The position numbers were made by a program, and so were the translations under genes. From assembly GCF_007678455.1 (NCBI RefSeq), contig NZ_VEEP01000007.1, positions 192,541 through 256,540 of the forward strand: a DNA stretch of 64,000 bases, read 5' to 3'. The stretch is from Cytobacillus oceanisediminis 2691 (GTDB lineage: Bacteria; Bacillota; Bacilli; Bacillales; Cytobacillaceae). Below, piece by piece: positions 1 through 64,000 of this stretch. Within the stretch, counting starts at the first letter, position 1, and every line of letters begins with the position of its first letter. The notes under the pieces are model-generated. The model saw only the letters and a list, made by a program, of their open reading frames with translations. It did not search any database and was not told where the DNA came from.

Positions 1-865
1 CGGTGATATCAATTTTTAACTTTAAATTTATATTTGCAATAGCCCGATTGTTTTTCACTTTTACCTCTAATGTTTCCTTTGCTTTTTTTACGGTAAAAGA
101 AACAAAATGTGTCGGCTTGAAAGCTTCACCTTCTGATATTCTTTTTGTGAATTTTGGTGACTTTCCCGAATTGCCGTCAAGCAATAGGAAAATAACCGCT
201 TCGTCCCCGGTAAGTACCCGACCAGTGAATTTCCTTTCGTTAAATAAGGCAATACCCTCAACACTGGCGGCTTTCCTGTCTTCTGATGGACGAAGGAAAG
301 GCAAAACGAAATCTTCTCCTGGATCAAACATCTCCGCGCAGATCGATTGAATGTTTTCGGCTGGAATGAGGGAAGCGATTTCCTGGCTCTCTAATAAATC
401 ATAGAAATATGAACTGGCCTTCTCCTCTTCAATATTTATTCGCAGCAAATCCTTACCCATCCCCTCGGCTACGACTACTTTGGCGCTTAGAGCACTCTTG
501 GGATCCCGATAGAATAAATCAAGTACAGAATAGATATCCTTTTTTGCGAGCTCATTCCCTATGATTAACACCCTTAGTTTGGATGCATCAAAGACCTTTT
601 CCGATTTTCTGTCTATGTCCGCCCGTGCCTCTCTTGGTGTATTTCCGAGGCCAGAACTGATGGTATATCCGCTGACCCCTCCTCCCTCTTGATTCTTTTT
701 TATGATTGGGGAAGTAAGCTCATCGAGTATTTTTCCGTCAGGAGTCAAATCGAAGCTGGCCGCCATGAATAATTTTACATCCTTCAATAAATGCTGATCC
801 CAGCAGGCACTAAGCAACAGAAGGGTGACAATAGCAAGAATGCCTGTTTTAAGAATTCGGGTCAT
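1..865 (-). CDS. Ger(x)C-family spore germination lipoprotein (3' part outside window)
   Basis: The start ATG is the complement of 863-865. The frame stays open to the window edge, so the C-terminus is missing. The N-terminus is a lipoprotein signal: a hydrophobic stretch ending in LLLLSACWDQ, and the CWD after the lipobox is typical of GerAC/GerBC/GerKC proteins. The conserved GYTISSGLGNTPREARADI and KVFDASKLRVLIIGNELAKK blocks of the GerC N-terminal domain follow at about residues 70-115. In the family this subunit is anchored to the outer face of the inner spore membrane and forms the germinant receptor with the A and B subunits. Its first 17 bases overlap the end of the B gene, so the three genes are translationally coupled. 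Which germinant it serves cannot be told. Confidence 0.9.
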   Translation of the reverse strand, partial: MTRILKTGILAIVTLLLLSACWDQHLLKDVKLFMAASFDLTPDGKILDELTSPIIKKNQEGGGVSGYTISSGLGNTPREARADIDRKSEKVFDASKLRVLIIGNELAKKDIYSVLDLFYRDPKSALSAKVVVAEGMGKDLLRINIEEEKASSYFYDLLESQEIASLIPAENIQSICAEMFDPGEDFVLPFLRPSEDRKAASVEGIALFNERKFTGRVLTGDEAVIFLLLDGNSGKSPKFTKRISEGEAFKPTHFVSFTVKKAKETLEVKVKNNRAIANINLKLKIDIT

Positions 866-1961
866 TGGCCTTACCTCCATGCTCGGATTTTTTGAACAGG
901 AATGAAACGGTGAGTAAAAAGGCAGGGAAAAGGATGAAAATAAAACCGGCCTTCGGGATATTGCTGCTCATGATATCTAAATATTTGATGTCAATTTCAG
1001 GTAAAAAAGAAAAGCCATAAATGATAAGCGCCATACAATACACAAGTTTCCGTCGATCCCTTTTATAAAAAATTTTAGCGGCTGAGTCAGCGGCCAGAAA
1101 CAGGTAACTGCAGAAAGAAGTGAATACAAGGAATATCCAGATTGACAGAAATAGTAAATCCGTTCGTTCAATGAGTTTGAACGTATAAGATTTTAAGATA
1201 TACAAAAGCGGTTCTGGCAATATTTTTATTTCAGCCGGGCTGAAGTAAATGAAACTGATGATAACCACATAGGCATAAAGTATGGTACTGAACAGGTTAG
1301 CAAAAGATACTGCCTTGAATTTTTGAAGTGTCGTTCCTGATACCATTGGAAAAGTGAGAAGGATGATTTCAAACCCCAGCATGGAAAGGATCGCGTCTTT
1401 ACTGCCAATGACAATATCTTTGATGCCAGCCTGTCCGATCGGTAACATATAATAAATGTTCGCATCCTTCAACGTGTAGGAAACAAGCAGCAAGAGCAAA
1501 AGGATAAGCGGTGTGACCAATGTGTAAAAACGGGCCAGGACTTTCAATCCGCCAACACTTAAATAGATTCCGGACAGCAAAAGCAAACCGCCGATTACCC
1601 AATTTGGAGTATAGGGAAGGATCCAGCGATCGATAATTCTGACATAGAGCACAAGAATCAGACTCCCGACACTGATGAAATATAGCATATAGAAAAGAGA
1701 AATTAGTTTACCAATCTTCCTGCCTAACACAAACGCTGAAATATCAAGGATGTTTTTAGACTTGAATTTTTTAAAAAGCATGAAATACATTAATAAGACC
1801 CCTTGAAGCAAAAGGCCGGCCAGAAGTATCGAAATCCATCCATCTGACTGCGCAGATTTATGCATTTCATATGGGAGAGACAGGGCACCTACACCCAACT
1901 GTGTCTGGATGATCAAAAAGAAAAATTGCTGATGGGTAATCGTATCTTTATCTCGGTTCAT
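849..1961 (-). CDS. GerAB/YndE-family spore germination permease
   Basis: This 370-residue protein has about ten hydrophobic segments and the family opening DTITHQQFFFLIIQTQLGVG. These are features of the GerAB subunits, which belong to the APC amino acid permease superfamily and are thought to bind the germinant in the inner spore membrane. Length is normal for the family (about 365 residues). It overlaps the A gene by 14 bases upstream and the C gene by 17 bases downstream. The order A-B-C in one tight operon is one of the two usual orders for germinant receptors. Expression in the forespore under sigma-G is expected from the family, but I could not define a convincing sigma-G promoter. Confidence 0.92.
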   Translation of the reverse strand: MNRDKDTITHQQFFFLIIQTQLGVGALSLPYEMHKSAQSDGWISILLAGLLLQGVLLMYFMLFKKFKSKNILDISAFVLGRKIGKLISLFYMLYFISVGSLILVLYVRIIDRWILPYTPNWVIGGLLLLSGIYLSVGGLKVLARFYTLVTPLILLLLLLVSYTLKDANIYYMLPIGQAGIKDIVIGSKDAILSMLGFEIILLTFPMVSGTTLQKFKAVSFANLFSTILYAYVVIISFIYFSPAEIKILPEPLLYILKSYTFKLIERTDLLFLSIWIFLVFTSFCSYLFLAADSAAKIFYKRDRRKLVYCMALIIYGFSFLPEIDIKYLDIMSSNIPKAGFIFILFPAFLLTVSFLFKKSEHGGKANDPNS

Positions 1962-3441
1962 TTGTTTTCCATCCTCTAGAGTCCCGCTGTCTCTTGGTGT
2001 TTACCGCATGTGAATTGCGCGGACGCTCATCCATTTTCCAAAGAGGCATTCTCAAAAATGTGTCCTTAAGATCCTTGACCTGCAATGGAGCCAATGGCGA
2101 AAAATATGGCACTCCGAAAGATTCGAGCTTGCACAGTTTAATGAAGACGAATATCAGGCCAAAAGTCAGTCCCACGAAACCTAATATTGAAGCCGCAACC
2201 ATTAGGGGAAACCTGATCAGCCGGACGGTCGTACTCATTTCATTGGAAGGGACGACAAACGCAGATATCGCAGTGACAGCGACGATGACAATCATGATAT
2301 TAGAAATCAATCCTGCGCTTACAACGGCATCACCAATGACAAGACCTCCAACAATTCCGATGGTTTGTCCAATCGGTCTCGGAAGCCTGATCCCAGCTTC
2401 CCTGATCAATTCAATCGTTATCTCCATGAAGAAAGCCTCCAAAAGCGGAGGATATGGGATTCCTTCTACAGATCCCTTTAATGGGAGAATTAACTCATGA
2501 GGGATGACTTCAAGGTGAAAAGCAATAATCGCAATGTAAAAGGCCGGCAATGTGATGGCGATAAGAAAGCTGACATACCTGAGCAATCGGATGAATGACG
2601 AAGGAATCCACCGGCTGTTATAATCATCCGAAGACTGATAGAATGCAAAAAAAGTAATTGGCAATATCAAGGCTGTCGGACTGCCATCACCAATGATGGT
2701 GATCCTGCCTTCCATCAGATTCGCGATCACCCTGTCCGGCCTCTCGGTGTTGATGAGCTGTGGAAACAAAGAGAATGGATCATCCTCAATGAACTCCTCT
2801 ATATAGCCTGGACTTAAAACCATGTCAGTCGAAATATAGGAAAGCCTTCTTTCAACTTCATCAACGATTTTCTGGTCAGCAATCCCTTTCATAAAAATGA
2901 CAGCTACTTTGGTTTTTGTCTTATCGCCTAACTCATGGTAGTTAACCGTGAATTCTGGATTTTTAATTCTAAGCCTTAGCTGGCTGATATTTGTTTCAAG
3001 TTTTTCAACGAAGCCATCATGTGCGCCGCGAACCACTGCTTCATTTATCGGTTCCTGTATGGCACGTTGGATATCCTTAGGGAATGTGAATAACCAGGCT
3101 TCGTCCCGTTCGCATATGAACAAAACATATCCACCGCTGAGGATGCCGCTGATCATTTCCTCTTGTGTATTCACCGGTGCACCATTTAACGACTTAAGCT
3201 CAGCGGGTGTAATCTTCGAATCTTCCATCAATAAAGGAATCAATAATAGTTCCTTGAATTTGTCGGGCGACACCATGGTTTCAAGGAAACAAAAACGCAA
3301 TGTGCAATTTCCTCTTTTAAATTCAGACTCTTTAAAGTCTGCAGTCTGCTGAAAGATTGCTTTAAGTTTTTCATATCCACTGCAATGAACTTCTTTTTTC
3401 TCGCTAATGGATGCAGGAAGCCGGAACTTTTTCATCATCAC
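1948..3441 (-). CDS. GerA-family spore germination protein (A subunit)
   Basis: About 497 residues, matching the GerAA/GerBA/GerKA length. The soluble N-terminal half contains the family block RLSYISTDMVLSPGYIEEFI, and the sequence after residue 240 (RVIANLMEGRITIIGDGSPT) leads into the membrane domain. Several C-terminal membrane segments follow, including the typical PFPPLLE-like motif (here GIPYPPLLEAFFME) and RLPRPIGQTIGIVGGLVIG. The A subunit is required for receptor function in the spore inner membrane and may form an oligomeric channel. Three consecutive start codons (GTG ATG ATG from 3441) are possible and the real one is uncertain by two residues. The C-terminal tail is basic and overlaps the next gene. 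Confidence 0.94.
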   Translation of the reverse strand: MMMKKFRLPASISEKKEVHCSGYEKLKAIFQQTADFKESEFKRGNCTLRFCFLETMVSPDKFKELLLIPLLMEDSKITPAELKSLNGAPVNTQEEMISGILSGGYVLFICERDEAWLFTFPKDIQRAIQEPINEAVVRGAHDGFVEKLETNISQLRLRIKNPEFTVNYHELGDKTKTKVAVIFMKGIADQKIVDEVERRLSYISTDMVLSPGYIEEFIEDDPFSLFPQLINTERPDRVIANLMEGRITIIGDGSPTALILPITFFAFYQSSDDYNSRWIPSSFIRLLRYVSFLIAITLPAFYIAIIAFHLEVIPHELILPLKGSVEGIPYPPLLEAFFMEITIELIREAGIRLPRPIGQTIGIVGGLVIGDAVVSAGLISNIMIVIVAVTAISAFVVPSNEMSTTVRLIRFPLMVAASILGFVGLTFGLIFVFIKLCKLESFGVPYFSPLAPLQVKDLKDTFLRMPLWKMDERPRNSHAVNTKRQRDSRGWKTNEPR

Positions 3442-3546
3442 ACCACTTTTTTGCTTAATAGAAACTTTATTAATATATTCGTTAAAAATAGTTATCCCTT
3501 TTAAAACGTTTTATATGTAAAAGTTGATTGTGAATTTGCGATTATT

Positions 3547-3566
3547 TACTGTGTAGGGGTATGATA
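3547..3566 (+). promoter_or_regulatory. CsoR-like operator overlapping the csoR-family promoter
   Basis: TACTGTGTAGGGGTATGATA matches 14 of 20 positions of the B. subtilis CsoR operator as I remember it, with an intact right half GGGGTATGATA. It covers a plausible -10 (TATGAT) 35 bases before the regulator gene, which suits autoregulation. The left half is poorly conserved, so the metal specificity of the cognate regulator is not fixed by this site. Confidence 0.5.
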
Positions 3567-3600
3567 AAATATAATTAAAGATGTAAAAGGGGGTTTTTAG

Positions 3601-3942
3601 ATGGACATTTTAGAGCCCGAAGTACACCCGGCTGAATGTGGTGACAGCTGCTGCTCTTCAGAGCGCAAAAGCCACCATTCTGAAAAAACGAAAAAGAATC
3701 TCGTCACGAGATTGAATCGGATAGAAGGACAAATACGCGGCATAAAAGGACTTATTGAAAGAGATACGTATTGTGATGACGTGATCACACAAATTTCTGC
3801 GACTCAGGCGGCATTGAACAGCGTGGCTAAGCTGCTGCTTGAAGGCCATATGAAATCATGTATCGTTGAACGGATTCAGGAAGGTGATAACGAAGTGATC
3901 GATGAACTGTTGACGACGATTGAGAAACTGATGAAAAAATAA
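3601..3942 (+). CDS. CsoR/RcnR-family metal-sensing transcriptional repressor
   Basis: This 113-residue all-helical repressor belongs to the DUF156 family. The core carries the Cu(I)-sensing triad spacing of CsoR: Cys58 (DTYCDD), His83 and Cys87 (EGHMKSC). The DNA-contacting block NRIEGQIRGIKGLIERD precedes it. When metal binds, such proteins leave DNA and de-repress efflux or chaperone genes. An odd feature is the N-terminal extension of about 28 residues, rich in Cys and His (His9, Cys13, Cys17, Cys18, His25, His26), which could hold extra metal. No copper ATPase or copper chaperone gene is next to it, so copper is likely from the triad but not proven by context. An imperfect CsoR-type operator lies in its promoter. 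Confidence 0.88.
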   Translation: MDILEPEVHPAECGDSCCSSERKSHHSEKTKKNLVTRLNRIEGQIRGIKGLIERDTYCDDVITQISATQAALNSVAKLLLEGHMKSCIVERIQEGDNEVIDELLTTIEKLMKK

Positions 3943-3978
3943 AAGGTCATTTTGTTTTCTATTTATGAACATGTTCTG

Positions 3979-3984
3979 TATAAT
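3979..3984 (+). promoter_or_regulatory. -10 element before the FMN riboswitch
   Basis: A perfect TATAAT lies about 25 bases before the riboswitch aptamer. The -35 is weak, so only the -10 is called. Confidence 0.45.
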
Positions 3985-4004
3985 GTCACTAACTTAATAT
4001 ATTC

Positions 4005-4140
4005 CTTCGGGGTCGGGTGAAATTCCCAACCGGCGGTGATGAAGCATGTGCTTCTTAGTCCGTGACCCGGTTAACATTTGTTAAGCGGTGGATCTGGTGA
4101 AACTCCAGGGCCGACAGTTAAAGTCTGGATGGGAGAAGGA
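4005..4140 (+). ncRNA. FMN riboswitch (RFN element)
   Basis: The conserved RFN blocks occur in order: GGGTGAAATTCCCAACCGGC, GGTGATGAAG, AGTCCGTGACCC, GGTGGATCTGGTGAAACTCC, AGGGCCGACAGT and GTCTGGATGGGAGAAGG. The element is known to bind FMN and stop transcription of riboflavin genes. Here it lies between csoR and ribD and is followed by an intrinsic terminator, so regulation by premature termination is expected. Confidence 0.97.
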
Positions 4141-4212
4141 AAAAACGAGGATTAGAAACAAGGGAGCAGTATACCCTTTTTTTACCCTCTAGTTTGACAT
4201 TGTCTTTTTTAG

Positions 4213-4246
4213 GACCCCGAAGCGCTTATGTTTCGGGGTCTTTTTA
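4213..4246 (+). terminator. Riboswitch-controlled intrinsic terminator
   Basis: GACCCCGAA and TTCGGGGTC form a 9-bp stem followed by TTTTT. It lies after the FMN aptamer and before ribD, so it is the expression platform that closes the operon when FMN is abundant. Confidence 0.92.
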
Positions 4247-4273
4247 TATTTTTTAAAAGAGGGAGGGATGAAA

Positions 4274-5356
4274 GTGAAGAATCAGGACTATATGGCCCTT
4301 GCCATCAATCTTGCAAAAGCAGCGGAAGGACAGACCTCCCCGAACCCCCAGGTTGGCGCTGTGCTTGTAAAAGAAGGGCAGGTTGTTGGCATGGGCGCGC
4401 ATTTGAAGGCAGGTGAGCCGCATGCCGAGGTCCATGCCATCCGGATGGCAGGAGAGAAAGCGGATGGGGCGAGTCTTTACGTGACACTTGAGCCGTGCAG
4501 CCATTTCGGGAAGACTCCGCCATGTTCGAATCTTGTCATAGAGTCGGGCATCAAAAAGGTGTTTGTGGCTTCGGTTGACCCTAACCCGCTCGTTGGCGGA
4601 GCAGGAATCAAAAAGATGCGTGAGTCGGGAATTGAGGTAGAGGTTGGATTATTGGAGGAAGAAGCTATTGCTCTTAATAAGGTGTTTTTTCATTACATAA
4701 GCACAGGGCTTCCATATGTAACCTTGAAGTCAGCCACAAGCCTTGATGGCAAAGTCGCAACAGTGACCGGGGAGAGTAAATGGATCACCGGGGAGGAAGC
4801 GCGTAAGGATGTCCATCACTTCCGCCATACACAGGATGCCATTCTGGTTGGTGTCAACACCGTCATAACAGATAACCCAAGCCTTACGACCAGACTTGAA
4901 TCTGGCGGGAAAAATCCCATCCGGGTGATTCTGGATTCCACCCTCAGGACCCCTTTCGATTCAGGGGTGATCCATGATCAAGCAGCTAAGACAATCATCG
5001 TGACAGGAGCGGGTGCTGAGCCTGAAAGGGCAAAACAATTTGAAGAACAAGGCATCGAAATCATCAAGCTTGAGACTGAGAAAGTCGGAATTAAAGAAAT
5101 GCTGGAAAAACTGGGGGAGCGCGGCATTACTTCACTGTATGTTGAAGGCGGTGCCGAAGTCCACGGCAGTTTTTTAAGGGAGAAGGCTTTTCAGCGGGTG
5201 ATTACCTATATTGCACCAAAGCTGATCGGCGGCAGAAATGCCCCGTCAGCATACGGAGGCGAAGGCATTGCCCGTCTGGAGGAAACAGTTCCCTTGAAGG
5301 TCATTGATGTAAAGCAAATCGGCCAGGATATCCGGATCATTGCTGAGCCGGTCTAG
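4274..5356 (+). CDS. ribD: Bifunctional diaminohydroxyphosphoribosylaminopyrimidine deaminase / 5-amino-6-(5-phosphoribosylamino)uracil reductase
   Basis: RibD catalyses the second and third steps of riboflavin synthesis. The N-terminal zinc deaminase domain shows the His50-Ala-Glu52 motif and the zinc cysteines Cys75 and Cys84 in PCSHFGKTPPC. The C-terminal reductase domain starts near residue 145 (VTLKSATSLDGKVAT), with GVNTVITDNPSLTTR and YVEGGAEVHGSF following. I prefer the GTG at 4274 over the in-frame ATG at 4268, because the GGGAGG Shine-Dalgarno ends only one base before the ATG but seven bases before the GTG. The resulting 360 residues fit the family. It is the first gene of ribD-ribE-ribBA-ribH. 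Confidence 0.96.
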   Translation: MKNQDYMALAINLAKAAEGQTSPNPQVGAVLVKEGQVVGMGAHLKAGEPHAEVHAIRMAGEKADGASLYVTLEPCSHFGKTPPCSNLVIESGIKKVFVASVDPNPLVGGAGIKKMRESGIEVEVGLLEEEAIALNKVFFHYISTGLPYVTLKSATSLDGKVATVTGESKWITGEEARKDVHHFRHTQDAILVGVNTVITDNPSLTTRLESGGKNPIRVILDSTLRTPFDSGVIHDQAAKTIIVTGAGAEPERAKQFEEQGIEIIKLETEKVGIKEMLEKLGERGITSLYVEGGAEVHGSFLREKAFQRVITYIAPKLIGGRNAPSAYGGEGIARLEETVPLKVIDVKQIGQDIRIIAEPV

Positions 5357-5368
5357 AGGGAGGTTAAT

Positions 5369-6025
5369 ATGTTTACAGGGATTATTGAGGAAATCGGGAC
5401 CGTTGCAAATATCCAGCACAGCGGGGAATCTTTTGTGCTGACAATTGACGCGAAAAAAGTCCTGACAGATGTCCATCTTGGTGACAGTATTGCTGTCAAC
5501 GGAGTATGCCTCACTGTCACGTCTTTTACAGAAAACAGATTTTCGGTAGATGTGATGCCGGAGACGGTAAAAGCCTCGAGCCTTAAAACCGTCAGGAGAG
5601 GCTCAAAGGTGAACCTGGAAAGAGCGATGGCAGCCGGAGGCCGGTTCGGCGGGCATTTTGTTGCCGGCCATGTGGATGGAGTCGGGGTCATCAAAGGGAA
5701 AACCCAAGTTGAAAACGCAGTGTATTATGAAATCCAGCTTGATCCCGAATTGCTGAAATACGTAATCATGAAAGGCTCCGTCGCAGTTGATGGTACAAGC
5801 CTGACTGTTTTCGGGATATCGGAAGACAGCCTGACATTGTCGCTGATACCGCTGACACTTTCTGACACAGTGCTTGGCTTCAAGGATAAAGGCGATATCG
5901 TCAATATAGAATGTGACATGATCGGCAAATATGTAGGTCACTTCTTGAGTAACCAGGTTCCAGCAGCTTCAAAAAGAGGAAGTAATATTACAGCCCAATT
6001 CTTAGAGGATAACGGGTTTATGTGA
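5369..6025 (+). CDS. ribE: Riboflavin synthase, alpha subunit
   Basis: The 218-residue protein opens with the family signature [10 protein letters not shown]. It carries two similar lumazine-binding halves: [16 protein letters not shown] near residue 40 and [15 protein letters not shown] near residue 134. It dismutates two 6,7-dimethyl-8-ribityllumazine molecules to riboflavin in the cytoplasm. The start follows GAGGGAGG by a good spacing, 12 bases after ribD. Its stop codon lies just before the ribosome binding site of ribBA, so the two are probably translationally coupled. Confidence 0.97.
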
Positions 6026-6036
6026 GGGTGATGAAA

Positions 6037-7230
6037 ATGTTTGATCCGATTGAAGAGGCTATATATGAACTCATGCAAGGCAAAGTAGTCATCGTTTGTG
6101 ATGATGAGGACAGGGAGAATGAAGGGGATTTTATCGCGCTGGCTGAGAAGGCAACGCCGGATGTCATCAACTTCATGGCGACGCATGGCCGGGGTTTGAT
6201 CTGTGTTCCAATTGAAACAGAACTGGCACAAAGCCTTGACCTGATACCGATGGTTTCTCGCAACACTGATCCGCATGGTACTGCCTTTACCGTTAGTATC
6301 GACCATAAGTTCTCTACAACAGGGATTTCTGCGTTTGAGCGCTCGGCAACAGTACTCAGCATGCTTGATCCAGAGTCTAAGGCTGCCGATTTTAAACGTC
6401 CGGGCCACGTCTTTCCGCTTGTCGCCAAAAAAGGCGGCGTGTTAAGACGGGCTGGCCATACGGAGGCAGCGGTTGATCTGGCAAAAATGTGCGGCGCCAA
6501 GCCGGCTGGCGTTATTTGTGAAATCATGAATGAAGACGGCACCATGGCACGAGTGCCGCAGCTTCGCAAGATTGCAGACCAGTTCGATTTAAAAATGATC
6601 ACCATCAAGGATCTTATCCAATACCGCAACCGTAAGGACAATCTGATTCAAAGAGAAGTTGAAATCAATCTCCCAACTGAATTCGGGATGTTCAAGGCTG
6701 TCGGTTATTCGAACGTCGTGGATGACAAGGAACATATTGCCCTTGTGAAAGGTGACATCGACCCGGATGAGCCGGTATTGGTCAGGGTTCACTCTGAGTG
6801 CCTGACCGGAGATGTATTCGGTTCGTACCGCTGTGATTGCGGGCCGCAGCTGCATGCCGCATTAACACAGATAAACGAAGAGGGGCGCGGCGTCCTTTTG
6901 TATTTGCGCCAGGAAGGCAGGGGTATCGGCCTGATGAACAAGCTGAGGGCTTATAAGCTGCAGGAAGAGGGCTACGATACTGTAGAGGCCAATGAAAAAC
7001 TCGGCTTCGGTGCTGACCTTCGCGAATACGGGATCGGAGCACAGATTTTAAAAGACCTTGGCATCAAGCAAATGAAACTGCTCACGAACAATCCGAGGAA
7101 AATAAGAGGACTTAAGGGTTATGGCCTTGAAGTCGTCGACCGGGTGCCTATCCAGATGCCAGCAAGGGAAGAAAACGAAAACTACTTAAAAACAAAACAC
7201 AGTAAATTAGGTCATTTACTAAAATTTTAA
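6037..7230 (+). CDS. ribBA: Bifunctional 3,4-dihydroxy-2-butanone-4-phosphate synthase / GTP cyclohydrolase II
   Basis: This fusion supplies both precursors of the riboflavin pathway. The N-terminal DHBP synthase domain has [11 protein letters not shown], the [10 protein letters not shown] block and the [11 protein letters not shown] motif. The C-terminal GTP cyclohydrolase II domain begins near residue 200, with the zinc cysteines in [17 protein letters not shown] and the catalytic RQEGRGIG. The frame is open from a GTG at 6022, but GAGGG at 6024-6028 is correctly placed for the ATG at 6037. The protein then begins MFDPIEEA, as in B. subtilis RibA. Length is 397 residues, normal for the fusion. 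Confidence 0.97.
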
Positions 7231-7272
7231 ATCGAAAAAAACTAAATAACATCTATATATGGAGGAATTGTC

Positions 7273-7743
7273 ATGAACAGAACTTTTGAAGGTAATTTAG
7301 TAGGAACGGGTCTTAAAATCGGAATCGTTGTTGGCCGATTCAACGAGTTCATAACAAGCAAGCTTTTGGGCGGTGCACAGGATGCGCTGAAGAGGCATGG
7401 TGTGGACGAAAGCAATGTCGATGTTGCCTGGGTTCCTGGTGCATTCGAAATCCCATTGGTGGCGCAAAAAATGGCAAAGAGCAATAAATATGATGCAGTC
7501 ATCACTTTAGGAACCGTCATCCGCGGCTCCACTCCGCATTTTGACTATGTTTGCAATGAAGCTGCCAAAGGGGTATCAGCCGCGGCGATGAACTCAGGAG
7601 TCCCTGTCATCTTCGGTGTCCTGACGACCGATACAATCGAGCAGGCAATTGAACGCGCCGGAACGAAAGCAGGCAATAAAGGCTGGGACGCAGCGGCTTC
7701 GGCAATCGAAATGGCAAATTTGATGAAAAATATTGAAATGTAA
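7273..7743 (+). CDS. ribH: 6,7-dimethyl-8-ribityllumazine synthase
   Basis: This 156-residue enzyme condenses 5-amino-6-ribitylaminouracil with dihydroxybutanone phosphate. It shows the family blocks [33 protein letters not shown]-like [17 protein letters not shown] and [17 protein letters not shown]. RibH normally forms a 60-subunit capsid in Bacillus. It follows ribBA by 42 bases with an AGGAGG-like site (GGAGG) before the ATG. It is the last gene of the riboflavin operon, and a terminator follows. Confidence 0.97.
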
Positions 7744-7750
7744 TCTTTTA

Positions 7751-7789
7751 AAGAAGCTGCAGGCTACCATGTCTGCAGCTTTTTTATGT
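7751..7789 (+). terminator. Intrinsic terminator of the rib operon
   Basis: AAGCTGCAG and CTGCAGCTT form the stem, and a T-rich tail follows. It lies directly after ribH. Confidence 0.88.
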
Positions 7790-7837
7790 GGCCACGACTA
7801 GCAAAGTCTTCCCAAACTTTTAAAATCCTCGCCTTAG

Positions 7838-7859
7838 TTTGTTAATAATTTGTTCATAA
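7838..7859 (+). promoter_or_regulatory. Two adjacent 11-bp direct repeats before the HtrA-like gene
   Basis: TTTGTTAATAA is followed directly by TTTGTTCATAA, with a decayed third copy starting TTTCTGGTTA. Head-to-tail repeats one helical turn apart are the usual binding layout of OmpR-type response regulators. In B. subtilis, htrA genes answer to CssRS. The assignment to CssR is inference. Confidence 0.4.
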
Positions 7860-7905
7860 TTTCTGGTTATGATGAAAACAAGTTAACAAACGAGGAGGAA
7901 ATACC

Positions 7906-9303
7906 ATGAAAGAGTTTGAGCAGCAATCCCGTTATGATGAATCGGAACCAGTCAACGAGCAGGAATCCCGGTACCATGAACCGGAACCGGTCAAGGAGCA
8001 GCAATCCAAGTATCATGAATCGGTAGCGGTCAAGGAGCAGGGATCCCGCTACCATGAATCGAAATCGGTCAACGAGCAGGAGTCCCGGTACCATGAACCC
8101 AAACCGGCCAATGATCAGCAACCCCGGTACCCTGTATCGGAACCGGTCAAAAAGTCCAATAAGTTCAAAAGCATTTTATCAACTGTCATGGCTGGAGTGG
8201 TCGGTTCGGCTATAACGCTTGCGGCTGTTAATTTTACCGAAACAGATGCTGGGCAAAAGGAGCAGGCCCAGACGGAAACAGCAGCAGAAAGCAGTTCAAA
8301 TATTGTGACGACCCCTACATCTGCAAAAAGCTCAGGATCGATTGCCGATATCATTGAGGATTCCTCTAAATCGATTGTCGGTATCACCAATATTCAGCAG
8401 CAAAGCAATCCTTTTTCCCGCAGCCAGGGCAATGTTGAAACCGGTTCTGGTTCTGGGGTGATTTTCAAGAAAGAAGGGAATAATGCCTTTATCGTTACGA
8501 ATAACCATGTCATTGAGGGTGCATCCAAGGTGGAGGTTTCCCTGTATAATGGCGAGAAGGTTGATGCGCAAGTGGTCGGAGCAGACGCGTTAACTGATTT
8601 GGCGGTTATTAAAATCGAGGCAGCCAAGGCGGCGGATGTCATCGAATTCGGTGATTCTTCAGCCTTAAGACCTGGCGACCAGGTACTGGCCATCGGAAAC
8701 CCGCTCGGCCTGGACTTATCACGGACTGTCACTCAAGGAATCGTCAGTGCGGTTGACCGGTCCATCTCAGTGCCGACTTCTGCCGGGGAATGGGAAATGA
8801 ATGTCATCCAGACCGACGCAGCAATTAACCCGGGGAACAGCGGCGGCGCATTGATCAATACAGATGGAAAAGTAATTGGAATCAATAGTTTAAAAATCTC
8901 GCAAAATGGAGTGGAAGGCCTTGGCTTTGCGATTCCGAGCCAGGAGGCACTGCCAATCGTCAACCAGCTGATTGAAACAGGAAAAGTTGAACGCCCTTAT
9001 TTAGGTGTAAGTCTTGCTGATTTGGAGCAGATCCCTGAAATGTATCTCAAAAATCTGCCAGACAATGTGGACTCCGGTACGATGGTTACCAGCGTCGATC
9101 CAAATTCCGCAGCAGCCAAAGCAGGCCTTCAGGAACAAGATATCATCGTCGGCATCAATGATGCACAAGTGAAAAGTGCGAGTGACCTAAGGAGATATAT
9201 GTATACCAAGCTTAATAAGGGTGACAGTGCACAGGTGAAAATTTACCGTGACGGCAAACAGCAAACTTTGAAAGTTGTGTTGTCTGCTTCAAGTGTTGAA
9301 TAA
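7906..9303 (+). CDS. HtrA/DegP-like membrane-anchored serine protease
   Basis: The 465-residue protein has four parts. Residues 4-81 are six tandem 13-residue repeats of the type NEQESRYHEPEPV, predicted cytoplasmic and charged. A single membrane anchor follows at about 89-107. A trypsin-like domain carries the triad His201 (TNNHVIEG), Asp231 (LTDLAV) and Ser312 (NPGNSGGAL). A C-terminal PDZ domain starts near residue 365. Such proteases degrade or refold damaged exported proteins at the membrane-wall interface. The next gene, 12 bases downstream, is a PrsA-like foldase, so the pair looks like an envelope quality-control unit. The perfect 13-residue phasing of the N-terminal repeats is unusual. 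Confidence 0.93.
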   Translation: MKEFEQQSRYDESEPVNEQESRYHEPEPVKEQQSKYHESVAVKEQGSRYHESKSVNEQESRYHEPKPANDQQPRYPVSEPVKKSNKFKSILSTVMAGVVGSAITLAAVNFTETDAGQKEQAQTETAAESSSNIVTTPTSAKSSGSIADIIEDSSKSIVGITNIQQQSNPFSRSQGNVETGSGSGVIFKKEGNNAFIVTNNHVIEGASKVEVSLYNGEKVDAQVVGADALTDLAVIKIEAAKAADVIEFGDSSALRPGDQVLAIGNPLGLDLSRTVTQGIVSAVDRSISVPTSAGEWEMNVIQTDAAINPGNSGGALINTDGKVIGINSLKISQNGVEGLGFAIPSQEALPIVNQLIETGKVERPYLGVSLADLEQIPEMYLKNLPDNVDSGTMVTSVDPNSAAAKAGLQEQDIIVGINDAQVKSASDLRRYMYTKLNKGDSAQVKIYRDGKQQTLKVVLSASSVE

Positions 9304-9315
9304 TGGAGGGAAATA

Positions 9316-10194
9316 ATGATTGCTTATATGAAAAAGAATAAATTGATGCTGACTTTTGCCGTAATTACCTTAGCACTTCTCTTGATTTTTGCAACAGCTT
9401 TTTCAAAAACAGAGACAGCAGCGAGCGTCAACGGTGAAAAAATCACAAAGGATGAATTGAACACAAAATTAACGGAGATGTATGGCGCCGATACATTGGA
9501 TTCACTGATCACCAATAAAGTGATTGAAATGGAAGCTGATAAGCAAAAGGTAAAAGTAACGGGAAATGAAATAGATGAAGAACTGACAAAACTCCAAGAA
9601 TCCTATGGCGGTGAAGATGCTTTTGCAGCGGCACTTGAACAGAACAAAGTGTCAATCGACAGGATCAGGGAGGACATTCACATGTATCTCCTTGCTGAAA
9701 AAATGATTAAACCTTCTATCAAAGTGACGGAAGAAGAAATGAAAACATACTTCGAGGAAAATAAAGAAAGTTTTGATCAAAAAGAACAAGTAAAAGCAAG
9801 CCATATCTTAGTCGAAGATGAGGCAACGGCAAAGAAAGTCAAGAAAGAGCTGGACAGTGGCAAAGACTTTGCTGAATTAGCCAAAGAATATTCCACGGAT
9901 GCAAGCAATGCAGCTAAAGGAGGAGACCTCGGCTATTTCGGAAAGGGAGAGATGGCGAAAGAATTCGAGGAAGCAGCCTTCGGAATGAAAGTGGGGGAAG
10001 TCAGTGCCCCGATAAAAACAGACTTTGGCTACCATATCATTAAAGTTGCCGATAAAAAAGCGGCAAAGACGGCGGTATTCGAGGATCATAAGAAAGAAAT
10101 CAAGGAATCTTTATTCGACCAAAAAATCCAGACTGAATATCCAAACTGGCTTGAAAAGAAAAAGGCAGATTACAAAATTAAAAGAAATCTATAG
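9316..10194 (+). CDS. PrsA-like extracytoplasmic peptidyl-prolyl isomerase
   Basis: This 292-residue protein has a SurA-like N-terminal region (VNGEKITKDELNTKL). A parvulin domain (rotamase family) lies at about residues 150-245, with QVKASHILVEDEATAKKV, LAKEYSTDASNAAKGGDLGYF and VGEVSAPIKTDFGYHIIKV. The N-terminus is a hydrophobic signal sequence with no cysteine lipobox. Unlike classical PrsA it is therefore probably a signal-anchored or secreted protein rather than a lipoprotein. It would assist folding of secreted proteins outside the membrane. It is co-transcribed with the HtrA-like protease, and GGAGGG stands five bases before its ATG. Confidence 0.9.
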   Translation: MIAYMKKNKLMLTFAVITLALLLIFATAFSKTETAASVNGEKITKDELNTKLTEMYGADTLDSLITNKVIEMEADKQKVKVTGNEIDEELTKLQESYGGEDAFAAALEQNKVSIDRIREDIHMYLLAEKMIKPSIKVTEEEMKTYFEENKESFDQKEQVKASHILVEDEATAKKVKKELDSGKDFAELAKEYSTDASNAAKGGDLGYFGKGEMAKEFEEAAFGMKVGEVSAPIKTDFGYHIIKVADKKAAKTAVFEDHKKEIKESLFDQKIQTEYPNWLEKKKADYKIKRNL

Positions 10195-10201
10195 TTTTGA
10201 A

Positions 10202-10231
10202 GGAACCTCTGCAGCTTTGCAGGGGTTTTTG
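10202..10231 (+). terminator. Intrinsic terminator after the foldase gene
   Basis: AACCTCTGCA and TGCAGGGGTT pair around a GCTT loop and are followed by a T-run. Confidence 0.85.
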
Positions 10232-10241
10232 TATTTTATTC

Positions 10242-10270
10242 TTGCAGAAGGAGTTTCTTATACGATAAAA
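10242..10270 (+). promoter_or_regulatory. Candidate sigma-A promoter for the ZIP transporter
   Basis: TTGCAG, a 17-base spacer and ATAAAA form a passable promoter. Its expected start site falls inside the first MntR-like palindrome, a layout that fits repression. It is the best of several weak candidates in this region. Confidence 0.35.
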
Positions 10271-10271
10271 T

Positions 10272-10287
10272 GTTTACTTAAGGAAAC
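10272..10287 (+). promoter_or_regulatory. MntR-like operator 1
   Basis: GTTTACTTAAGGAAAC is a 16-bp palindrome with two mismatched positions. It closely resembles the B. subtilis MntR box as I recall it (TTTGCCTTAAGGAAAC type). A related copy lies exactly 70 bases downstream. Confidence 0.6.
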
Positions 10288-10341
10288 TTTTTAGGGTAAA
10301 TGCATATATTGTTAGGGTAAAGGGATTCTTGCATCTTGAAA

Positions 10342-10357
10342 GTTTACCAAAGGAAAC
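10342..10357 (+). promoter_or_regulatory. MntR-like operator 2
   Basis: GTTTACCAAAGGAAAC repeats the first operator in the same orientation. Both are followed by a TTTTAG-GTAA motif, so the duplicated unit is longer than the palindrome. This copy is less symmetric than the first. Confidence 0.5.
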
Positions 10358-10471
10358 ATTTTAGTGTAAGACTATTTTTCGAACTGTTGAATGGATTCAT
10401 TCAGGTAACAGACATAGACGATGAATTCCCGTTGGGTCAGCACAAATATCGATTTTAAAAGGAGAATATCA

Positions 10472-11281
10472 ATGACAGAGGAGATTTTATTTGCTTTCGG
10501 TTTGACATTATTTGCAGGCCTTGCCACAGGAATTGGCAGTGTCCTTGCTTTTTTTACATCACGGACGAATACAAAATTCCTTTCGCTGGCTCTTGGATTT
10601 TCAGCCGGGGTCATGATCTATGTATCGATGATTGAAATCTTTGTCAAAGCCAAGGATGCTCTCGTTTCGGCGATGGGCGTGCAATTGGGAAACTGGGCGA
10701 CCGTGGGCGGTTTTTTCGCGGGAATTGTATTGATTGCCTTAATTGATAAGTTCATACCGAAGCAGGGAAATCCTCATGAACTGAAGAAAGTTGAGGATAT
10801 GAACATCTCCAATAAACCTTCCAACGACGCAGCTTTATTGAAAATGGGTACATTCACTGCGCTTGCGATTGGAATTCACAATTTTCCGGAGGGAATTGCA
10901 ACCTTCACCTCCGCAATCCAGGATCCTGCATTAGGTGTTGCCATTGCGATTGCCATTGCCATCCATAACATTCCGGAGGGAATCGCCGTTTCCGTGCCAG
11001 TCTATTTCGCGACCGGAGATAAAAAGAAAGCTTTCAAGCTATCATTTTTGTCCGGGTTATCAGAGCCGATCGGCGCACTGGCGGCTTACCTGTTCCTGAT
11101 GCCATTCTTGAACGATATTATGTTCGGCGTCATTTTTGCCGCGGTTGCCGGAATCATGGTCTTCATTTCACTTGATGAACTGTTGCCCGCCGCGAAAAAA
11201 TACGATGAATCACACCTCGCGATTTATGGGGTGGTAGCCGGTATGGCGGTCATGGCTGTGAGTTTGTTGTTGTTTATATAA
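10472..11281 (+). CDS. zupT: ZIP-family divalent metal transporter (ZupT type)
   Basis: The 269-residue membrane protein has eight predicted membrane segments. It carries the paired metal-binding motifs HNFPEGIATF and HNIPEGIAVS, the signature of ZIP transporters such as ZupT, which import zinc, manganese or iron. The frame opens earlier, but GGAG at 10461-10464 fixes the ATG at 10472. Two MntR-like operators upstream suggest control by manganese, so manganese uptake is an attractive function; that is inference. A second ZIP gene lies at 43597. Confidence 0.93.
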   Translation: MTEEILFAFGLTLFAGLATGIGSVLAFFTSRTNTKFLSLALGFSAGVMIYVSMIEIFVKAKDALVSAMGVQLGNWATVGGFFAGIVLIALIDKFIPKQGNPHELKKVEDMNISNKPSNDAALLKMGTFTALAIGIHNFPEGIATFTSAIQDPALGVAIAIAIAIHNIPEGIAVSVPVYFATGDKKKAFKLSFLSGLSEPIGALAAYLFLMPFLNDIMFGVIFAAVAGIMVFISLDELLPAAKKYDESHLAIYGVVAGMAVMAVSLLLFI

Positions 11282-11319
11282 ATTTGCAAGGGGATAATTT
11301 ACTATTATTTTCCATTTGG

Positions 11320-11354
11320 AAAGAGTGGCTTGTAGCAAAAAGGCCACTCTTTTT
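11320..11354 (+). terminator. Intrinsic terminator after zupT
   Basis: AAGAGTGGC and GCCACTCTT pair across a short loop and are followed by TTTT. A 79-codon frame through this point is not regarded as a gene. Confidence 0.88.
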
Positions 11355-11465
11355 AGTTCTTTCGATATTGGGAAAATTCAAAAATAGAACTTTGTGCATG
11401 AGACTTTTGTGTAAACGTGTATTTTTACCTGATTCGAAAGTCTCAAAAATGAATAGTTTAGCATA

Positions 11466-11495
11466 TTGTTGTTATCAGAATATTTTAAATATAAT
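11466..11495 (+). promoter_or_regulatory. Sigma-A-like promoter of the subtilisin gene
   Basis: TTGTTG, an 18-base spacer and a perfect TATAAT lie 48 bases before the start codon. Confidence 0.55.
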
Positions 11496-11542
11496 AGATT
11501 TTGTAAAACCAGCAACACCATAAAATGCAGAGGAGTGGTTAG

Positions 11543-12784
11543 ATGAAAAGAAGGAAAGCACTTGGAGCGGCACTACTAAGCATGACAATGGGCTTATCTT
11601 TATTCACGGCCGGGGCATTTGGCCAGGCACCAGAGGCACAGGATTCATACCGGGTATTAGTTCAGGGTCCTGCAGCTGAAAAGGCTAAGGCAAAAGATCA
11701 ATACGGTACCAGATGGGATTTTGGGGCGAATGGTTTTACAACAACGGTTAATGCCAAGCAATACCAGGCACTTTTGAAAAATAAGAATCTAAAAGTAGAG
11801 ACAGTTCAACAATTGCAGCTGGAAGCGAAGCCTGGCGCTGTGGCGCAAGCGTCACCTTCCGATCGGACTCCATGGGGAATGGAAGCAATCTATAATGATA
11901 GTAATCTTCAGGCTACATCTGGCGGCAATGGAATTAAGGTTGCAGTACTGGATACAGGAGTTAATATTAACCATAGTGATTTAACTGGAAGTGCAGAACA
12001 ATGTAAGGATTTCACCAACCGAAGGACTGCCCTCGTGGATGGTTCTTGTACGGATAAGAACGGGCATGGTACCCATGTTGCCGGTACAGTACTTGCCCAC
12101 GGTGGAACTGGCCTGGGAATTTACGGGGTAGCGCCTGAAGCAGACCTTTGGGCTTATAAGGTTCTGAATGACCAGGGCTCAGGCTATTCCGATGATATCG
12201 CAGGTGCGATTCAGCATGCTGCAGATCAAGCAGTCAGTACAAATTCAAAAGTTGTCATTTCGATGTCACTTGGATCCAGCAGCAAGAGCACACTAATTGC
12301 AGACGCTGTTGACTATGCATATGGAAAAGGTGTCCTGGTTGTTGCAGCAGCTGGAAACAGCGGCCCTAATGCAGATACAATCGGCTATCCGGGTGCCCTT
12401 GTTAACGCAGTTGCAGTCGCCGCACTTGAAAATGTCCAGGAAAACGGTACATACCGTGTCGCTGACTTCTCATCCCGCGGAAACCCTGCTACAGATGGTG
12501 ACTTTGTCATCCAGGAGCGCGATGTAGAAGTTTCTGCTCCAGGAAGAGCAATTGAATCCACATGGTTTGATGGAACGTATAACACAATCAGCGGAACATC
12601 AATGGCGACTCCGCACGTTTCCGGATTGGCTGCGAAAATCTGGGCTGCTAACCCAAGCATGACTCACAAACAGCTTCGCGCTGAACTGCAGAACCGTGCC
12701 AAAGCGAATGATATCCTTGGTGGATCAGGTGCAGCATCAGGTGATGACTATGCATCAGGATTTGGATTCCCGCGTGTGAAGTAA
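11543..12784 (+). CDS. Secreted subtilisin-like serine protease (peptidase S8)
   Basis: The 413-residue preproprotein has a Sec signal peptide (about residues 1-27), an inhibitor-I9-type propeptide (YRVLVQGPAAEKAKAK onward, to about 105) and a mature subtilase domain. The catalytic triad is Asp137 (VLDTGVN), His175 (NGHGTHVAG) and Ser353 (GTSMATPH). Two cysteines in the catalytic domain (AEQCKDF and DGSCTD) could form a disulfide. They recall the Antarctic Bacillus subtilisins S39/S41 and sphericase rather than classical subtilisin, which lacks cysteine. It is monocistronic, with its own promoter and a terminator directly after. Confidence 0.95.
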   Translation: MKRRKALGAALLSMTMGLSLFTAGAFGQAPEAQDSYRVLVQGPAAEKAKAKDQYGTRWDFGANGFTTTVNAKQYQALLKNKNLKVETVQQLQLEAKPGAVAQASPSDRTPWGMEAIYNDSNLQATSGGNGIKVAVLDTGVNINHSDLTGSAEQCKDFTNRRTALVDGSCTDKNGHGTHVAGTVLAHGGTGLGIYGVAPEADLWAYKVLNDQGSGYSDDIAGAIQHAADQAVSTNSKVVISMSLGSSSKSTLIADAVDYAYGKGVLVVAAAGNSGPNADTIGYPGALVNAVAVAALENVQENGTYRVADFSSRGNPATDGDFVIQERDVEVSAPGRAIESTWFDGTYNTISGTSMATPHVSGLAAKIWAANPSMTHKQLRAELQNRAKANDILGGSGAASGDDYASGFGFPRVK

Positions 12785-12794
12785 ATATATTGTG

Positions 12795-12835
12795 AAAAAA
12801 CCGCTTAATAAATGAGTTGATTGAGCGGTTTTTTT
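12795..12835 (+). terminator. Intrinsic terminator of the subtilisin gene
   Basis: AAAAAACCGCT and AGCGGTTTTTT form a stem that would work in both directions. Confidence 0.88.
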
Positions 12836-12869
12836 GTGTAAATTGGAAGAAAATGCCCGGAATTTCCAG

Positions 12870-12990
12870 TTCGCCAATAAAATTAGATTTTCGCCAATAA
12901 ATTAGTGGATTTCGCCAATAAAAAAATATTTTCGCCAATAAAATTTGAAAATCGCCAATAAAGTTGTGAAAACCGCCAATAAAATGATTC
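12870..12990. repeat. Intergenic array of about 20-bp repeats (CGCCAATAAA type)
   Basis: Six copies of CGCCAATAAA occur in the same orientation at 20-21-bp spacing, each followed by 8-10 variable A/T-rich bases. The array lies between the subtilisin terminator and the convergent CAP-domain gene. The same motif appears inside the array at 62791. Confidence 0.88.
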
Positions 12991-13080
12991 AAGCATGAAA
13001 AAGCGCCAGACATTGTATTGAAAATCAGTCTAAATCATGCCTCTTCATACGAAAAAAACGATATCGCAGGGACAATTTTT

Positions 13081-13220
13081 ATTTATATAGCTAGTTTCTG
13101 ATTAATATAGTGAGTTTCTGATTAATATAGCGACTTTTTTATTTATATAGCGACTTTCCGATTAATATAGCGACTTTTTCATTTATATAGCGAAAAATTC
13201 ATTTTTATAGCGAATTGGAA
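13081..13220. repeat. Intergenic array of about 20-bp repeats (TATAGCGACTTT type)
   Basis: Seven copies of a unit like TTATATAGCGACTTTTTCAT follow one another with small changes, mainly swapping TTAATATAG for TTATATAG. It shares its intergenic space with the preceding array, about 90 bases away, but its sequence differs. No gene is seen in 12836-13268. Confidence 0.88.
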
Positions 13221-13268
13221 ATTATCCGCGACTTTTTCCAGCCAGCTGTATTACTTTATGACACGTTT

Positions 13269-14387
13269 TTAAAACTTCCTCTTACTATAAAAGTTCTCTG
13301 TAAAATAAGGTTCATGCTTCGGGCCAAATGCGACGCCGACACCAAGCAGTTTGAAGTCTGGTTTCAGGATATTCTCCCGGTGCCCGAGTGAGTTCATCAA
13401 GCCTTCATGGGCAAAGATGCTGCTGAATTGGCCGTATGCGAGATTTTCCCCTGCGACGGAAAAGGCGATATCGTCTTCAGCCATCCTGTCAAAAGGTGAC
13501 TGGCCTTCAGGATTCGTGTGGCTGAAATATGAGTTCTCCGCCATATCGGCACTGTGCTTGCGCGCAGTCACCCTGACCGGATCGTCCCATGTGAGGATGC
13601 CTAAACCATGAACGACCCTGGATGCATTCGTCAAATCGAACAACTGGTATTCAAAACCTTCCTTCAAGGCATCACTTGCTTCCGTATAAAATCCCGCCTT
13701 ACTTTGCTCCAGTTTTTCGCTGATAATCTGGATGGCTGTTACGTTATTATTCCTGTGTTTATCATAAAAAACAGTCACATAGCTGTCATCGATATTGTAG
13801 ACGTCATAGTCCTGGTCCTTCTGGAACTGGTAATAGACAAGCCCTTTCCTGATTTCACCCAGTGGTTCCCCAAGTGTCTGGCGGACGGTTTCTTTCGGAA
13901 CTCCATATTTGATGCCATTTTTGGCCGCAATCAGGTCCTGGTTGGTAAACAGAGCATTCACTGTTCCGTCATTGCTGTAGGAAACCATGGTGAAGTTCTG
14001 AAAATTTTCATGATAGGCATGCCACTCTGTTCCGTACTCATTCACGGAAACCCGTTTCGGAGCGCCGAGCTGTTTTTCAACTTCTCCCTTTACATCACCA
14101 ACTCCAATATTGTGGATGGTGAATGTTACCTCAGAAGGTGTTTCCAGCTCTGGCTTTGATACTTTAGGCAAAATCTTCTCATCCTGTGTCAGTTCTTCTT
14201 TTTTCTCATTAACCTGCCAGATCAGCTGATTAATTCCACTATTGAGTTTCTCCAGCGCAGAAGCAAACTCCGGGTTTTCCTTTAGATTCTCTATTTCGTT
14301 TTTTATAGTCTCTTTATTTTCAGTAAGATATGGCCATGAAAAATAAGCCAAAGCCCCGATAATCAGAAGCGAAAATAAACGTCTCAA
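13269..14387 (-). CDS. CAP-domain (SCP/YkwD-like) exported protein
   Basis: The 372-residue protein begins with one hydrophobic segment (LFSLLIIGALAYFSWPYLT), likely a signal anchor. The middle region (about 85-235) has two related segments (GVGDVKGEVEKQLGAPKRVSVNE and GVPKETVRQTLGEPLGEIRKG) that match the CAP-associated domain. The C-terminal CAP domain has NASRVVHGLGILTWDDPV, ARKHSADMAENSYFSHTNPEG and the conserved GENLAYGQ and LGHRENIL. This architecture is that of B. subtilis YlbC. The role of such extracellular CAP proteins is not well established. The start is TTG with a GGTGA-type site upstream. Confidence 0.88.
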   Translation of the reverse strand: MRRLFSLLIIGALAYFSWPYLTENKETIKNEIENLKENPEFASALEKLNSGINQLIWQVNEKKEELTQDEKILPKVSKPELETPSEVTFTIHNIGVGDVKGEVEKQLGAPKRVSVNEYGTEWHAYHENFQNFTMVSYSNDGTVNALFTNQDLIAAKNGIKYGVPKETVRQTLGEPLGEIRKGLVYYQFQKDQDYDVYNIDDSYVTVFYDKHRNNNVTAIQIISEKLEQSKAGFYTEASDALKEGFEYQLFDLTNASRVVHGLGILTWDDPVRVTARKHSADMAENSYFSHTNPEGQSPFDRMAEDDIAFSVAGENLAYGQFSSIFAHEGLMNSLGHRENILKPDFKLLGVGVAFGPKHEPYFTENFYSKRKF

Positions 14388-14508
14388 AACTGATGGTCAC
14401 CATCCTTTATTCCTTATCCCCAATATACCCATTAATCCATAATTAAAAAGCATAACGGCAAAGGGAAATGTGAAACCTAATTAATTCAAACTGCCCAAAA
14501 TGACCTAT

Positions 14509-14526
14509 TTGTGAATAATTTCACAA
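14509..14526 (+). promoter_or_regulatory. Rex-type operator
   Basis: TTGTGAATAATTTCACAA has perfect arms TTGTGAA and TTCACAA separated by four bases, the standard Rex (NADH/NAD+-sensing repressor) box. It lies 90 bases before the DoxX-like gene. Confidence 0.65.
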
Positions 14527-14616
14527 AATGTTCATAACTCTGATGATCAAATCTGTAACTCAGACTGTATTATTACTATATCGATAGTGTTTACATTGCC
14601 ACAGGAGGTTTTACTC

Positions 14617-15612
14617 ATGAAAAAACTATTACAAATCATCATCGGGTTAGGATTCATTCTAACACCTTTATATACAAATGCTCACGTAAAATGGTTCACA
14701 GAGGTAGCACCAATGAAAGAAACCATTGAAAATATCTTATCTCCATTATTCATGGGCCTATCCTTACTGGCAGCAGTCGTTCTTGCTTCATTAACACTAT
14801 TTATCCCCAAAATGGCCCAATGGCCGCTTATCAAAAAGTGGGATGATTTCCTTTCTGGTTTCAGGAAGTATTCAAGATATATTTTAAAATACGGAACGGC
14901 AGCAGCATTGATCATCCAGGTCACTAATGGCACCCTTTTCGCACCTGAATTCCATATTGACAGCACATTGATGACGATTTTAGTATGGGCGGCAATAGGC
15001 CTTCTTCTTGTGCCCCATCATATTGCAACAAAGTTCGGAGCATCACTTTTACTCATTTTATTCGTCATGGTCACTGTTAATCATGGCATTTTCTATATGC
15101 TTGACTACGGCTTTTATTTAGCGATCATTGGCGTGTTGCTTGTTGGCAAAACAAAGCTGGAAAAGGTAGGTTTCCCATTTTTGTATTTAGGCACAGGCCT
15201 CTCTCTTTGCTGGGTAGCTGTTGAAAAATGGGTGTACCCAACGATGTCGCTGGATATCGTCGCGAACCACCATGTGCCTACTTTTGGATTCGAACCAGCG
15301 GCCTTCATTGTCATGGCCGCCTTTGTCGAATTCGTCGTCGGTTATTTGCTGGTCGTCGGAATCCTGAACCGAGTTCTCGGATTTGTTGTCACTACCATCT
15401 TTATCCTGACAACTATGCTATTCGGATTCACAGAAGTCATCGGCCACTTCATGATCCATATCGTCCTGATCATTTTCATCATCGAAGGCGTTTCCTTCTA
15501 CAATCCGCCAATCAAGCTGCACAAGACAAAAGTGGATCAATTTGTGTTTATATTCTTGAACTTCATTTTTGTTTTATCGGCATTTGTGCTGATTTATTAT
15601 CGATTTGCTTAA
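14617..15612 (+). CDS. DoxX-like multi-pass membrane protein
   Basis: This 331-residue, very hydrophobic protein has about eight to nine membrane segments. A signal-like N-terminus (LLQIIIGLGFILTPLYTNAHVKWF) leaves a histidine just outside the membrane. Its C-terminal half (GTGLSLCWVAVEKWVYPTMS, then VEFVVGYLLVVGILNRV) resembles DoxX/quinol oxidase-associated families, but I place it only at the level of likeness. The ATG at 14617 is chosen because AGGAGG ends six to seven bases before it; the frame opens earlier at a GTG. A perfect Rex-type box upstream hints that it is made when NADH is high, in keeping with a respiratory or redox role. Confidence 0.65.
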   Translation: MKKLLQIIIGLGFILTPLYTNAHVKWFTEVAPMKETIENILSPLFMGLSLLAAVVLASLTLFIPKMAQWPLIKKWDDFLSGFRKYSRYILKYGTAAALIIQVTNGTLFAPEFHIDSTLMTILVWAAIGLLLVPHHIATKFGASLLLILFVMVTVNHGIFYMLDYGFYLAIIGVLLVGKTKLEKVGFPFLYLGTGLSLCWVAVEKWVYPTMSLDIVANHHVPTFGFEPAAFIVMAAFVEFVVGYLLVVGILNRVLGFVVTTIFILTTMLFGFTEVIGHFMIHIVLIIFIIEGVSFYNPPIKLHKTKVDQFVFIFLNFIFVLSAFVLIYYRFA

Positions 15613-15620
15613 GGACATGA

Positions 15621-15650
15621 AACAGCCGCAGAAATTGAGGCTGTTTTTCT
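15621..15650 (+). terminator. Intrinsic terminator after the DoxX-like gene
   Basis: ACAGCC and GGCTGT form the stem, followed by a T-rich tail. Confidence 0.8.
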
Positions 15651-15674
15651 TTTTGGGAATTATCAGACCATTTG

Positions 15675-15704
15675 TTGACGCTTGCTTCTGTTCTTTGTTA
15701 CGAT
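15675..15704 (+). promoter_or_regulatory. Sigma-A-like promoter of the kyn operon
   Basis: TTGACG, an 18-base spacer and TACGAT lie 35 bases before the kynU start. Confidence 0.6.
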
Positions 15705-15738
15705 TTCTCTAGTTGCAAATGGGATGGGAGAGATGACG

Positions 15739-17025
15739 ATGAGATCTTATGCTTTTGAACCTGGTGCACAATTTGCTGCACAGCTTGACAGCGGTGATTT
15801 ACTAGCTCGTTTTCGAGATGAGTTTTACCTGAAGCCAGGTTCGATTTACCTTGACGGGAATTCGCTTGGGCTTTTATCAAAGCGGGCTGAACAAACTTTG
15901 CTGGAATCATTGGCTGACTGGCGCGAGCTTGGGATTGATGGCTGGATGGATGGTAAGCATCCGTGGTTCTATTTATCTGAAAAACTAGGAGAATTGACGG
16001 CTCCGCTTGTCGGTGCTTCAGCAGAAGAGGTAATTGTAAGCGGATCCACAACGATCAATTTGCATCAGCTGGTTGCTACTTTTTATAAACCTGAGGGTAA
16101 AAGAACGAAGATCCTCGCTGACGAATTGAATTTCCCTTCTGATATCTATGCGCTGCAAAGCCAGCTCAGGATCCATGGCTTTGATCCGGATACACATTTA
16201 ATCAGAGTGAAAAGCAGGGATGGAAGATTCCTCGATGAGGACGATATCATTGAGGCGATGACGGAGGATATTGCGCTTGTTGTTCTGCCGACGGTTTTAT
16301 ACCGAAGTGGTCAAATCCTGGATATGGAAAGATTGACGAGAGCTGCACATGAACGAGGTATCCTGATCGGTTTCGATGGCTGCCATTCCATCGGTGCCAT
16401 TCCGCATTCATTCTCGGATTGGGGAGTTGACTTTGCCTACTGGTGCAATTATAAGCATCTGAATGGAGGTCCCGGGGCAGTTGCCGGTCTTTTTGTGAAT
16501 TCGAAGCATTTTGGAACAAAGCCGGGACTTGCTGGCTGGTTCGGTTCGAGGAAGGACAAACAATTTGATATGGAACATGTCCTGACTCCTGCTGAGAATG
16601 CGGGCGCCTACCAGATTGGGACGCCACATGTATTGAGCCTGGCACCTTTACTTGGTTCACTTGAAATGTTCGCCGAGGCTGGCATCGAGAATGTTCGTGA
16701 AAAATCATTAAAGATCAATCAATATCTTATGGATTTGATTCAGCATGAGCTGGGCGACGAAGGTTTTAATATTGGCAGTCCAGCAGAGGATTTCAAAAGA
16801 GGTGGCCACGTCAGCCTGGAGCACAAAGAAGCTGCCAGGATTTGCAAAGCTTTGAAGGAAAAAGGAATCATACCCGATTTCCGCGCTCCGAACATTGTCC
16901 GCCTCGCACCTGTGGCATTATATACTTCTTATAGTGACGTCTGGAATGCCGTCCAAATCTTAAAAGAAATTATGGATCATAAATTGTACGAGAAATTCAG
17001 CAATGAGCGCGGAGTCGTAGCCTAA
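15739..17025 (+). CDS. kynU: Kynureninase
   Basis: The PLP-dependent enzyme cleaves kynurenine to anthranilate and alanine in tryptophan breakdown. It shows [17 protein letters not shown], the [12 protein letters not shown] phosphate-binding region, the [12 protein letters not shown] block and the Schiff-base lysine Lys239 in [14 protein letters not shown]. Three start codons lie in frame. The ATG at 15739 is preferred, since GGGAG at 15726-15730 has a spacing of 8, while the ATG at 15733 is too close. The 428 residues fit the bacillar enzyme. It is first in kynU-kynA-kynB, and the next gene starts 15 bases after its stop. Confidence 0.95.
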
Positions 17026-17040
17026 GGGGGAAGCCGGGAA

Positions 17041-17874
17041 ATGAAGGAAGAACAGAAAACTCCACACGAAATCCATACTGATTTTTCAAAAGAGTTGTCC
17101 TATGGGAGCTACCTGCAATTGGATAAAATCTTATCCAGTCAGCAGCGTTTGTCGGATCACCACGATGAAATGCTCTTCATCGTTATCCATCAGGCAAGTG
17201 AGCTGTGGATGAAGCTGATTTTACATGAAGTGAACGCGGCGATTGACTGCATCCGAAAAAATGATCTGGAGCCGTCTTTCAAGATGCTGTCTAGGGTGTC
17301 GCGGATTCAGGAACAGCTGATTCAATCATGGAGTGTGCTGTCGACGCTGACTCCGGCAGAATATATGGAGTTTCGTGACAAGCTTGGGCATTCATCCGGA
17401 TTCCAATCCTATCAAAACCGGCTGATTGAATTCGCTCTTGGGCAGAAGCAGGCACATGTTTTATCCGTCTATAAGCATGATGCGGAACTGCACAAAACCA
17501 TGGAGGATGCACTGCACGAACGCTCGATTTATGATGCCGCCATCCAGGCATTGTCAATGAGTGGACTTCAGATCGATGACGCCGCGCTGAACCGTGACTG
17601 GTCGCAGCCGTACGAACCAAATGCAAGCGTCGAGGAAGCGTGGCTGACGGTTTACCGCAATGTCGACCAGTACTGGGATCTTTATGAGCTTGCAGAAAAG
17701 CTTGTCGATATCGGCAGCAAGCAGCAGCTCTGGCGTTTCAACCATATGAGCACAGTCGAACGGATTATCGGCCACAAAGCTGGAACTGGTGGATCCGCCG
17801 GTGTATCCTATTTGAAAAAGGTCGTCGACCATCGGTTTTTCCCTGAGCTGTGGAGCTTGAGGACAAAACTATAG
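17041..17874 (+). CDS. kynA: Tryptophan 2,3-dioxygenase
   Basis: This 277-residue heme enzyme opens the indole ring of L-tryptophan to N-formylkynurenine. Typical TDO blocks are visible: [53 protein letters not shown], the heme-ligand region [31 protein letters not shown] and the C-terminal [12 protein letters not shown]. It lies between kynU and kynB, which completes the tryptophan-to-anthranilate route. The kynB reading frame begins about 100 bases later and is interrupted. If that break is real, formylkynurenine must be hydrolysed spontaneously or by another enzyme. Confidence 0.96.
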
Positions 17875-17971
17875 CAAGAAAAGGAGGAAGACACCCTTTC
17901 GCTTGGTAAATTGAGAACGGAAGAGGATCTGGAGTGTGAGGGGAAATCTATATTTGAAAGAAGGAAAATGT

Positions 17972-18598
17972 ATGGGAGACTGGATTGATATTTCACAGGT
18001 TTTAAACGATAAAATTCCTGTCTGGCCTGGCGACACGCCATTTGAATATAAAGTGAGCTGGGGAATGGAAGAGAGTGGTTCGGTGAATGTTGGACAGGTG
18101 ACGATGAGCACCCATACCGGCACACATATCGATGCCCCTTTTCATTTCGAAAGCGATGGAAAAAAGGTAATTGATTTAGACTTCAATCTCTATATTGGAC
18201 CTGCGCTTGTAATCCATGTGGCTAAGCCAGCCAGTATCGGGCTTTAAGAGCTTGAAGAGGTGGATTTAAAGGGAGTCCAGCGCCTGCTGATCCGTACCGA
18301 TGCATGGCAGGATAAAACGGCATTCCCGGAATCGATTCCGTATATTGAGCCGGAATTGGCTGCTTACCTGGCTGAGCATGGAGTAAAATTACTTGGGCTC
18401 GATCTGCCATCCGTCGACCCACTGGACAGCAAGGAACTCAGTGCGCATCATGAATTGAACAATCATGGAATCCATATCCTTGAAGGCCTGGTGCTGGACC
18501 GGATTGAACCTGGGGAATATGAGCTCGCCGCCCTGCCGCTGCCGTTGGATCAGGCAGACGGCAGCCCGGTCAGAGCTGTAATCCGGAAAATGAAATAA
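17972..18598 (+). pseudogene. kynB: Kynurenine formamidase with an in-frame TAA stop
   Basis: The frame from ATG 17972 (AAGGA upstream) reads MGDWIDISQVLND, WPGDTPFEYKVSW and the metal-binding STHTGTHIDAPFHFE, as in cyclase-like KynB. It then stops at TAA 18245-18247 after residue 91 (ASIGL). The same frame continues at once with ELEEVDLKGVQRLLIRTDAW, GLDLPSVDPLDSKELSAHHE and DGSPVRAVIRKMK to 18598, a full-length KynB. B. cereus has a lysine near this point, so AAA to TAA would explain it. There is no frameshift. Either the gene is recently inactivated, or the base is an assembly error; suppression is less likely. The conserved second half shows little decay. Confidence 0.85.
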
Positions 18599-18602
18599 AA
18601 AT

Positions 18603-18632
18603 AAAGAGACTGCCAATTTGGCGGTCTCTTTG
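18603..18632 (+). terminator. Intrinsic terminator of the kyn operon
   Basis: AAGAGACTGCC and GGCGGTCTCTT form an 11-bp stem with one mismatch, followed by T-rich sequence. Confidence 0.88.
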
Positions 18633-18665
18633 TTTGTTTATGTCGAGAAATTTACTATGATTATC

Positions 18666-18684
18666 ATTGACCGCAGTGGTCAAT
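18666..18684 (+). promoter_or_regulatory. TetR-type operator 1
   Basis: ATTGACCGCAGTGGTCAAT has perfect 7-bp arms ATTGACC/GGTCAAT around five bases. Its reverse complement matches operator 2 at 18 of 19 positions. Confidence 0.75.
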
Positions 18685-18699
18685 GAGGAATACAATGAT

Positions 18700-18718
18700 A
18701 TTGACCACTACGGTCAAT
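18700..18718 (+). promoter_or_regulatory. TetR-type operator 2
   Basis: ATTGACCACTACGGTCAAT lies 20 bases before the tetR-family start codon and 34 bases centre-to-centre from operator 1. The pair surrounds the likely promoter, so the regulator probably represses itself and the exporter genes downstream. Confidence 0.75.
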
Positions 18719-18737
18719 TAACATTAAGGAGGGCAAG

Positions 18738-19367
18738 ATGACTTCGAAATTTTTAAGGTTGAACCCCGAAAAACAGGAACGAATCCTGAACGCTGCTCTC
18801 AAGGAATTTGCCCAAAAGGGATACGAGAGCGCTTCTACGAATGAGATCGTTAAATCAGCAGGTATTTCAAAAGGACTCTTGTTTCACTATTTTAAAAATA
18901 AAAAAGAGCTTTACTTGTTCCTTTACGACCACTTTGCAGATGTTTTGTCGGAGGAATTCTTTCAGGAACTGAACTTTGCCCAACGAGATATCTTTGAGCG
19001 GCTGAAGGACCTGATGATCCTTAAAAACAGGCTGATAGCTAGGCATCCGGAGATATTCGACTTTATGATGTCTGCCTCATTGGAATCCTCGGTAGATGTA
19101 AAAGAGAGCCTGAATAACACCACCACAGAACTGATGCACGACAGCTATAGCAAACTATTCGAAAATATCGACCTTTCCCAGTTCCGTGAAGGGACGGACA
19201 TCCACAGAACAATCAACATCATCATGTGGACACTCCAGGGCTTCAGTAACCAGGAACTCGAAAAAGCCAAAAGGCTGAACAAAGGAATTGATGATTTCGA
19301 TGAAGCATTCCAAGAAGCAGAAGTGTATATCGATATGATGAAGAAGGCCTTTTATAGAAGCGAGTAG
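18738..19367 (+). CDS. TetR/AcrR-family transcriptional regulator
   Basis: The 209-residue protein has an N-terminal helix-turn-helix (QERILNAALKEFAQKGYESASTNEIVKSAGISKGLLFHYFKNKKELYLFL, residues about 12-60) and a variable ligand domain. Twin palindromic operators stand directly upstream, so autoregulation is likely. The next genes on the same strand encode an ABC exporter with two permeases, which is presumably the target. The 330-base gap between them holds only a repeat array. The inducing ligand cannot be read from the sequence. Confidence 0.92.
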   Translation: MTSKFLRLNPEKQERILNAALKEFAQKGYESASTNEIVKSAGISKGLLFHYFKNKKELYLFLYDHFADVLSEEFFQELNFAQRDIFERLKDLMILKNRLIARHPEIFDFMMSASLESSVDVKESLNNTTTELMHDSYSKLFENIDLSQFREGTDIHRTINIIMWTLQGFSNQELEKAKRLNKGIDDFDEAFQEAEVYIDMMKKAFYRSE

Positions 19368-19430
19368 CGAAATATCGAATGCCGAGTAGAACAGTGCATC
19401 TGGGATTATAGGCGGATCAAGCGTAATGAT

Positions 19431-19588
19431 AATTAGCTTAACCGTAGATAAAAACAGCCCAACCGAAAATAAAGACAGCTTAACCGTAAATAAAAATAGC
19501 CCAACCGTAAATAAAAAATGCTTAACCGTAAATAAAAACAGTCCAACCGTAAATAAAAAAGACTTAATCGTAAATATAAATAGATTTA
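19431..19588. repeat. Intergenic array of 21-bp repeats (AACCGTAAATAAAAA type)
   Basis: Seven copies of a 21-bp unit built on AACCGTAAATAAAAA alternate between two tails (ending AGCC or AGCT-like). The period is a multiple of three, so frames stay open on both strands, but no ribosome binding site or family is seen. The array separates tetR from the ABC transporter. No gene is seen in 19368-19697. Confidence 0.85.
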
Positions 19589-19697
19589 CCAAAAAAAGGT
19601 GTGCGTCCGGAGGAAAACGCTGCAACTGATCAAGAAATTCGAAAAAACAGTCCAGCAAGTGCAATATTGGAACAGAGAAATAGAGGGAGGGTCTGGC

Positions 19698-20582
19698 ATG
19701 AACGTGATTGAGATTAAGAATCTGACGAAAATGTACGGCAAATCCAGGGGGATTGAGAATGTAAGCTTTAATGTGGAAGAAGGGGAGATTTTCGGTTTCA
19801 TCGGCCCGAATGGTGCGGGAAAATCGACGACAATCCGGACATTGCTGTCACTGATCTATCCGACAAGCGGCAGCGCAACGATTTTTGGCAAGGACATCAT
19901 TACAGCCGCACCTGAAATTAAGAAGGATATTGGCTACCTTCCTTCTGAAGTATTTTATTATGACAATATGAAGGTCATGGATCTGCTCAAGTACTCTGCA
20001 AGTTTTTACAAAAAGGATTGTACAGGGCGGATCAAGGAGCTTGCCGAGATCATGGAGCTGGACCTGACCAAGAAAATCGATGATCTTTCGCTTGGGAACA
20101 AAAAGAAGGTCGGCATCGTGCAGGGGCTGCTTCATGAACCGAAGCTGATCATCCTCGATGAACCGACAAGCGGCCTCGATCCGCTCATGCAGCAGAAGTT
20201 TTTCGACCTTCTTGAAAAAGAAAATAAGAAAGGCGCGACGATCCTGTTTTCTTCCCATATTCTCAGCGAGGTGCAGAGGCTGTGTGACAGGGTGGCCATC
20301 ATCAAGGACGGCCGGATTGTCACGGTCGAGAAAATCAGCACGCTAAAAGAGAATACGTACAAGAAATTCAAAATAGAATCAAACGCCGCGATTAATAAAG
20401 AGCTTTTCAATATCGAAGGTGTGAACCAGCTGCAGCAGGACGGCCCTATCATCAGCTTTTTATTCAGGGGAAATGTCAATTCCATTATGAAAAAAATTGC
20501 TGAAATTGAGATTGCGAATCTCTGGGTGGAGGAGCCTGACCTTGAAGAGATCTTCATGCACTATTATGAAAAGGAGGAATAG
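19698..20582 (+). CDS. ABC transporter ATP-binding protein
   Basis: The 294-residue protein has Walker A GPNGAGKSTTIRTL, the Q-loop region YLPSEVFYY, the signature LSLGNKKKVG and Walker B LIILDEPTSGLDP, with the H-loop in FSSHIL. This is the pattern of ABC-2-type exporters of the YhaQ/CcmA class. The frame opens 99 bases earlier, but GGGAGGG at 19684-19691 fixes the ATG at 19698. It is followed by two permease genes spaced 3 and 15 bases apart, so the three form an operon. Substrate unknown; drug or lipid export is typical when a TetR gene is adjacent. Confidence 0.93.
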   Translation: MNVIEIKNLTKMYGKSRGIENVSFNVEEGEIFGFIGPNGAGKSTTIRTLLSLIYPTSGSATIFGKDIITAAPEIKKDIGYLPSEVFYYDNMKVMDLLKYSASFYKKDCTGRIKELAEIMELDLTKKIDDLSLGNKKKVGIVQGLLHEPKLIILDEPTSGLDPLMQQKFFDLLEKENKKGATILFSSHILSEVQRLCDRVAIIKDGRIVTVEKISTLKENTYKKFKIESNAAINKELFNIEGVNQLQQDGPIISFLFRGNVNSIMKKIAEIEIANLWVEEPDLEEIFMHYYEKEE

Positions 20583-20585
20583 AAC

Positions 20586-21383
20586 ATGAATATGTTCCTT
20601 CATGAACTGAAGGCCTGCCGGAAATCGACTGTCATCTGGACCTTGTCCCTGGTGGCGCTGGTGGTATTGTTTTTATCGATGTTCCCTTCCTTTTCAAAGG
20701 ATGCAGAAGAGTTCAAAAAACTGCTTGAGGGATTTCCAGTAGAGTTGAGGAAAGCAATTGGATTGTCAGTGGACAGCATTGCAACATTGATCGGGTTCTT
20801 CTCGTATGCGTTCCTTTACCTGAAGCTTGCGGGCGCCATTCAGGCTATGAATCTGGGAACCTCGATTTTATCGAAGGAAACACGCGAAAAGACGGCGGAC
20901 TTTCTGTTGACAAAGCCGGTGACCAGGGGGCAGGTCGTCACATCTAAACTGCTGGCTGCATTCGTTTCCCTTGTCATTACCAATATCATGTTTATCACAG
21001 CGATATTTGTGATGGCATCCATTGTCTCGGAGGACGCTTTTAACAAGGAGGCTTTATTCCTGATTGCCATTTCCCTATTCTTTCTCCAGCTGATGTTCAT
21101 GGCGCTGGGAATCGTTGTTGCCGCGATGTTTCCGAGGATTAAATCGGTGATCTCAGTTTCACTCGGAACGGTTTTCGGCTTTTTCATGCTAGGGATGATC
21201 AGTTCGACAACAGATGATGAGGCATTGCGTTATTTGACGCCGTTCAATTATTTTGACGCAGCTTATACCACGCAGCATGAGGGCTATGAAACTTCTTTTC
21301 TGATAACCGCTGCCATTTTTATCATTGCCGCAATCGTTGCCAGCTATTATTTATACTCGAAAAAGGACGTCCATTCCGTTTAG
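20586..21383 (+). CDS. ABC-2-type transporter permease
   Basis: This 265-residue protein has six predicted membrane segments. It contains the block ILSKETREKTADFLLTKPVTRGQVVTSKLLAA, typical of ABC-2 permeases of exporters whose N-terminus lies next to the ATPase. It starts 3 bases after the ATPase gene behind AAGGAGG. It is a paralogue of the following gene: both are 265 residues and share the MASIHA/IIAKEERDKTVEFLL-type region. The two probably make a heterodimeric membrane domain. Confidence 0.9.
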   Translation: MNMFLHELKACRKSTVIWTLSLVALVVLFLSMFPSFSKDAEEFKKLLEGFPVELRKAIGLSVDSIATLIGFFSYAFLYLKLAGAIQAMNLGTSILSKETREKTADFLLTKPVTRGQVVTSKLLAAFVSLVITNIMFITAIFVMASIVSEDAFNKEALFLIAISLFFLQLMFMALGIVVAAMFPRIKSVISVSLGTVFGFFMLGMISSTTDDEALRYLTPFNYFDAAYTTQHEGYETSFLITAAIFIIAAIVASYYLYSKKDVHSV

Positions 21384-21398
21384 GGAGGAGGGAAAATC

Positions 21399-22196
21399 GT
21401 GAATCTTTTTAAAAGAGAATTGAAAGCAAGCAGGAAAGCGTTAATCATCTGGTGTATCGGAGTTGTCTTTATGGTCGCCTCGGGCATGGCAAAATACACA
21501 AGCCTCGAGGGGACAGGGCAGTCGATGAATACGTTGATGGCCGATATGCCAAAATCGCTGCAGGCAATAATGGGAACTGGTTCGCTTGATTTGTCGACAC
21601 CGATCGGGTATTTTGGAGTCCTGTTTCTTTACCTGGCCGTAATGGCATCCATCCATGCAGCGATGCTCGGCTCGAATATCATCGCCAAGGAAGAGAGAGA
21701 CAAAACCGTAGAGTTCCTGCTCGTCAAACCGGTCTCAAGGACATGGATGATATCAGCAAAGCTATCCGCTGCGCTGGTCAATATTTTGATTTTCAATCTT
21801 GTCACCCTTGCTTCCTCTATCAGCATGGTCGGGAAATATGCGGAAGGAGAGGACGTCACTGGGGAGATTGCGATGCTGATGATCGGGATGTTCATTCTTC
21901 AGTTGATTTTCCTCGTCATCGGGACTGCTATCGCCGCTGTTTTAAAGAATGCCAAAAAAGCCACATCGCTGGCAACGGGAATCTTGCTTTTCCTGTTCAT
22001 CCTGTCGATTATAATTGACTTGAATGAGAAGCTAGATGGACTGAAATTCGTGACTCCATTCAAATATTATGATGCGAAGCTTGTGCTGGAGGATGGCGGG
22101 TTTGAACCGATCTACCTGGGATTGTCAGCGCTGATATTGTTAGTGCTCACATTGGTAACTTACTTGTTTTACCGAAAAAGAGATATGAATGTGTAG
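21399..22196 (+). CDS. ABC-2-type transporter permease (paralogue)
   Basis: This 265-residue membrane protein is homologous to the preceding gene throughout. It contains SNIIAKEERDKTVEFLLVKPVSRTWMISAKLSAALVN and a similar six-segment layout. The start is GTG with GGAGGAGGG upstream. It ends the exporter operon, and a strong terminator begins at its stop codon. Confidence 0.9.
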   Translation: MNLFKRELKASRKALIIWCIGVVFMVASGMAKYTSLEGTGQSMNTLMADMPKSLQAIMGTGSLDLSTPIGYFGVLFLYLAVMASIHAAMLGSNIIAKEERDKTVEFLLVKPVSRTWMISAKLSAALVNILIFNLVTLASSISMVGKYAEGEDVTGEIAMLMIGMFILQLIFLVIGTAIAAVLKNAKKATSLATGILLFLFILSIIIDLNEKLDGLKFVTPFKYYDAKLVLEDGGFEPIYLGLSALILLVLTLVTYLFYRKRDMNV

Positions 22197-22220
22197 ATCC
22201 CGGGAAACCGGGATTTTTTT
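22197..22220 (+). terminator. Intrinsic terminator of the exporter operon
   Basis: ATCCCGG, loop GAAA, CCGGGAT and a run of seven T. Confidence 0.93.
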
Positions 22221-22227
22221 AAAAGGT

Positions 22228-22345
22228 GATGTGGTCGAAATATTTGGGAATGTGGTCGAAATAATTTAAAAAGTGGTCGATAAAATTGAAAATCCGCTGA
22301 TATATTTCGAAATGTGGTCGAAATAATCAAAAATTCGCCAAAAAA
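22228..22345. repeat. Intergenic array of about 21-bp repeats (GTGGTCGAAATAAT type)
   Basis: Four recognisable GTGGTCGAAATA/GTGGTCGATAAA copies and two diverged ones (including ATTCGCCAAAAAA) follow the terminator at about 21-bp spacing. The same two motifs recur in the array at 62791. Confidence 0.82.
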
Positions 22346-22516
22346 AATGAAATCAGGTCAGTCAACAGTGCATGATTGTTCAAAACGCCAGCTTAATTCC
22401 GTTTTTCTTACGCAAAACAGATGTACATTTGACGGAAATCCGTTAATCCCGCCTCCATAATCACCTTTTCATGGACTTAAGTTCACATTTTAGTAAAAAA
22501 ACTTCCATCAACGAGT

Positions 22517-22660
22517 CTATTTCTGGTGCTATACTTTTGTTATGTTAAAAAGTTCACATAGTGCAGGATAACATTATAAGAATCAAAACTATTTCTGGTG
22601 CTATACTTTTGTTATGTTAAAAAGTTCACATACTTACAGGGTAAAACTATAAGATAATCA
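22517..22660 (+). repeat. 72-bp tandem duplication carrying a promoter element, before cgoX
   Basis: A 44-bp block at 22517-22560 recurs exactly at 22589-22632, and the remaining 28 bases of each unit are similar. Each copy contains TGCTATACT, a good extended -10 element, and then AAAGTTCACATA. An extra AAGTTCACAT stands upstream at 22481. The duplication gives the porphyrin oxidase gene two near-identical candidate promoters. The rest of 22346-22684 shows no gene. Confidence 0.85.
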
Positions 22661-22684
22661 AAACAAAAAGAACAGGTGAGCGAT

Positions 22685-24091
22685 ATGGACCAAAGGAAGG
22701 TTATCATCATAGGCGGAGGGATCACTGGGCTGGCGACTGCGTATTATCTCCAAAAGGAGGCAAAGGTAAAGCAGCTGCCGATCGAAGTGAAATTGATTGA
22801 GGCGAGCGGACGTCTTGGCGGTGTCATCCGTACCGAGAAGCGTGACGGCTTCATCATTGAAAGAGGGCCGGATTCCATCATAGCGCGAAAAAAGAGTGCA
22901 ATGAGACTGATAGAGGAAGTAGGTCTCCAGGACAAAATCATCTCGAACACGGCGGGGAGGTCCTATATTTACGCAAGGGGCAGGCTTCATACCATGCCCG
23001 AGGGATCTTTCATGGGGATTCCTACAAAAGTCACCCCGTTTGCGTTGTCAGGGTTATTTTCATCACTGGGCAAATTGCGTGCAGCAGGGGACTTTATTTT
23101 GCCAAAAGATGCACCAAAGGCGGATCAGTCATTAGGTGCTTTTTTCCGCCGCCGGCTTGGTGATGAGGTTGTTGATAACCTGATTGATCCTTTATTATCG
23201 GGGATTTACGCAGGCGATATAGATGAGCTCAGCCTGATGGCTTTGTTCCCAAATTTTTATGAAATCGAACAGAAGCATCGAAGCCTGGTGATCGGCTTGA
23301 ATAAATCGATGCCTAAGCCTCCGAAAACAGCCAAGAAGCCTGGTTCTAAAAAAGGGATGTTCATTTCATTGTCAACAGGTTTGGAGGAATTGGTCCATCA
23401 GGTTGAAAAGCGTCTAGACGAAGGATCAGTCTTGAAGGAAAGAGCTGTTAAAAAGGTTGAGAAGACAGGCGAGGTCTATAAAGTCCATCTCGAATCTGGA
23501 GAATTGGAAACAGCAGACAGTGTAGTGATTGCGACAGATCATTTCCACGCCCAGCACATGCTGTCAGAATATCCATTCATGGAACCGTTCAAACACATGC
23601 CTGCCAATTCTGTGGCAAATGTAGCGATGGCATTCCCGAAATCGGCGATCGAAAAAGATATCGACGGAACAGGATTCCTGGTCTCGAGAAACAGTGATTT
23701 CCGGATCACAGCATGTACATGGACACATAAAAAATGGCCCGGCACATCGCCTGACGATATGGCGCTCCTCCGCTGCTATGTCGGGAAGCCGGATGACCAG
23801 GAAGCTGTTAATCTATCAGATGACGAAATCATCGAATTGGTTTTAAGAGATTTGAATAAAACGATGAACATTACCGCAAAGCCGGAATTCACTGTTGTGA
23901 CCAGATGGAGTAAAGCAATGCCGCAATATACTGTGGGTCATCTCGAGAGAATCGCAAAGGTAAAATCGGAGCTTGAAAAAGAGCTTCCAGGCATCTGCCT
24001 TGCAGGTGGTTCTTTTGAGGGTGTCGGGATTCCGGGATGTATTGACCAGGCAGAAGCTGCTGTGGCAAAAGTGTTAGAATATCTCAAATGA
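22685..24091 (+). CDS. cgoX: Coproporphyrinogen III oxidase (HemY/CgoX)
   Basis: The 468-residue flavoprotein begins with the FAD-binding motif VIIIGGGITGLATAYYL, followed by LIEASGRLGGVIRTEKRDGFIIERGPDSI. It contains the family block PLLSGIYAGDIDELSL and ends with ICLAGGSFEGVGIPGCIDQAEAA. In Gram-positive bacteria HemY oxidises coproporphyrinogen III to coproporphyrin III for heme synthesis. Length agrees with B. subtilis HemY (470). AGGTGA fixes the ATG at 22685 rather than the GTG at 22676. Unlike in B. subtilis it is not next to hemE and hemH. Confidence 0.95.
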   Translation: MDQRKVIIIGGGITGLATAYYLQKEAKVKQLPIEVKLIEASGRLGGVIRTEKRDGFIIERGPDSIIARKKSAMRLIEEVGLQDKIISNTAGRSYIYARGRLHTMPEGSFMGIPTKVTPFALSGLFSSLGKLRAAGDFILPKDAPKADQSLGAFFRRRLGDEVVDNLIDPLLSGIYAGDIDELSLMALFPNFYEIEQKHRSLVIGLNKSMPKPPKTAKKPGSKKGMFISLSTGLEELVHQVEKRLDEGSVLKERAVKKVEKTGEVYKVHLESGELETADSVVIATDHFHAQHMLSEYPFMEPFKHMPANSVANVAMAFPKSAIEKDIDGTGFLVSRNSDFRITACTWTHKKWPGTSPDDMALLRCYVGKPDDQEAVNLSDDEIIELVLRDLNKTMNITAKPEFTVVTRWSKAMPQYTVGHLERIAKVKSELEKELPGICLAGGSFEGVGIPGCIDQAEAAVAKVLEYLK

Positions 24092-24100
24092 ATGGAATTC

Positions 24101-24140
24101 AAGCCGCTCCTTATAAGGGATAGCGGCTTCTTTATTTTTA
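24101..24140 (+). terminator. Intrinsic terminator after cgoX
   Basis: AAGCCGCT and AGCGGCTT pair around an unpaired centre and are followed by TTTATTTTTA. Confidence 0.85.
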
Positions 24141-24172
24141 ACGGTCTGTTAAAGCTAATGCTATTTTTACAC

Positions 24173-24221
24173 CTGTTGATTGTAGCGGAAAGCGAAGCGC
24201 CTGGAACGAAAATCAACAGCC
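24173..24221. repeat. Hairpin fragment resembling a dispersed Bacillaceae repeat
   Basis: CTGTTGATT and AATCAACAG bracket TGTAGCGGAAAGCGAAGCGC. The AGCGGAA-GCG core recalls a short intergenic element scattered through Bacillus genomes (GGAGCGGAAGGCG type). That link is from memory and unverified. Confidence 0.4.
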
Positions 24222-24288
24222 TTGTTTAACAGAGCCTTGCTCTAAAAAAGAAGATTAAATACTCCTTTTGAAAAATCATAACTTTCTG

Positions 24289-24332
24289 TAAAATAGAGTT
24301 ATAAGGATAATAAAATAGAGTTATAAGGATAA
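24289..24332 (+). repeat. Perfect 22-bp tandem duplication before the kinase gene
   Basis: A 22-bp unit beginning TAAAATAGAGTTATAAGG is present twice without any difference, 20 bases before the start codon. It probably lies in the promoter or leader. Confidence 0.8.
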
Positions 24333-24351
24333 TAGGTTTGGAGAGATCTCT

Positions 24352-25824
24352 ATGCGTAACAATTTTCCGATATTTGGTCAGGATGATACAACTATCTATA
24401 ATCCGGATGAACTACTAAGTTTATTCCTGGATTGTACGGCTGACGGGTTTGCAATTGTAGATATGGAGAACCGTTTTTTGAGGATCAATCATATGTACAC
24501 AGAGATTTTCGGTTATACAGAAGAAGATTTGATAGGCAGGACCTTTCATGAGTTTTCGAATCCGGAGGTTGTACAAGAGATCATTTCCGAAGTCAAAAAC
24601 GGAAAAGCATTTACCAATATGATAACGAAGCGATTCCATAAAGATGGATCATTACTCGATATTGCCGTCTCTTACTCCCCCTTCCGTAATAAGCAGGGCG
24701 AGATTATTGCCATCATCGCGATTTACCGAGATATTACTAAATTGGTAAGTATGGAGAATGAATTACACCGAACACGGGAACTGTACGAGCTGATCACCGA
24801 GAATACGACTGACATGATTCTGGTGATTAATAAAGATAAATTGATTCTGTATGCTTCACCCTCCCATGAAAAAGTGATCAGCTTGAAACCAGAGCAAATT
24901 GTAGGCAAAAGTCTGGGTGAATTTTTGACACCAGAGGAAGATGCTGTTCTGGATCTTAAGCTTAAGGAGATACTCGAAACTGGAGAACCGCAGATTTTAC
25001 GGAAGAAGTTCATCACTTGTGACCTGGAATCCGTTTATACAGAATATAGCTTCTCGCCAATCTATAATGAAAAAAAGGAGATAGACTCCTTTGTCAGTGT
25101 CGGCCGGAATATAACAGACCGGGTCAAGCATGATGCCTCCATCCGAAATTTGGACAGGCTGTCTGTCACCGGTCAACTGGCAGCGGGTGTGGCTCATGAA
25201 ATCCGCAATCCGCTGACAGCGTTGAAGGGGTTTTCAAAATTGCTGCAGACATGTCTTGATAAGGAGAAGCAGGAAGGTTACCTGGCAATTATCATGAACG
25301 AGCTGGACAGGATTGATATGATTGTAAATGAGTTTATGTCACTAGCTAAACCGCAGGCAATCCAATATGTTAAAGAAGATTTGAAATCGATTTTGGACAG
25401 CACGATCAATATCATCCATCCGCAGGGGATGATGCACAATGTCCAAATCATCCCTACTTATCCAGATGAAAGAATCATGCTTTCCTGCAATCCACATCAG
25501 CTGAAACAAGTATTTTTGAACTTTATGAAAAATGCGATTGAATCCATGCCAAATGGCGGGAATGTCGTGATCGACCTGCAAAAGAAGGTGAAGGGAAAAG
25601 TGCTTATCAGCATTTCGGATGAGGGAACAGGAATCGAGCCTGACCGCCTTCGTTATCTTGGATCTCCGTTTTATACGACGAAGGACAAAGGCATCGGACT
25701 TGGACTGACGGTGAGCAATAAAATCATTCAGGAGCATGATGGAACCATGAAAATTGTAAGTGAAATAGGCCAGGGGACGAATGTCATTGTTGAACTTGAA
25801 TGTTTAGAAGACGACATCACTTAG
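24352..25824 (+). CDS. PAS-domain sensor histidine kinase (sporulation-kinase-like)
   Basis: This 490-residue cytoplasmic kinase has two PAS domains, at about residues 25-135 (DGFAIVDMENRFLRIN) and 145-260 (DMILVINKDKLILYASPS). A HisKA domain carries the phosphorylated His282 in GVAHEIRNPLTALKGF, and an HATPase domain follows with N-box FMKNAIESMPNGG, DEGTGI and GLGLTVSNKII. No membrane segment is seen. The architecture matches the orphan kinases KinA/KinC/KinE that feed the Spo0A phosphorelay. No response regulator is adjacent, which fits an orphan kinase. The signal is unknown. GGAGAG precedes the ATG. Confidence 0.9.
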   Translation: MRNNFPIFGQDDTTIYNPDELLSLFLDCTADGFAIVDMENRFLRINHMYTEIFGYTEEDLIGRTFHEFSNPEVVQEIISEVKNGKAFTNMITKRFHKDGSLLDIAVSYSPFRNKQGEIIAIIAIYRDITKLVSMENELHRTRELYELITENTTDMILVINKDKLILYASPSHEKVISLKPEQIVGKSLGEFLTPEEDAVLDLKLKEILETGEPQILRKKFITCDLESVYTEYSFSPIYNEKKEIDSFVSVGRNITDRVKHDASIRNLDRLSVTGQLAAGVAHEIRNPLTALKGFSKLLQTCLDKEKQEGYLAIIMNELDRIDMIVNEFMSLAKPQAIQYVKEDLKSILDSTINIIHPQGMMHNVQIIPTYPDERIMLSCNPHQLKQVFLNFMKNAIESMPNGGNVVIDLQKKVKGKVLISISDEGTGIEPDRLRYLGSPFYTTKDKGIGLGLTVSNKIIQEHDGTMKIVSEIGQGTNVIVELECLEDDIT

Positions 25825-25835
25825 TCTTTTTTAAA

Positions 25836-25866
25836 AGAAGCGGCTTCCTAATGGGAGCCGCTTTTC
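25836..25866 (+). terminator. Intrinsic terminator after the kinase gene
   Basis: GAAGCGGCT and AGCCGCTTTTC form the stem and tail. Confidence 0.85.
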
Positions 25867-25905
25867 TTACGAGATAAGACAGTATTAAATCACTTTGAGC
25901 TTTTC

Positions 25906-26286
25906 TTATTTCTCTTCATTGAACCAGAGTGGGTCGTTGTTATCGACTTCGCCATTATAGTTGATGACAATCTCTTCGCCGGCTTTGATGTCACGATACG
26001 CATAGAAATCAAAAGTATGATTGTCAAAATTGATTTCATAGATTGCGTTAGGCTCATAGGAGTGGTTGAAAAGCATGCCGTAGCCCAACAGAATGGCTGA
26101 ATGATTGATCCCGTATTCAAAGGCATAATCGGCCAATGCTGTTTTCTCGATGTGTACATGCTGGTCGTTCGGATAGGAGAGAACAGGGGCTTCGTGTATC
26201 AGTTCACCCTTTGCTATATTTCTCTTGGCGAATACGCCTCTATTGAACTCACCATCGCTTATTTCAGAATTCTTTATTTCAATCAT
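25906..26286 (-). CDS. Small SET-domain protein
   Basis: The 126-residue protein consists of one SET domain: DGEFNRGVFAKRNIAKGELIHEAPV at the start, the conserved GYGMLFNHSYEPNA (NHS motif) and DIKAGEEIVINYNGE near the end. SET domains transfer methyl groups from S-adenosylmethionine to lysine; the bacterial target is not known. The frame opens at 26349, but AGGTG six bases before the ATG at 26286 is the only convincing ribosome binding site. It is a single gene facing the kinase. Confidence 0.85.
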   Translation of the reverse strand: MIEIKNSEISDGEFNRGVFAKRNIAKGELIHEAPVLSYPNDQHVHIEKTALADYAFEYGINHSAILLGYGMLFNHSYEPNAIYEINFDNHTFDFYAYRDIKAGEEIVINYNGEVDNNDPLWFNEEK

Positions 26287-26423
26287 TTTTTTCACCTGTG
26301 TTTTATGACTTTTAAATCTGTTCTTTAAAGCATGACGGTTATTTGCCATAATTGCAAACTAATTTTTCCCTGTCCCGCGCAAACAGGTGATAAAACCCAT
26401 TCCGTCCATTCTGAATAGTAAAG

Positions 26424-27233
26424 CTATTTTTTAATGATTTTTGAAGGATTATTGATCTTGTATCCTACCGAAACATCAAGAAGCATCGACTCGTCTTCCA
26501 CGTCCTTTCCTTTGGGAAGGCTCTTCTTGACGATCTTGCCGTTGAATTCAAGCTCCTGTCCGGGCTCCAGTTCGAGTTTTTTCAGTGTTTTGCTGTGTGA
26601 GCCCCATGCAAGGCCAACCTCGATTAGTTCTTCCTGGTCGATTCGGACGTCTTCGAACACAATGACTTCATCATTGTCCTCATTGAAGTGATTCCAGCTC
26701 AACGCGAACTGCTTCACTTTCGCGGTAAAATGGACTTTATCTTCTGGGAGCACCAATTTAGGGGCCTTTTCTTTTTTTGTTTTAGCAGGCTTATCTGCCG
26801 AAGCTTTCGCTGTTTTTTCCGTTTTAGCCTCCGCTGGTGGAGCTGTTGTTTCTGCTGCTGCCAGTTCAGGATTTTCCATACTCTCCGATTTCGTTTTAGG
26901 CTCGTCCCCGGTCTGTTCAATAATTTCCTTGCCGAAATTGGAGGATTGCATTTCCTTCAAATATGCAGGATGGATGCATGTCAGCCTGCCATCTGGAAAT
27001 TCAACGACAAGCGTATTGTATTCAGTTGTTTCACCGAAAACTTCATAACCTTTTATCGTAACAAGACAATGCTGGAATCTGTCTTTGTACCAAAATTCTT
27101 TCTTTGTGCTCAATCCCCATTCCTTGACCTTCTCAAGATAATGAGCTTCATTTTCAAACGTCTCATACATTCCTTTAGGCGGGATATACTGCGTTAAATG
27201 CGATTGTTTAGAACCTGTAACTGAATTTGCCAT
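26424..27233 (-). CDS. Hypothetical protein with an Ala/Lys-rich linker
   Basis: I do not recognise this 269-residue soluble protein as a named family. Residues about 1-110 form one folded part (FWYKDRFQHCLVTIKGYEVFG, EYNTLVVEFPDGRLTCIHPAYLKEM). A low-complexity linker rich in Ala, Lys, Glu and Pro spans about 120-165. A second folded part (VHFTAKVKQFALSWNHFNEDNDEVIVFEDVRIDQEELIEVGLAWGSH) continues to the end. The frame opens further upstream, but GGAAG before the ATG at 27233 decides the start. No transmembrane segment or signal peptide is seen once this start is used. It is divergent from the PAP2 gene. Confidence 0.75.
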   Translation of the reverse strand: MANSVTGSKQSHLTQYIPPKGMYETFENEAHYLEKVKEWGLSTKKEFWYKDRFQHCLVTIKGYEVFGETTEYNTLVVEFPDGRLTCIHPAYLKEMQSSNFGKEIIEQTGDEPKTKSESMENPELAAAETTAPPAEAKTEKTAKASADKPAKTKKEKAPKLVLPEDKVHFTAKVKQFALSWNHFNEDNDEVIVFEDVRIDQEELIEVGLAWGSHSKTLKKLELEPGQELEFNGKIVKKSLPKGKDVEDESMLLDVSVGYKINNPSKIIKK

Positions 27234-27384
27234 TCGCCCACTTCCTTTCAAGTCTATTTTACCTTCCCCGCAAGAAGAAAAAAAGTTTCCCCCCTTGTCG
27301 TTCTGTCTATTTGTCTTTTGAAAATCTGAATAAGGGGAATAGTAAAGGATGCAGAACATGGAAGGAAACAGGAGGAACAAGGAC

Positions 27385-28044
27385 ATGAAGTTTAATTTGC
27401 AGTTATCCATAGCGTTTTTCGGTTCATTATTCCTATTTATTTTGCTCTCTTTTCTTGTTAGAGCTGATTATCTAATGGCCTTTGATCGCCATGTCATCTC
27501 ATTCATCCAGGGACTGGAATCCCCCTGGCTAACTAGCATCATGAAGTTTTTTACTTATATCGGAACCATCCGGTTTATTGCTGTTCTGACAATCCTCCTT
27601 TTTATTTTGATGTTCTATGTATTAAGATTCAGGCTTGAAGTACTCGTTTTCCTGGCAGTGGTCTTTTGCACACCAATCCTGAACAGATTGCTGAAATTAT
27701 TTTTCCAACGGGCACGCCCGGATTTTCACAGGTTGATTGAGATTGGCGGGTACAGTTTTCCGAGCGGGCATGCTATGAATGCATTCTCTTTTTATAGTAT
27801 CATGGCCTTCCTGCTGTGGCGCCATGTCCAAGGCCGTATTGGCAGAATGGCTGTGATTCTTGCAAGCAGCTTCATGATTCTCTCGATTGGAGTGAGCAGG
27901 GTTTATCTTGGCGTCCACTATCCTAGTGACATTGTCGGGGGGTTCCTTGCCAGCAGCCTCTGGGTTGCTGCAGTGATTTGGCTTTTTCAGCGATATAAGG
28001 ATCGGCAATTTTACGTACAGCGCAGGAAAGAGCCGTCAGCTTGA
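27385..28044 (+). CDS. PAP2-family membrane phosphatase
   Basis: The 219-residue protein has about six membrane segments and the three-part lipid phosphatase signature KLFFQRARP, PSGHAMN and SRVYLGVHYPSDIVGG. PAP2 enzymes dephosphorylate lipid pyrophosphates such as undecaprenyl pyrophosphate or phosphatidylglycerophosphate. The substrate here is not defined. The ATG at 27385 follows AGGAGG with nine bases of spacing and is preferred over the earlier in-frame ATG codons. It appears monocistronic. Confidence 0.9.
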   Translation: MKFNLQLSIAFFGSLFLFILLSFLVRADYLMAFDRHVISFIQGLESPWLTSIMKFFTYIGTIRFIAVLTILLFILMFYVLRFRLEVLVFLAVVFCTPILNRLLKLFFQRARPDFHRLIEIGGYSFPSGHAMNAFSFYSIMAFLLWRHVQGRIGRMAVILASSFMILSIGVSRVYLGVHYPSDIVGGFLASSLWVAAVIWLFQRYKDRQFYVQRRKEPSA

Positions 28045-28280
28045 GCCCGCTGTTAAGAACAGGCCGTTAAAAAGTCCCAGTCTAACCAGATTATTATTTT
28101 CCTAACGATATATGGCAGGTCCAATCGTTTTAACTATTGGGCTAAGGGGAATAAGGAATGAAGGAGACTACATATCATATTTTTCTCACATCTATCCTGT
28201 ATAAATAGGTGGAAGGGACTTATTTTTCTGAGTTATGTGATTAAATGAACAAACTTAGCGAGCGGGGTGACAATTACCAT

Positions 28281-28376
28281 ATGTATAAAAAGCAAGAACG
28301 AGTGCTGATGTGGGTAGCGTTTATTGTAGCGGCGATTATGGGACTGTCCTTTATCGGCCGTATAATTGCCGGATAG
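28281..28376 (+). CDS. 31-residue single-span membrane protein before cydA
   Basis: The ORF encodes a short basic N-terminus (MYKKQERVL) and one hydrophobic helix (MWVAFIVAAIMGLSFIGRIIAG). It ends 17 bases before cydA, in the same direction. Bacterial cytochrome oxidases often have such tiny helper subunits. This one differs from the CydS-like peptide encoded after cydB, so the operon would have two. The GGGGTGA upstream lies 11 bases from the ATG, a slightly long spacing. Function is inferred from size, topology and position only. Confidence 0.6.
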   Translation: MYKKQERVLMWVAFIVAAIMGLSFIGRIIAG

Positions 28377-28393
28377 AAAAGGGGGATTGAAGG

Positions 28394-29740
28394 ATGGGAA
28401 ATGAAGAATCTGTTTTTTTCAGCCGAGTGTTGACTGAGCTTACTTTATCTTTCCACATTATTTATGCCACCATTGGCGTCGGGATTCCGTTGATGATCAT
28501 GATTGCTCAGTGGCTGGGAATCAAGAAGCAGGATGAACATTATATTTTGCTGGCCAGGAGGTGGACGCGCGGCTTTGTGATTACGGTTGCGGTTGGCGTT
28601 GTGACCGGGACGGCGATTGGATTGCAGCTATCGTTGCTATGGCCGAACTTTATGGAACTTGCGGGTAATGTCATTGCCCTGCCGCTTTTTATGGAAACAT
28701 TTGCGTTTTTCTTTGAAGCGATTTTCCTGGGCATTTATCTATATACATGGGACAGGTTTGAGAATCAGAAGAAACACTTGCTGCTTCTTATTCCAGTTGC
28801 GATTGGAGCATCTTTTTCGGCTGTATTCATCACCATCGTGAATGCCTTTATGAATGCCCCGCAAGGCTTTGATCTTGTTGATGGTCAGCTGGTCAATATC
28901 AATCCGATCCTGGCGATGTTCAATCCAGCCATGCCGACAAAGGTGGCCCATGTGCTTGCCACTGCGTATATGACTTCGGCATTTCTCCTTGCTTCCATCG
29001 GGGCTTACAGGCTGCTTAAGGGATCGGATCATATCTATCATAAAAAAGCAGTATTTTTGACAATGAAAATCGGTTTGATTTTTTCGATTGCCGCAGCGGT
29101 GATTGGTGACTTTTCCGGGAAATATTTAGCCGAGTACCAGCCAGAAAAGCTGGCAGCCGCGGAATGGCATTTTGAGACCCATGAAGGTGCACCGTTAATG
29201 CTCTATGGCGTTCTCGATGATGGCGAGATTAAATACGCTCTTAAGATTCCATATGCGCTTAGTATTTTGGCACACAGTAATCCGAATGCGGAAGTGATTG
29301 GTCTAAATGAGTTTCCTGAGGACGAAACCCCGCCGCTTTACATCCACTATCTATTCGATGGGATGGTTACGATCGGCATATGGGTGACGGTGCTCTCACT
29401 TATGTATGTTGTCGGTGTCTGGATGAAATGGAGTTTTATCCGGACCAGGTGGTATCGATGGCTCATTGTCCTTGGAGGCCCGTTATCGATGCTTGCGATC
29501 GAGCTGGGCTGGTGGTTCGCCGAGGTTGGGAGGCAGCCGTGGATCCTGAGGGGAATCATGAAGGTTGACGAAGCAGCGACGACAAGCGGACAGGTCGATA
29601 TGATGCTGCTGATGTTCGCCGGTTTATACTTGGTGCTTGCCGTAGGAAGCATCGTGGTTTTAACAAGGATGTTCCGGAAGAATCCTGTTGAACAAGAACT
29701 GGCAGACAGGGAAGCTGAAAAGGAAGGTGAGTTGCGATGA
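28394..29740 (+). CDS. cydA: Cytochrome bd-type quinol oxidase subunit I
   Basis: The 448-residue membrane protein keeps the heme ligands expected for subunit I: His21 (LSFHIIYA), His186 (KVAHVLA) and a methionine near 324 (DGMVTIG). The quinol-site region KYLAEYQPEKLAAAEWHFET and the GRQPW motif are also present. The Q-loop is short, as in Gram-positive enzymes (YthA/Geobacillus CydA type). The complex oxidises menaquinol and reduces oxygen without pumping protons. A four-base overlap joins it to cydB, and a CydS-like gene follows. No Rex box was found in the 236 bases upstream. Confidence 0.93.
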   Translation: MGNEESVFFSRVLTELTLSFHIIYATIGVGIPLMIMIAQWLGIKKQDEHYILLARRWTRGFVITVAVGVVTGTAIGLQLSLLWPNFMELAGNVIALPLFMETFAFFFEAIFLGIYLYTWDRFENQKKHLLLLIPVAIGASFSAVFITIVNAFMNAPQGFDLVDGQLVNINPILAMFNPAMPTKVAHVLATAYMTSAFLLASIGAYRLLKGSDHIYHKKAVFLTMKIGLIFSIAAAVIGDFSGKYLAEYQPEKLAAAEWHFETHEGAPLMLYGVLDDGEIKYALKIPYALSILAHSNPNAEVIGLNEFPEDETPPLYIHYLFDGMVTIGIWVTVLSLMYVVGVWMKWSFIRTRWYRWLIVLGGPLSMLAIELGWWFAEVGRQPWILRGIMKVDEAATTSGQVDMMLLMFAGLYLVLAVGSIVVLTRMFRKNPVEQELADREAEKEGELR

Positions 29741-30762
29741 CACTTGAGATAATTGGGATTACTGTTCTATGGCTGTTTCTTTTTGGCTATGTCATCGTCG
29801 CTTCCATCGATTTCGGGGCAGGATTCTTCAATGCATACAGCCTTTTCCGGGGAAAGCAGCATATCCTGACCCGGATCATCCAGCGGTATTTGTCGCCGGT
29901 ATGGGAAGTGACAAATGTATTCCTGGTGTTTTTCTTTGTCGGAATGGTCGGATTCTTTCCTAAAACGGCGTATTACTACGGAACCATCCTGCTTGTTCCT
30001 GCCAGTATCGCAATCGTCCTGCTGGCGATTCGGGGATCCTATTATGCTTTTACGACTTATGGCGGTTTGAAGCACAAAAGATATTCGTATTTATACGGAT
30101 TATCAGGTTTGTTCATCCCGGCCTCACTGTCGATTGTGCTGACGATTTCAGAGGGCGGCTTTGTCACAGAAACGGCTTCGGGTATTAATCTGGATTACTG
30201 GGCGCTGTTTACCAGTCCGCTGACATGGAGCATCGTTGTCCTCAGTCTGGCAGCGGTACTCTATATTTCAGCTGTATTTTTAACATGGTACGCCCATAAA
30301 GCTCAGGATGAACCGGCCACAGAGCTGCTTCGGAAATATGCTTTAATTTGGTCGGTGCCGGCCATTGTGAGCGCAACAGGAATCATCGTCGAACTTAAGG
30401 ACCACAATCCGGAGCATTACACCCGGCTCGTTGATTTATGGTGGCTGTTTGCAATTTCCTTCATCTTGTTTGCGGGAACTGTTTACTTGCTTGGAAAACG
30501 CAAATCATATGGAGTCGCATTCGGGTTGTTAACAGGTCAATTCCTGATTGCATTTTTTGCTTATGGCATTTCGCATTATCCCTATCTGCTTTATCCTTTT
30601 CTCAAGCTTTATGACAGCTTCACAAATGAAGCGATGGCAATCGCTCTCATTATTGCCTTTATAGCGGGGCTTGGTTTGCTGCTCCCTTCACTGTATTTAT
30701 TGCTGAGGCTGTTTCTGTTCAATAAAGATTATGTTCAGGGTAAACGGGATGACCATGCATAG
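29737..30762 (+). CDS. cydB: Cytochrome bd-type quinol oxidase subunit II
   Basis: The 341-residue protein has eight to nine membrane segments and typical CydB blocks: ILWLFLFGYVIVASIDFGAG-like opening, RYLSPVWEVTNVFLVFFFVGMVGFFP and IRGSYYAFTTYGG. It supports heme binding in subunit I. The start overlaps the end of cydA by four bases (ATGA), so the two are translationally coupled. Confidence 0.93.
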   Translation: MTLEIIGITVLWLFLFGYVIVASIDFGAGFFNAYSLFRGKQHILTRIIQRYLSPVWEVTNVFLVFFFVGMVGFFPKTAYYYGTILLVPASIAIVLLAIRGSYYAFTTYGGLKHKRYSYLYGLSGLFIPASLSIVLTISEGGFVTETASGINLDYWALFTSPLTWSIVVLSLAAVLYISAVFLTWYAHKAQDEPATELLRKYALIWSVPAIVSATGIIVELKDHNPEHYTRLVDLWWLFAISFILFAGTVYLLGKRKSYGVAFGLLTGQFLIAFFAYGISHYPYLLYPFLKLYDSFTNEAMAIALIIAFIAGLGLLLPSLYLLLRLFLFNKDYVQGKRDDHA

Positions 30763-30773
30763 GAGGGTGGAAA

Positions 30774-30872
30774 ATGGCTGAATTCACAATGTTCTACGCT
30801 CCCTTCATTATCATCATTGCCTCAATTGCCGCTGCATTCTGGCTGGCAGGTAAGGATGAAAAAGTGGAGTGA
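30774..30872 (+). CDS. cydS: CydS-like small subunit of the bd oxidase
   Basis: A 32-residue peptide (MAEFTMFYAPFIIIIASIAA then AFWLAGKDEKVE) starts 11 bases after cydB behind AGGAGGGTGG. It is one membrane helix with an acidic tail. The pattern F-x-x-FYAPF-(I/V)-hydrophobic-AFW-x-KD is that of CydS in the Geobacillus bd oxidase structure, where it sits beside the heme-bearing subunit. It is too short for most gene finders. Confidence 0.85.
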   Translation: MAEFTMFYAPFIIIIASIAAAFWLAGKDEKVE

Positions 30873-30880
30873 TTGAAAAA

Positions 30881-30919
30881 AGAGCTGCCGTCCATCAAAG
30901 GAGGCAGCTCAGTTTTATT
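30881..30919 (+). terminator. Intrinsic terminator of the cyd operon
   Basis: GAGCTGCC and GGCAGCTC form the stem, and AGTTTTATTT is the tail. It could also serve the opposing gene. Confidence 0.85.
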
Positions 30920-30921
30920 TA

Positions 30922-31245
30922 TTATGATAATTTCCGCCACAGTGTTGCGCTCGCCACGACCGAGTCATTTTCAATGATGGCATAGGCAGCATTTGTAATC
31001 GCTTCAGGCAGGTTTTCACCCGTCCCTCTGAATTGATTGAAAGCAGCCTCTGAACCCCCATTTGATGAAAAGGCATAGCCCAGCTTCTCCAGTCTTTCGA
31101 CAATCAGCATTGCATGCAGAAGATTCTGCTCTGGCTGGAATTCAGAGTCATTGATGAAAACACCTTTTTCATAATCAAACCAGCGGTCCCATCTGTTCAG
31201 CTTCCAGCCTAAAATCCTTCGCGCAATTGCATCCGTTTTTGTCAT
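30922..31245 (-). CDS. Phage ABA-sandwich-domain-like hypothetical protein
   Basis: The 107-residue soluble protein (ARRILGWKLNRWDRWFDYEK, then LHAMLIVERLEKLGYAF and NLPEAITNAAYAIIE) resembles the BC1872-type proteins with a small alpha-beta-alpha sandwich found in phages and bacilli. No other phage gene lies nearby, so a prophage is not implied. GAGGAAG precedes the ATG. Function unknown. Confidence 0.7.
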   Translation of the reverse strand: MTKTDAIARRILGWKLNRWDRWFDYEKGVFINDSEFQPEQNLLHAMLIVERLEKLGYAFSSNGGSEAAFNQFRGTGENLPEAITNAAYAIIENDSVVASATLWRKLS

Positions 31246-31396
31246 GTTTCTTCCTCTCTTTCTGAATATTGTTATATAACAGATTATTTTAATTGAATTA
31301 TATTACATAACAGGGATTTTAGGCAATAACAAAGATACGAAATAGGAAGTTTTATTTGAGGATTTTGAGCATCTTAAAAAGTGGGGGTGACAAAAC

Positions 31397-31525
31397 ATGA
31401 GTGGAAAAGAAATCAGCCAGCAGAATGTAAGACTGGGCGGAAAAATTGCCAAAGAGAAAGGCCGTACGAATGGCGAGCTTGGCAATGACAATGACATCAA
31501 TTCAGGAAAGAACCGCAAAAAGTAA
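31397..31525 (+). CDS. 42-residue hydrophilic protein
   Basis: A good Shine-Dalgarno (GTGGGGGTGA) precedes the ATG. The protein (MSGKEISQQNVRLGGKIAKE, continuing with Asn, Gly and Lys) is highly charged, lacks cysteine and hydrophobic stretches, and lies 17 bases before a second tiny gene of the same kind. The composition recalls minor small acid-soluble spore proteins, but I see no family signature. Confidence 0.65.
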   Translation: MSGKEISQQNVRLGGKIAKEKGRTNGELGNDNDINSGKNRKK

Positions 31526-31542
31526 AATGGAGGAGGATCATC

Positions 31543-31665
31543 ATGACAAATCGAAACGATAACCGCGAACGCAAAAATAAATACCCAAACAATAAAGAAA
31601 GAAATATCTCCAAAGACATCAATGTGCGAAGCGAGATGACCAAAAAAGATTTGAAGGAACAATAA
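31543..31665 (+). CDS. 40-residue hydrophilic protein
   Basis: AGGAGG stands six bases before the ATG. The product is almost entirely Asn, Lys, Arg and Glu (MTNRNDNRERKNKYPNNKER and onward). It forms a two-gene operon with the 42-residue protein and is followed by a terminator, which supports real expression. A role in the spore core is possible but unproven. Confidence 0.65.
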   Translation: MTNRNDNRERKNKYPNNKERNISKDINVRSEMTKKDLKEQ

Positions 31666-31688
31666 AAGGAAGGGGGTTTCCCCTTCCT
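31666..31688. terminator. Bidirectional intrinsic terminator
   Basis: AAGGAAGGGG and CCCCTTCCT flank GTTT. It lies between the small gene pair and the convergent flavin enzyme gene. Confidence 0.7.
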
Positions 31689-31696
31689 GCATTACT

Positions 31697-32689
31697 TTAG
31701 AGTAGGGCTTCCGCAAGCATTGTGTATGTCTTCACTTTATCCTGGAAGCTGTGCAGATTATTGATGATCATAAACTCCTCAGTCCCATAATCATCACTCA
31801 GCCTCAAGAGCTCACTCTTCACTTTTTCCGGCGTTCCGATGATCATTCTTTTTCGGTTTTCCACGATCCTGTTCCGATCCTCCGCCGTTAGCGTTGTATT
31901 CTTTGCTTCTTCCAATGATGGAATCCTTGTATCCATCCCCTTTTCTACCCGCAAAAGCCATAAGTCCTGACTCAAAGCCAGTTCATCAGCCTTTTCCTGG
32001 GTTTCAGCACATACAACAAAAATACACACATTTGCTTTGGGTTTTTTCAGGAATGGAGAAGGCTGGAACTCCCGGAAATATTGTTCCAATGCTCTTTTTC
32101 CGTTGGCGGGTGTTATGAAATGGCCGTATGTAAATGCTGTTCCCTGTTCTGCTGCAAGTCTGGCTCCGCGATGAGTGATTCCCAATAACCATAATTCAGG
32201 GAAAGCTGTTTTGTCAGGATAGGCTTTAACGCTATGAAAGGGATGGTCACCTGGCAATTCATTCTGTAAGAATCCTTTTAGGTCACTAATTTGTCTGGGA
32301 AACTCATTTAAACTTTTCCGAAGTCCATCTGTCAACGCAAGCCTCGTGGTGGCTGACCCGCCAGGAGAACGGCCTAATCCAGCATCTATCCTGTTTGGGA
32401 ACAGAGCCTCTAAAACCTTGAAGTTCTCTGCCACTTTAAAAGGGCTGTATTGAGGGAGCAGGACTCCGCCTGAACCAATTCTGATTCTTTGGGTCATCGA
32501 TGCTATGTGGGATATCAATATTTCAGGAGAGGAACCGGCAATGCCGTTGGTGTTATGATGCTCAGCAACCCAGAACCTGGTGTACCCAAGATCTTCTGTG
32601 ATTTGGGCCAGCTCAACTGTTTTGCGAAAAGCCTGTGCGGCCGAATCCCCCACGCTGATGACGGATTGATCAAGTACACTTAACTTCAC
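31697..32689 (-). CDS. LLM-class flavin-dependent oxidoreductase
   Basis: The 330-residue TIM-barrel protein of the bacterial luciferase-like family contains LAQITEDLGYTRFWVAEHHNTNGIAGSSPEILI, IGSGGVLLPQYSPFKVAE and GRSPGGSATTRLAL. These are hallmarks of the MsnO8/YceB-type subgroup. Such enzymes use reduced flavin to oxidise small molecules. The substrate is unknown. The start is GTG at 32689 with GGAGGG upstream. It is monocistronic. Confidence 0.9.
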   Translation of the reverse strand: MKLSVLDQSVISVGDSAAQAFRKTVELAQITEDLGYTRFWVAEHHNTNGIAGSSPEILISHIASMTQRIRIGSGGVLLPQYSPFKVAENFKVLEALFPNRIDAGLGRSPGGSATTRLALTDGLRKSLNEFPRQISDLKGFLQNELPGDHPFHSVKAYPDKTAFPELWLLGITHRGARLAAEQGTAFTYGHFITPANGKRALEQYFREFQPSPFLKKPKANVCIFVVCAETQEKADELALSQDLWLLRVEKGMDTRIPSLEEAKNTTLTAEDRNRIVENRKRMIIGTPEKVKSELLRLSDDYGTEEFMIINNLHSFQDKVKTYTMLAEALL

Positions 32690-32889
32690 TAATTAACCCT
32701 CCAGTTGCAAGCTGCTTCATTTTACCCATTATTCCCTCAAGCAATCCGCCCAAACTAGCATCCACACGTAAAGGTCCTTTAACCTGGAAAAACACATAGT
32801 CATCCAAAACTTTAAGGCAGGGGGGGAATGTTTATGATTTTCCAGTTGGGCTATAAGTAAAGTAACCTGTTACAGAAAGGAGTGACAAC

Positions 32890-33150
32890 ATGATGAAGCG
32901 AAACTTGATGCTTTCGTTTACGTTAGGGGCAGGCATCTTGCTGGCAGGCTGCGGAGCCACAGAAGAGCCGCCGCCAGAAGACGATCCGGTAATGGAACAG
33001 GATGAACAAGCACCACCAGCACCTGATGGAATGACAGAGGATCCTGGTGAACCAACCGATGGTACAACCGAGGATGATGAGAATTTAACGGACGATGAAA
33101 AAGACAAGGTTGAAAAGTCTGTTGAAGATAATGAGAATGAACAACCTTAG
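32890..33150 (+). CDS. Small acidic lipoprotein
   Basis: The 86-residue protein has a lipoprotein signal (LGAGILLAGCGA, Cys21 the lipidated residue). The rest is a disordered chain of Glu, Asp, Pro and Thr. AGGAG precedes the ATG with seven bases of spacing. Nothing identifies a function. The gene faces a similar small lipoprotein gene, broken by a stop codon, at 33246-33419. The terminator stem begins inside its last codons. Confidence 0.75.
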   Translation: MMKRNLMLSFTLGAGILLAGCGATEEPPPEDDPVMEQDEQAPPAPDGMTEDPGEPTDGTTEDDENLTDDEKDKVEKSVEDNENEQP

Positions 33151-33178
33151 GACACCAGAGGTTCTAAGGTTTTTTATT
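33143..33178 (+). terminator. Intrinsic terminator overlapping the lipoprotein stop codon
   Basis: AACCTTAG (containing the TAG stop) pairs with CTAAGGTT and is followed by TTTTTATT. Confidence 0.82.
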
Positions 33179-33206
33179 GATTATATTATAGAGGGAATTG
33201 GTACAG

Positions 33207-33242
33207 AAAAAATGCTGTCTCTATGGAAGAGGCAGCATTTTT
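33207..33242 (-). terminator. Intrinsic terminator for the opposing lipoprotein remnant
   Basis: AAAAATGCTG and CAGCATTTTT form a symmetrical stem, usable in both directions. Confidence 0.75.
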
Positions 33243-33245
33243 CCT

Positions 33246-33419
33246 TTATTGCTTTTCATCACCATCAGATTCTTCTTGATTCAATTTGAAATCTTCATCC
33301 TTAACATCATTTTCAGTATCCTCAACTGGCGGTTCATTTTCCTGGTCCGTCTAAGAGGAACATCCACCGATAAAAATTGTCAGCGCCAAAGGAATTCCAT
33401 AAAAGAGTTTCTTTTTCAC
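33246..33419 (-). pseudogene. Small acidic lipoprotein gene with an in-frame TAG
   Basis: Behind a strong AGGAGGAGGG, a GTG start opens MKKKLFYGIPLALTIFIGGC, a complete lipoprotein signal with Cys20. After two serines comes TAG (33351-33353, minus strand). The frame then continues for 34 acidic residues (TDQENEPPVEDTENDVKDED and onward) to TAA. Signal, composition and size match the neighbouring lipoprotein at 32890, so this is probably a former sister gene broken by one substitution. The alternative is a sequencing error. Confidence 0.7.
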
Positions 33420-33617
33420 AATAAAAACCCTCCTCCTCCGAAATATTCTCGGCAGAAAAACATACCCAGTCAGTAAGCTGGACTGGAACATCTCACTCAA
33501 CAGAGTCACCTATGTGGAAATCACTTTAGGCATAGAAAAAAACATAATAATGTTTTGGGACAAGAAATAGATACATATATTTTAAGATGTATGTATAGTG
33601 TGATGAGGAGGGTGTTC

Positions 33618-34418
33618 ATGGCTAATCCGATTGTTCTTAGATCACTGGACGAAATTAGATTTTGGTCCAGAATCATGAAGGAGCACGCGCTGTTTTTAAG
33701 TCTGGGGTTTACGTATGAGCAAAAACAATTAATTGCTGAAGCACAACAGTTTATTGTGATATTTGAGCGGATTGAGGAAAAACTGGCACGATTTAGCGCT
33801 AACACGGATATTCGTCAAATCCAAGCTTTTAACAATGAGGTTTATCAAGCTGCCGCCTCAATTTGGAGTTACAAAAGAAAAGTATTAGGACTCACTCTGC
33901 GCTGTGAAATAAGACATAATAATTTCCCTTTGCTAATTGATCACGTAAGCAGAGAAGCAGCGTATTTTGCTAATCGTTTGAAGGAGTTAAATGAAGGGAA
34001 ATTAGTTCCAGAGCCAGAGGCCATAATCGCTGAAAATGTTTTCTTCCTAAGAATTATGGCAGACCATGCAAAATTTATCGGGCATCTCTTAGATCCTTCA
34101 GAAAGGAAGCTGGTTGAGCAGGCTAGGGAATTCAGTCATGACTTTGACCAATTGGTGTTCCAGGCTGTGGATTTGGATTCGATGAGACCTCAATCGGAAA
34201 CAGTGCCAATGCTTGATCAATTCCTGGATCAAAACAGGGTTTCGGTTGCTTCATTAAGAGATTTTAAGAAAACAGCTAGAGAATTAATTGAAGCCTGCAG
34301 AATCAAAAGCAATATTCATCCGCTGTTAGCTGACCATACATTCAGGGAAGCGGAACGGTTTTTGGAAATCATTGATCATTTTGAAGCTAGCCTAAACGCA
34401 CAGACCATAAAAGGGTAA
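33618..34418 (+). CDS. DUF2935-domain protein
   Basis: The 266-residue soluble helical protein consists of two homologous halves: EIRFWSRIMKEHALFLSLGF in the first and NVFFLRIMADHAKFIGHLL in the second. Each has the FW/FL-x-R-I-M-x-(D/E)-H-A pattern of DUF2935, and later glutamates (DHVSREAAYF, DHTFREAERF) complete a ferritin-like four-helix metal site. A structure of a B. cereus member is known, but its function is not. GAGGAGGG fixes the ATG at 33618. It is followed by the His-rich YmaF gene 35 bases on, which may share its transcript. Confidence 0.85.
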   Translation: MANPIVLRSLDEIRFWSRIMKEHALFLSLGFTYEQKQLIAEAQQFIVIFERIEEKLARFSANTDIRQIQAFNNEVYQAAASIWSYKRKVLGLTLRCEIRHNNFPLLIDHVSREAAYFANRLKELNEGKLVPEPEAIIAENVFFLRIMADHAKFIGHLLDPSERKLVEQAREFSHDFDQLVFQAVDLDSMRPQSETVPMLDQFLDQNRVSVASLRDFKKTARELIEACRIKSNIHPLLADHTFREAERFLEIIDHFEASLNAQTIKG

Positions 34419-34453
34419 CGTATATTTGAGTTATCAAGAGTGAGGGTGAGGGT

Positions 34454-34792
34454 ATGGCGAAGATAGGGAAAGATGATTTTGTAAAAGGTTTTGTACCACA
34501 TCATAATCATGGTTCAGTCGATTACACTTCTATGGGTGCAGGACATGTTCATCAATGCCTGGATGTAACTTCACCGCCCATCATGACAGAGGATCACAAC
34601 CATGTCCACTACACTGAAGGATATGTGGTCTTTGAAAACGGGCATACCCACCATTATCAGGCTTATTCCGGACCAGCAATTCCAGTCGGAAATGGAATGC
34701 ACGTCCATTATTACGATTTCTACACTACTGAAAACGATGGACACCGCCACCGGGTAAAAGGTATTGATCAGCCAGCACCCGGTGATAAATAA
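34454..34792 (+). CDS. YmaF-family histidine-rich protein
   Basis: This 112-residue protein has an unusual density of histidines in repeated H-x-H patterns (HNHG, GHVHQ, DHNHVHY, GHTHHY, MHVHYY, DGHRHR). The pattern is that of B. subtilis YmaF, a protein of unknown function found in spore formers. The spacing suggests a beta-repeat with metal-binding loops; that is inference. GTGAGGGT precedes the ATG. It lies directly after a predicted metal-binding helical protein. Confidence 0.85.
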   Translation: MAKIGKDDFVKGFVPHHNHGSVDYTSMGAGHVHQCLDVTSPPIMTEDHNHVHYTEGYVVFENGHTHHYQAYSGPAIPVGNGMHVHYYDFYTTENDGHRHRVKGIDQPAPGDK

Positions 34793-34815
34793 AAAAGAGC
34801 GACCTTCAAAAGAAC

Positions 34816-34845
34816 CGCCGGCCTTGAGAGGTTGGCGATTTTTTG
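34816..34845 (+). terminator. Intrinsic terminator after ymaF
   Basis: CGCCGGCCT and AGGTTGGCG pair with one mismatch and are followed by ATTTTTTG. Confidence 0.75.
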
Positions 34846-34938
34846 TTTGTTGTCAGGTTATTTTCCAGATGACTTACTTACAATGGAAAATATACTTGTG
34901 CAGAAGATCCGATGCTCTATAATGAGCCGAACCGAAAA

Positions 34939-34968
34939 AAAAGCTGCCGGCAAGGACCCACAGCTTAA
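34939..34968 (-). terminator. Intrinsic terminator of the DUF1259 gene
   Basis: On the minus strand, AAGCTG and CAGCTT with inner GG/CC pairs are followed by eight T. Confidence 0.82.
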
Positions 34969-34976
34969 AATGATAT

Positions 34977-35507
34977 TTAAAATAATCCAGCATCTTTTGC
35001 CGCTTCGATGCTGTCACATGCAAATTCGAACGGATCTCCGACATTTTCCCAATGCATATACATTAAACGCGGTTCTTCAAATAGCCAGTGATTGTGTACG
35101 GCTGTTACCTTGATTCCTCTTTTCCGTAATTCTGTAAGGAAAGGATTAATTTCTTCCTGCAGGATGACAGTTTCACCTAGATTCAGAGTTTTGCCGCCTT
35201 TGTTGTTTTCAAATGATAGTGCAAATGGAAGAGCAAGCGGGGACCGGGTGCGACGCCCCAGGATCGTAGCTTTTATGTTTCTTAAGCGCTGTACAACACA
35301 GGCTGGGGTAGTTGTAATAACATCTCCTCCGATAATATCTGCAAGCTCCTCGCATTTTCTTGCGCTAATGCCTCTGACTGTTCCACGTTCATGCATATGG
35401 GAACTTGATTCAAATTCATCTTCCAGCACGTCCTTTTGTTTATGATGATTTTTCGAAAACCGGAAGAAGGTTTGATTTCCCATGCTGTCAAATTCTCTTC
35501 TTTCCAA
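34977..35507 (-). CDS. DUF1259 (LppY/LpqO-like) protein
   Basis: The protein of about 176 residues ends with the DUF1259 hallmark VTAVHNHWLFEEPRLMYMHWE. The middle contains LSFENNKGGKTLNLGETVILQEEINPFLTELRKRG. No signal peptide is present, unlike the mycobacterial LppY/LpqO lipoproteins. The start is uncertain. A TTG at 35516 touches the AAAGGAG site, so the TTG at 35507 (nine-base spacing) is preferred; an ATG at 35483 is also possible. Function unknown. Confidence 0.82.
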   Translation of the reverse strand: MERREFDSMGNQTFFRFSKNHHKQKDVLEDEFESSSHMHERGTVRGISARKCEELADIIGGDVITTTPACVVQRLRNIKATILGRRTRSPLALPFALSFENNKGGKTLNLGETVILQEEINPFLTELRKRGIKVTAVHNHWLFEEPRLMYMHWENVGDPFEFACDSIEAAKDAGLF

Positions 35508-35715
35508 TCTGTCCAACTCCTTTCATCTTATCAAAAGCAGTATATTCGAAGGAAATGGACATGACTGGATGGATTAATTAGGACAAACTCACTTTTCGCC
35601 TTTCTAAAAATATAGAGAAAGCATACCCTCGAAAAAGAAACACAAACTAATGGGTGAATGGTGAAGGATAGAGCATCTTTGATTTATATAAATTGAAAAC
35701 AAAGGGGGTGAAAAA

Positions 35716-35838
35716 ATGACGAAAAATAAACAAAAACATAATAAGGCAATGCCAAAAGCAGATGTAGAATTTGCTGAGGAAAGAGGAAATGGATTAGAAA
35801 AGGTAACATTAAAGGCTCAGAAAAAACATAATAAATAA
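35716..35838 (+). CDS. 40-residue basic hydrophilic protein
   Basis: GGGGGTGA stands six bases before the ATG. The product (MTKNKQKHNKAMPKADVEFA, then EERGNGLEKVTLKAQKKHNK) is Lys/Asn-rich with no hydrophobic stretch. A terminator follows. It resembles the minor small spore proteins of bacilli in size and composition. The ADVEFAEE piece recalls YfhD-like peptides, but neither assignment is secure. Confidence 0.6.
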   Translation: MTKNKQKHNKAMPKADVEFAEERGNGLEKVTLKAQKKHNK

Positions 35839-35867
35839 TTTGCCTGTATTGCAGAAACAAAAGAAAA

Positions 35868-35899
35868 AAGAACTGCAGAGGATCTCTACAGTTCTTTTT
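35868..35899. terminator. Bidirectional terminator shared with the brnQ 3' end
   Basis: AAGAACTG-AGAG pairs with CTCT-CAGTTCTT and is followed by a T-run. The stem overlaps the last codons of the opposing carrier gene. Confidence 0.82.
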
Positions 35900-37250
35900 G
35901 GTATGTTCCTGAAGTTAATTCTGTTTTAGGTAAAAGGAAGCCAACCGCTGCTCCAGTGAAGGCTGGAATGATCCACCCAAGACCTATATCGTATAACGGA
36001 AGGTAATCCATGTATAACGTCTTGATCGAATTGAAAACTGGAACATTCAGATAGGGAACATTTGCTGCTAATGTACTATATCCATCAAAAAAGCTTACAA
36101 GAAATGTCATCGCCATCGAAGCAGAGTAAACGCTCTGTTTATTACCGAATAGCGGTGATAATAGGGTTAACAGGATCAGGATGATGGCTAAAGGATACAG
36201 GAACATTAAAACCGGTACAGCGAATTGAATGATATTGTTTAAGCCGAAGTTTGCAATGGCAAAGGAAACGAAGCTTAGAATAAATACATAACTTCTGTAT
36301 GAAACCTTCGGAAACACGTCATGGAAGAACTCGCTGCAGGCTGTGATCAGGCCTATGCTTGTTTTTAAACATGCAAGCACAATGATGGTAGCAAGAAGGA
36401 CGGCACCGAATGAGCCAAAATAGTGCTGTGCGACTGCTGCAAAAATCTGGCCGCCATTTTCGAATGTCCCGATGGCTGTCACGCTTGATGCTCCCATAAA
36501 TGTTATAAGCCCGTAGATGAGCATCATCAGTGACATTGCGAAAATCCCTGATTTCATGGTTGCTTTGGCGATTTCTTTTTTGCCAGTAATACCTTGTCTT
36601 TTAATCGCGTGGATGACAACAATCCCGAATGCCAGGGATGCCAGGGCATCCATTGTATTATATCCTTCTTTAAAACCTGTCATGAAGGCAAGCTTCTCAT
36701 AAGCACCGGCAGGTTCACCATAACTCCCCATTGGATTGAATATCGAAAATCCAATTAAAAGAAATAAAAAAACGAGAAACGCCGGAGTCAAATATTTGCC
36801 GATGTAATCCATGACCTTTGCTGGATGGAGGGAGAAAAAATAAACAATGGCAAAAAAGATGAAGCTGAAAATCCCCAGCCATAAACCAGCCTGCCCTGGA
36901 GCAATATAAGGCTCAAAACCAACAACGAATGGAACAGTGGCTGTTCGTGGAATCGCAAAAAATGGTCCAATGGTTAAGTATAGAACTGTGGCAAAGGCAA
37001 TGCCGAAAACAGGGTGCACTCTGCTGGCCAAATCACGCAATCCGGTGCTGCCGGAAAGCCCGATCGCCAATATACCTAAAAAGGGAAGGCCAATGGCTGT
37101 GACCAGGAAACCGATCAACGCAGGCCAGAAGTTTGTGCCTGCAAGCTGGCCTAATTGAATCGGGAAAATTAAATTCCCAGCGCCAAAGTACATGCCGAAT
37201 AGCATGGTTCCAATGAGTGCATAGGTTGAAAATGAGATTTTTTGCTGCAA
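35886..37250 (-). CDS. brnQ: Branched-chain amino acid:cation carrier (BrnQ/BraB)
   Basis: The 454-residue protein has about twelve membrane segments and the LIVCS family blocks FGMYFGAGNLIFPIQLGQLAG, FFAIPRTATVPFVVGF and YNTMDALASLAFGIVVIHAIK. It imports leucine, isoleucine or valine with a cation. The start is TTG at 37250, eight bases after AGGAGG. I looked for a T-box or other leader in the upstream 300 bases and did not recognise one. Confidence 0.92.
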   Translation of the reverse strand: MQQKISFSTYALIGTMLFGMYFGAGNLIFPIQLGQLAGTNFWPALIGFLVTAIGLPFLGILAIGLSGSTGLRDLASRVHPVFGIAFATVLYLTIGPFFAIPRTATVPFVVGFEPYIAPGQAGLWLGIFSFIFFAIVYFFSLHPAKVMDYIGKYLTPAFLVFLFLLIGFSIFNPMGSYGEPAGAYEKLAFMTGFKEGYNTMDALASLAFGIVVIHAIKRQGITGKKEIAKATMKSGIFAMSLMMLIYGLITFMGASSVTAIGTFENGGQIFAAVAQHYFGSFGAVLLATIIVLACLKTSIGLITACSEFFHDVFPKVSYRSYVFILSFVSFAIANFGLNNIIQFAVPVLMFLYPLAIILILLTLLSPLFGNKQSVYSASMAMTFLVSFFDGYSTLAANVPYLNVPVFNSIKTLYMDYLPLYDIGLGWIIPAFTGAAVGFLLPKTELTSGTYQKEL

Positions 37251-37262
37251 TTAAATTGCCTC

Positions 37263-37565
37263 CTCTTCTTGATGTAGTGAATCATGGTTTCTTCAGTTGG
37301 CAGGGAGGTATTTCTATTGAAGAAGGGAAGGAAATAGATAGAGAGAAATGAATTGTTCAATCTATCACAATAGAGTGTTCCGTTGTACCCAAAAGAAGAA
37401 TAATACACATTACTATATATACTTACAGTTCACAAGTCAATGGAATTTTTAGTATTTTTAGAATTAAAGGAAAGCAATTCGCGGCAAGAACTTCTTCAGG
37501 AGTTTTGCTAACGGCGGTTCAGATTGCATCCGATAGAGAGAGTTTTGATTTCACGAGAGAATCTG
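37263..37565. other. Intergenic stretch without a recognised gene
   Basis: The part next to brnQ carries its ribosome binding site. The rest is AT-rich, with no riboswitch motif, repeat array or ORF with a ribosome binding site. A frame open from 37512 on the plus strand runs into the small ORF at 37566. Confidence 0.5.
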
Positions 37566-37700
37566 ATGACGATCGAACAAGCAAAAGCAATATTGAAAAA
37601 TCCAGAGCTGGGACGACATTTGACAAGAGAAGAAATGGAGGCGATTGATTTCTTAATCAGCGTCGCCAAAGCAAGAGAACAGTGCTTCTGTTCCTTTTGA
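37566..37700 (+). CDS. Possible 44-residue protein
   Basis: The ORF encodes MTIEQAKAILKNPELGRHLT, then REEMEAIDFLISVAKAREQC and FCSF. It looks like a small helical protein of the kind often found in bacilli. The ribosome binding site is weak (GAGAGA). An upstream in-frame TTG at 37545 is an alternative start. A terminator follows at 37737. Function unknown. Confidence 0.45.
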   Translation: MTIEQAKAILKNPELGRHLTREEMEAIDFLISVAKAREQCFCSF

Positions 37701-37736
37701 TAGGTATCGATCAGGCTGGTAACTTAAAACAACCAT

Positions 37737-37765
37737 AAGACCCTTGCGCATGGGCAAAGGTCTTC
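37737..37765. terminator. Intrinsic terminator between convergent genes
   Basis: AAGACC-TTGC and GCAA-GGTCTT form a stem followed by CTTT. It can serve the small ORF and, weakly, the opposing M20 gene. Confidence 0.65.
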
Positions 37766-37796
37766 TTTCAATAGTGGGCAAGTATAAGGAAACAGG

Positions 37797-39005
37797 TTAT
37801 TGTTTGTTTTCCGCTGCTTTCCTCAGCTCGAACTCAGCTTTGATATCTGTCAATAGTTCCTGGTCTGTAAATAATTGTAAAGCTGTCAGAGCAAGAGCTT
37901 TTGCTCCCTTTAGCAAGGCTTCGTCTCCCTCTGGTGAAGCTGCAGCTTCCCTGAAGGGAACAGTGTGGGCCACGAGATTATCAGGGCCTATCTTGATATA
38001 AGGGTGAATGGTTGGAACGACCTGGCTGATATTACCTGCATCGGTAGAGCCAATTCCCTCCCTTTCATTGGCTGCAACGTTCTCCCCAAGGTCTTGAATC
38101 ACATTTTTAAAGACTTCATTATACCGATCATTCAATAGCAAATTATCGACTTTATTTTGGAAGGCGATAACATTCAGCTTTGCACCAGTTGCAAGGGCCG
38201 CACCTTCTGCAACAGCCTTTACGCGCTGGGTGACATCATTCAATCGGCTTCGGGTGGCTGCGCGGAGGAAGAATCTGGCTTTGGCATATTCAGGAATGAT
38301 GTTCGGTGCATCCCCTCCATGGGTGATGATGCCGTGAATCCGAACATCATCCGTCAGCTGCTGTCTCAATGCATTGATTCCGTTGAACAGCTGGATCACA
38401 GCATCCAGAGCGTTTATACCTTCATGAGGAGAAGCCGCTGCATGGGCGGGCTTTCCGATAAATTCAAAGTCGAGAGGATCCACAGCAAGCGAGGTTGATG
38501 TCAATCTGGTCTGTCCTGAAGGGTGCAGCATCAAAGCCGCATCGATTCCCTCAACAAGGCCATGCTTTACAAAGCTTCCTTTCGCGCTCCCATTTGGTCC
38601 GCCTTCTTCGGCAGGCGTTCCAAAAACGACTGCTTCACCGCCAGTTTCATCCAATACTTTGCTTAGCGCGATCGCTGCGGCGACACTGGTTGTGCCTATG
38701 ATATTATGTCCGCAGGCATGGCCAATCCCAGGCAGGGCATCATACTCTGCCAAAAAGGCGATGGATGGTCCCGGTTTTTCAGACCTTTTGCGAGCAACAA
38801 AGGAGGTTTCGTGTCCTGCTACCGCCTTTTCAACTTCAAAACCTTCATCTTCTAAAATATTGATAAGCCGTGCAGAAGCGAAAAACTCCTCATTGCCGAT
38901 TTCCGGGCGTGCGTGAATTTCATGGCTGGTCGTTAAGTAAAGATATTGGTTCAGTTCCACGTTTTCTGTAATGATATCTTTAAGTGACTTTACTGATGTT
39001 GACAT
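37797..39005 (-). CDS. M20-family amidohydrolase
   Basis: The 402-residue protein of the M20D group carries HEIHARPEIGNEE, the metal-binding ACGHNIIGT, GTPAEEGG (catalytic Glu pair) and the dimerisation-domain blocks KPAHAAASPHEGINALDA and HGGDAPNIIPEYA. The group includes aminobenzoyl-glutamate, N-acyl-amino acid and N-acyl-cysteine hydrolases. It lies downstream of metQ on the same strand, so release of an amino acid such as methionine or cysteine from an acylated form is plausible; that is inference. A repeat array separates it from metQ. Confidence 0.88.
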   Translation of the reverse strand: MSTSVKSLKDIITENVELNQYLYLTTSHEIHARPEIGNEEFFASARLINILEDEGFEVEKAVAGHETSFVARKRSEKPGPSIAFLAEYDALPGIGHACGHNIIGTTSVAAAIALSKVLDETGGEAVVFGTPAEEGGPNGSAKGSFVKHGLVEGIDAALMLHPSGQTRLTSTSLAVDPLDFEFIGKPAHAAASPHEGINALDAVIQLFNGINALRQQLTDDVRIHGIITHGGDAPNIIPEYAKARFFLRAATRSRLNDVTQRVKAVAEGAALATGAKLNVIAFQNKVDNLLLNDRYNEVFKNVIQDLGENVAANEREGIGSTDAGNISQVVPTIHPYIKIGPDNLVAHTVPFREAAASPEGDEALLKGAKALALTALQLFTDQELLTDIKAEFELRKAAENKQ

Positions 39006-39087
39006 CCTGATTCCTCCTTTAAACTTTCATAAAAATAGTGAGTAACAGGGGCATCCCCTTTTGAAAGCTATTAACTTCAGTCCCAAG

Positions 39088-39498
39088 CCTGCTGGTCTTT
39101 CCCGAAAAGCGATGGCTTCCGCAATCATGATCGCAGAATATTCAAAGCTGCGCCCGAAAAGCGAAGGCTTCTGGAATTACGGTCGCAGAACAGTCAAAGC
39201 TGCGCCTGAAAAGCGAAGGCATCTGCAATTACGGTCGCAGAACAGTCAAAGCTGCGCCCGAAAATCGATGGCTTCCGCAAACTTGGTCGCAGAACGACCA
39301 AAGCTGCGCCCGAAAAGTGATGGCTTCAGCAATCATGGTCACAGAACCAGTCAAAGCTGCGTCCGAAAAGTGACGGCTTCCGTAATCTTGGTCGCAGAAC
39401 GACCAGAGCTGCGCCCGAAAAGTGATGGCTTCCGCAATTAGGGTCGCAGAACAGTCGAAGGTGTGCCCGAAAATCGGTGACTTCAAGAATGACGGACG
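39088..39498. repeat. Array of 52-bp hairpin repeats (CTGCGCCCGAAAA type)
   Basis: About seven and a half units of 52 bp (one of 53) lie between metQ and the M20 gene. Each has CTGCGCCC, about 25 bases (GAAAAGCGATGGCTTCCGCA plus five), GGTCGCAG and an 11-base linker such as AACAGTCAAAG. GGTCGCAG and the next CTGCGCCC form a hairpin with an 11-nt loop. Units differ by about 5-20 percent. There are no unique spacers and no cas genes, so it is not CRISPR. Confidence 0.9.
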
Positions 39499-39517
39499 CA
39501 TTAAATGAGATTTCTTC

Positions 39518-40354
39518 TTACCATCCAATCTCACTGAGCGGCACAAAGGTAGGGAGGGTGTTTCCTTTGTATTCTTTTTCGATGAATTCCTTTGTGTCAT
39601 CCTGCTGGTAAAGTTCAGCTAATTTTTTCAAAGCTTCATTGTCCTTATCTTCTTCGCGGACAGCAATGATATTGATATATGGAGTGGCAGTGGCACTTTC
39701 AAGGAAGATGGCATCCTTCTTTGGTGTTAGTCCTGCATCAACCGCGATTCCGTTGTTGATGATCGATGCGGCTACATCCGGCAATACCCTTGGTGTCTGG
39801 CCGGCAACCAGCGGCACAAGTTCAAGATTCTTTGGATTTTCAACGATTTTATCGAGGGCGCCAATTCCGTCGAAGCCTTCCTCAAGCTTGATGAGCCCAG
39901 CTTCCTGGAGTAAAAGAAGTCCTCTTCCCATATTTGTCGCTTCATTTGCAAGAGCAATCTTCCCGCCTTCAGGAATGTCTTTCACTTCTTTATATTTTTC
40001 AGAGTAAATACCCATTGGAGCAATCATTGTGGTTGCGATTGGAACAAGGTCAAGATTATGTTCTTTGATGAAAGCGTCAAAATAAGAAACGGTTTGGAAT
40101 GAGTTTGCATCCAATTCGCCTTCTGCAAGCGCAAGGTTCGGCTGGACATAGTCCGAGAAAGTGACGATTTCGACGTCAATTCCTTCTTTTTCTGCCTTTT
40201 TGGCGACAAAATCCCATACACGGTGATCTGTTCCGCTGACGCCAAGCTTTACTTTGACAGTCTCTCCGCCTTTCGCTGATGATGAGGAGCTCGAGCATGC
40301 TGTGCTGATTAATGCCAGACTAAGTACGATCAATGCTAGTAAAAGTTTTTTCAT
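39518..40354 (-). CDS. metQ: Methionine ABC transporter substrate-binding lipoprotein
   Basis: The 278-residue NlpA-family lipoprotein has Cys20 in the lipobox LISTACSS, followed by VKLGVSGTDHRVWDFVAKKAEKEGIDVEIVTFSDYVQPN. LDANSFQTVSYFDAF and IALANEATNMGRGL are also present. It captures methionine outside the membrane for MetNP. AGGAGG precedes the ATG, and the gene is last of metN-metP-metQ behind two SAM riboswitches. Confidence 0.95.
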   Translation of the reverse strand: MKKLLLALIVLSLALISTACSSSSSSAKGGETVKVKLGVSGTDHRVWDFVAKKAEKEGIDVEIVTFSDYVQPNLALAEGELDANSFQTVSYFDAFIKEHNLDLVPIATTMIAPMGIYSEKYKEVKDIPEGGKIALANEATNMGRGLLLLQEAGLIKLEEGFDGIGALDKIVENPKNLELVPLVAGQTPRVLPDVAASIINNGIAVDAGLTPKKDAIFLESATATPYINIIAVREEDKDNEALKKLAELYQQDDTKEFIEKEYKGNTLPTFVPLSEIGW

Positions 40355-40369
40355 TTTTGATTCCTCCTG

Positions 40370-41020
40370 TTATCTTCTTCTGATTTTTTTAGCTGAAATA
40401 TTTCCAAGGGATTGGAGCCCCTGTACCATGACTATCAAAATACCAACGGTGATGAACATTGTCTGGGTATCAAACCGCTGGTATCCGTATGTAATCGCGA
40501 GGTCGCCCAAGCCGCCTCCTCCGATTGCTCCGGCCATTGCCGATGCACCGATCAATCCGACCGTTGCAATCGTGAAAGCAAGAATGAGTGAACTCATAGC
40601 TTCTGGAAGAATGAATTTGAATACAATCTGCCATGGAGTGGCACCCATTGATTCAGCGGCTTCGATAACTCCTGGATCCACTTCCAACAAAGAATTCTCT
40701 ACCAATCTTGCAATATACGGTCCTGCATAAAAGACAAGCGGGACGACGGCAGCGGCCGTACCAATTGATGTGCCGACAATCAGCCGGGTCAGCGGAATGA
40801 TTGCGACCAGCAGGATGATGAATGGCACTGATCGGAATACGTTGATGACACTGTTAAGTACATTGAAGACAGGTGCATTTTCTAGCAAATGGCCTTTTCT
40901 CGTCACGACAAGCGCAATTCCAAGGGGAACTCCAAGGACTGCCGAAAACAGCAGGGAGAACGCGACCATTTGCAGTGTTTCAATTAATGCCTGGATGATT
41001 TGTTCTGAATTAACTAGCAT
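40370..41020 (-). CDS. metP: Methionine ABC transporter permease
   Basis: The 216-residue protein has five membrane segments. The transporter EAA loop lies in AAESMGATPWQIVFKFILPEAMSSLI, and the MetI family block NVFRSVPFIILLVAIIPLTRLIVGTSIG is present. Its start overlaps the metN end by 11 bases, and metQ follows 15 bases later. Confidence 0.95.
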   Translation of the reverse strand: MLVNSEQIIQALIETLQMVAFSLLFSAVLGVPLGIALVVTRKGHLLENAPVFNVLNSVINVFRSVPFIILLVAIIPLTRLIVGTSIGTAAAVVPLVFYAGPYIARLVENSLLEVDPGVIEAAESMGATPWQIVFKFILPEAMSSLILAFTIATVGLIGASAMAGAIGGGGLGDLAITYGYQRFDTQTMFITVGILIVMVQGLQSLGNISAKKIRRR

Positions 41021-42041
41021 GTGCGGTCACTTCCTTTATGTTGACTTTTTGCTGATTGATAAAATTAAGAGCCCTTAAAATTTCTTTATCACTTCCCTGG
41101 AACTCGACAATCAGGTTGCCGAATGGAATTCCCTGAAGCTCGGTGATATTTCCAAACAGAACATTGACATGGATATCAAAATTCTTTGACAGCTGTGACA
41201 GCAGCGGCTCGCCTGCTGACTCACCGACGAAGTTGATCCTAAATACCTTTTGAAGCCCCGAATGTCCTTTGATGATTCTGCGGACGGAATCTGGAATATT
41301 GTCATTCATGATGGTGCTGACAAAATTTCTGGCTGTTACTGTTTTGGGAGCTGAAAAAACTTCAAATACTGAGCCTTCCTCAATGATTTTACCTTCCTCG
41401 ATGACCGCCACCCGGTCACAGATTTCCCTGATGACAGACATTTCGTGGGTAATGATTAATATCGTGATGTTGTACTCCTTGTTGATTTTTTTCAAAAGCT
41501 GAAGAATCGAACTTGTAGTCTGCGGATCCAGGGCCGAAGTTGCTTCATCACAAAGCAGGATCTTTGGCTGGGTTGCCAGCGCACGGGCAATGCCGATTCG
41601 CTGTTTTTGTCCGCCTGAAAGCTGGTCCGGATAATTGTCCGCCTTATCAGCGAGACCTACAAAGTCGAGGAGCTGATAAACCCGCTCTTTGATTTTCGCC
41701 TTCGGAACCTTACCGAGGACAAGCGGCATTGCGACATTTTCAAATACGGTCTTGGAGTTCAAAAGATTGAAATGCTGGAACACCATCCCGATATTCCTTT
41801 TAACCTCACGGACTTCTTTAAGTGAAAGGGAAGTCATGTCGCAGCCATCGACAATCACCCGGCCGGATGTCGGGCGTTCCAACAGATTCACACAGCGGAT
41901 CAGTGAACTTTTTCCTGCTCCGCTAAAACCAATGACCCCAAATATCTCTCCTTCTTTGATTTCCAGATCAATTCCATTAAGTGCCGGTACCTTTTTCCCG
42001 CGGCTTTCATAAACTTTCTCCACTTGTTCAAATGTAATCAA
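41010..42041 (-). CDS. metN: Methionine ABC transporter ATP-binding protein
   Basis: The 343-residue ATPase has Walker A GFSGAGKSS, signature LSGGQKQRIGIARAL and Walker B ILLCDEATSALDPQ. The C-terminal NIL domain (residues about 265-340), which senses methionine in related transporters, is also present. The frame is open further upstream, but the TTG at 42041 lies eight bases after AGGAGG and gives the canonical LITFEQVEKVY start. The long leader contains two SAM riboswitches. Confidence 0.95.
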   Translation of the reverse strand: MITFEQVEKVYESRGKKVPALNGIDLEIKEGEIFGVIGFSGAGKSSLIRCVNLLERPTSGRVIVDGCDMTSLSLKEVREVKRNIGMVFQHFNLLNSKTVFENVAMPLVLGKVPKAKIKERVYQLLDFVGLADKADNYPDQLSGGQKQRIGIARALATQPKILLCDEATSALDPQTTSSILQLLKKINKEYNITILIITHEMSVIREICDRVAVIEEGKIIEEGSVFEVFSAPKTVTARNFVSTIMNDNIPDSVRRIIKGHSGLQKVFRINFVGESAGEPLLSQLSKNFDIHVNVLFGNITELQGIPFGNLIVEFQGSDKEILRALNFINQQKVNIKEVTAHAS

Positions 42042-42067
42042 CAGTCTTCCTCCTTTGTAGATAATAA

Positions 42068-42097
42068 AAAAACCTCTTCCAGGAAACAGGAAGAGGC
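42068..42097 (-). terminator. Terminator of the gene-proximal SAM riboswitch
   Basis: On the minus strand, CCTCTTCC and GGAAGAGG form the stem, followed by seven T. Confidence 0.92.
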
Positions 42098-42124
42098 ATG
42101 CCGCAACGAATGCAGGACAAGATC

Positions 42125-42232
42125 TCTTCTTATCTCCCAAGCTATTGCTTGCTGGATTTGGCACAGTCCTCAATGTGAGTCCGCTGCCGAGGCTTCATAG
42201 GGCCAGTCCCTCCGCCTCTCTTGATAAGAAAG
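42125..42232 (-). ncRNA. SAM-I riboswitch (S-box), gene-proximal copy
   Basis: Reading the minus strand, CTTATCAAGAGAGG, GGAGGGACTGGCCC, GAAGCCTCGGCAGC and CCAAATCCAGCAAGC occur in the S-box order and close with GATAAGAAG. It lies about 85 bases before metN. SAM binding is known to favour the terminator. Confidence 0.95.
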
Positions 42233-42267
42233 TCTCGATATTAATTTGTAGATGGGGATTATTGGAA

Positions 42268-42303
42268 AATAAAAAGTCCCCTTCAGAAAGAAGAGGACAT
42301 GAA
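42268..42303 (-). terminator. Terminator of the distal SAM riboswitch
   Basis: On the minus strand, GTCCTCTTC and GAAGGGGAC pair with one G-T and are followed by TTTTTA. Confidence 0.88.
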
Positions 42304-42316
42304 TTAAAAAGTCGGC

Positions 42317-42424
42317 CTCTTCTTATCTGTCAAGCTCACGCTTGCTGGATTTGGCACAGTCATCCATAGGAGTCCGCTGCCGAGGTGTCATAGGGCCAGT
42401 CCCTCAACCTCTCTTGATAAGAAG
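42317..42424 (-). ncRNA. SAM-I riboswitch (S-box), distal copy
   Basis: A second complete S-box with the same blocks (AAGAGAGGTTGAGGGACTGG, CACCTCGGCAGCGG, GTGCCAAATCCAGC) stands upstream of the first, with its own terminator. The two aptamers are similar but not identical in P3 and P4. Transcripts must pass two SAM checkpoints to reach metN. Confidence 0.95.
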
Positions 42425-42456
42425 TAACGAATATTGAGTTGTAAATCTTGTTTATT

Positions 42457-42485
42457 ACTTTACTGCGTCACAGATAATGTGTCAA
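42457..42485 (-). promoter_or_regulatory. Sigma-A promoter of the met leader
   Basis: On the minus strand, TTGACA (42485-42480), a 17-base spacer and TAAAGT (42462-42457) lie just before the distal S-box. Confidence 0.7.
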
Positions 42486-42563
42486 TCATTTTGTGGGAAT
42501 TTTTTTAGAAACACGAAAAATAGGAATTTAGTATTAAATGGCAGAGAGCCGATAAAAATACAA

Positions 42564-42590
42564 AAACCCCTGCATCGGCAAGGGGTTCAA
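42564..42590 (-). terminator. Intrinsic terminator of map
   Basis: On the minus strand, AACCCCT and AGGGGTT form the stem, followed by TTTGTATTTTT. Confidence 0.85.
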
Positions 42591-42598
42591 GTGGAATT

Positions 42599-43345
<747 letters not shown>

Positions 43346-43596
43346 TTAATTCCCTTCCATGTATGAACTATTTTATTAGCGTATCCCTTTTTTTCGTGAA
43401 AATCCATTCATCTGGCTCAGTGCCTTCAGATAAAAATAAATAGGATTGGAATTACGTATTGAATGTAGTAATCTTGAAAAAACAAACTTAGCCGTCTGAT
43501 TTATGCTGAACAAGATATATTCACCACTTCATAATCCATATAATACATTAAAATGAGTTACATTAGATTACAGAGCAAGTCTTAGGAGGAAAAAAG

Positions 43597-44412
43597 ATGC
43601 TTGATTTTTTCATGGGTTTCCATCCGGTTGTCCAGGCGCTGATTGGGACTTTGTTTACCTGGGGAATGACTGCTTTGGGCGCTGCTTTAGTATTTACAAC
43701 GAAAAATCCAAACCAAAAGTTTTTGGATAGTATGATGGGTCTCGCGGCAGGAGTTATGATTGCTGCAAGTTTCTGGTCACTACTTGCTCCTGCGATTGAG
43801 ATGGGTGAGGGAGGAAGCCTGCCGAGCTGGATGCCTGCTGCGACTGGTTTTCTTTTAGGCGGGTTGTTCTTAATGGTCGTAGATAAATTGATGCCCCATT
43901 TACATCCTAATTTATCAATGGAAAAAGCTGAGGGAATCCATCCCGAAAAGAAAAGACGAAGTACTTTGATGGTCTTGGCCATTACCTTGCACAACATCCC
44001 CGAAGGTCTCGCGGTCGGAGTGGCTTTCGGAGCTGCAGCTGCAGGCTTTCCTTCGGCTTCGCTTATGGGCGCGATTGCGCTTGCAATAGGAATCGGTATC
44101 CAGAACTTCCCGGAAGGTGTCGCAGTATCGATGCCACTTCGGCAAGTAGGAATGTCAAGAAAGAAAAGCTTCATGTACGGCCAGTTTTCAGGCATGGTCG
44201 AACCAGTTGCCGCAATGATTGGAGCAGCCGCTGTCATGTTCATCCAGCCACTTCTGCCGTATGCGCTAAGCTTTGCAGCCGGAGCGATGATTTTCGTGGT
44301 AGCCGAAGAAGTAATCCCTGGATCCCAGGAAAACGGCAACAGCGATTTGGCATCATTAAGCCTCATGTTTGGATTCGCCATCATGATGATCCTCGACGTG
44401 GCATTAGGATAA
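43597..44412 (+). CDS. ZIP-family metal transporter (GufA-like)
   Basis: The 271-residue membrane protein has the two ZIP metal motifs [16 protein letters not shown] and [15 protein letters not shown]; the first residue of the second motif is Gln where ZupT has His. It differs enough from the ZupT at 10472 to be a separate subfamily. A His-containing loop ([12 protein letters not shown]) lies before the fourth segment. No MntR-like box is seen upstream. AGGAGG precedes the ATG, and a strong terminator follows. Confidence 0.9.
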
Positions 44413-44432
44413 AAACTGGATAAAAAGCTGAG

Positions 44433-44480
44433 AAAACTGTGCACCGGACTGAACCATTAGTCTGGTGCACAGTTTTTTTT
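44433..44480 (+). terminator. Strong intrinsic terminator after the ZIP gene
   Basis: AAAACTGTGCACC-GGACT and AGTC-GGTGCACAGTTTT form a stem of about 17 bp, followed by eight T. Confidence 0.93.
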
Positions 44481-44518
44481 ATATTAAGGACAACTTAAAA
44501 TCTTCGCCTCCCGAAAAA

Positions 44519-44532
44519 TGAAAACGATAACA
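44519..44532 (+). promoter_or_regulatory. cre site (CcpA catabolite-repression element)
   Basis: TGAAAACGATAACA matches the cre consensus TGWAANCGNTNWCA at every position. It stands 156 bases before the first ABC permease gene of the beta-glucan locus, so repression by glucose through CcpA is expected. Confidence 0.8.
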
Positions 44533-44538
44533 ATGTGA

Positions 44539-44587
44539 TGGTATCAATATTTTGGCCGATTTTTCCAAAACTAAAAAATTGGTACCA
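44539..44587 (+). promoter_or_regulatory. Large leader hairpin before the sugar transporter operon
   Basis: TGGTA-CAAT pairs with ATTG-TACCA, and an inner TTTTGG pairs with CCAAAA. It lies between the cre site and a small terminator. Whether it is transcribed depends on an unidentified start site. Confidence 0.4.
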
Positions 44588-44602
44588 TAAGCAAAATTCG
44601 AT

Positions 44603-44629
44603 GGCTTATAAATGTAAGCCCTTTTTTTT
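44603..44629 (+). terminator. Intrinsic terminator in the leader of the sugar transporter operon
   Basis: GGCTTA, six-base loop, TAAGCC, then eight T. It lies 45 bases before the permease start codon, which is the wrong place for an operon end and suggests attenuation. Confidence 0.6.
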
Positions 44630-44674
44630 ATGATGAAGATACAAGAAAGACAAAGCAGCCAAGGTGGTGAAGAA

Positions 44675-45661
44675 ATGGAAGTCAAGATAGAACAGCCAGT
44701 CGAACAACAAGTTACTGACACCATTATCGAAAAGGCAACAAAAAAAGAAAAATACCAAAAAATCAAAAAGACAATCATTTCACAAAAGTATTTGCAGACG
44801 ATGGCGCTTCTGGGTGTAGTATGGATGTTCATCTTTAACTATATCCCAATGTATGGGCTGATCATCGCGTTCAAGGAATATAGCATCATCAAGACGATTT
44901 CGGAGGCACCATGGGTTGGATTGATGCAGTTTAAGGAATTCCTGCAGGATGAAAATTTCTGGATTGTCCTCAAAAATACCCTGGGAATCAGCTTGATTAA
45001 ATTGATTATCGGTTTCCCGCTCCCAATCATTTTTGCTCTTTTGCTTAATGAACTAACATCTATGAAGCTAAAGAAAGCGGTTCAGACAATTTCTTACTTG
45101 CCGCATTTTATTTCATGGGTTGTACTTGGAGGCATCTTGACTACATGGCTGGCGGATATCGGTGTCATCAATGATATTTTGCTAGGTTTAGGGTTGATCA
45201 GTGAACGGACGAATTTCCTGGCTGAGCCGGATAACTTCTGGGCGATTGTCATTCTCTCGGATATTTGGAAAGAACTTGGATGGTCAGCAATCATCTATCT
45301 GGCAGCTATTGCTGGTGTATCTCCGGAACTATACGAATCATCCACAATTGATGGAGCAAATCGTTTTCAAAAAATGTGGCACGTCACATTGCCGTCAATT
45401 CGCCCAACCATCACAATCTTGTTCATTCTTGCTGTAAGCGGTGTCCTGAATTCAAACTTCGATCAGATCTTGATTTTGCGAAACTCATTGAATGAGAGCG
45501 CCAGTAACGTTATTGATATTTACGTCTATCAGATGGGTCTGCAAAATGCCCGCTACTCATACGCAACAGCAGTTGGTTTATTGAAAGCGATCATCGCCTT
45601 CATCCTGCTCCTGTCTGCGAACAAGATTACGAAGAAACTGAATGGAACATCTTTATTCTAA
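44675..45661 (+). CDS. Carbohydrate ABC transporter permease (LplB type)
   Basis: The 328-residue protein has a charged N-terminal extension of about 40 residues, then six membrane segments (MALLGVVWMFIFNYIPMYGLIIAFKEYS). The EAA loop lies in AAIAGVSPELYESSTIDGANRFQKMWHVTLPSI. LplB/YtcP-type permeases serve oligosaccharide importers driven by YesM/YesN two-component systems. The ATG at 44675 follows AGGTGGTGA; an ATG at 44630 also opens the frame. It is the first gene of the importer, with a cre site and an attenuator-like leader upstream. Confidence 0.92.
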   Translation: MEVKIEQPVEQQVTDTIIEKATKKEKYQKIKKTIISQKYLQTMALLGVVWMFIFNYIPMYGLIIAFKEYSIIKTISEAPWVGLMQFKEFLQDENFWIVLKNTLGISLIKLIIGFPLPIIFALLLNELTSMKLKKAVQTISYLPHFISWVVLGGILTTWLADIGVINDILLGLGLISERTNFLAEPDNFWAIVILSDIWKELGWSAIIYLAAIAGVSPELYESSTIDGANRFQKMWHVTLPSIRPTITILFILAVSGVLNSNFDQILILRNSLNESASNVIDIYVYQMGLQNARYSYATAVGLLKAIIAFILLLSANKITKKLNGTSLF

Positions 45662-45674
45662 GGGGGGTGAGGTT

Positions 45675-46574
45675 GTGTTTAAGCTTTTTAAACGGAACCG
45701 GCGAACAACAAGCGAATATATCTTCGACAACGTTAACATTCTCATTATGCTCTTTATCTGCGGCATCACGGTCTACCCAATCTGGTATGTTCTCGTCAAC
45801 TCACTGAATGATGGTGTCGATGCCATGCGGGGGGGAATCTACTGGTGGCCGCGTGAGTTCACTTTTGCAAACTATAAGGCGGTTTTTGAAACACCTGGCA
45901 TTGTTACATCATTTGGTGTGACCATTGCCAAAACGGTTATCGGCACAATCACCCATGTATTTTTTACAGCGATGGTTGCTTATGCTATTTCGAGACGAGA
46001 CCTTTACGGCAGGAACTTTTACATGCTGGTTGGTGTCATCACGATGTTTTTCAGCGGCGGATTGATTCCCTACTTCCTGTTGATCAGGGACCTTGGGTTG
46101 TTTGATAACTTCCTGGTGTATATCATTCCGACAATGTTCAACTTCTTCCATCTGATCATCTTTGTTTCCTTCTTCAGGGAATTGCCAACTTCTCTTGAGG
46201 AAGCAGCAAAAATAGATGGGGCAAATGACTTTATGATTTTTATCAAAGTAATCATCCCGCTGTCAATGCCAGTTATTGCTACCATCGCACTGTTCCAGGG
46301 TGTCTACCAGTGGAATGACTATTTTGCCGGAGTCATCTTTGTAAATAACCCTGACCTGCAGCCAATCCAGACCTATCTATATAAGGTTGTAGCTGAGTCC
46401 AGCTCTAACCAAATGATGACGAATGCAGCGGGCTCGATTGCAACGAAGACAGTAACCTCTCAGTCAATCAAACTGGCAACAATGGTTGTAACGACGCTTC
46501 CGATCATGCTGGTCTATCCATTCCTGCAGAAATACTTTGTAAAAGGAATGCTGATTGGATCAGTAAAAGGTTGA
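45675..46574 (+). CDS. Carbohydrate ABC transporter permease (YtcP/LplC type)
   Basis: This 299-residue partner permease has six membrane segments. It carries the EAA loop in LPTSLEEAAKIDGANDFMIFIKVIIPLSMP and the C-terminal VYPFLQKYFVKGMLIGSVKG typical of the MalG-like half. GGGGGGTGAGG precedes the GTG at 45675, which is preferred over the earlier in-frame start. Two strong hairpins separate it from the binding-protein gene. Confidence 0.93.
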   Translation: MFKLFKRNRRTTSEYIFDNVNILIMLFICGITVYPIWYVLVNSLNDGVDAMRGGIYWWPREFTFANYKAVFETPGIVTSFGVTIAKTVIGTITHVFFTAMVAYAISRRDLYGRNFYMLVGVITMFFSGGLIPYFLLIRDLGLFDNFLVYIIPTMFNFFHLIIFVSFFRELPTSLEEAAKIDGANDFMIFIKVIIPLSMPVIATIALFQGVYQWNDYFAGVIFVNNPDLQPIQTYLYKVVAESSSNQMMTNAAGSIATKTVTSQSIKLATMVVTTLPIMLVYPFLQKYFVKGMLIGSVKG

Positions 46575-46588
46575 TTCTATTAACAATG

Positions 46589-46623
46589 ATTTAAATTTTT
46601 CTTCTTAGAAGAAATTTAAATAA
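46589..46623 (+). other. Perfect intergenic hairpin between permease and binding-protein genes
   Basis: ATTTAAA-TTTCTTC and GAAGAAATTTAAAT pair across TTA. No T-run follows, so it is more likely an mRNA 3' stabiliser or processing site than a terminator. Confidence 0.6.
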
Positions 46624-46683
46624 TACCCGGCTTCATTATTAATTGAGTACTGCTTTTTCATGAAAGATACCCCTTATGATCTT

Positions 46684-46726
46684 GGGAAAGGCTGGTTTTT
46701 TGAAAAAAGCCTTTCCCGCTTTTTCA
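46684..46726 (+). terminator. Second hairpin before the binding-protein gene, terminator-like
   Basis: GGGAAAGGCT and AGCCTTTCCC pair around a T/A-rich centre and are followed by GCTTTTTC. It would attenuate read-through from the permeases. Confidence 0.6.
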
Positions 46727-46785
46727 AAGCAGTGTACATTGAATAATGTGGCCCAAAAAAAACAAACAAGAGAGAGGGTCAAAAA

Positions 46786-48441
46786 ATGAGGAGAAAATTT
46801 CTTTCCAAAGGCTTTTCACTAATGCTTGTTCTATCTTTGGTTTTGGCATTGTTTTCAGGTTGTTCCAACAAGGCAAATGAAAACGCTTCCGATGAAAAGG
46901 ACACAGACAAACCAAAAGCAACAGCCAATGCACCTGGATGGCAGTCCAACAAGGAACCGATTACTTTTGATTGGTATGTGAACTTTTCCTGGTTCGCACA
47001 TAAATGGGGCGACGATGTTGTTTCAAAGTATGTAACAGATAAAACTGGTGTTTCTGTCAACTTCATTTCACCAGCAGGCAACGAAGCTGAGAAAATGAAC
47101 ACGATGATTGCATCAGGCAAGCTTCCTGATTTCATCACGATCGGCTGGTGGGAAGATGCTGTCAAGAAGATGATCGAAGGCGAGCTTGTCATTCCATTGA
47201 ATGAACTTGCTGACCAGTATGATCCGTATTTCTTTAAGGTAGCAGATGGAGCAAAGATTGAATGGTATAAGCAGGAAGATGGCAATACTTACGGTTATCC
47301 AAATGCTTCTTCATCACCAAAAGATTTTGACAAATATAAAGACCTTAAGCCATCAAACCAGACATTTCTTGTAAGAAAAGATATGTATGAAGCAATCGGC
47401 AGCCCTGATATGAGCACGCCTGAAGGATTCTTGAAGGCGCTTGAAGCTGCCAAAGAAAAATTCCCTGAAGTGAACGGCGCACCGCTGATTCCTTTCGGCT
47501 TAAATGAATTTACGGATGTAGGAAACACTTCCCTTGAAGGCTATTTGCAAAACTTCCTTAACATCCCGATGGAAAAAGACGGAAAGGTTTATGACCGCAG
47601 CCAGGATCCAGAGTATCTTGCATGGTTAAAAACTTTTAGAGAAGCAAATGACAAAGGGCTTCTTGCTAAGGACATCTTCATTGATAAGCGTCCGCAAATG
47701 GAAGAAAAGATCTCACAAGGCAGATACTTCGCAATGCTTTATCAGCGAAGTGACCTTGCAGCACAACAACACGCATTGTATGCTAAAGATCCTAACTCCG
47801 TATATATTGCAGTAGACGGACCTGCTAACTCAAATGGAGACGCACCTGCTTTGGCTGGTGACAGCATCTCAGGATGGACAGTGACTCTGATTTCCAAAGA
47901 TGTGAAAGATAAAGAAAGAGCAATTCAATTCCTGACTTACCTGATCAGCGAAGAAGGACAAATGGACCTTTATATGGGTAAAGAGGGCGAAACATATGAT
48001 ATGGCAAACGGTAAGCCTGAATTCAAACCGGAAGTATTGGATCTGCTGAATAAGGACCGCGCAGCTTTTGACCAACAGTATGGTGCTTCATTCAAGTACT
48101 GGATGCTTATGGATACAAACATGAGCCTTGCATGGGCACCGCCAGCTTCTGAACCATTCAAGCAAATGGAAGACTGGACAAAAGGAAAAACAGTCAGCTA
48201 TGCAGAATTTGATGGCATCAGCCCAACTGGAACTTCCACAGAAGGTGTCGCAGCAAGCAAGATCGCACAAGAATGGGGTAAAACACTTCCTAAGCTTCTG
48301 CTTGCTAAATCTGGTAAAGAGTTCGATAAACTCTACAACGACTTCCTGAAGAAACGTGATTCTTTCGGCTATGAAAAAGTGGAAAAGTATCAGCAGGAAG
48401 TATATGAAAACAATAAGAAAAAACTTGATGCAGCAAATTAA
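46786..48441 (+). CDS. Extracellular solute-binding lipoprotein of a carbohydrate ABC transporter (LplA type)
   Basis: The 551-residue lipoprotein has signal LVLSLVLALFSGCSNK (lipidated Cys26). A long family-1 solute-binding fold includes DWYVNFSWFAHKWGDDVVSKYVTDKTGV, SGKLPDFITIGWWEDAVKKMIEGELVIPLNELADQYDPYF and a Trp/Phe-rich ligand region. The size is typical of LplA/YtcQ-type proteins that bind oligosaccharides. No ATPase gene lies in the locus; such systems normally borrow a shared MsmX-type ATPase. It is separated from the permeases by two hairpins, which may set a higher binding-protein level. Confidence 0.93.
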   Translation: MRRKFLSKGFSLMLVLSLVLALFSGCSNKANENASDEKDTDKPKATANAPGWQSNKEPITFDWYVNFSWFAHKWGDDVVSKYVTDKTGVSVNFISPAGNEAEKMNTMIASGKLPDFITIGWWEDAVKKMIEGELVIPLNELADQYDPYFFKVADGAKIEWYKQEDGNTYGYPNASSSPKDFDKYKDLKPSNQTFLVRKDMYEAIGSPDMSTPEGFLKALEAAKEKFPEVNGAPLIPFGLNEFTDVGNTSLEGYLQNFLNIPMEKDGKVYDRSQDPEYLAWLKTFREANDKGLLAKDIFIDKRPQMEEKISQGRYFAMLYQRSDLAAQQHALYAKDPNSVYIAVDGPANSNGDAPALAGDSISGWTVTLISKDVKDKERAIQFLTYLISEEGQMDLYMGKEGETYDMANGKPEFKPEVLDLLNKDRAAFDQQYGASFKYWMLMDTNMSLAWAPPASEPFKQMEDWTKGKTVSYAEFDGISPTGTSTEGVAASKIAQEWGKTLPKLLLAKSGKEFDKLYNDFLKKRDSFGYEKVEKYQQEVYENNKKKLDAAN

Positions 48442-48601
48442 GTAACATTCGGAAAGACTGTTCCTTTTAGAATTAATTTTCTTGAAGGGACAGTCTATTC
48501 CTGCTTTTACGTTGGGCGTGAATCCTGTTAGACTTCAAAATATTGAAACACTTTTTCACGCTACTTTTAATGCTTAAGATGTATCATTTGAATGTGGATA
48601 A

Positions 48602-50482
48602 ATGTTGGGTGTGATTAAAGTGGACTTTCATAAAAAAATTAAAGAGGCAGCGACCTGGTTTGACCGCCTTTCCCTGCAACAAAAGCTAATTGCCTTATAT
48701 ATCATCATTATCATTATTCCGATTATCATTTTTATCTCCATCTATTCCAGTAACGTATATGACAGGGCGATAACCGAAATCAGCATCAAGAGTGAAAATG
48801 CTCTGGAAATTGAAAAAATCCACATTAAAAACAATATAGAATCCATGAGACGGACGGCCCAGATGGTCGTTTCAGATATGGAATTCATTGATTTCGTTAA
48901 AAGCCGAAATGAAGCGAACGTCGACCAGTTAATAGATTTCAGGATGAACGAGCTTTCGAATGTCACCAGGCTGCAGGCAAATAACCCTGCCATAGAAAAT
49001 ATCCGCCTTTATACGACCAATCCATATGTAACCGAGATGTGGCCGATTCTCTTCAAGGAAGAACGGATCATGCAAAAGCCATGGAGAGATGAAGTCATCA
49101 ACAGGAATGGCATGGAGGTATGGTGGTTTGACCAGCAGACAGAGGATGTTCTGGAACGGCTGCCATCACAAAACACTGCGAAAATTTCTTTGTTGCGGGA
49201 ACTGGATTATCCAAAGGACGAACATTTAGGGATCATCGAAATTAATATGTTCCTGAAAAACTTTTTTCCTAAGATGTTCGGATCTGTTCAGGATCCTGAT
49301 TCAGTGTATGCCGTGATCGACAAAGACAACAACATGATCAGGAACTTCCATCATACCTTTTTTGAAGATGAGGGAATTGACACAGAAGAGCTCAAACTGA
49401 AATTCAATAAATCAAAACACGAAGGCACTGGCAGTTTTCAGTTTGAAAACAATGAAACTCCATATCTAGTCATTACAGCCTACATCGAAGATTTGGATGC
49501 CTATCTGCTGAATGTCATTTCACTTGAGAGCCTTTATGCTGAAACTGCCAAGACAAGGAATGTTATTTTTAGCGGAATTATCTTTTTAGTTATTATTCTT
49601 TCTTTTGTCACCTATGTATTGGTCTTATTGCTCTTGAAAAAAATGTACAAACTGAAGGATTCAATGGAGCGAGTCGGGCACGGGGATTTTTCCGTGGATG
49701 TAGAGGTTGACGGTCAGGATGAGATTTCAGAACTGGCATTTCATTTTAAAAGCCTGCTTGGTAAAATGAACGGACTGATTGCTGAAGCTGTCAATAAGCA
49801 GGCAGCTGCAAAGGAAACCGAATTAAAGGCACTGAAGACCCAGATTGATTCCCACTTTCTGTATAACACATTGGAAAACATCAAAATGATGGCAGAAATA
49901 GAAGGGGAGTACGCTATTTCTGATGCAGTAACCTCGCTTGGGGAAATGATGCGTTATAATCTTAAATGGAAAAATGACTTTGTGATCCTGGAAGAAGAAC
50001 TCAATTATATAAAAAACTATGTAGATATCATGAATCTGCGTCTGGATGGGCAGCTGACTTTAACGATTGATGTCCCAAACGAATTGCGGGACCAGGAAGT
50101 CCTGAAAATGTCACTGCAGCCGATTATCGAAAATGCGATTAAACATGGAATTATTCCGAACAACCAGAAAGACAGAGGCATCCTGCAGGTGAGCGCGAGG
50201 TATTCTGATGACTATGTCACTATTGAGATCGAGGATAATGGCGTTGGGATGACGCAAGAGCAGTGCGAGGCCCTCAACAGATCCCTCCAAACTGGTGAGG
50301 AACATCAAAATCATGGTTCCAAAGGCGGCAATGGCATTGGGATCCACAATGTGAATGAGAGGATCAAGCTTTACTATGGAACAGAGTATGGAGTGTTTGT
50401 TACAAGTGTCAAAGGCGAATTCACGATGGTGACATTAAAAATGCCTTGCAAAATTATGAAAGGGGGCAGCCAAAGTGTATAA
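48602..50482 (+). CDS. YesM-type sensor histidine kinase
   Basis: About 626 residues: a membrane segment near 25-45, an extracellular Cache-like domain (about 50-310), a second membrane segment (VIFSGIIFLVIILSFVTYVLVLLLL), a HAMP domain (MYKLKDSMERVGHGDFSVDVEVDG) and a kinase core. The kinase core has phospho-acceptor His418 in QIDSHFLYNTLENIK (His_kinase family of the YesM/LytS group) and an ATPase domain with ENAIKHGI and DNGVGM. It should sense a glucan oligosaccharide outside the cell. ATG 48602 and GTG 48620 are both possible starts. It overlaps the regulator gene by eight bases. Confidence 0.93.
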   Translation: MLGVIKVDFHKKIKEAATWFDRLSLQQKLIALYIIIIIIPIIIFISIYSSNVYDRAITEISIKSENALEIEKIHIKNNIESMRRTAQMVVSDMEFIDFVKSRNEANVDQLIDFRMNELSNVTRLQANNPAIENIRLYTTNPYVTEMWPILFKEERIMQKPWRDEVINRNGMEVWWFDQQTEDVLERLPSQNTAKISLLRELDYPKDEHLGIIEINMFLKNFFPKMFGSVQDPDSVYAVIDKDNNMIRNFHHTFFEDEGIDTEELKLKFNKSKHEGTGSFQFENNETPYLVITAYIEDLDAYLLNVISLESLYAETAKTRNVIFSGIIFLVIILSFVTYVLVLLLLKKMYKLKDSMERVGHGDFSVDVEVDGQDEISELAFHFKSLLGKMNGLIAEAVNKQAAAKETELKALKTQIDSHFLYNTLENIKMMAEIEGEYAISDAVTSLGEMMRYNLKWKNDFVILEEELNYIKNYVDIMNLRLDGQLTLTIDVPNELRDQEVLKMSLQPIIENAIKHGIIPNNQKDRGILQVSARYSDDYVTIEIEDNGVGMTQEQCEALNRSLQTGEEHQNHGSKGGNGIGIHNVNERIKLYYGTEYGVFVTSVKGEFTMVTLKMPCKIMKGGSQSV

Positions 50483-51983
50483 AGTCCTTATAGCTGATGA
50501 TGAGAAAAATATCCGATTGGGCATACAGGCAATGATTAAGAGAGAGCATCCAGAGTTTACTACTTTTATTGCCAGTGATGGACAGGAAGCCCTTGAACTA
50601 ATAGCTGAAAATGAACCAGATATCGTGATCACTGATATTAAAATGCCGAGGATGGATGGTATCCAGCTGATCAAGGAAATCCAGCAAAGAGAAATCAAAA
50701 CAGCCATTGTGATCCTAAGTGGCTATGATGATTTCACTTATGCCAAGGAAGCGATCAAGTATAAGGTGAGAGATTATCTTCTGAAGCCGGTCAATCGTTC
50801 AGAGCTTTTCAAAACTCTTAAATTGATCACTGAAGAACTGGAACAAAGCCAGAAAATGACCTATCAGCACATGGATGAATATCGTGCCAGTCAGCTGAAT
50901 TATATTTTGCTCAGTCCTAATCTGCAAATGGATGTTGTAGAGGATCTTTATAAGAAAATGAAAATCGAAGCCTATCCGGATGGCTTTTATGTAGGGATCA
51001 TCGATGCGGATGCTGAGATTGAAAAGAATCATTTGCTTGAAAAGATCAATCAGCTGCTTTGTTCACCCAATGATTGCATTCCATTTCTCGATAATGATGA
51101 CAGGGTGACCATTATTTCAGCAGATCTCGAGCTATTTTCCCTGTTGAAAGAGCAGCTTGGCAGGGACAGACATTTGGTCTTCACCATTGGCATCAGTGAG
51201 AAGGAACAGGACATACGGGAATTGAAAAAAACGTATGAACAGGCAGCCACTGCCTTGAAGTACCATTTCCTCTATCCGCGCAGACAGGTTATTTATTATG
51301 AAAGTGTCAAAGAAAAGCCGGATGGTTCTTCAGTTCCGGTGGAATTGATCAATAAAATCTCCAATATGCTAGGAACAGAAAGGGAAAATGAAATAAAAAC
51401 TAACCTGAGACAGGTGATGGACTTTGATGTCATCTCGCACAGCAGCATCAGCTATCTGGAAGACTTGAATCAGGCAATCAATGAGACCATTTTCAAAGGG
51501 TTTTTTAAGCGGCTGGGGGATGAATCCCTTGTGACGTTTGAGCTATTGAACAAAATTGATGACATTTATAACTTTGATAATTTCCATGAATACTTCCATG
51601 CCCTCGAAGGGTTGCTAATGAGGATCCACGAATACAATAAACAAATGAGATCAGTGTATTCAGAGCAGAAATATATGGACCGGGCGATCGCCTATATCAG
51701 GGAAAATTACCACAAGGACTTGAATCTCGCCGTAGTGGCAAATTATATATCATTGAATTACTCCTATTTCAGCCACATGTTCAAGGAGTATATTGGTCAA
51801 AACTTCGTTGATTATTTAAAAATGGTCAGGGTAGAAAATGCAAAAAAACTGCTGAAAGAAACGGACTTTAAAATTCTTGAAATCAGCGAGATGGTTGGCT
51901 ACAAAAATCCCAAGCAGTTCGCACGAGTGTTCCGTGAAGCAGAAGGAATCTCGCCAAAAGAATATCGGGAAATGAATGGATGA
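50475..51983 (+). CDS. YesN-type AraC-family response regulator
   Basis: The 502-residue regulator has a receiver domain with phospho-acceptor Asp54 (IVITDIKMPRMDG) and conserved Lys in LKPVNR. A middle linker domain (about 130-390) follows, then a C-terminal AraC double helix-turn-helix (MDRAIAYIRENYHKDLNLAVVANYISLNYSYFSHMFKEYIG, then ILEISEMVGYKNPKQFARVFREAEGISPKEYR). The start is GTG with AAGGGGG upstream, inside the end of the kinase gene. It most likely activates the surrounding transporter and hydrolase genes. Confidence 0.94.
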   Translation: MYKVLIADDEKNIRLGIQAMIKREHPEFTTFIASDGQEALELIAENEPDIVITDIKMPRMDGIQLIKEIQQREIKTAIVILSGYDDFTYAKEAIKYKVRDYLLKPVNRSELFKTLKLITEELEQSQKMTYQHMDEYRASQLNYILLSPNLQMDVVEDLYKKMKIEAYPDGFYVGIIDADAEIEKNHLLEKINQLLCSPNDCIPFLDNDDRVTIISADLELFSLLKEQLGRDRHLVFTIGISEKEQDIRELKKTYEQAATALKYHFLYPRRQVIYYESVKEKPDGSSVPVELINKISNMLGTERENEIKTNLRQVMDFDVISHSSISYLEDLNQAINETIFKGFFKRLGDESLVTFELLNKIDDIYNFDNFHEYFHALEGLLMRIHEYNKQMRSVYSEQKYMDRAIAYIRENYHKDLNLAVVANYISLNYSYFSHMFKEYIGQNFVDYLKMVRVENAKKLLKETDFKILEISEMVGYKNPKQFARVFREAEGISPKEYREMNG

Positions 51984-52016
51984 AGAGAGCTGAATAGGCT
52001 CTCTTTTTCTTTTTTG

Positions 52017-52795
52017 CCCAAGTTTGGACAAAAGCTTGCCCGTGTGACTTTGTTTTGTCTGAAGTGACGCCAAGTTCGGACAAAGTGTGGCCTGTGGGGC
52101 TTCGTATTGTCCGAAGTGCCTCCAAGTTCGGACAAAGTGTGGCCTGTGCGGCTTCGTATTGTCTGAAGTGACGCCAAGTTCGGACAAAAGCTCGGCGGTA
52201 GGGCTTGGTTTTGTCCGAAGTGCCTCCAAGTTCGGACAAAAGCTCGGCGGTGTGGCTTCGTATTGTCCGAAGTGCCCCCAATTTCGGACAAAGTGTGACC
52301 TGTGCGGCTTCGTATTGTCTGAAGTGACGCCAAGTTCGGACAAAAGCTCGGCGGTAGGGCTTGGTTTTGTCCGAAGTGACGCCAAGTTCGGACAAAGTGT
52401 GGCCTGTGTGGCTTCGTATTGTCCGAAACGCCTCCAAGTTCGGACAAAGTGTGGCCTGTGTGGCTTCGTATTGTCCGAAGTGCCTCCAAGTTCGGACAAA
52501 GTGTGGCCTGTGCGGCTTCGTATTGTCTGAAGTGCCTCCAAGTTCGGACAAAGTGTGGCCTGTGGGGCTTCGTATTGTCCGAAGTGCCCCAAAGTTCGGA
52601 CAAAGTGTGACCTGTGCGGCTTCATATTGTCCGAAGTGCCCCCAAGTTCGGACAAAGTGTGACCTGTGCGGCTTTATATTGACCGAAGTAACCCAGGGTT
52701 CGGACAAAAAGATTGGCGGCACGTCTTCGTTTTGTCCGAACTAGCTCCAGGTTCGGACAAAATCTCTCCGGTGCGCCTTCACTTTGTCTGAAGCA
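52017..52795. repeat. Array of 52-bp hairpin repeats (TTCGGACAAAGTGTGG type)
   Basis: About fifteen 52-bp units fill the gap between the regulator and the intracellular GH16 gene. Each has TTCGGACAA, about 23 bases (such as AGTGTGGCCTGTGCGGCTTC plus three), TTGTCCGAA and an 11-base linker such as GTGCCTCCAAG. Middle units are 90 percent or more identical and the outer ones decay. Two sub-types alternate (AGTGTGGCCTGTG and AAGCTCGGCGGT). Long open frames run through it on the minus strand in all three phases, but with no start signals. No gene is seen in 52796-53009. Confidence 0.93.
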
Positions 52796-53009
52796 GCGCT
52801 ATGTTCTTATACCTGCATCTAAATCAACGCTCTTATCCCAATAAAATTTGCACTTTTTGGAAGTGTTTTCACCTGGAATTCCGTTCTTCTAAAATATTGA
52901 CACCCTAAACAAAATTCTCTATCTCAAGATGCTTTGCTGGCAAAGGTAGAATAGGAATTGAGAGATATTTTGTTCGAAGCAATCAGTTTTTCTGAAAGGG
53001 GAAGTTTAG

Positions 53010-53807
53010 GTGGAGCAAAAAGATCAGGGGAAGGCAAACAAAGAAATGATGGCGCTTTCAAAAACTGAAACAGTGTGGAGCCTGGTGTGGGAGGAGAACT
53101 TTGATCTTCCTGATATAGATGAAAGTAAGTGGAATTTCGTTGAGGCGGGAACGGGGTTTGGCAATGAAGAATCCCAGTTCTATACAAGACGGAAAGAAAA
53201 TGCACGGATTGAAAATGGCCACCTGATTATCGAAGCCAGGAATGAGAAGTATAACGTGATGGATTATACATCTGCAAAATTGACGACCAGAGGTAAGGCA
53301 GCCTGGACATACGGTCGTTTTTCGATCCGGGCGAAGCTGCCTGAAGGCCAGGGAATCTGGCCGGCAATCTGGATGATGCCAGAAGATATGGAATTATACA
53401 CAGGATGGCCGGCCTGCGGGGAAATTGACATCATGGAGTTGATTGGCCACCAGCCTGGCACGGTTTATGGAACGCTGCATTACGGAATGCCTCACACATA
53501 TACAGGAGAGAACTATACACTTCCAAACGGTAAAAAGTTCTCGGATGATTTCCATGTCTTTACCCTTGATTGGGAACCAGGTGAATTCAGATGGTATGTG
53601 GATGATGTTCTGTACGCCAGGCAGACAGAATGGTTCAGCAAAGCTCAGGATTCAGAAGAACAGCAAGCGGGTTTTGCACCGTTCGACCGCGAGTTCTACC
53701 TGCAGCTGAACCTTGCTGTTGGTGGAAAGTGGCCTGGTTATCCTGATGGAACAACTCAGTTTCCTCAACAGATGGCAATTGATTACATCAAAGTATACAA
53801 AAAATAA
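53010..53807 (+). CDS. GH16 beta-1,3-glucanase without signal peptide
   Basis: The 265-residue protein is a single GH16 domain with the catalytic GEIDIME motif: Glu138 (nucleophile), Asp140 and Glu143 (acid/base). WSLVWEENFDLPDIDESKWNF, TYGRFSIRAKLPEGQGIWPAIWMMP and a C-terminal NLAVGGKWPGYPD also match laminarinases. There is no signal peptide or membrane segment. The start is GTG at 53010 behind AAAGGGG, and nothing hydrophobic is encoded upstream, so it should act in the cytoplasm on imported oligosaccharides. It heads a run of four hydrolase genes. Confidence 0.92.
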   Translation: MEQKDQGKANKEMMALSKTETVWSLVWEENFDLPDIDESKWNFVEAGTGFGNEESQFYTRRKENARIENGHLIIEARNEKYNVMDYTSAKLTTRGKAAWTYGRFSIRAKLPEGQGIWPAIWMMPEDMELYTGWPACGEIDIMELIGHQPGTVYGTLHYGMPHTYTGENYTLPNGKKFSDDFHVFTLDWEPGEFRWYVDDVLYARQTEWFSKAQDSEEQQAGFAPFDREFYLQLNLAVGGKWPGYPDGTTQFPQQMAIDYIKVYKK

Positions 53808-53829
53808 ACTCATCAGAGGTGAACAGAGG

Positions 53830-55164
53830 ATGAACAAGTTTTCAAAGGATTTTATTTTTGGTACAGCAACCTCTTCCTATCAGATTGAAGGGGCCTATCA
53901 GGAAGATGGAAGAACCCTGTCTATATGGGATACGTTTTCCCGGACTCCGGGTAAGGTCTTCAATATGGATAACGGGGATATCGCCTGTGACCACTACCAC
54001 TTATATGAAAAGGATATTGAGATTTTAAAAACGCTTGGTGTGGATTCTTATCGCTTCTCGATTGCCTGGCCAAGGATTTTCCCGGAGCAGGGCAAGTATA
54101 ACGAAGCGGGAATGAACTTTTATAAAAAGCTTATAACACTCTTGAATCAAAATGGCATTAAGCCTGCAGTCACTCTTTACCACTGGGATTTGCCAATGTG
54201 GGCCCATGAAAAGGGCGGCTGGACAAACAGGGAATCCGTCAATTGGTTCTTGGAGTATGCTGAAAAATGCTTTGAGGAACTTGATGCACATGTGGAAATG
54301 TGGATTACCCATAATGAACCATGGTGCGCAGGTTTCCTCGGCTACCATCAGGGCGTCCATGCACCGGGACATACCAATATGGAAGAGGCGGTAAAGGCTG
54401 TCCATTATATGCTTCTGTCCCATGGTGAAGCTGTTTCCTTGCTGAAAGGGAAATTTGCTTCGGAAACTCCGATCGGGATTACGCTGAACCTGTCACCGGT
54501 GTACCCGGCAAGCAATTCTGCCAATGACCAGCTGGCTGCCAATAATGCGGATGGCTACACGAATAGGTGGTTCCTGGATCCTGTGCTAAAAGGATCTTAC
54601 CCTGCGGATATGATGAATCTTTTTTCAAAATATGTCCATTCCTTCGACTTCATCCAGGAAGGCGACTTGGAGAAAATTTCTGTGGAATGTGATTTCTTTG
54701 GAATCAACTACTATAATCGCAGTCTTGTTGAATTCAATGCAGCATCGGACTTCCTGTTCAAGAGTGCCTATTCAGATTATCCAAAGACCGGAATGGGATG
54801 GGATATATCGCCGGCTGAATTTAAAGAACTGATTCATCGCCTGCGCAAGGAATATACGAATCTGCCAATCTATATAACCGAAAATGGCTCGGCGTTCGAT
54901 GATTTTGTTTCAGATGACCATCGTGTCCATGATACCGAGAGACAGGACTATGTGGAAAAACATATTCGTGCCGTTGCCCAGCTCAATGAGGAGGGCATGA
55001 ACGTCGCCGGGTATTATCTATGGTCTTTGCTCGATAATTTTGAATGGGCATTTGGCTACGACAAACGCTTTGGAATCACGTATGTTGATTTCGAGACACA
55101 GGAGAGAATCCTTAAGGATAGCGGTTACCGCTATGCCGAAATTATCAGGAACCGCTCAATCTAA
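53830..55164 (+). CDS. GH1 beta-glucosidase
   Basis: The 444-residue protein contains the GH1 start FIFGTATSSYQIEGA, the acid/base Glu163 in THNEPW and the nucleophile Glu351 in YITENGSAFDD. No signal peptide is seen, and the LicH/BglA type is typical. No 6-phospho-specific signature is evident. Since the importer is ABC-type rather than PTS, unphosphorylated gluco-oligosaccharides are the likely substrates. The frame opens earlier, but the ATG at 53830 begins the conserved sequence and follows AGAGGTGAACAGAGG. Confidence 0.94.
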   Translation: MNKFSKDFIFGTATSSYQIEGAYQEDGRTLSIWDTFSRTPGKVFNMDNGDIACDHYHLYEKDIEILKTLGVDSYRFSIAWPRIFPEQGKYNEAGMNFYKKLITLLNQNGIKPAVTLYHWDLPMWAHEKGGWTNRESVNWFLEYAEKCFEELDAHVEMWITHNEPWCAGFLGYHQGVHAPGHTNMEEAVKAVHYMLLSHGEAVSLLKGKFASETPIGITLNLSPVYPASNSANDQLAANNADGYTNRWFLDPVLKGSYPADMMNLFSKYVHSFDFIQEGDLEKISVECDFFGINYYNRSLVEFNAASDFLFKSAYSDYPKTGMGWDISPAEFKELIHRLRKEYTNLPIYITENGSAFDDFVSDDHRVHDTERQDYVEKHIRAVAQLNEEGMNVAGYYLWSLLDNFEWAFGYDKRFGITYVDFETQERILKDSGYRYAEIIRNRSI

Positions 55165-55190
55165 ATCCAACATCTCTGGAGTGAGAAATA

Positions 55191-58100
55191 ATGGGGAAAT
55201 ATCGATTTGATGAAAAACAATATTTTGTAATTGAAGACTTCGATCAGGCAAAGACCTTTTCGAGCTTCCTGCCGGGATTGGCCGGGTTGTACGGTATACC
55301 GATGTGGGCTTTTTACGTAAACCGCGGCCAGGCGATGGTCAGCTTTGGTGTCCAGGATAAAAACCATGCGATCACAGAGTTTTTCCCGGCAAACCAGGCC
55401 TACCAGCGAGTATCAATGAATGGTTTCCGCACTTTTATCAAATTGGATGGAAAAATCGTTTTTGAACCATTCTCGTCATATGGACGCAAAAAAGATCGTA
55501 CGAGAAACATGTATATAAAAGAAAACGAACTGAAAATTGAAGAAATCAACCACCAATATGGAGTGAAATCACTAATCACATATTTCACATTGCCGAATGA
55601 GAACTTCGGCTCATTGGTAAGGAAGGTTGAAATAGAAAATCTATCTGAACGATCATTCGAACTGGAAGTGCTTGATGGTCTTCCAGCTATCATCCCATAC
55701 GGAATCGATGATGCAGCATACAAAGCGGTTGGAAATACGCTTAAAAGCTGGATGGATGTTTTCAATCTTGAAAATGGAATTCCGTATTACAGAGTCCGTT
55801 CTTCTACGAATGACTCTGCGGAAGTTGAAGAAATTTCGAAAGGTCATTTTTACTTGAGCTTCGATGACCATGGGCAATTGATCACTCCAGTCGTTGATGC
55901 GGAGCTTGTCTTTGGGTCGAACAGTTCATTCTCTTTCCCGGATGAGTTTGAAAGCAAATCACTTCATGAGTTATCGAAAGCTCAGCCGGTTACCTCCAAC
56001 AAAGTGCCTTGTGGATTCTCCGGTCTTAGAAGGCTGCTTGGAAAAGGAGAACAAGTCACATTCCACACGCTTGTCGGTCATGTGAAGGACATTGAAATCA
56101 TTAACGAAAAAGCAGCTGACATAAGAACTGCCGGATATATGGATAGAAAATACGAAGAAGCGCAGAACCTTGTTACGGAGATTACGAAGGATGTCGAGAC
56201 AAAGACAGCATCCCCGCTATTTGATGCCTATGTAAACCAGAGCTATCTTGATAATGTACTGCGCGGCGGCTTTCCAATTGAATTGGAGACAGATGGTTCA
56301 GCCTTTACTTATTATGTGTTTTCCCGGAAGCACGGCGACTTGGAGCGGGATTACAACTTTTTCTCGCTTGCACCTGAGTACTTTTCGCAGGGAAACGGAA
56401 ACTTCCGTGATGTGAACCAGAACCGCAGGAATGATGTGTTTTTCCATCCTGAGACGGGAGACTACAATATCAAGCTGTTCATGAGCCTGATTCAGGCGGA
56501 CGGCTATAATCCGCTCGTCGTAAAAGGAGCAAGCTTTGAACTAAAAAATCAATCAGATTGGGGATGGCTGGATGAACTGGTTCCTCTGCAGAAGGATGCT
56601 GAATTCATTAAAAAGAAGCTGATCGGAACCTATACACCAGGAGATTTACTCCAAACGTTTTCAGACAGCGACATTCAGCTAAACTCATCACTTCCGGATT
56701 TCCTGAAAAAAGTCCTTTCAAAGAGCTCCCAGAACATTGAAGCGGAGTTTGGAGAAGGCTACTGGATGGACCACTGGACGTACAATCTCGATCTGGTTGA
56801 AAACTATTTGAAGGTTTATCCGGAAAATAAAGCTCAGCTATTGTTCGATGATTATGGCTACAAATACTTCCACAGTCCAGTGTTTGTGAATCCGCGTTCT
56901 GAAAAATATGTCCTCGCTAATGGCAAAGTCCGTCAATACGAAGCCATCACAGAATTTGGGCATCAGCAAGGGTCAAATTGGGTGATGAGACCTGATGGTG
57001 AATTCTTTACTTCCAATCTTTACAGCAAACTGTTCTCATTGGCATTGCTGAAATTTTCTACATTGGATCCTTTTGGGATGGGGGTGGAAATGGAAGCGAA
57101 TAAGCCAGGCTGGAATGATTCCATGAATGGCCTGCCAGGAATATTCGGTTCAGCCATGAGTGAGACATTAGAGCTGAAACGCCTGCTTGAATTTCTCATA
57201 TCTTCTGGAGAGGCTGCAGAACTGGAGATTGCCCTGCCTGCAGAAATAGCCGTTCTGGCTGATTCAGTTGTAGAGTTCCTGAACCAATTTGAAAATGGCG
57301 AACTGGATAATTACAGCTACTGGAATCAAACAGCGGCTGCCCGTGAAAAATACCGCGAGTTAGTGAAAAACGGCTTTGAAGGTACGGAAAAGAACATCGA
57401 GTTGCAAAAGCTTACTGCTTATGTAAAGAAAATGCTTCATAAAACAAAAGCGGGAATTGACAAGGCAACGGAGCTTGGCAATGGGTTGCTTCCAACTTAT
57501 TTCTCCTTCGAAGCAGTGAACTGGGAAAAGATCGTCGATGAGAACGGAAATGAAAAACTGAATAAAAAGGGCTTGCCGTTGGTCAAGGTCAATAGCTTTG
57601 AAGTGTCTGTTCTTCCGCATTTCCTTGAAGGTCCTGCAAGGGCTTTGAAGACTGCCGACCTGCAAACAGCTAGGTCGACATATCAGCATGTAAGGAACTC
57701 GGAAATTTACGACAGTAAGCTGAAAATGTACAAAACTTCTGGATCTCTTGAAGACCAAACATTTGATATCGGCCGTGCGAGGGCATTCACTCCAGGCTGG
57801 CTTGAGCGGGAATCCATCTTCATGCATATGGAATTCAAATATCTGCTCAGTGTCCTGAAGTCCAGATTGTATGAAGAGTTCTATGAAGATATCATCTATG
57901 CAATGCCGCCGTTCATGGATGCAGAAGTGTACGGAAGGAGCGTCCTTGAAAATTCATCATTTATTGCGAGCAGTGTTAATCCTGATTCCAGTCTCCATGG
58001 ACAAGGCTTTGTCGCAAGGCTAAGTGGAACGACGGCAGAATTTTTAAGCATCTGGCAGTTGATGATGATGGGGAAAAACCTTTTTGACGTAAACGAAAAA

Positions 58101-58370
58101 GGGCTGACGCTGCAGCTTGAGCCGATTCTTCCTTCATGGCTTTTCGATTCAGAGGGCAAGGTGCAATTTACATTGCTGGGCAAAATTCAGGTAACCTATC
58201 ACAATCCATCAAGGAGAAACACTTTCGGTGATGAAGGTGCCAAGACTGTTAAGTATGTACTCCAAATGAATGGCGAAGAGGTTGAGGTTAATGGCGATAA
58301 GCTGCAGGATGCCTATGCACAAGCTGTTAGGGACGGAAAAGTATCAAGGATGGATGTTTACCTAGATTAA
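55191..58370 (+). CDS. GH94-clan glycoside phosphorylase, probable GH161 beta-1,3-glucan phosphorylase
   Basis: This 1059-residue cytoplasmic protein has an N-terminal beta-sandwich and a central (alpha/alpha)6 barrel. In the barrel, GYWMDHWTYNLDLVENYL (around Asp527) and KPGWNDSMNGLPGIFGS (Asp643) stand where GH94 phosphorylases have their substrate-binding and catalytic Asp regions. It is longer than cellobiose or cellodextrin phosphorylases (about 800-980). Its size, GWNDSMNGLPG variant and laminarinase neighbours fit GH161, described from Euglena and Paenibacillus enzymes acting on beta-1,3-glucans. It would split oligoglucosides with phosphate to glucose-1-phosphate, saving ATP. Assignment to GH161 rather than GH94 or GH149 is inference. 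Confidence 0.78.
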   Translation: MGKYRFDEKQYFVIEDFDQAKTFSSFLPGLAGLYGIPMWAFYVNRGQAMVSFGVQDKNHAITEFFPANQAYQRVSMNGFRTFIKLDGKIVFEPFSSYGRKKDRTRNMYIKENELKIEEINHQYGVKSLITYFTLPNENFGSLVRKVEIENLSERSFELEVLDGLPAIIPYGIDDAAYKAVGNTLKSWMDVFNLENGIPYYRVRSSTNDSAEVEEISKGHFYLSFDDHGQLITPVVDAELVFGSNSSFSFPDEFESKSLHELSKAQPVTSNKVPCGFSGLRRLLGKGEQVTFHTLVGHVKDIEIINEKAADIRTAGYMDRKYEEAQNLVTEITKDVETKTASPLFDAYVNQSYLDNVLRGGFPIELETDGSAFTYYVFSRKHGDLERDYNFFSLAPEYFSQGNGNFRDVNQNRRNDVFFHPETGDYNIKLFMSLIQADGYNPLVVKGASFELKNQSDWGWLDELVPLQKDAEFIKKKLIGTYTPGDLLQTFSDSDIQLNSSLPDFLKKVLSKSSQNIEAEFGEGYWMDHWTYNLDLVENYLKVYPENKAQLLFDDYGYKYFHSPVFVNPRSEKYVLANGKVRQYEAITEFGHQQGSNWVMRPDGEFFTSNLYSKLFSLALLKFSTLDPFGMGVEMEANKPGWNDSMNGLPGIFGSAMSETLELKRLLEFLISSGEAAELEIALPAEIAVLADSVVEFLNQFENGELDNYSYWNQTAAAREKYRELVKNGFEGTEKNIELQKLTAYVKKMLHKTKAGIDKATELGNGLLPTYFSFEAVNWEKIVDENGNEKLNKKGLPLVKVNSFEVSVLPHFLEGPARALKTADLQTARSTYQHVRNSEIYDSKLKMYKTSGSLEDQTFDIGRARAFTPGWLERESIFMHMEFKYLLSVLKSRLYEEFYEDIIYAMPPFMDAEVYGRSVLENSSFIASSVNPDSSLHGQGFVARLSGTTAEFLSIWQLMMMGKNLFDVNEKGLTLQLEPILPSWLFDSEGKVQFTLLGKIQVTYHNPSRRNTFGDEGAKTVKYVLQMNGEEVEVNGDKLQDAYAQAVRDGKVSRMDVYLD

Positions 58371-58388
58371 TAGATGAGGTGCTGACAC

Positions 58389-59723
58389 ATGGAATTAAAA
58401 TTGATCCAGAGTGCTAAGGACAACGGAGAGCGTTTTGCTGACAAGGGCCATATTTCTTTTACAGATGAGCCTGTGCAAGATCTTGTGATGAAGCTTGACC
58501 CAGAAAAGAAATACCAAAGCTTCATGGGATTCGGCGGAGCTTTTACAGAGGCAGCTGCTTACACACTTTCGCAAATTCCCGGGGAAGAACGCGCAAAAAT
58601 AATCGACAGCTATTTTAACCAGGAGACAGGTCTTGGTTACAGCCTGGGCAGGACCCATATCCATAGCTGTGATTTTGCCCTCGAAAATTACACCTATGTT
58701 GAAGAGAATGACACGGAGCTTAAAACCTTCACAATTGAGCGTGAAAACAAATATGTACTGCCGCTCATAAAGGATGCTGTGAAATCAAGGGGAGAGGAAT
58801 TGACGATTCTTTCTTCTCCATGGAGCCCGCCAGCATGGATGAAAACAAATAATGAGATGAATCACGGTGGAAAACTGAAGCCAGAGTTCTATGATACATG
58901 GGCTTTGTATTACACCAAATATATCAAAGCCATGGAATCAGAAGGTGTGCCGATCTGGGGGATCACCGTCCAAAATGAGCCTGAAGCAACGCAGGTTTGG
59001 GATTCTTGCAGATATAGTGCTGAAGAAGAGCGCGATTTTGTCAAAAATCATTTAGGTCCTGTCATGGAAAAGGAAGGCCTTGAGGACAAGAAAATCATCA
59101 TCTGGGACCACAACCGGGATATCGCCTATGAACGGGCAAAAACGATTCTATCAGATTCTGAGGCTGCAAAATATATTTGGGGTACAGGTCTCCACTGGTA
59201 TGTATCAGAAGAATTCGAGAATTTGAGCAAGATTCACGAAGACTTCCCTGACAAGCACCTGATTTTTACCGAAGGATGCATTGAGGGAGGAGTTCAGCTG
59301 GGTGCCTGGCATACTGGAGAACGTTACGCCAGGAACATCATGGGCGATATCAACAACTGGCTTGAAGGCTGGATTGACTGGAATCTTGTCCTGAACGAAC
59401 AGGGCGGGCCAAACCATGTAGGTAACTACTGCGATGCTCCAGTGATCGTCGACACGAAAACTGGTGAGGTTCACTATAACAGCTCCTTTTATTATATTGG
59501 GCACTTCAGCAAATACATCAAGCCGAACGCAGTTAGAATCGGACATGAGTTAAATCATGATTCTTTAAAAGCAGTATCAATTACAAATGAAGATGGCTCT
59601 GTTGTCGCAGTTGTCATGAATGATGAAGACAGAATAGAGTCATTCTCATTATCGGTCGGAGGCAAGATTGCCAAAGCCGAGCTGCCTGGTCATTCAATTA
59701 CAACATTCATAATAGAAAGTTAA
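58389..59723 (+). CDS. GH30-family glucosidase/glucanase
   Basis: The 444-residue protein opens with the GH30 block YQSFMGFGGAFTEAAAYTL. It keeps the acid/base Glu197 in GITVQNEPEA and the nucleophile Glu295 in IFTEGCIEGG, then SFYYIGHFSKYIKPNAVRIG of the C-terminal beta domain. Clan and length suggest the glucosylceramidase-like GH30 subgroup, which in bacteria includes beta-1,6- and beta-1,3-glucan-active enzymes. There is no signal peptide. In this locus, removal of beta-1,6 branches from imported laminarin fragments is the natural proposal. GAGGTG precedes the ATG, 18 bases after the phosphorylase gene. Confidence 0.92.
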   Translation: MELKLIQSAKDNGERFADKGHISFTDEPVQDLVMKLDPEKKYQSFMGFGGAFTEAAAYTLSQIPGEERAKIIDSYFNQETGLGYSLGRTHIHSCDFALENYTYVEENDTELKTFTIERENKYVLPLIKDAVKSRGEELTILSSPWSPPAWMKTNNEMNHGGKLKPEFYDTWALYYTKYIKAMESEGVPIWGITVQNEPEATQVWDSCRYSAEEERDFVKNHLGPVMEKEGLEDKKIIIWDHNRDIAYERAKTILSDSEAAKYIWGTGLHWYVSEEFENLSKIHEDFPDKHLIFTEGCIEGGVQLGAWHTGERYARNIMGDINNWLEGWIDWNLVLNEQGGPNHVGNYCDAPVIVDTKTGEVHYNSSFYYIGHFSKYIKPNAVRIGHELNHDSLKAVSITNEDGSVVAVVMNDEDRIESFSLSVGGKIAKAELPGHSITTFIIES

Positions 59724-59730
59724 GCTCTGC

Positions 59731-59799
59731 CACCTCCTTGTCATGACAAAATGTGATTTACGCTAATGATCAACATGAAAAGGAGGTGGATTTATTTTA
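59731..59799 (+). terminator. Long hairpin between GH30 and secreted GH16 genes
   Basis: CCACCTCCTT-TCATG pairs with CATGA-AAGGAGGTGG across about 28 bases, followed by ATTTATTTTA. The left arm copies the 16S rRNA anti-Shine-Dalgarno sequence, and the right arm is a perfect Shine-Dalgarno with no start codon after it. Most likely a terminator or attenuator. Confidence 0.6.
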
Positions 59800-59840
59800 G
59801 AAGTCTTTAATGCTTGTAAAATAATGAAGGAGGAATTGGT

Positions 59841-62771
59841 ATGAAGAAGACCTTGGCTCTTTTGTTGAGTGCCATGATGATTTTGCCAGCAGCCAGTTTC
59901 GGGGCGCCAAAAGATAAACCAGGAAATGAAGAGTTGAAAAACAAACAGAACAAATCTGAGTGGTCACTTGTCTGGTCAGATGAGTTCAGCGGTCCGGAAA
60001 TCGACCGCAGCAAATGGACTTATGATATCGGGAACTGGATCGTAGATGAGGATGGCAACGGGGTTACTTCAGGTTGGGGCAACAACGAGAAAGAGTATTA
60101 TACGGATTCTGATGAAAACGCTTTTATTGATGATGGCAAGCTTGTCATAAAAGCGAAAAAAGAACAGGTTACAGACCAGTTTGGAACATACGATTATACT
60201 TCTGCCAAACTCAAAACAAAAGGTCTCTTCAGCAAGACATACGGCAGATACGAAATCAAGGCGAAGCTGCCAACAGGCAAAGGACTTTGGCCTGCGATCT
60301 GGATGCTTCCTGAAGAAGATAAATATGGTTCCTGGGCAGCCTCCGGTGAAATCGATATCATGGAGGCGTGGGGAAGCCGGCCGAATACAGTGGCAGGAAC
60401 AATCCATTATGGCGAAGGCTGGCCAAATAACAAGTATACAGGTAAGGAATTCGAACTTCCTGAAAACAGAGGCATTGACAAGTGGCATACATATGCTCTC
60501 GAATGGGAGCCTGGAGAGCTACGCTGGTATGTTGATGGTCAACTCTATCAAACTCAAAATAAATGGTATTCAAAAGGAAAGGATAACGCAGCAAACTATT
60601 CCTATCCTGCACCTTTTGATCAGGAATTCTATTTGGTTATGAACCTTGCAGTTGGAGGCTGGTTTGACGGTGAAGTTGACGAGACGACGAAATTCCCAAG
60701 CCAGATGGAAGTCGACTATGTAAGGGTGTACGACTTGAAGAAACGGGATTACCGCGAACCTGTGGAACCGGTGTCCGGACCTGTGGAATTGCCAGCAGAT
60801 GCTAAGCAGCCTTTAGAGGATGGCAATTTGGTTTATGACCAAAACTATCAAAAGCCAGTAACAGTAGTGGATCAGCCTGGGGTGGAACTGGATCCGCTAT
60901 ATTGGAACTTTGTGAAGTTGCCAGAGTTCGGAGGAGACGGCAGATTAGAACTAGAGGAAATCGATAGCAAGAATTTTGCTAAAATGAATATCACGAATCC
61001 AGGTTCACAGCTTTATTCCCTGCAAATGATCCAGAACATCTCGCTTGGCAATGGCGGGAAGTATAAGGTCAGCTTTGATGCCAAATCGACTGCGGGAAGA
61101 AAGGTCATGGTAAAAGTAGGGGCTGGCGAGAAACGAGGCTGGGTGAAGTATTCGAATGAGGAATCCTTCCAGCTTTCTGCCGAGCTGCAACGCTATGAAT
61201 TTACATTTGATATGCTGAATGAGACTGATATTGCATCAAGGCTTGAGTTCAATCTTGGCGGCAATGGGACGAATCCGGTTTGGATCGGCAATGTAAAAGT
61301 TGAAGATATTACAGGCACACCAGTAGATCAAAATGGTGCAAAACAGCCGTTGCCAAATGGCAACCATGTTTATAATGGAACATTCGACCAGGGTGGCATG
61401 GACCGGATGATATTCTGGAATTTCTCAGTTGAAGAAGCAGCTGCAAAGGCCTCTGTTTCTGAAAACACACGAGAACTTCATGTGGCAATTGAAGAGGGGG
61501 ACAGCCATCCTGAAGCAGTCCAGCTTGACCAAAAAGGGATTAACCTGGTTGCGGGAAATGATTATAAGCTTTCCTTTAAAGCAAAAGCAGCAGAACAAAG
61601 ACCGATTCAAGTCAGCCTTTTGAATGTTGGCGGCACGGTTAACTACTCTGGAATTGGCACAATTGAGCTCACTTCCAATATGGAAGAGAAAACATTTGAA
61701 TTTACAATGCCAGAAAATATTTCTGATTCAGAAGCTCAGCTTGTCTTTAGTTTTGGCGGCGGAGATGTCGATGTTTATATGGATGATGTTGTCCTGATAA
61801 AAACATCCAACATTCCGGACTATGGAGACATTGACTTATACCCTTTGAAAAATGGGGATTTCACAGACGGATTATCAGCTTGGGAAAATTATGCTCATTA
61901 TGATGCCAGCGCCCAGATCACTCCAGAAAATGGAGAGGCCAAAGTGGCTATTGGCAATGAAGGAAATGAAACTTGGAGCGTCCAGCTGATACAGCCGAAC
62001 TTGAACCTTACTAAAGAAGTGGTCTATGAATTATCCTTCGATGCCCGTTCTACAAAGGATAGACAGGCTGAGGTAACGATTGAGAACGCTGAATATACTC
62101 GGTTCTTGAGTAAATCGATCACACTTAATAACCAAATGCAGCAATTCACCTATGAATTCAAAATGCCCGCCGATGACATTGCGTCCTTCAAAATGCTGCT
62201 TGGTAAAAACGCTCTTTCACCAGTCGGCGCACATGATGTATTTATCGATAACGTGGTGTTGAAGGTTAAAGACGCTCCGTCCGAGCAAGATCCCGGCTCC
62301 ACTCCGGGAATTGATAACGGAACATTCAGCGCTGGAACGGAAAGCTGGTCCTCATGGTGGGGCGACCAGTGGAGCGGGTATGCTGCTGGAGAGATGACGG
62401 CTGACAATGGAGAACTAAAGGTTGCGATTTCACAGATTGGCGGTGCATCGTATTCTCCTCAGGTATTTCAAAAGGATTTGCTTTTTGAAAATGGCAGCAG
62501 CTATACAGTAGCTTTTGATGCAAGAGCAGATGTGCCAAGGAAAATGAATGTCAATATTGGCAGGGAATTGAGCACGGACCCTTGGTTCATAGCTTATATG
62601 CCAACACACACAGTGGATTTAACGACAGATATGACCCATCACAGCATCACTTTTGTCATGACTGAAGAAACCTATGCAGATGGCAAAATCGTTTTCGAGC
62701 TGGGCAATATTTTCGAAGGCAATGCGGCAACAAATGTCTATCTGGACAATGTAAGCATCATAAAAAAATAG
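59841..62771 (+). CDS. Secreted multidomain GH16 endo-beta-1,3-glucanase with carbohydrate-binding modules
   Basis: The 976-residue protein has a Sec signal (about 1-21, MILPAASFGA). Its GH16 catalytic domain (about 40-300) carries Glu170, Asp172 and Glu175 in GEIDIMEAWG, plus TYGRYEIKAKLPTGKGLWPAIWMLP and NLAVGGWFDGEVD. Four beta-sandwich modules of the CBM4/9 type follow at about 325-490, 505-655, 665-815 and 825-976. They share YKVSFDAKSTAGRKVMVKVG / YELSFDARSTKDRQAEVTIE / YTVAFDARADVPRKMNVNIG blocks. It is the only exported hydrolase of the locus and should start degradation of laminarin-like glucan. AAGGAGG precedes the ATG. No anchor signal is seen. Confidence 0.94.
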   Translation: MKKTLALLLSAMMILPAASFGAPKDKPGNEELKNKQNKSEWSLVWSDEFSGPEIDRSKWTYDIGNWIVDEDGNGVTSGWGNNEKEYYTDSDENAFIDDGKLVIKAKKEQVTDQFGTYDYTSAKLKTKGLFSKTYGRYEIKAKLPTGKGLWPAIWMLPEEDKYGSWAASGEIDIMEAWGSRPNTVAGTIHYGEGWPNNKYTGKEFELPENRGIDKWHTYALEWEPGELRWYVDGQLYQTQNKWYSKGKDNAANYSYPAPFDQEFYLVMNLAVGGWFDGEVDETTKFPSQMEVDYVRVYDLKKRDYREPVEPVSGPVELPADAKQPLEDGNLVYDQNYQKPVTVVDQPGVELDPLYWNFVKLPEFGGDGRLELEEIDSKNFAKMNITNPGSQLYSLQMIQNISLGNGGKYKVSFDAKSTAGRKVMVKVGAGEKRGWVKYSNEESFQLSAELQRYEFTFDMLNETDIASRLEFNLGGNGTNPVWIGNVKVEDITGTPVDQNGAKQPLPNGNHVYNGTFDQGGMDRMIFWNFSVEEAAAKASVSENTRELHVAIEEGDSHPEAVQLDQKGINLVAGNDYKLSFKAKAAEQRPIQVSLLNVGGTVNYSGIGTIELTSNMEEKTFEFTMPENISDSEAQLVFSFGGGDVDVYMDDVVLIKTSNIPDYGDIDLYPLKNGDFTDGLSAWENYAHYDASAQITPENGEAKVAIGNEGNETWSVQLIQPNLNLTKEVVYELSFDARSTKDRQAEVTIENAEYTRFLSKSITLNNQMQQFTYEFKMPADDIASFKMLLGKNALSPVGAHDVFIDNVVLKVKDAPSEQDPGSTPGIDNGTFSAGTESWSSWWGDQWSGYAAGEMTADNGELKVAISQIGGASYSPQVFQKDLLFENGSSYTVAFDARADVPRKMNVNIGRELSTDPWFIAYMPTHTVDLTTDMTHHSITFVMTEETYADGKIVFELGNIFEGNAATNVYLDNVSIIKK

Positions 62772-62790
62772 GTGAATTAGCGGATGTATT

Positions 62791-62945
62791 GACTTGGTCG
62801 AAATAATTGGGAATGTGGTCGAATAATTTAAAAATTCGCCGAAAAAACTCAAAATGTGGTCGAATAAATTAGAAATTCGCCAATAAAACTCAAAATGTGG
62901 TCGAATAATTTTAAAACTCGTCAATATAATTCAATAATAGTCGAA
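62791..62945. repeat. Intergenic array of about 21-bp repeats (GTGGTCGAATAA / ATTCGCCAATAAA)
   Basis: Four TGGTCGAATAA-type units alternate with ATTCGCC(A/G)A units at about 21-bp spacing, and more decayed copies (CTCGTCAATATAA, ATAGTCGAAATC) end the array. It combines the motifs of the arrays at 12870 and 22228. Confidence 0.85.
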
Positions 62946-62950
62946 ATCAA

Positions 62951-62984
62951 GAGGCAGAACAGCAAGGCTTTTCTGCCTCTTTTC
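62951..62984 (+). terminator. Intrinsic terminator ending the beta-glucan locus
   Basis: GAGGCAGA and TCTGCCTC form the stem, followed by TTTTCC. It stands after the repeat array, about 180 bases from the GH16 stop. No supported gene is seen in 62985-63242, only frames of 20-36 codons. Confidence 0.82.
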
Positions 62985-63242
62985 CTTCAAATTCAGGAAA
63001 AGGAATATTGAAGAAGCGTGGCCAGAGTAATTTTATCAGAGGAAACTTTTAAAGGTGGAAATGCAAGATGACTTTACAGAAAAACAGTCTTCCTAAACAG
63101 ATTGGCTTATTAGATCGCCTTTATCATTGATGAATGGTTCAGGGGAATCATCATGTACATAAGGTGGAAAAGCAGAGTATGGGAAAAGAAGGTACTGATT
63201 GATGCAAACGAACAGCCAGCATGACAGTAGAGGAGGAGGAAG

Positions 63243-64000
63243 ATGAATTACAGACAGCTTGGAAGTACAGGGATAAAAGTGTCGGAAGTTGGTTTCGGTG
63301 GCTGGCAGCTCGGCAATGCAAGGGACTGGGAAGGCATGGATGACAATCAGGCAATCATGCTGGTGCATGAAGCACTTGACCGGGGCTGCAATTTCTTTGA
63401 TACTGCTCCTAATTATGGAGGTGGCAAAAGTGAGTCATTGCTTGGAGAGGCTCTTTCCGGAAGAAGGAGCGAGGCAGTGATTAACAGCAAATTTGGCCAT
63501 CATCCAGATAACACCCTTGATTTTGATTCGCAGAAGATCCGCAGTTCGGTTGAAGGTAGTTTGCAGCGGCTTAAAACGGATTACCTGGATTCGATTTTAT
63601 TGCATAATCCCCCGCTTGAAATCCTGACCGGAAAAAGCGATCACTTTTACATATTGGAATCCCTCAAGCAGCAAGGGAAGATTCGGGCATACGGAGCTTC
63701 AGTCGATTCCGGGTATGAAATGGAGGAGCTCATGAAGTCTACTGGCAGTCAGATCATCGAAGTGATGTTCAATATTTTTCATCAGGAGCCTAGAAGCGCC
63801 TTCACTATGGCTGCAGAGAAGAATGTGGGACTGATTGTTAAAGTTCCGCTTGATTCTGGGTGGCTATCAGGCAAGTATGATGAAAATAGTGTTTTTACAG
63901 ATATCAGGAGCCGTTGGGATCAGAATCAACTCAGGAAAAGAGCCGAGCTGCTGCCTGTCCTCAAGGAAATGCTCGAACCAGGGGAATCGCTGGTCCAGTT
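63243..64000 (+). CDS. Aldo/keto reductase (3' part outside window)
   Basis: The frame begins MNYRQLGSTGIKVSEVGFGG and continues with ALDRGCNFFDTAPNYGGGKSESLLGEAL, where Asp and Tyr are catalytic-tetrad residues. The next tetrad residue lies in NSKFGHHP, and then LKTDYLDSILLHNPP with the catalytic His. This is the TIM-barrel NADPH oxidoreductase family. At least 252 residues are encoded before the window ends. GAGGAGGAGGAAG precedes the ATG. It is separated from the glucan locus by a terminator and repeats, so it need not belong to it. Confidence 0.92.
   Translation, partial: MNYRQLGSTGIKVSEVGFGGWQLGNARDWEGMDDNQAIMLVHEALDRGCNFFDTAPNYGGGKSESLLGEALSGRRSEAVINSKFGHHPDNTLDFDSQKIRSSVEGSLQRLKTDYLDSILLHNPPLEILTGKSDHFYILESLKQQGKIRAYGASVDSGYEMEELMKSTGSQIIEVMFNIFHQEPRSAFTMAAEKNVGLIVKVPLDSGWLSGKYDENSVFTDIRSRWDQNQLRKRAELLPVLKEMLEPGESLVQ

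Follow-up and report, generated by a model that had tools for sequence, protein, structure and literature searches.

A putative two-unit beta-1,3(1,6)-glucan utilisation regulon with a GH161-family phosphorylase in Cytobacillus oceanisediminis 2691

In the present study, we analysed a window of 64,000 nucleotides from Cytobacillus oceanisediminis 2691, in which the stretch from 44519 to 62771 carries the features collected in the table below. Every gene in the table is a plus-strand open reading frame and matched its stated family in Pfam, curated-model and phmmer searches. This agrees with the earlier note, in which a secreted GH16, an importer, a YesM/YesN pair and cytoplasmic GH16, GH1, GH30 and phosphorylase genes were described as running in one direction. 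The importer and its regulators correspond to an LplABC/YesMN-type module, with two permeases, a lipoprotein solute-binding protein, no ATPase gene and a YesM/YesN pair. The solute-binding protein had no Pfam match.

Table. Features of the glucan locus, in positions of the window
Feature	Position	Strand	Basis or remark
cre-like site, probable CcpA operator, TGAAAACGATAACA	44519..44532	+	fits consensus used
Putative YesN operator, copy 1, CTAAAAAATTGGTACCATAAGCAAAAT	44571..44597	+	conserved 27-bp motif
lplB-type ABC permease	44630..45661	+	Pfam PF00528 (BPD_transp_1); start possibly 44675
lplC-type ABC permease	45642..46574	+	Pfam PF00528
Solute-binding lipoprotein, family 1	46786..48441	+	phmmer best 65.5 bits to 5xs8; lipobox LFSGC
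YesM-type sensor kinase	48602..50482	+	PF06580, PF02518, PF00672 (His_kinase/HAMP)
YesN-type response regulator with AraC DNA-binding domain	50475..51983	+	PF00072, PF12833
Array of a 52-bp repeat (~14 copies), separating the two probable transcription units	52018..52761		744 bp
Putative YesN operator, copy 2, CTAAAATATTGACACCCTAAACAAAAT	52889..52915	+	conserved 27-bp motif
GH16, endo-beta-1,3-glucanase-like, no signal peptide	53010..53807	+	PF00722
GH1 beta-glucosidase, no signal peptide	53830..55164	+	TIGR03356
GH161 beta-1,3-glucan phosphorylase, 1059 aa, no signal peptide	55191..58370	+	9qqk, 9h8v alignments
GH30, no signal peptide, probable beta-1,6-glucanase or -glucosidase	58389..59723	+	PF02055
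Secreted GH16, laminarinase-like, four CBM_4_9 stretches	59841..62771	+	Pfam; 4dfs

The same note had placed all of these genes under one perfect cre site. The common strand and the match to the cre consensus hold, but the 52-bp repeat array and a conserved block before the second unit make a single operon under a single cre improbable. Since the array is 744 bp long and is followed by this block, the genes probably form two transcription units and not one. Related copies of the 52-bp repeat are present elsewhere in the genome. The cre-like site begins 111 nt before the lplB ATG, and its consensus has two matches in the window against a mean of 0.12 by chance, the other (60347) lying within GH16 coding sequence. 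With at most one mismatch, a cre was found at a similar place in five of the six upstream regions compared, the window included, and was absent in locus L067; none was found at this tolerance before the enzyme unit in 19 distinct small-GH16 upstream regions, again including the window. For the lplB ATG at 44630, no Shine-Dalgarno sequence is evident, and this codon lies 17 bases after TATAAA, so translation may begin at 44675 instead, and the GH1 gene probably starts at 53830 and not at the TTG at 53713.

The phosphorylase aligned over its full length with the solved chain 9qqk, which is named GH161 (905.8 bits, residues 9-1059), and equally with 9h8v (905.3 bits), the alignments to the two chains covering residues 9/11-1059. 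The entry 9h8v is named cellobiose phosphorylase and is near-identical to 9qqk in the alignment shown. There was no Pfam-A match at E 0.001, the NCBIfam GH149 model gave 109.5 bits against a cut-off of 1150, and no GH94 model was among the Pfam and curated-model matches at E up to 0.001. These family-model scores, together with the full-length GH161 alignment, rule out a GH94 or GH149 identity. Thus, the probable GH161 phosphorylase of the earlier note, for which a comparison with these three families had been proposed, is confirmed, and by its sequence the product of 55191-58370 is a GH161. No structure paper on GH161 was found in the literature searched.

Both GH16 enzymes appear to be of the laminarinase type. 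The small GH16 scored 230.4 bits with laminarinase 3azx and the secreted one 238.7 bits with 4dfs, against at most 32 bits for both domains with licheninase-type 1,3-1,4-glucanases. The GH1 enzyme reached 594.6 bits with TIGR03356, above the cut-off of 478.5, and 763 bits with 5dt5. We found EIDIME in both GH16 enzymes, NEP and TENG in GH1, and NEP and FTEG in GH30, which we take to be the catalytic motifs. For the location of the proteins, we used a hydrophobicity rule distinct from SignalP (mean Kyte-Doolittle value over 12 residues within the first 45, threshold 1.8), and applied it to relatives of more than 44% identity whose alignment starts within the first 25 query residues, with identical sequences dropped. 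A signal-like N-terminus was seen in the positive controls, namely 19/19 distinct relatives of the secreted GH16 and 20/20 of the solute-binding protein, and in none of the negative controls (GH161, 0/45; GH1, 0/38). The small GH16 had it in 0 of 18 distinct relatives.

Membership in GH30 is well above threshold for the fourth enzyme of the second unit (PF02055, 270.7 bits vs 23), and the BT3312 endo-1,6-glucanase model gave 297.3 bits, which is below its curated cut-off of 700. The best solved relative was 2wnw (305 bits), which is named after its activation by SsrB, followed by lysosomal glucosylceramidases at ~278 bits. The score below the cut-off and these relatives weaken any assignment of linkage specificity. 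The protein is a probable beta-1,6-glucanase or -glucosidase, and a role in dealing with branches is plausible. Of 68 loci, 46 have the gene no more than 600 bp from GH161; these are 40 of the 43 loci with a GH161 identity of 49% or higher and 6 of the 25 below 49%. Its lack near GH161 in many of the more distant loci indicates that GH30 is not essential to the use of GH161.

Within the genus, which is probably Mesobacillus, GH161 is present in 18 of 21 genomes compared, and GH161, GH30 and the 27-bp motif are jointly missing from the same three (G005, G011, G017). The two copies of the motif stand one before each transcription unit, 8.3 kb apart and with unlike flanks, and are identical at 22 of 27 positions. 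No further copy was found in the 4.9 Mb genome at up to three mismatches, and the motif occurs in the same 18 genomes of the genus as GH161. From this position and co-occurrence, we consider it a probable YesN operator. To our knowledge, the DNA sites of YesMN systems are rarely defined, and the motif offers a specific candidate operator for one such system. In the accessible part of the Paenibacillus JDR-2 paper, there is no mention of 'YesN' (PMC4765114).

The laminarin loci (PULs) of marine Bacteroidetes share with our locus the target polymer and the GH16/GH30 theme, but they rely on SusCD import and periplasmic hydrolysis, whereas the genes described here suggest ABC import and phosphorolysis. 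The locus fits the Gram-positive counterpart proposed earlier; its novelty is weak, since Bacillus weihaiensis Alg07, with the same enzyme set, was in print in 2016 and 2019 as a laminarin locus (PMC5128808, PMC6484121, as far as their text was available). Accordingly, this kind of locus is not new. In that strain, Bw3265 is a GH30, Bw3267 a GH1, Bw3268 a GH16 and Bw3263 a further GH16; laminarin is a substrate of both GH16 enzymes, and growth in kelp medium raises Bw3263, Bw3267 and Bw3268 at 24 h (PMC5128808). Bw3266, called hypothetical in 2016 (PMC5128808), is by position the GH161 whose presence was noted in PMC6484121. Compared by published gene numbers alone, the order 3268-3267-3266-3265-3263 equals the GH16-GH1-GH161-GH30-GH16 order of the window. 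The available text gives no description of Bw3264 or of an adjoining importer, YesMN or operator in that strain. What our locus adds is a probable branch-cutting enzyme that is apparently intracellular and two matching DNA switches that seem to control the set. The PapP cluster of Paenibacillus polymyxa likewise has an importer and predicted cytoplasmic GH161 and GH1 enzymes; unlike the window, its description, in the portion of the source at hand, names GH161, GH1 and an ABC transporter with no GH30 or GH16, and it was proposed for simple linear oligosaccharides (PMC6484121).

From the observed gene families, missing signal-like N-termini, common motif and genomic co-occurrence, we infer activities, substrate and regulation, and the locus is very likely a two-unit beta-1,3(1,6)-glucan utilisation regulon. 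The order of events in the earlier note, with cutting outside, import of oligosaccharides and partial phosphorolysis, is supported by an architecture of extracellular GH16, importer and cytoplasmic GH16, GH1, GH161 and GH30. The secreted GH16-CBM4 enzyme would cut laminarin-like glucan outside. Oligosaccharides, linear as well as branched, would enter through the lipoprotein and LplBC, with the energy supplied by a shared MsmX-type ATPase whose gene lies outside the locus. Once in the cytoplasm, they would lose their beta-1,6 links to GH30, and the small GH16 would shorten long chains. GH161 would act on chains of at least three glucoses, yielding glucose-1-phosphate and laminaribiose by phosphorolysis, and GH1 would split what remains. 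PapP, a GH161, uses acceptors from DP 2 upward (PMC6484121, in the part available). YesM would sense the sugar and YesN activate both units through the operator before each, with CcpA repressing through cre. We give about even chances to the full proposal that branched beta-1,3/1,6-glucan oligosaccharides are imported whole, that debranching, endo-cutting and phosphorolysis are intracellular, and that one operator, present twice in the genome, switches the pathway through YesMN. With whole uptake and intracellular breakdown, little would be lost to neighbours. The locus would be a clean bacillus example, common in the genus, of probably phosphorolytic beta-1,3-glucan breakdown with, on the N-terminal evidence, intracellular debranching.

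With the same pathway, the natural substrate may be beta-1,3/1,6-glucan from the cell walls of fungi or yeasts, or plant callose, in place of algal laminarin, a somewhat doubtful but real possibility. No algae-specific feature was found in the locus, and the likeness of GH30 to the endo-1,6-glucanase model would fit fungal walls with their long beta-1,6 chains; weak points on the algal side are the adjoining GH161 and GH30 in Halobacillus (3 of 22 named loci, L025-L027) and the isolation of the matching B. weihaiensis Alg07 from rotting seaweed (PMC5128808, text seen in part). A locus for mixed-linkage (beta-1,3/1,4) glucan is very improbable. The Blautia producta locus is likewise a Gram-positive one in which an extracellular GH16 is combined with an ABC importer and a cytoplasmic phosphorylase, and because its GH16 cuts laminarin and mixed-linkage glucan alike, the GH16 type alone is not decisive; however, according to the available text, Blautia has a GH94 phosphorylase, another linkage and no growth on laminarin (PMC10318527). 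In our locus, the phosphorylase is a GH161 and not a GH94 cellodextrin phosphorylase, both GH16 enzymes are far nearer to laminarinases than to licheninases, and it is hard to see what a beta-1,6-acting GH30 would do on barley glucan.

As for where branches are removed, GH30 might leave the cell by a non-classical route with linear oligosaccharides alone imported, as PMC6484121, in the part available, draws B. weihaiensis. Secreted GH30 enzymes do occur in the class, judging from the PSORTb prediction of secretion for the B. weihaiensis GH30 in that paper and from the secreted GH30 of Paenibacillus JDR-2, annotated as endo-1,6-beta-glucosidase (PMC4765114, likewise in part). We nevertheless find this export decidedly unlikely here: no signal-like or hydrophobic N-terminal stretch was found in 47/47 loci with a judgeable start, the window included, whereas the secreted GH16 of the same locus has one in all 19 distinct relatives, and the genome holds this single GH30. 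On both grounds, branch removal is probably cytoplasmic, contrary to the published model. If true, this would call for another placement of GH30 than the one drawn in the published scheme, and it predicts an importer that accepts branched oligosaccharides. For the 27-bp motif, a role as constitutive promoter element, or mere survival from shared ancestry, is also unlikely in place of one as YesN operator. The motif was derived from these very sites and contains a -35-like word (TTGACA or TTGGTA), and the maximum in 1000 simulated pairs, 21 identities (mean 17.2), is near the observed 22. Against that reading, the two sites are far apart and have unlike flanks, none of the simulated pairs reached 22, the genome-wide search at up to three mismatches gave no other copy, and the motif still stands before unit 2 in loci where this unit begins with a different gene (L030, L067, L069).

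Outside the locus, the MalK OB-fold family has one match in the genome, a 367-aa MalK/MsmX-type ATPase. In addition, the genome encodes a 593-aa phosphoglucomutase-type ORF.

Ten genes of the + strand were recognised among the open reading frames of the window at 44519-62771. They probably form two units. Unit 1 encodes a pair of binding-protein-dependent permeases, a solute-binding lipoprotein, a YesM-type kinase and a YesN-type regulator; unit 2 encodes a small GH16, a GH1, a 1059-aa protein, a GH30 and a large GH16 that carries four CBM_4_9 stretches. The gene list of the earlier note (importer, YesM/YesN, GH16s, GH1, GH30 and phosphorylase in one direction) was thereby confirmed. That note had also proposed an HMM check of the phosphorylase gene. 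The 1059-aa protein had no match in the Pfam search and reached 109.5 bits with the GH149 model, which is below the cut-off of 1150 bits, and no protein of the genome exceeded this cut-off. Because residues 9-1059 align with solved GH161 phosphorylase chains at 905 bits, the protein is assigned by its sequence to GH161, as had been thought probable.

Coordinates of features in the window
Feature	Position	Remark
cre	44519 (start)	fits consensus
Putative YesN operator	44571-44597	before lplB
Putative YesN operator	52889-52915	before small GH16
Small GH16	53010-53807	
GH161	55191-58370	1059 aa
Secreted GH16	59841-62771	
cre match	60347-60360	second consensus match, within secreted GH16 coding sequence
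Array	39101-39484	between genes; 52-bp period, unit different from 52018-52761
Array	52018-52761	between genes, yesN-to-GH16 gap; 52-bp period
Array	12870-13213	20-21 bp period
Array	19434-19580	20-21 bp period
Array	22229-22334	20-21 bp period
Array	62812-62934	20-21 bp period

The small GH16 was nearest to laminarinase 3azx (230.4 bits) and the large GH16 domain to laminarinase 4dfs (238.7 bits), against 32 bits at most for either domain with licheninase-type 1,3-1,4-glucanases. The GH161 identity and these laminarinase-type GH16s argue for a laminarin-like glucan as the probable substrate, in support of the earlier reading. The N-terminus is signal-like in the large GH16 and not in the small GH16, GH1, GH161 and GH30. 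The GH1 scored 594.6 bits with a curated beta-glucosidase model (cut-off 478.5). The importer is encoded without an ATPase gene and could be powered by a 367-aa ATPase, the only protein of the genome that matched the MalK OB-fold family. Two members of the phosphoglucomutase family were found, of 593 and 450 aa, and glucose-1-phosphate might be used by the 593-aa ORF. According to PMC6484121, the characterised GH161 of Paenibacillus polymyxa, PapP, requires acceptors of DP >= 2, and laminaribiose left for GH1 is proposed there for that paper's own cluster; if the window GH161 behaves like PapP, it would likewise leave laminaribiose to GH1. This pathway leaves out a third GH16 of the genome (C221:287125-287652), which lies on another contig with a hydrophobic N-terminus, adjoins a glycosyltransferase-like ORF and is perhaps part of exopolysaccharide handling.

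The surroundings of GH161 were examined in 67 genomes, namely all 18 GH161-positive genomes of the genus (the window standing for its own genome) and all 49 other genomes with a hit in a 397-genome sample. One stretch was taken per GH161, and one genome held two loci, giving 68. A GH30 was present within the stretch in 48 loci (after GH161 in 28, before it in 20); in 46 loci the distance between the two genes was within 600 bp. This association falls off with GH161 distance, since a GH30 was within 600 bp in 40 of the 43 loci with GH161 identity of at least 49%, against 6 of the 25 below. Of the 48 GH30s, 47 had a start that allowed assessment, and none of these showed a hydrophobic stretch at the N-terminus (means of 0.79 at most against a threshold of 1.8). 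In a previous analysis, whose loci overlapped in part with these, signal-like N-termini were found in 0/39 distinct GH30 and 0/18 distinct small GH16, in contrast to 19/19 secreted GH16 and 20/20 solute-binding proteins. Furthermore, the locus GH30 is the sole one in 17 of the 18 GH30-bearing genus genomes; GH30 outside the locus was found in the genus only in G020, with three more matches close together (C1:3998287-4003283). Judged from these sequences, the GH30 most likely acts inside the cell. This conflicts with the model in PMC6484121, where GH30 is drawn as secreted on the basis of a PSORTb prediction for the Bacillus weihaiensis protein; the disagreement concerns that model rather than the protein's sequence. 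A secreted GH30 does exist in Paenibacillus JDR-2, according to PMC4765114. Among the families that could split beta-1,6 links outside the cell, GH5 and GH3 being further examples, the argument for an intracellular debranching step covers GH30 only.

When upstream regions were aligned, a block preceding the small GH16 proved to be conserved, and lplB is preceded by a similar block. The two 27-mers share 22 of 27 positions, a value attained by none of 1000 pairs of upstream regions simulated with a first-order Markov model (maximum 21, mean 17.2). Allowing at most 3 mismatches, the pattern CTAAAANATTGNNACCNTAANCAAAAT matched only these two places in the window and in the whole genome, the two window matches being by construction as it was derived from the locus sites themselves. 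It occurred in 18 of the 21 genus genomes, which are related and not independent events; G005, G011 and G017 lack the motif, GH161 and GH30. Among 37 genus sites, 34 were one of the two locus-site forms or a close variant, and a reversed control pattern gave 3 sites. G009 and G016 had one locus site each, both assemblies being fragmented there. Where the head of the second unit differs, the motif precedes its first recognised gene (GH1 in locus L030, GH161 in L067 and L069). The lack of further copies, the co-loss with GH161 and this position provide independent support for the motif. The loci of Halobacillus and of more distant relatives gave no match, or one at 4-6 mismatches only, and YesMN is also less alike there. 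Because the yesMN genes adjoin, we infer that YesN binds this putative operator. The other three genus sites (G002:C1:472734, G003:C1:1347050, G016:C62:40599) represent a diverged third copy outside the locus, CTAAAYGATTAAAACCATAAACAAAAA, possibly a site of a related YesMN system; they are on different contigs or at a great distance, carry 3 mismatches and are mutually alike.

The locus had been placed under a perfect cre. The site ahead of unit 1 does fit the consensus, starting 52 bases before the first putative operator, but none of 19 upstream regions of the enzyme unit contained a cre with at most one mismatch. Ahead of unit 1, at the same limit, cre was present in 5 of 6 compared regions, the window included, and absent in L067.

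The proposal of a Gram-positive counterpart of marine laminarin loci is supported, but its novelty is low, the window locus being a further member of the kind published earlier for B. weihaiensis Alg07. According to Zhu et al. 2016 (PMC5128808), that locus holds Bw3265 (GH30), Bw3266 (hypothetical), Bw3267 (GH1) and Bw3268 (GH16), and Bw3263 is a further GH16. Both Bw3263 and Bw3268 were shown to cleave laminarin, as was a third GH16, Bw2859; qRT-PCR showed a rise of Bw3263, Bw3267 and Bw3268 in kelp medium at 24 h. Kuhaudomlarp et al. 2019 (PMC6484121) place a GH161 in this locus and state that exposure to laminarin led to high expression of GH30, GH1 and GH16. Because the passages of PMC5128808 on induction name kelp powder, with Bw3265 and Bw3266 not among the genes named as induced, the first test of GH161 induction on laminarin may still lie ahead; none was found in open-licence literature. 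Neither a cytoplasmic GH30 nor a YesN operator in these loci was met in that literature, neither having been searched by name. Modest additions are a GH30 that lacks a signal-like N-terminus across bacilli and a putative operator present in two copies.

The window's genome comprises 4.9 Mb in 477 contigs, and Mesobacillus subterraneus, boroniphilus and selenatarsenatis are among the named relatives. GH161 was present in 18/21 genomes of the genus and, at E <= 1e-20, in 59/397 sampled across the order, the match being a piece of about 150 residues only in G346 and in two pieces in G053. G007, G013, G016 and G020 encode a second phosphorylase-like protein, perhaps a GH149, which is about 1160-1183 aa long and at its N-terminus 27% identical to the window GH161. 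The organism name of record JAGGQZ010000008.1, Chryseobacterium sp. ISL-80, looks wrong because the record holds a Mesobacillus locus with a 93% identical GH161. The array in the yesN-to-GH16 gap has relatives on contigs C221, C111 and C22, and the length of this gap differs among relatives. Words such as TTCGCCAATAAAA and ATGTGGTCGAA are common to some of the arrays of 20-21 bp period.
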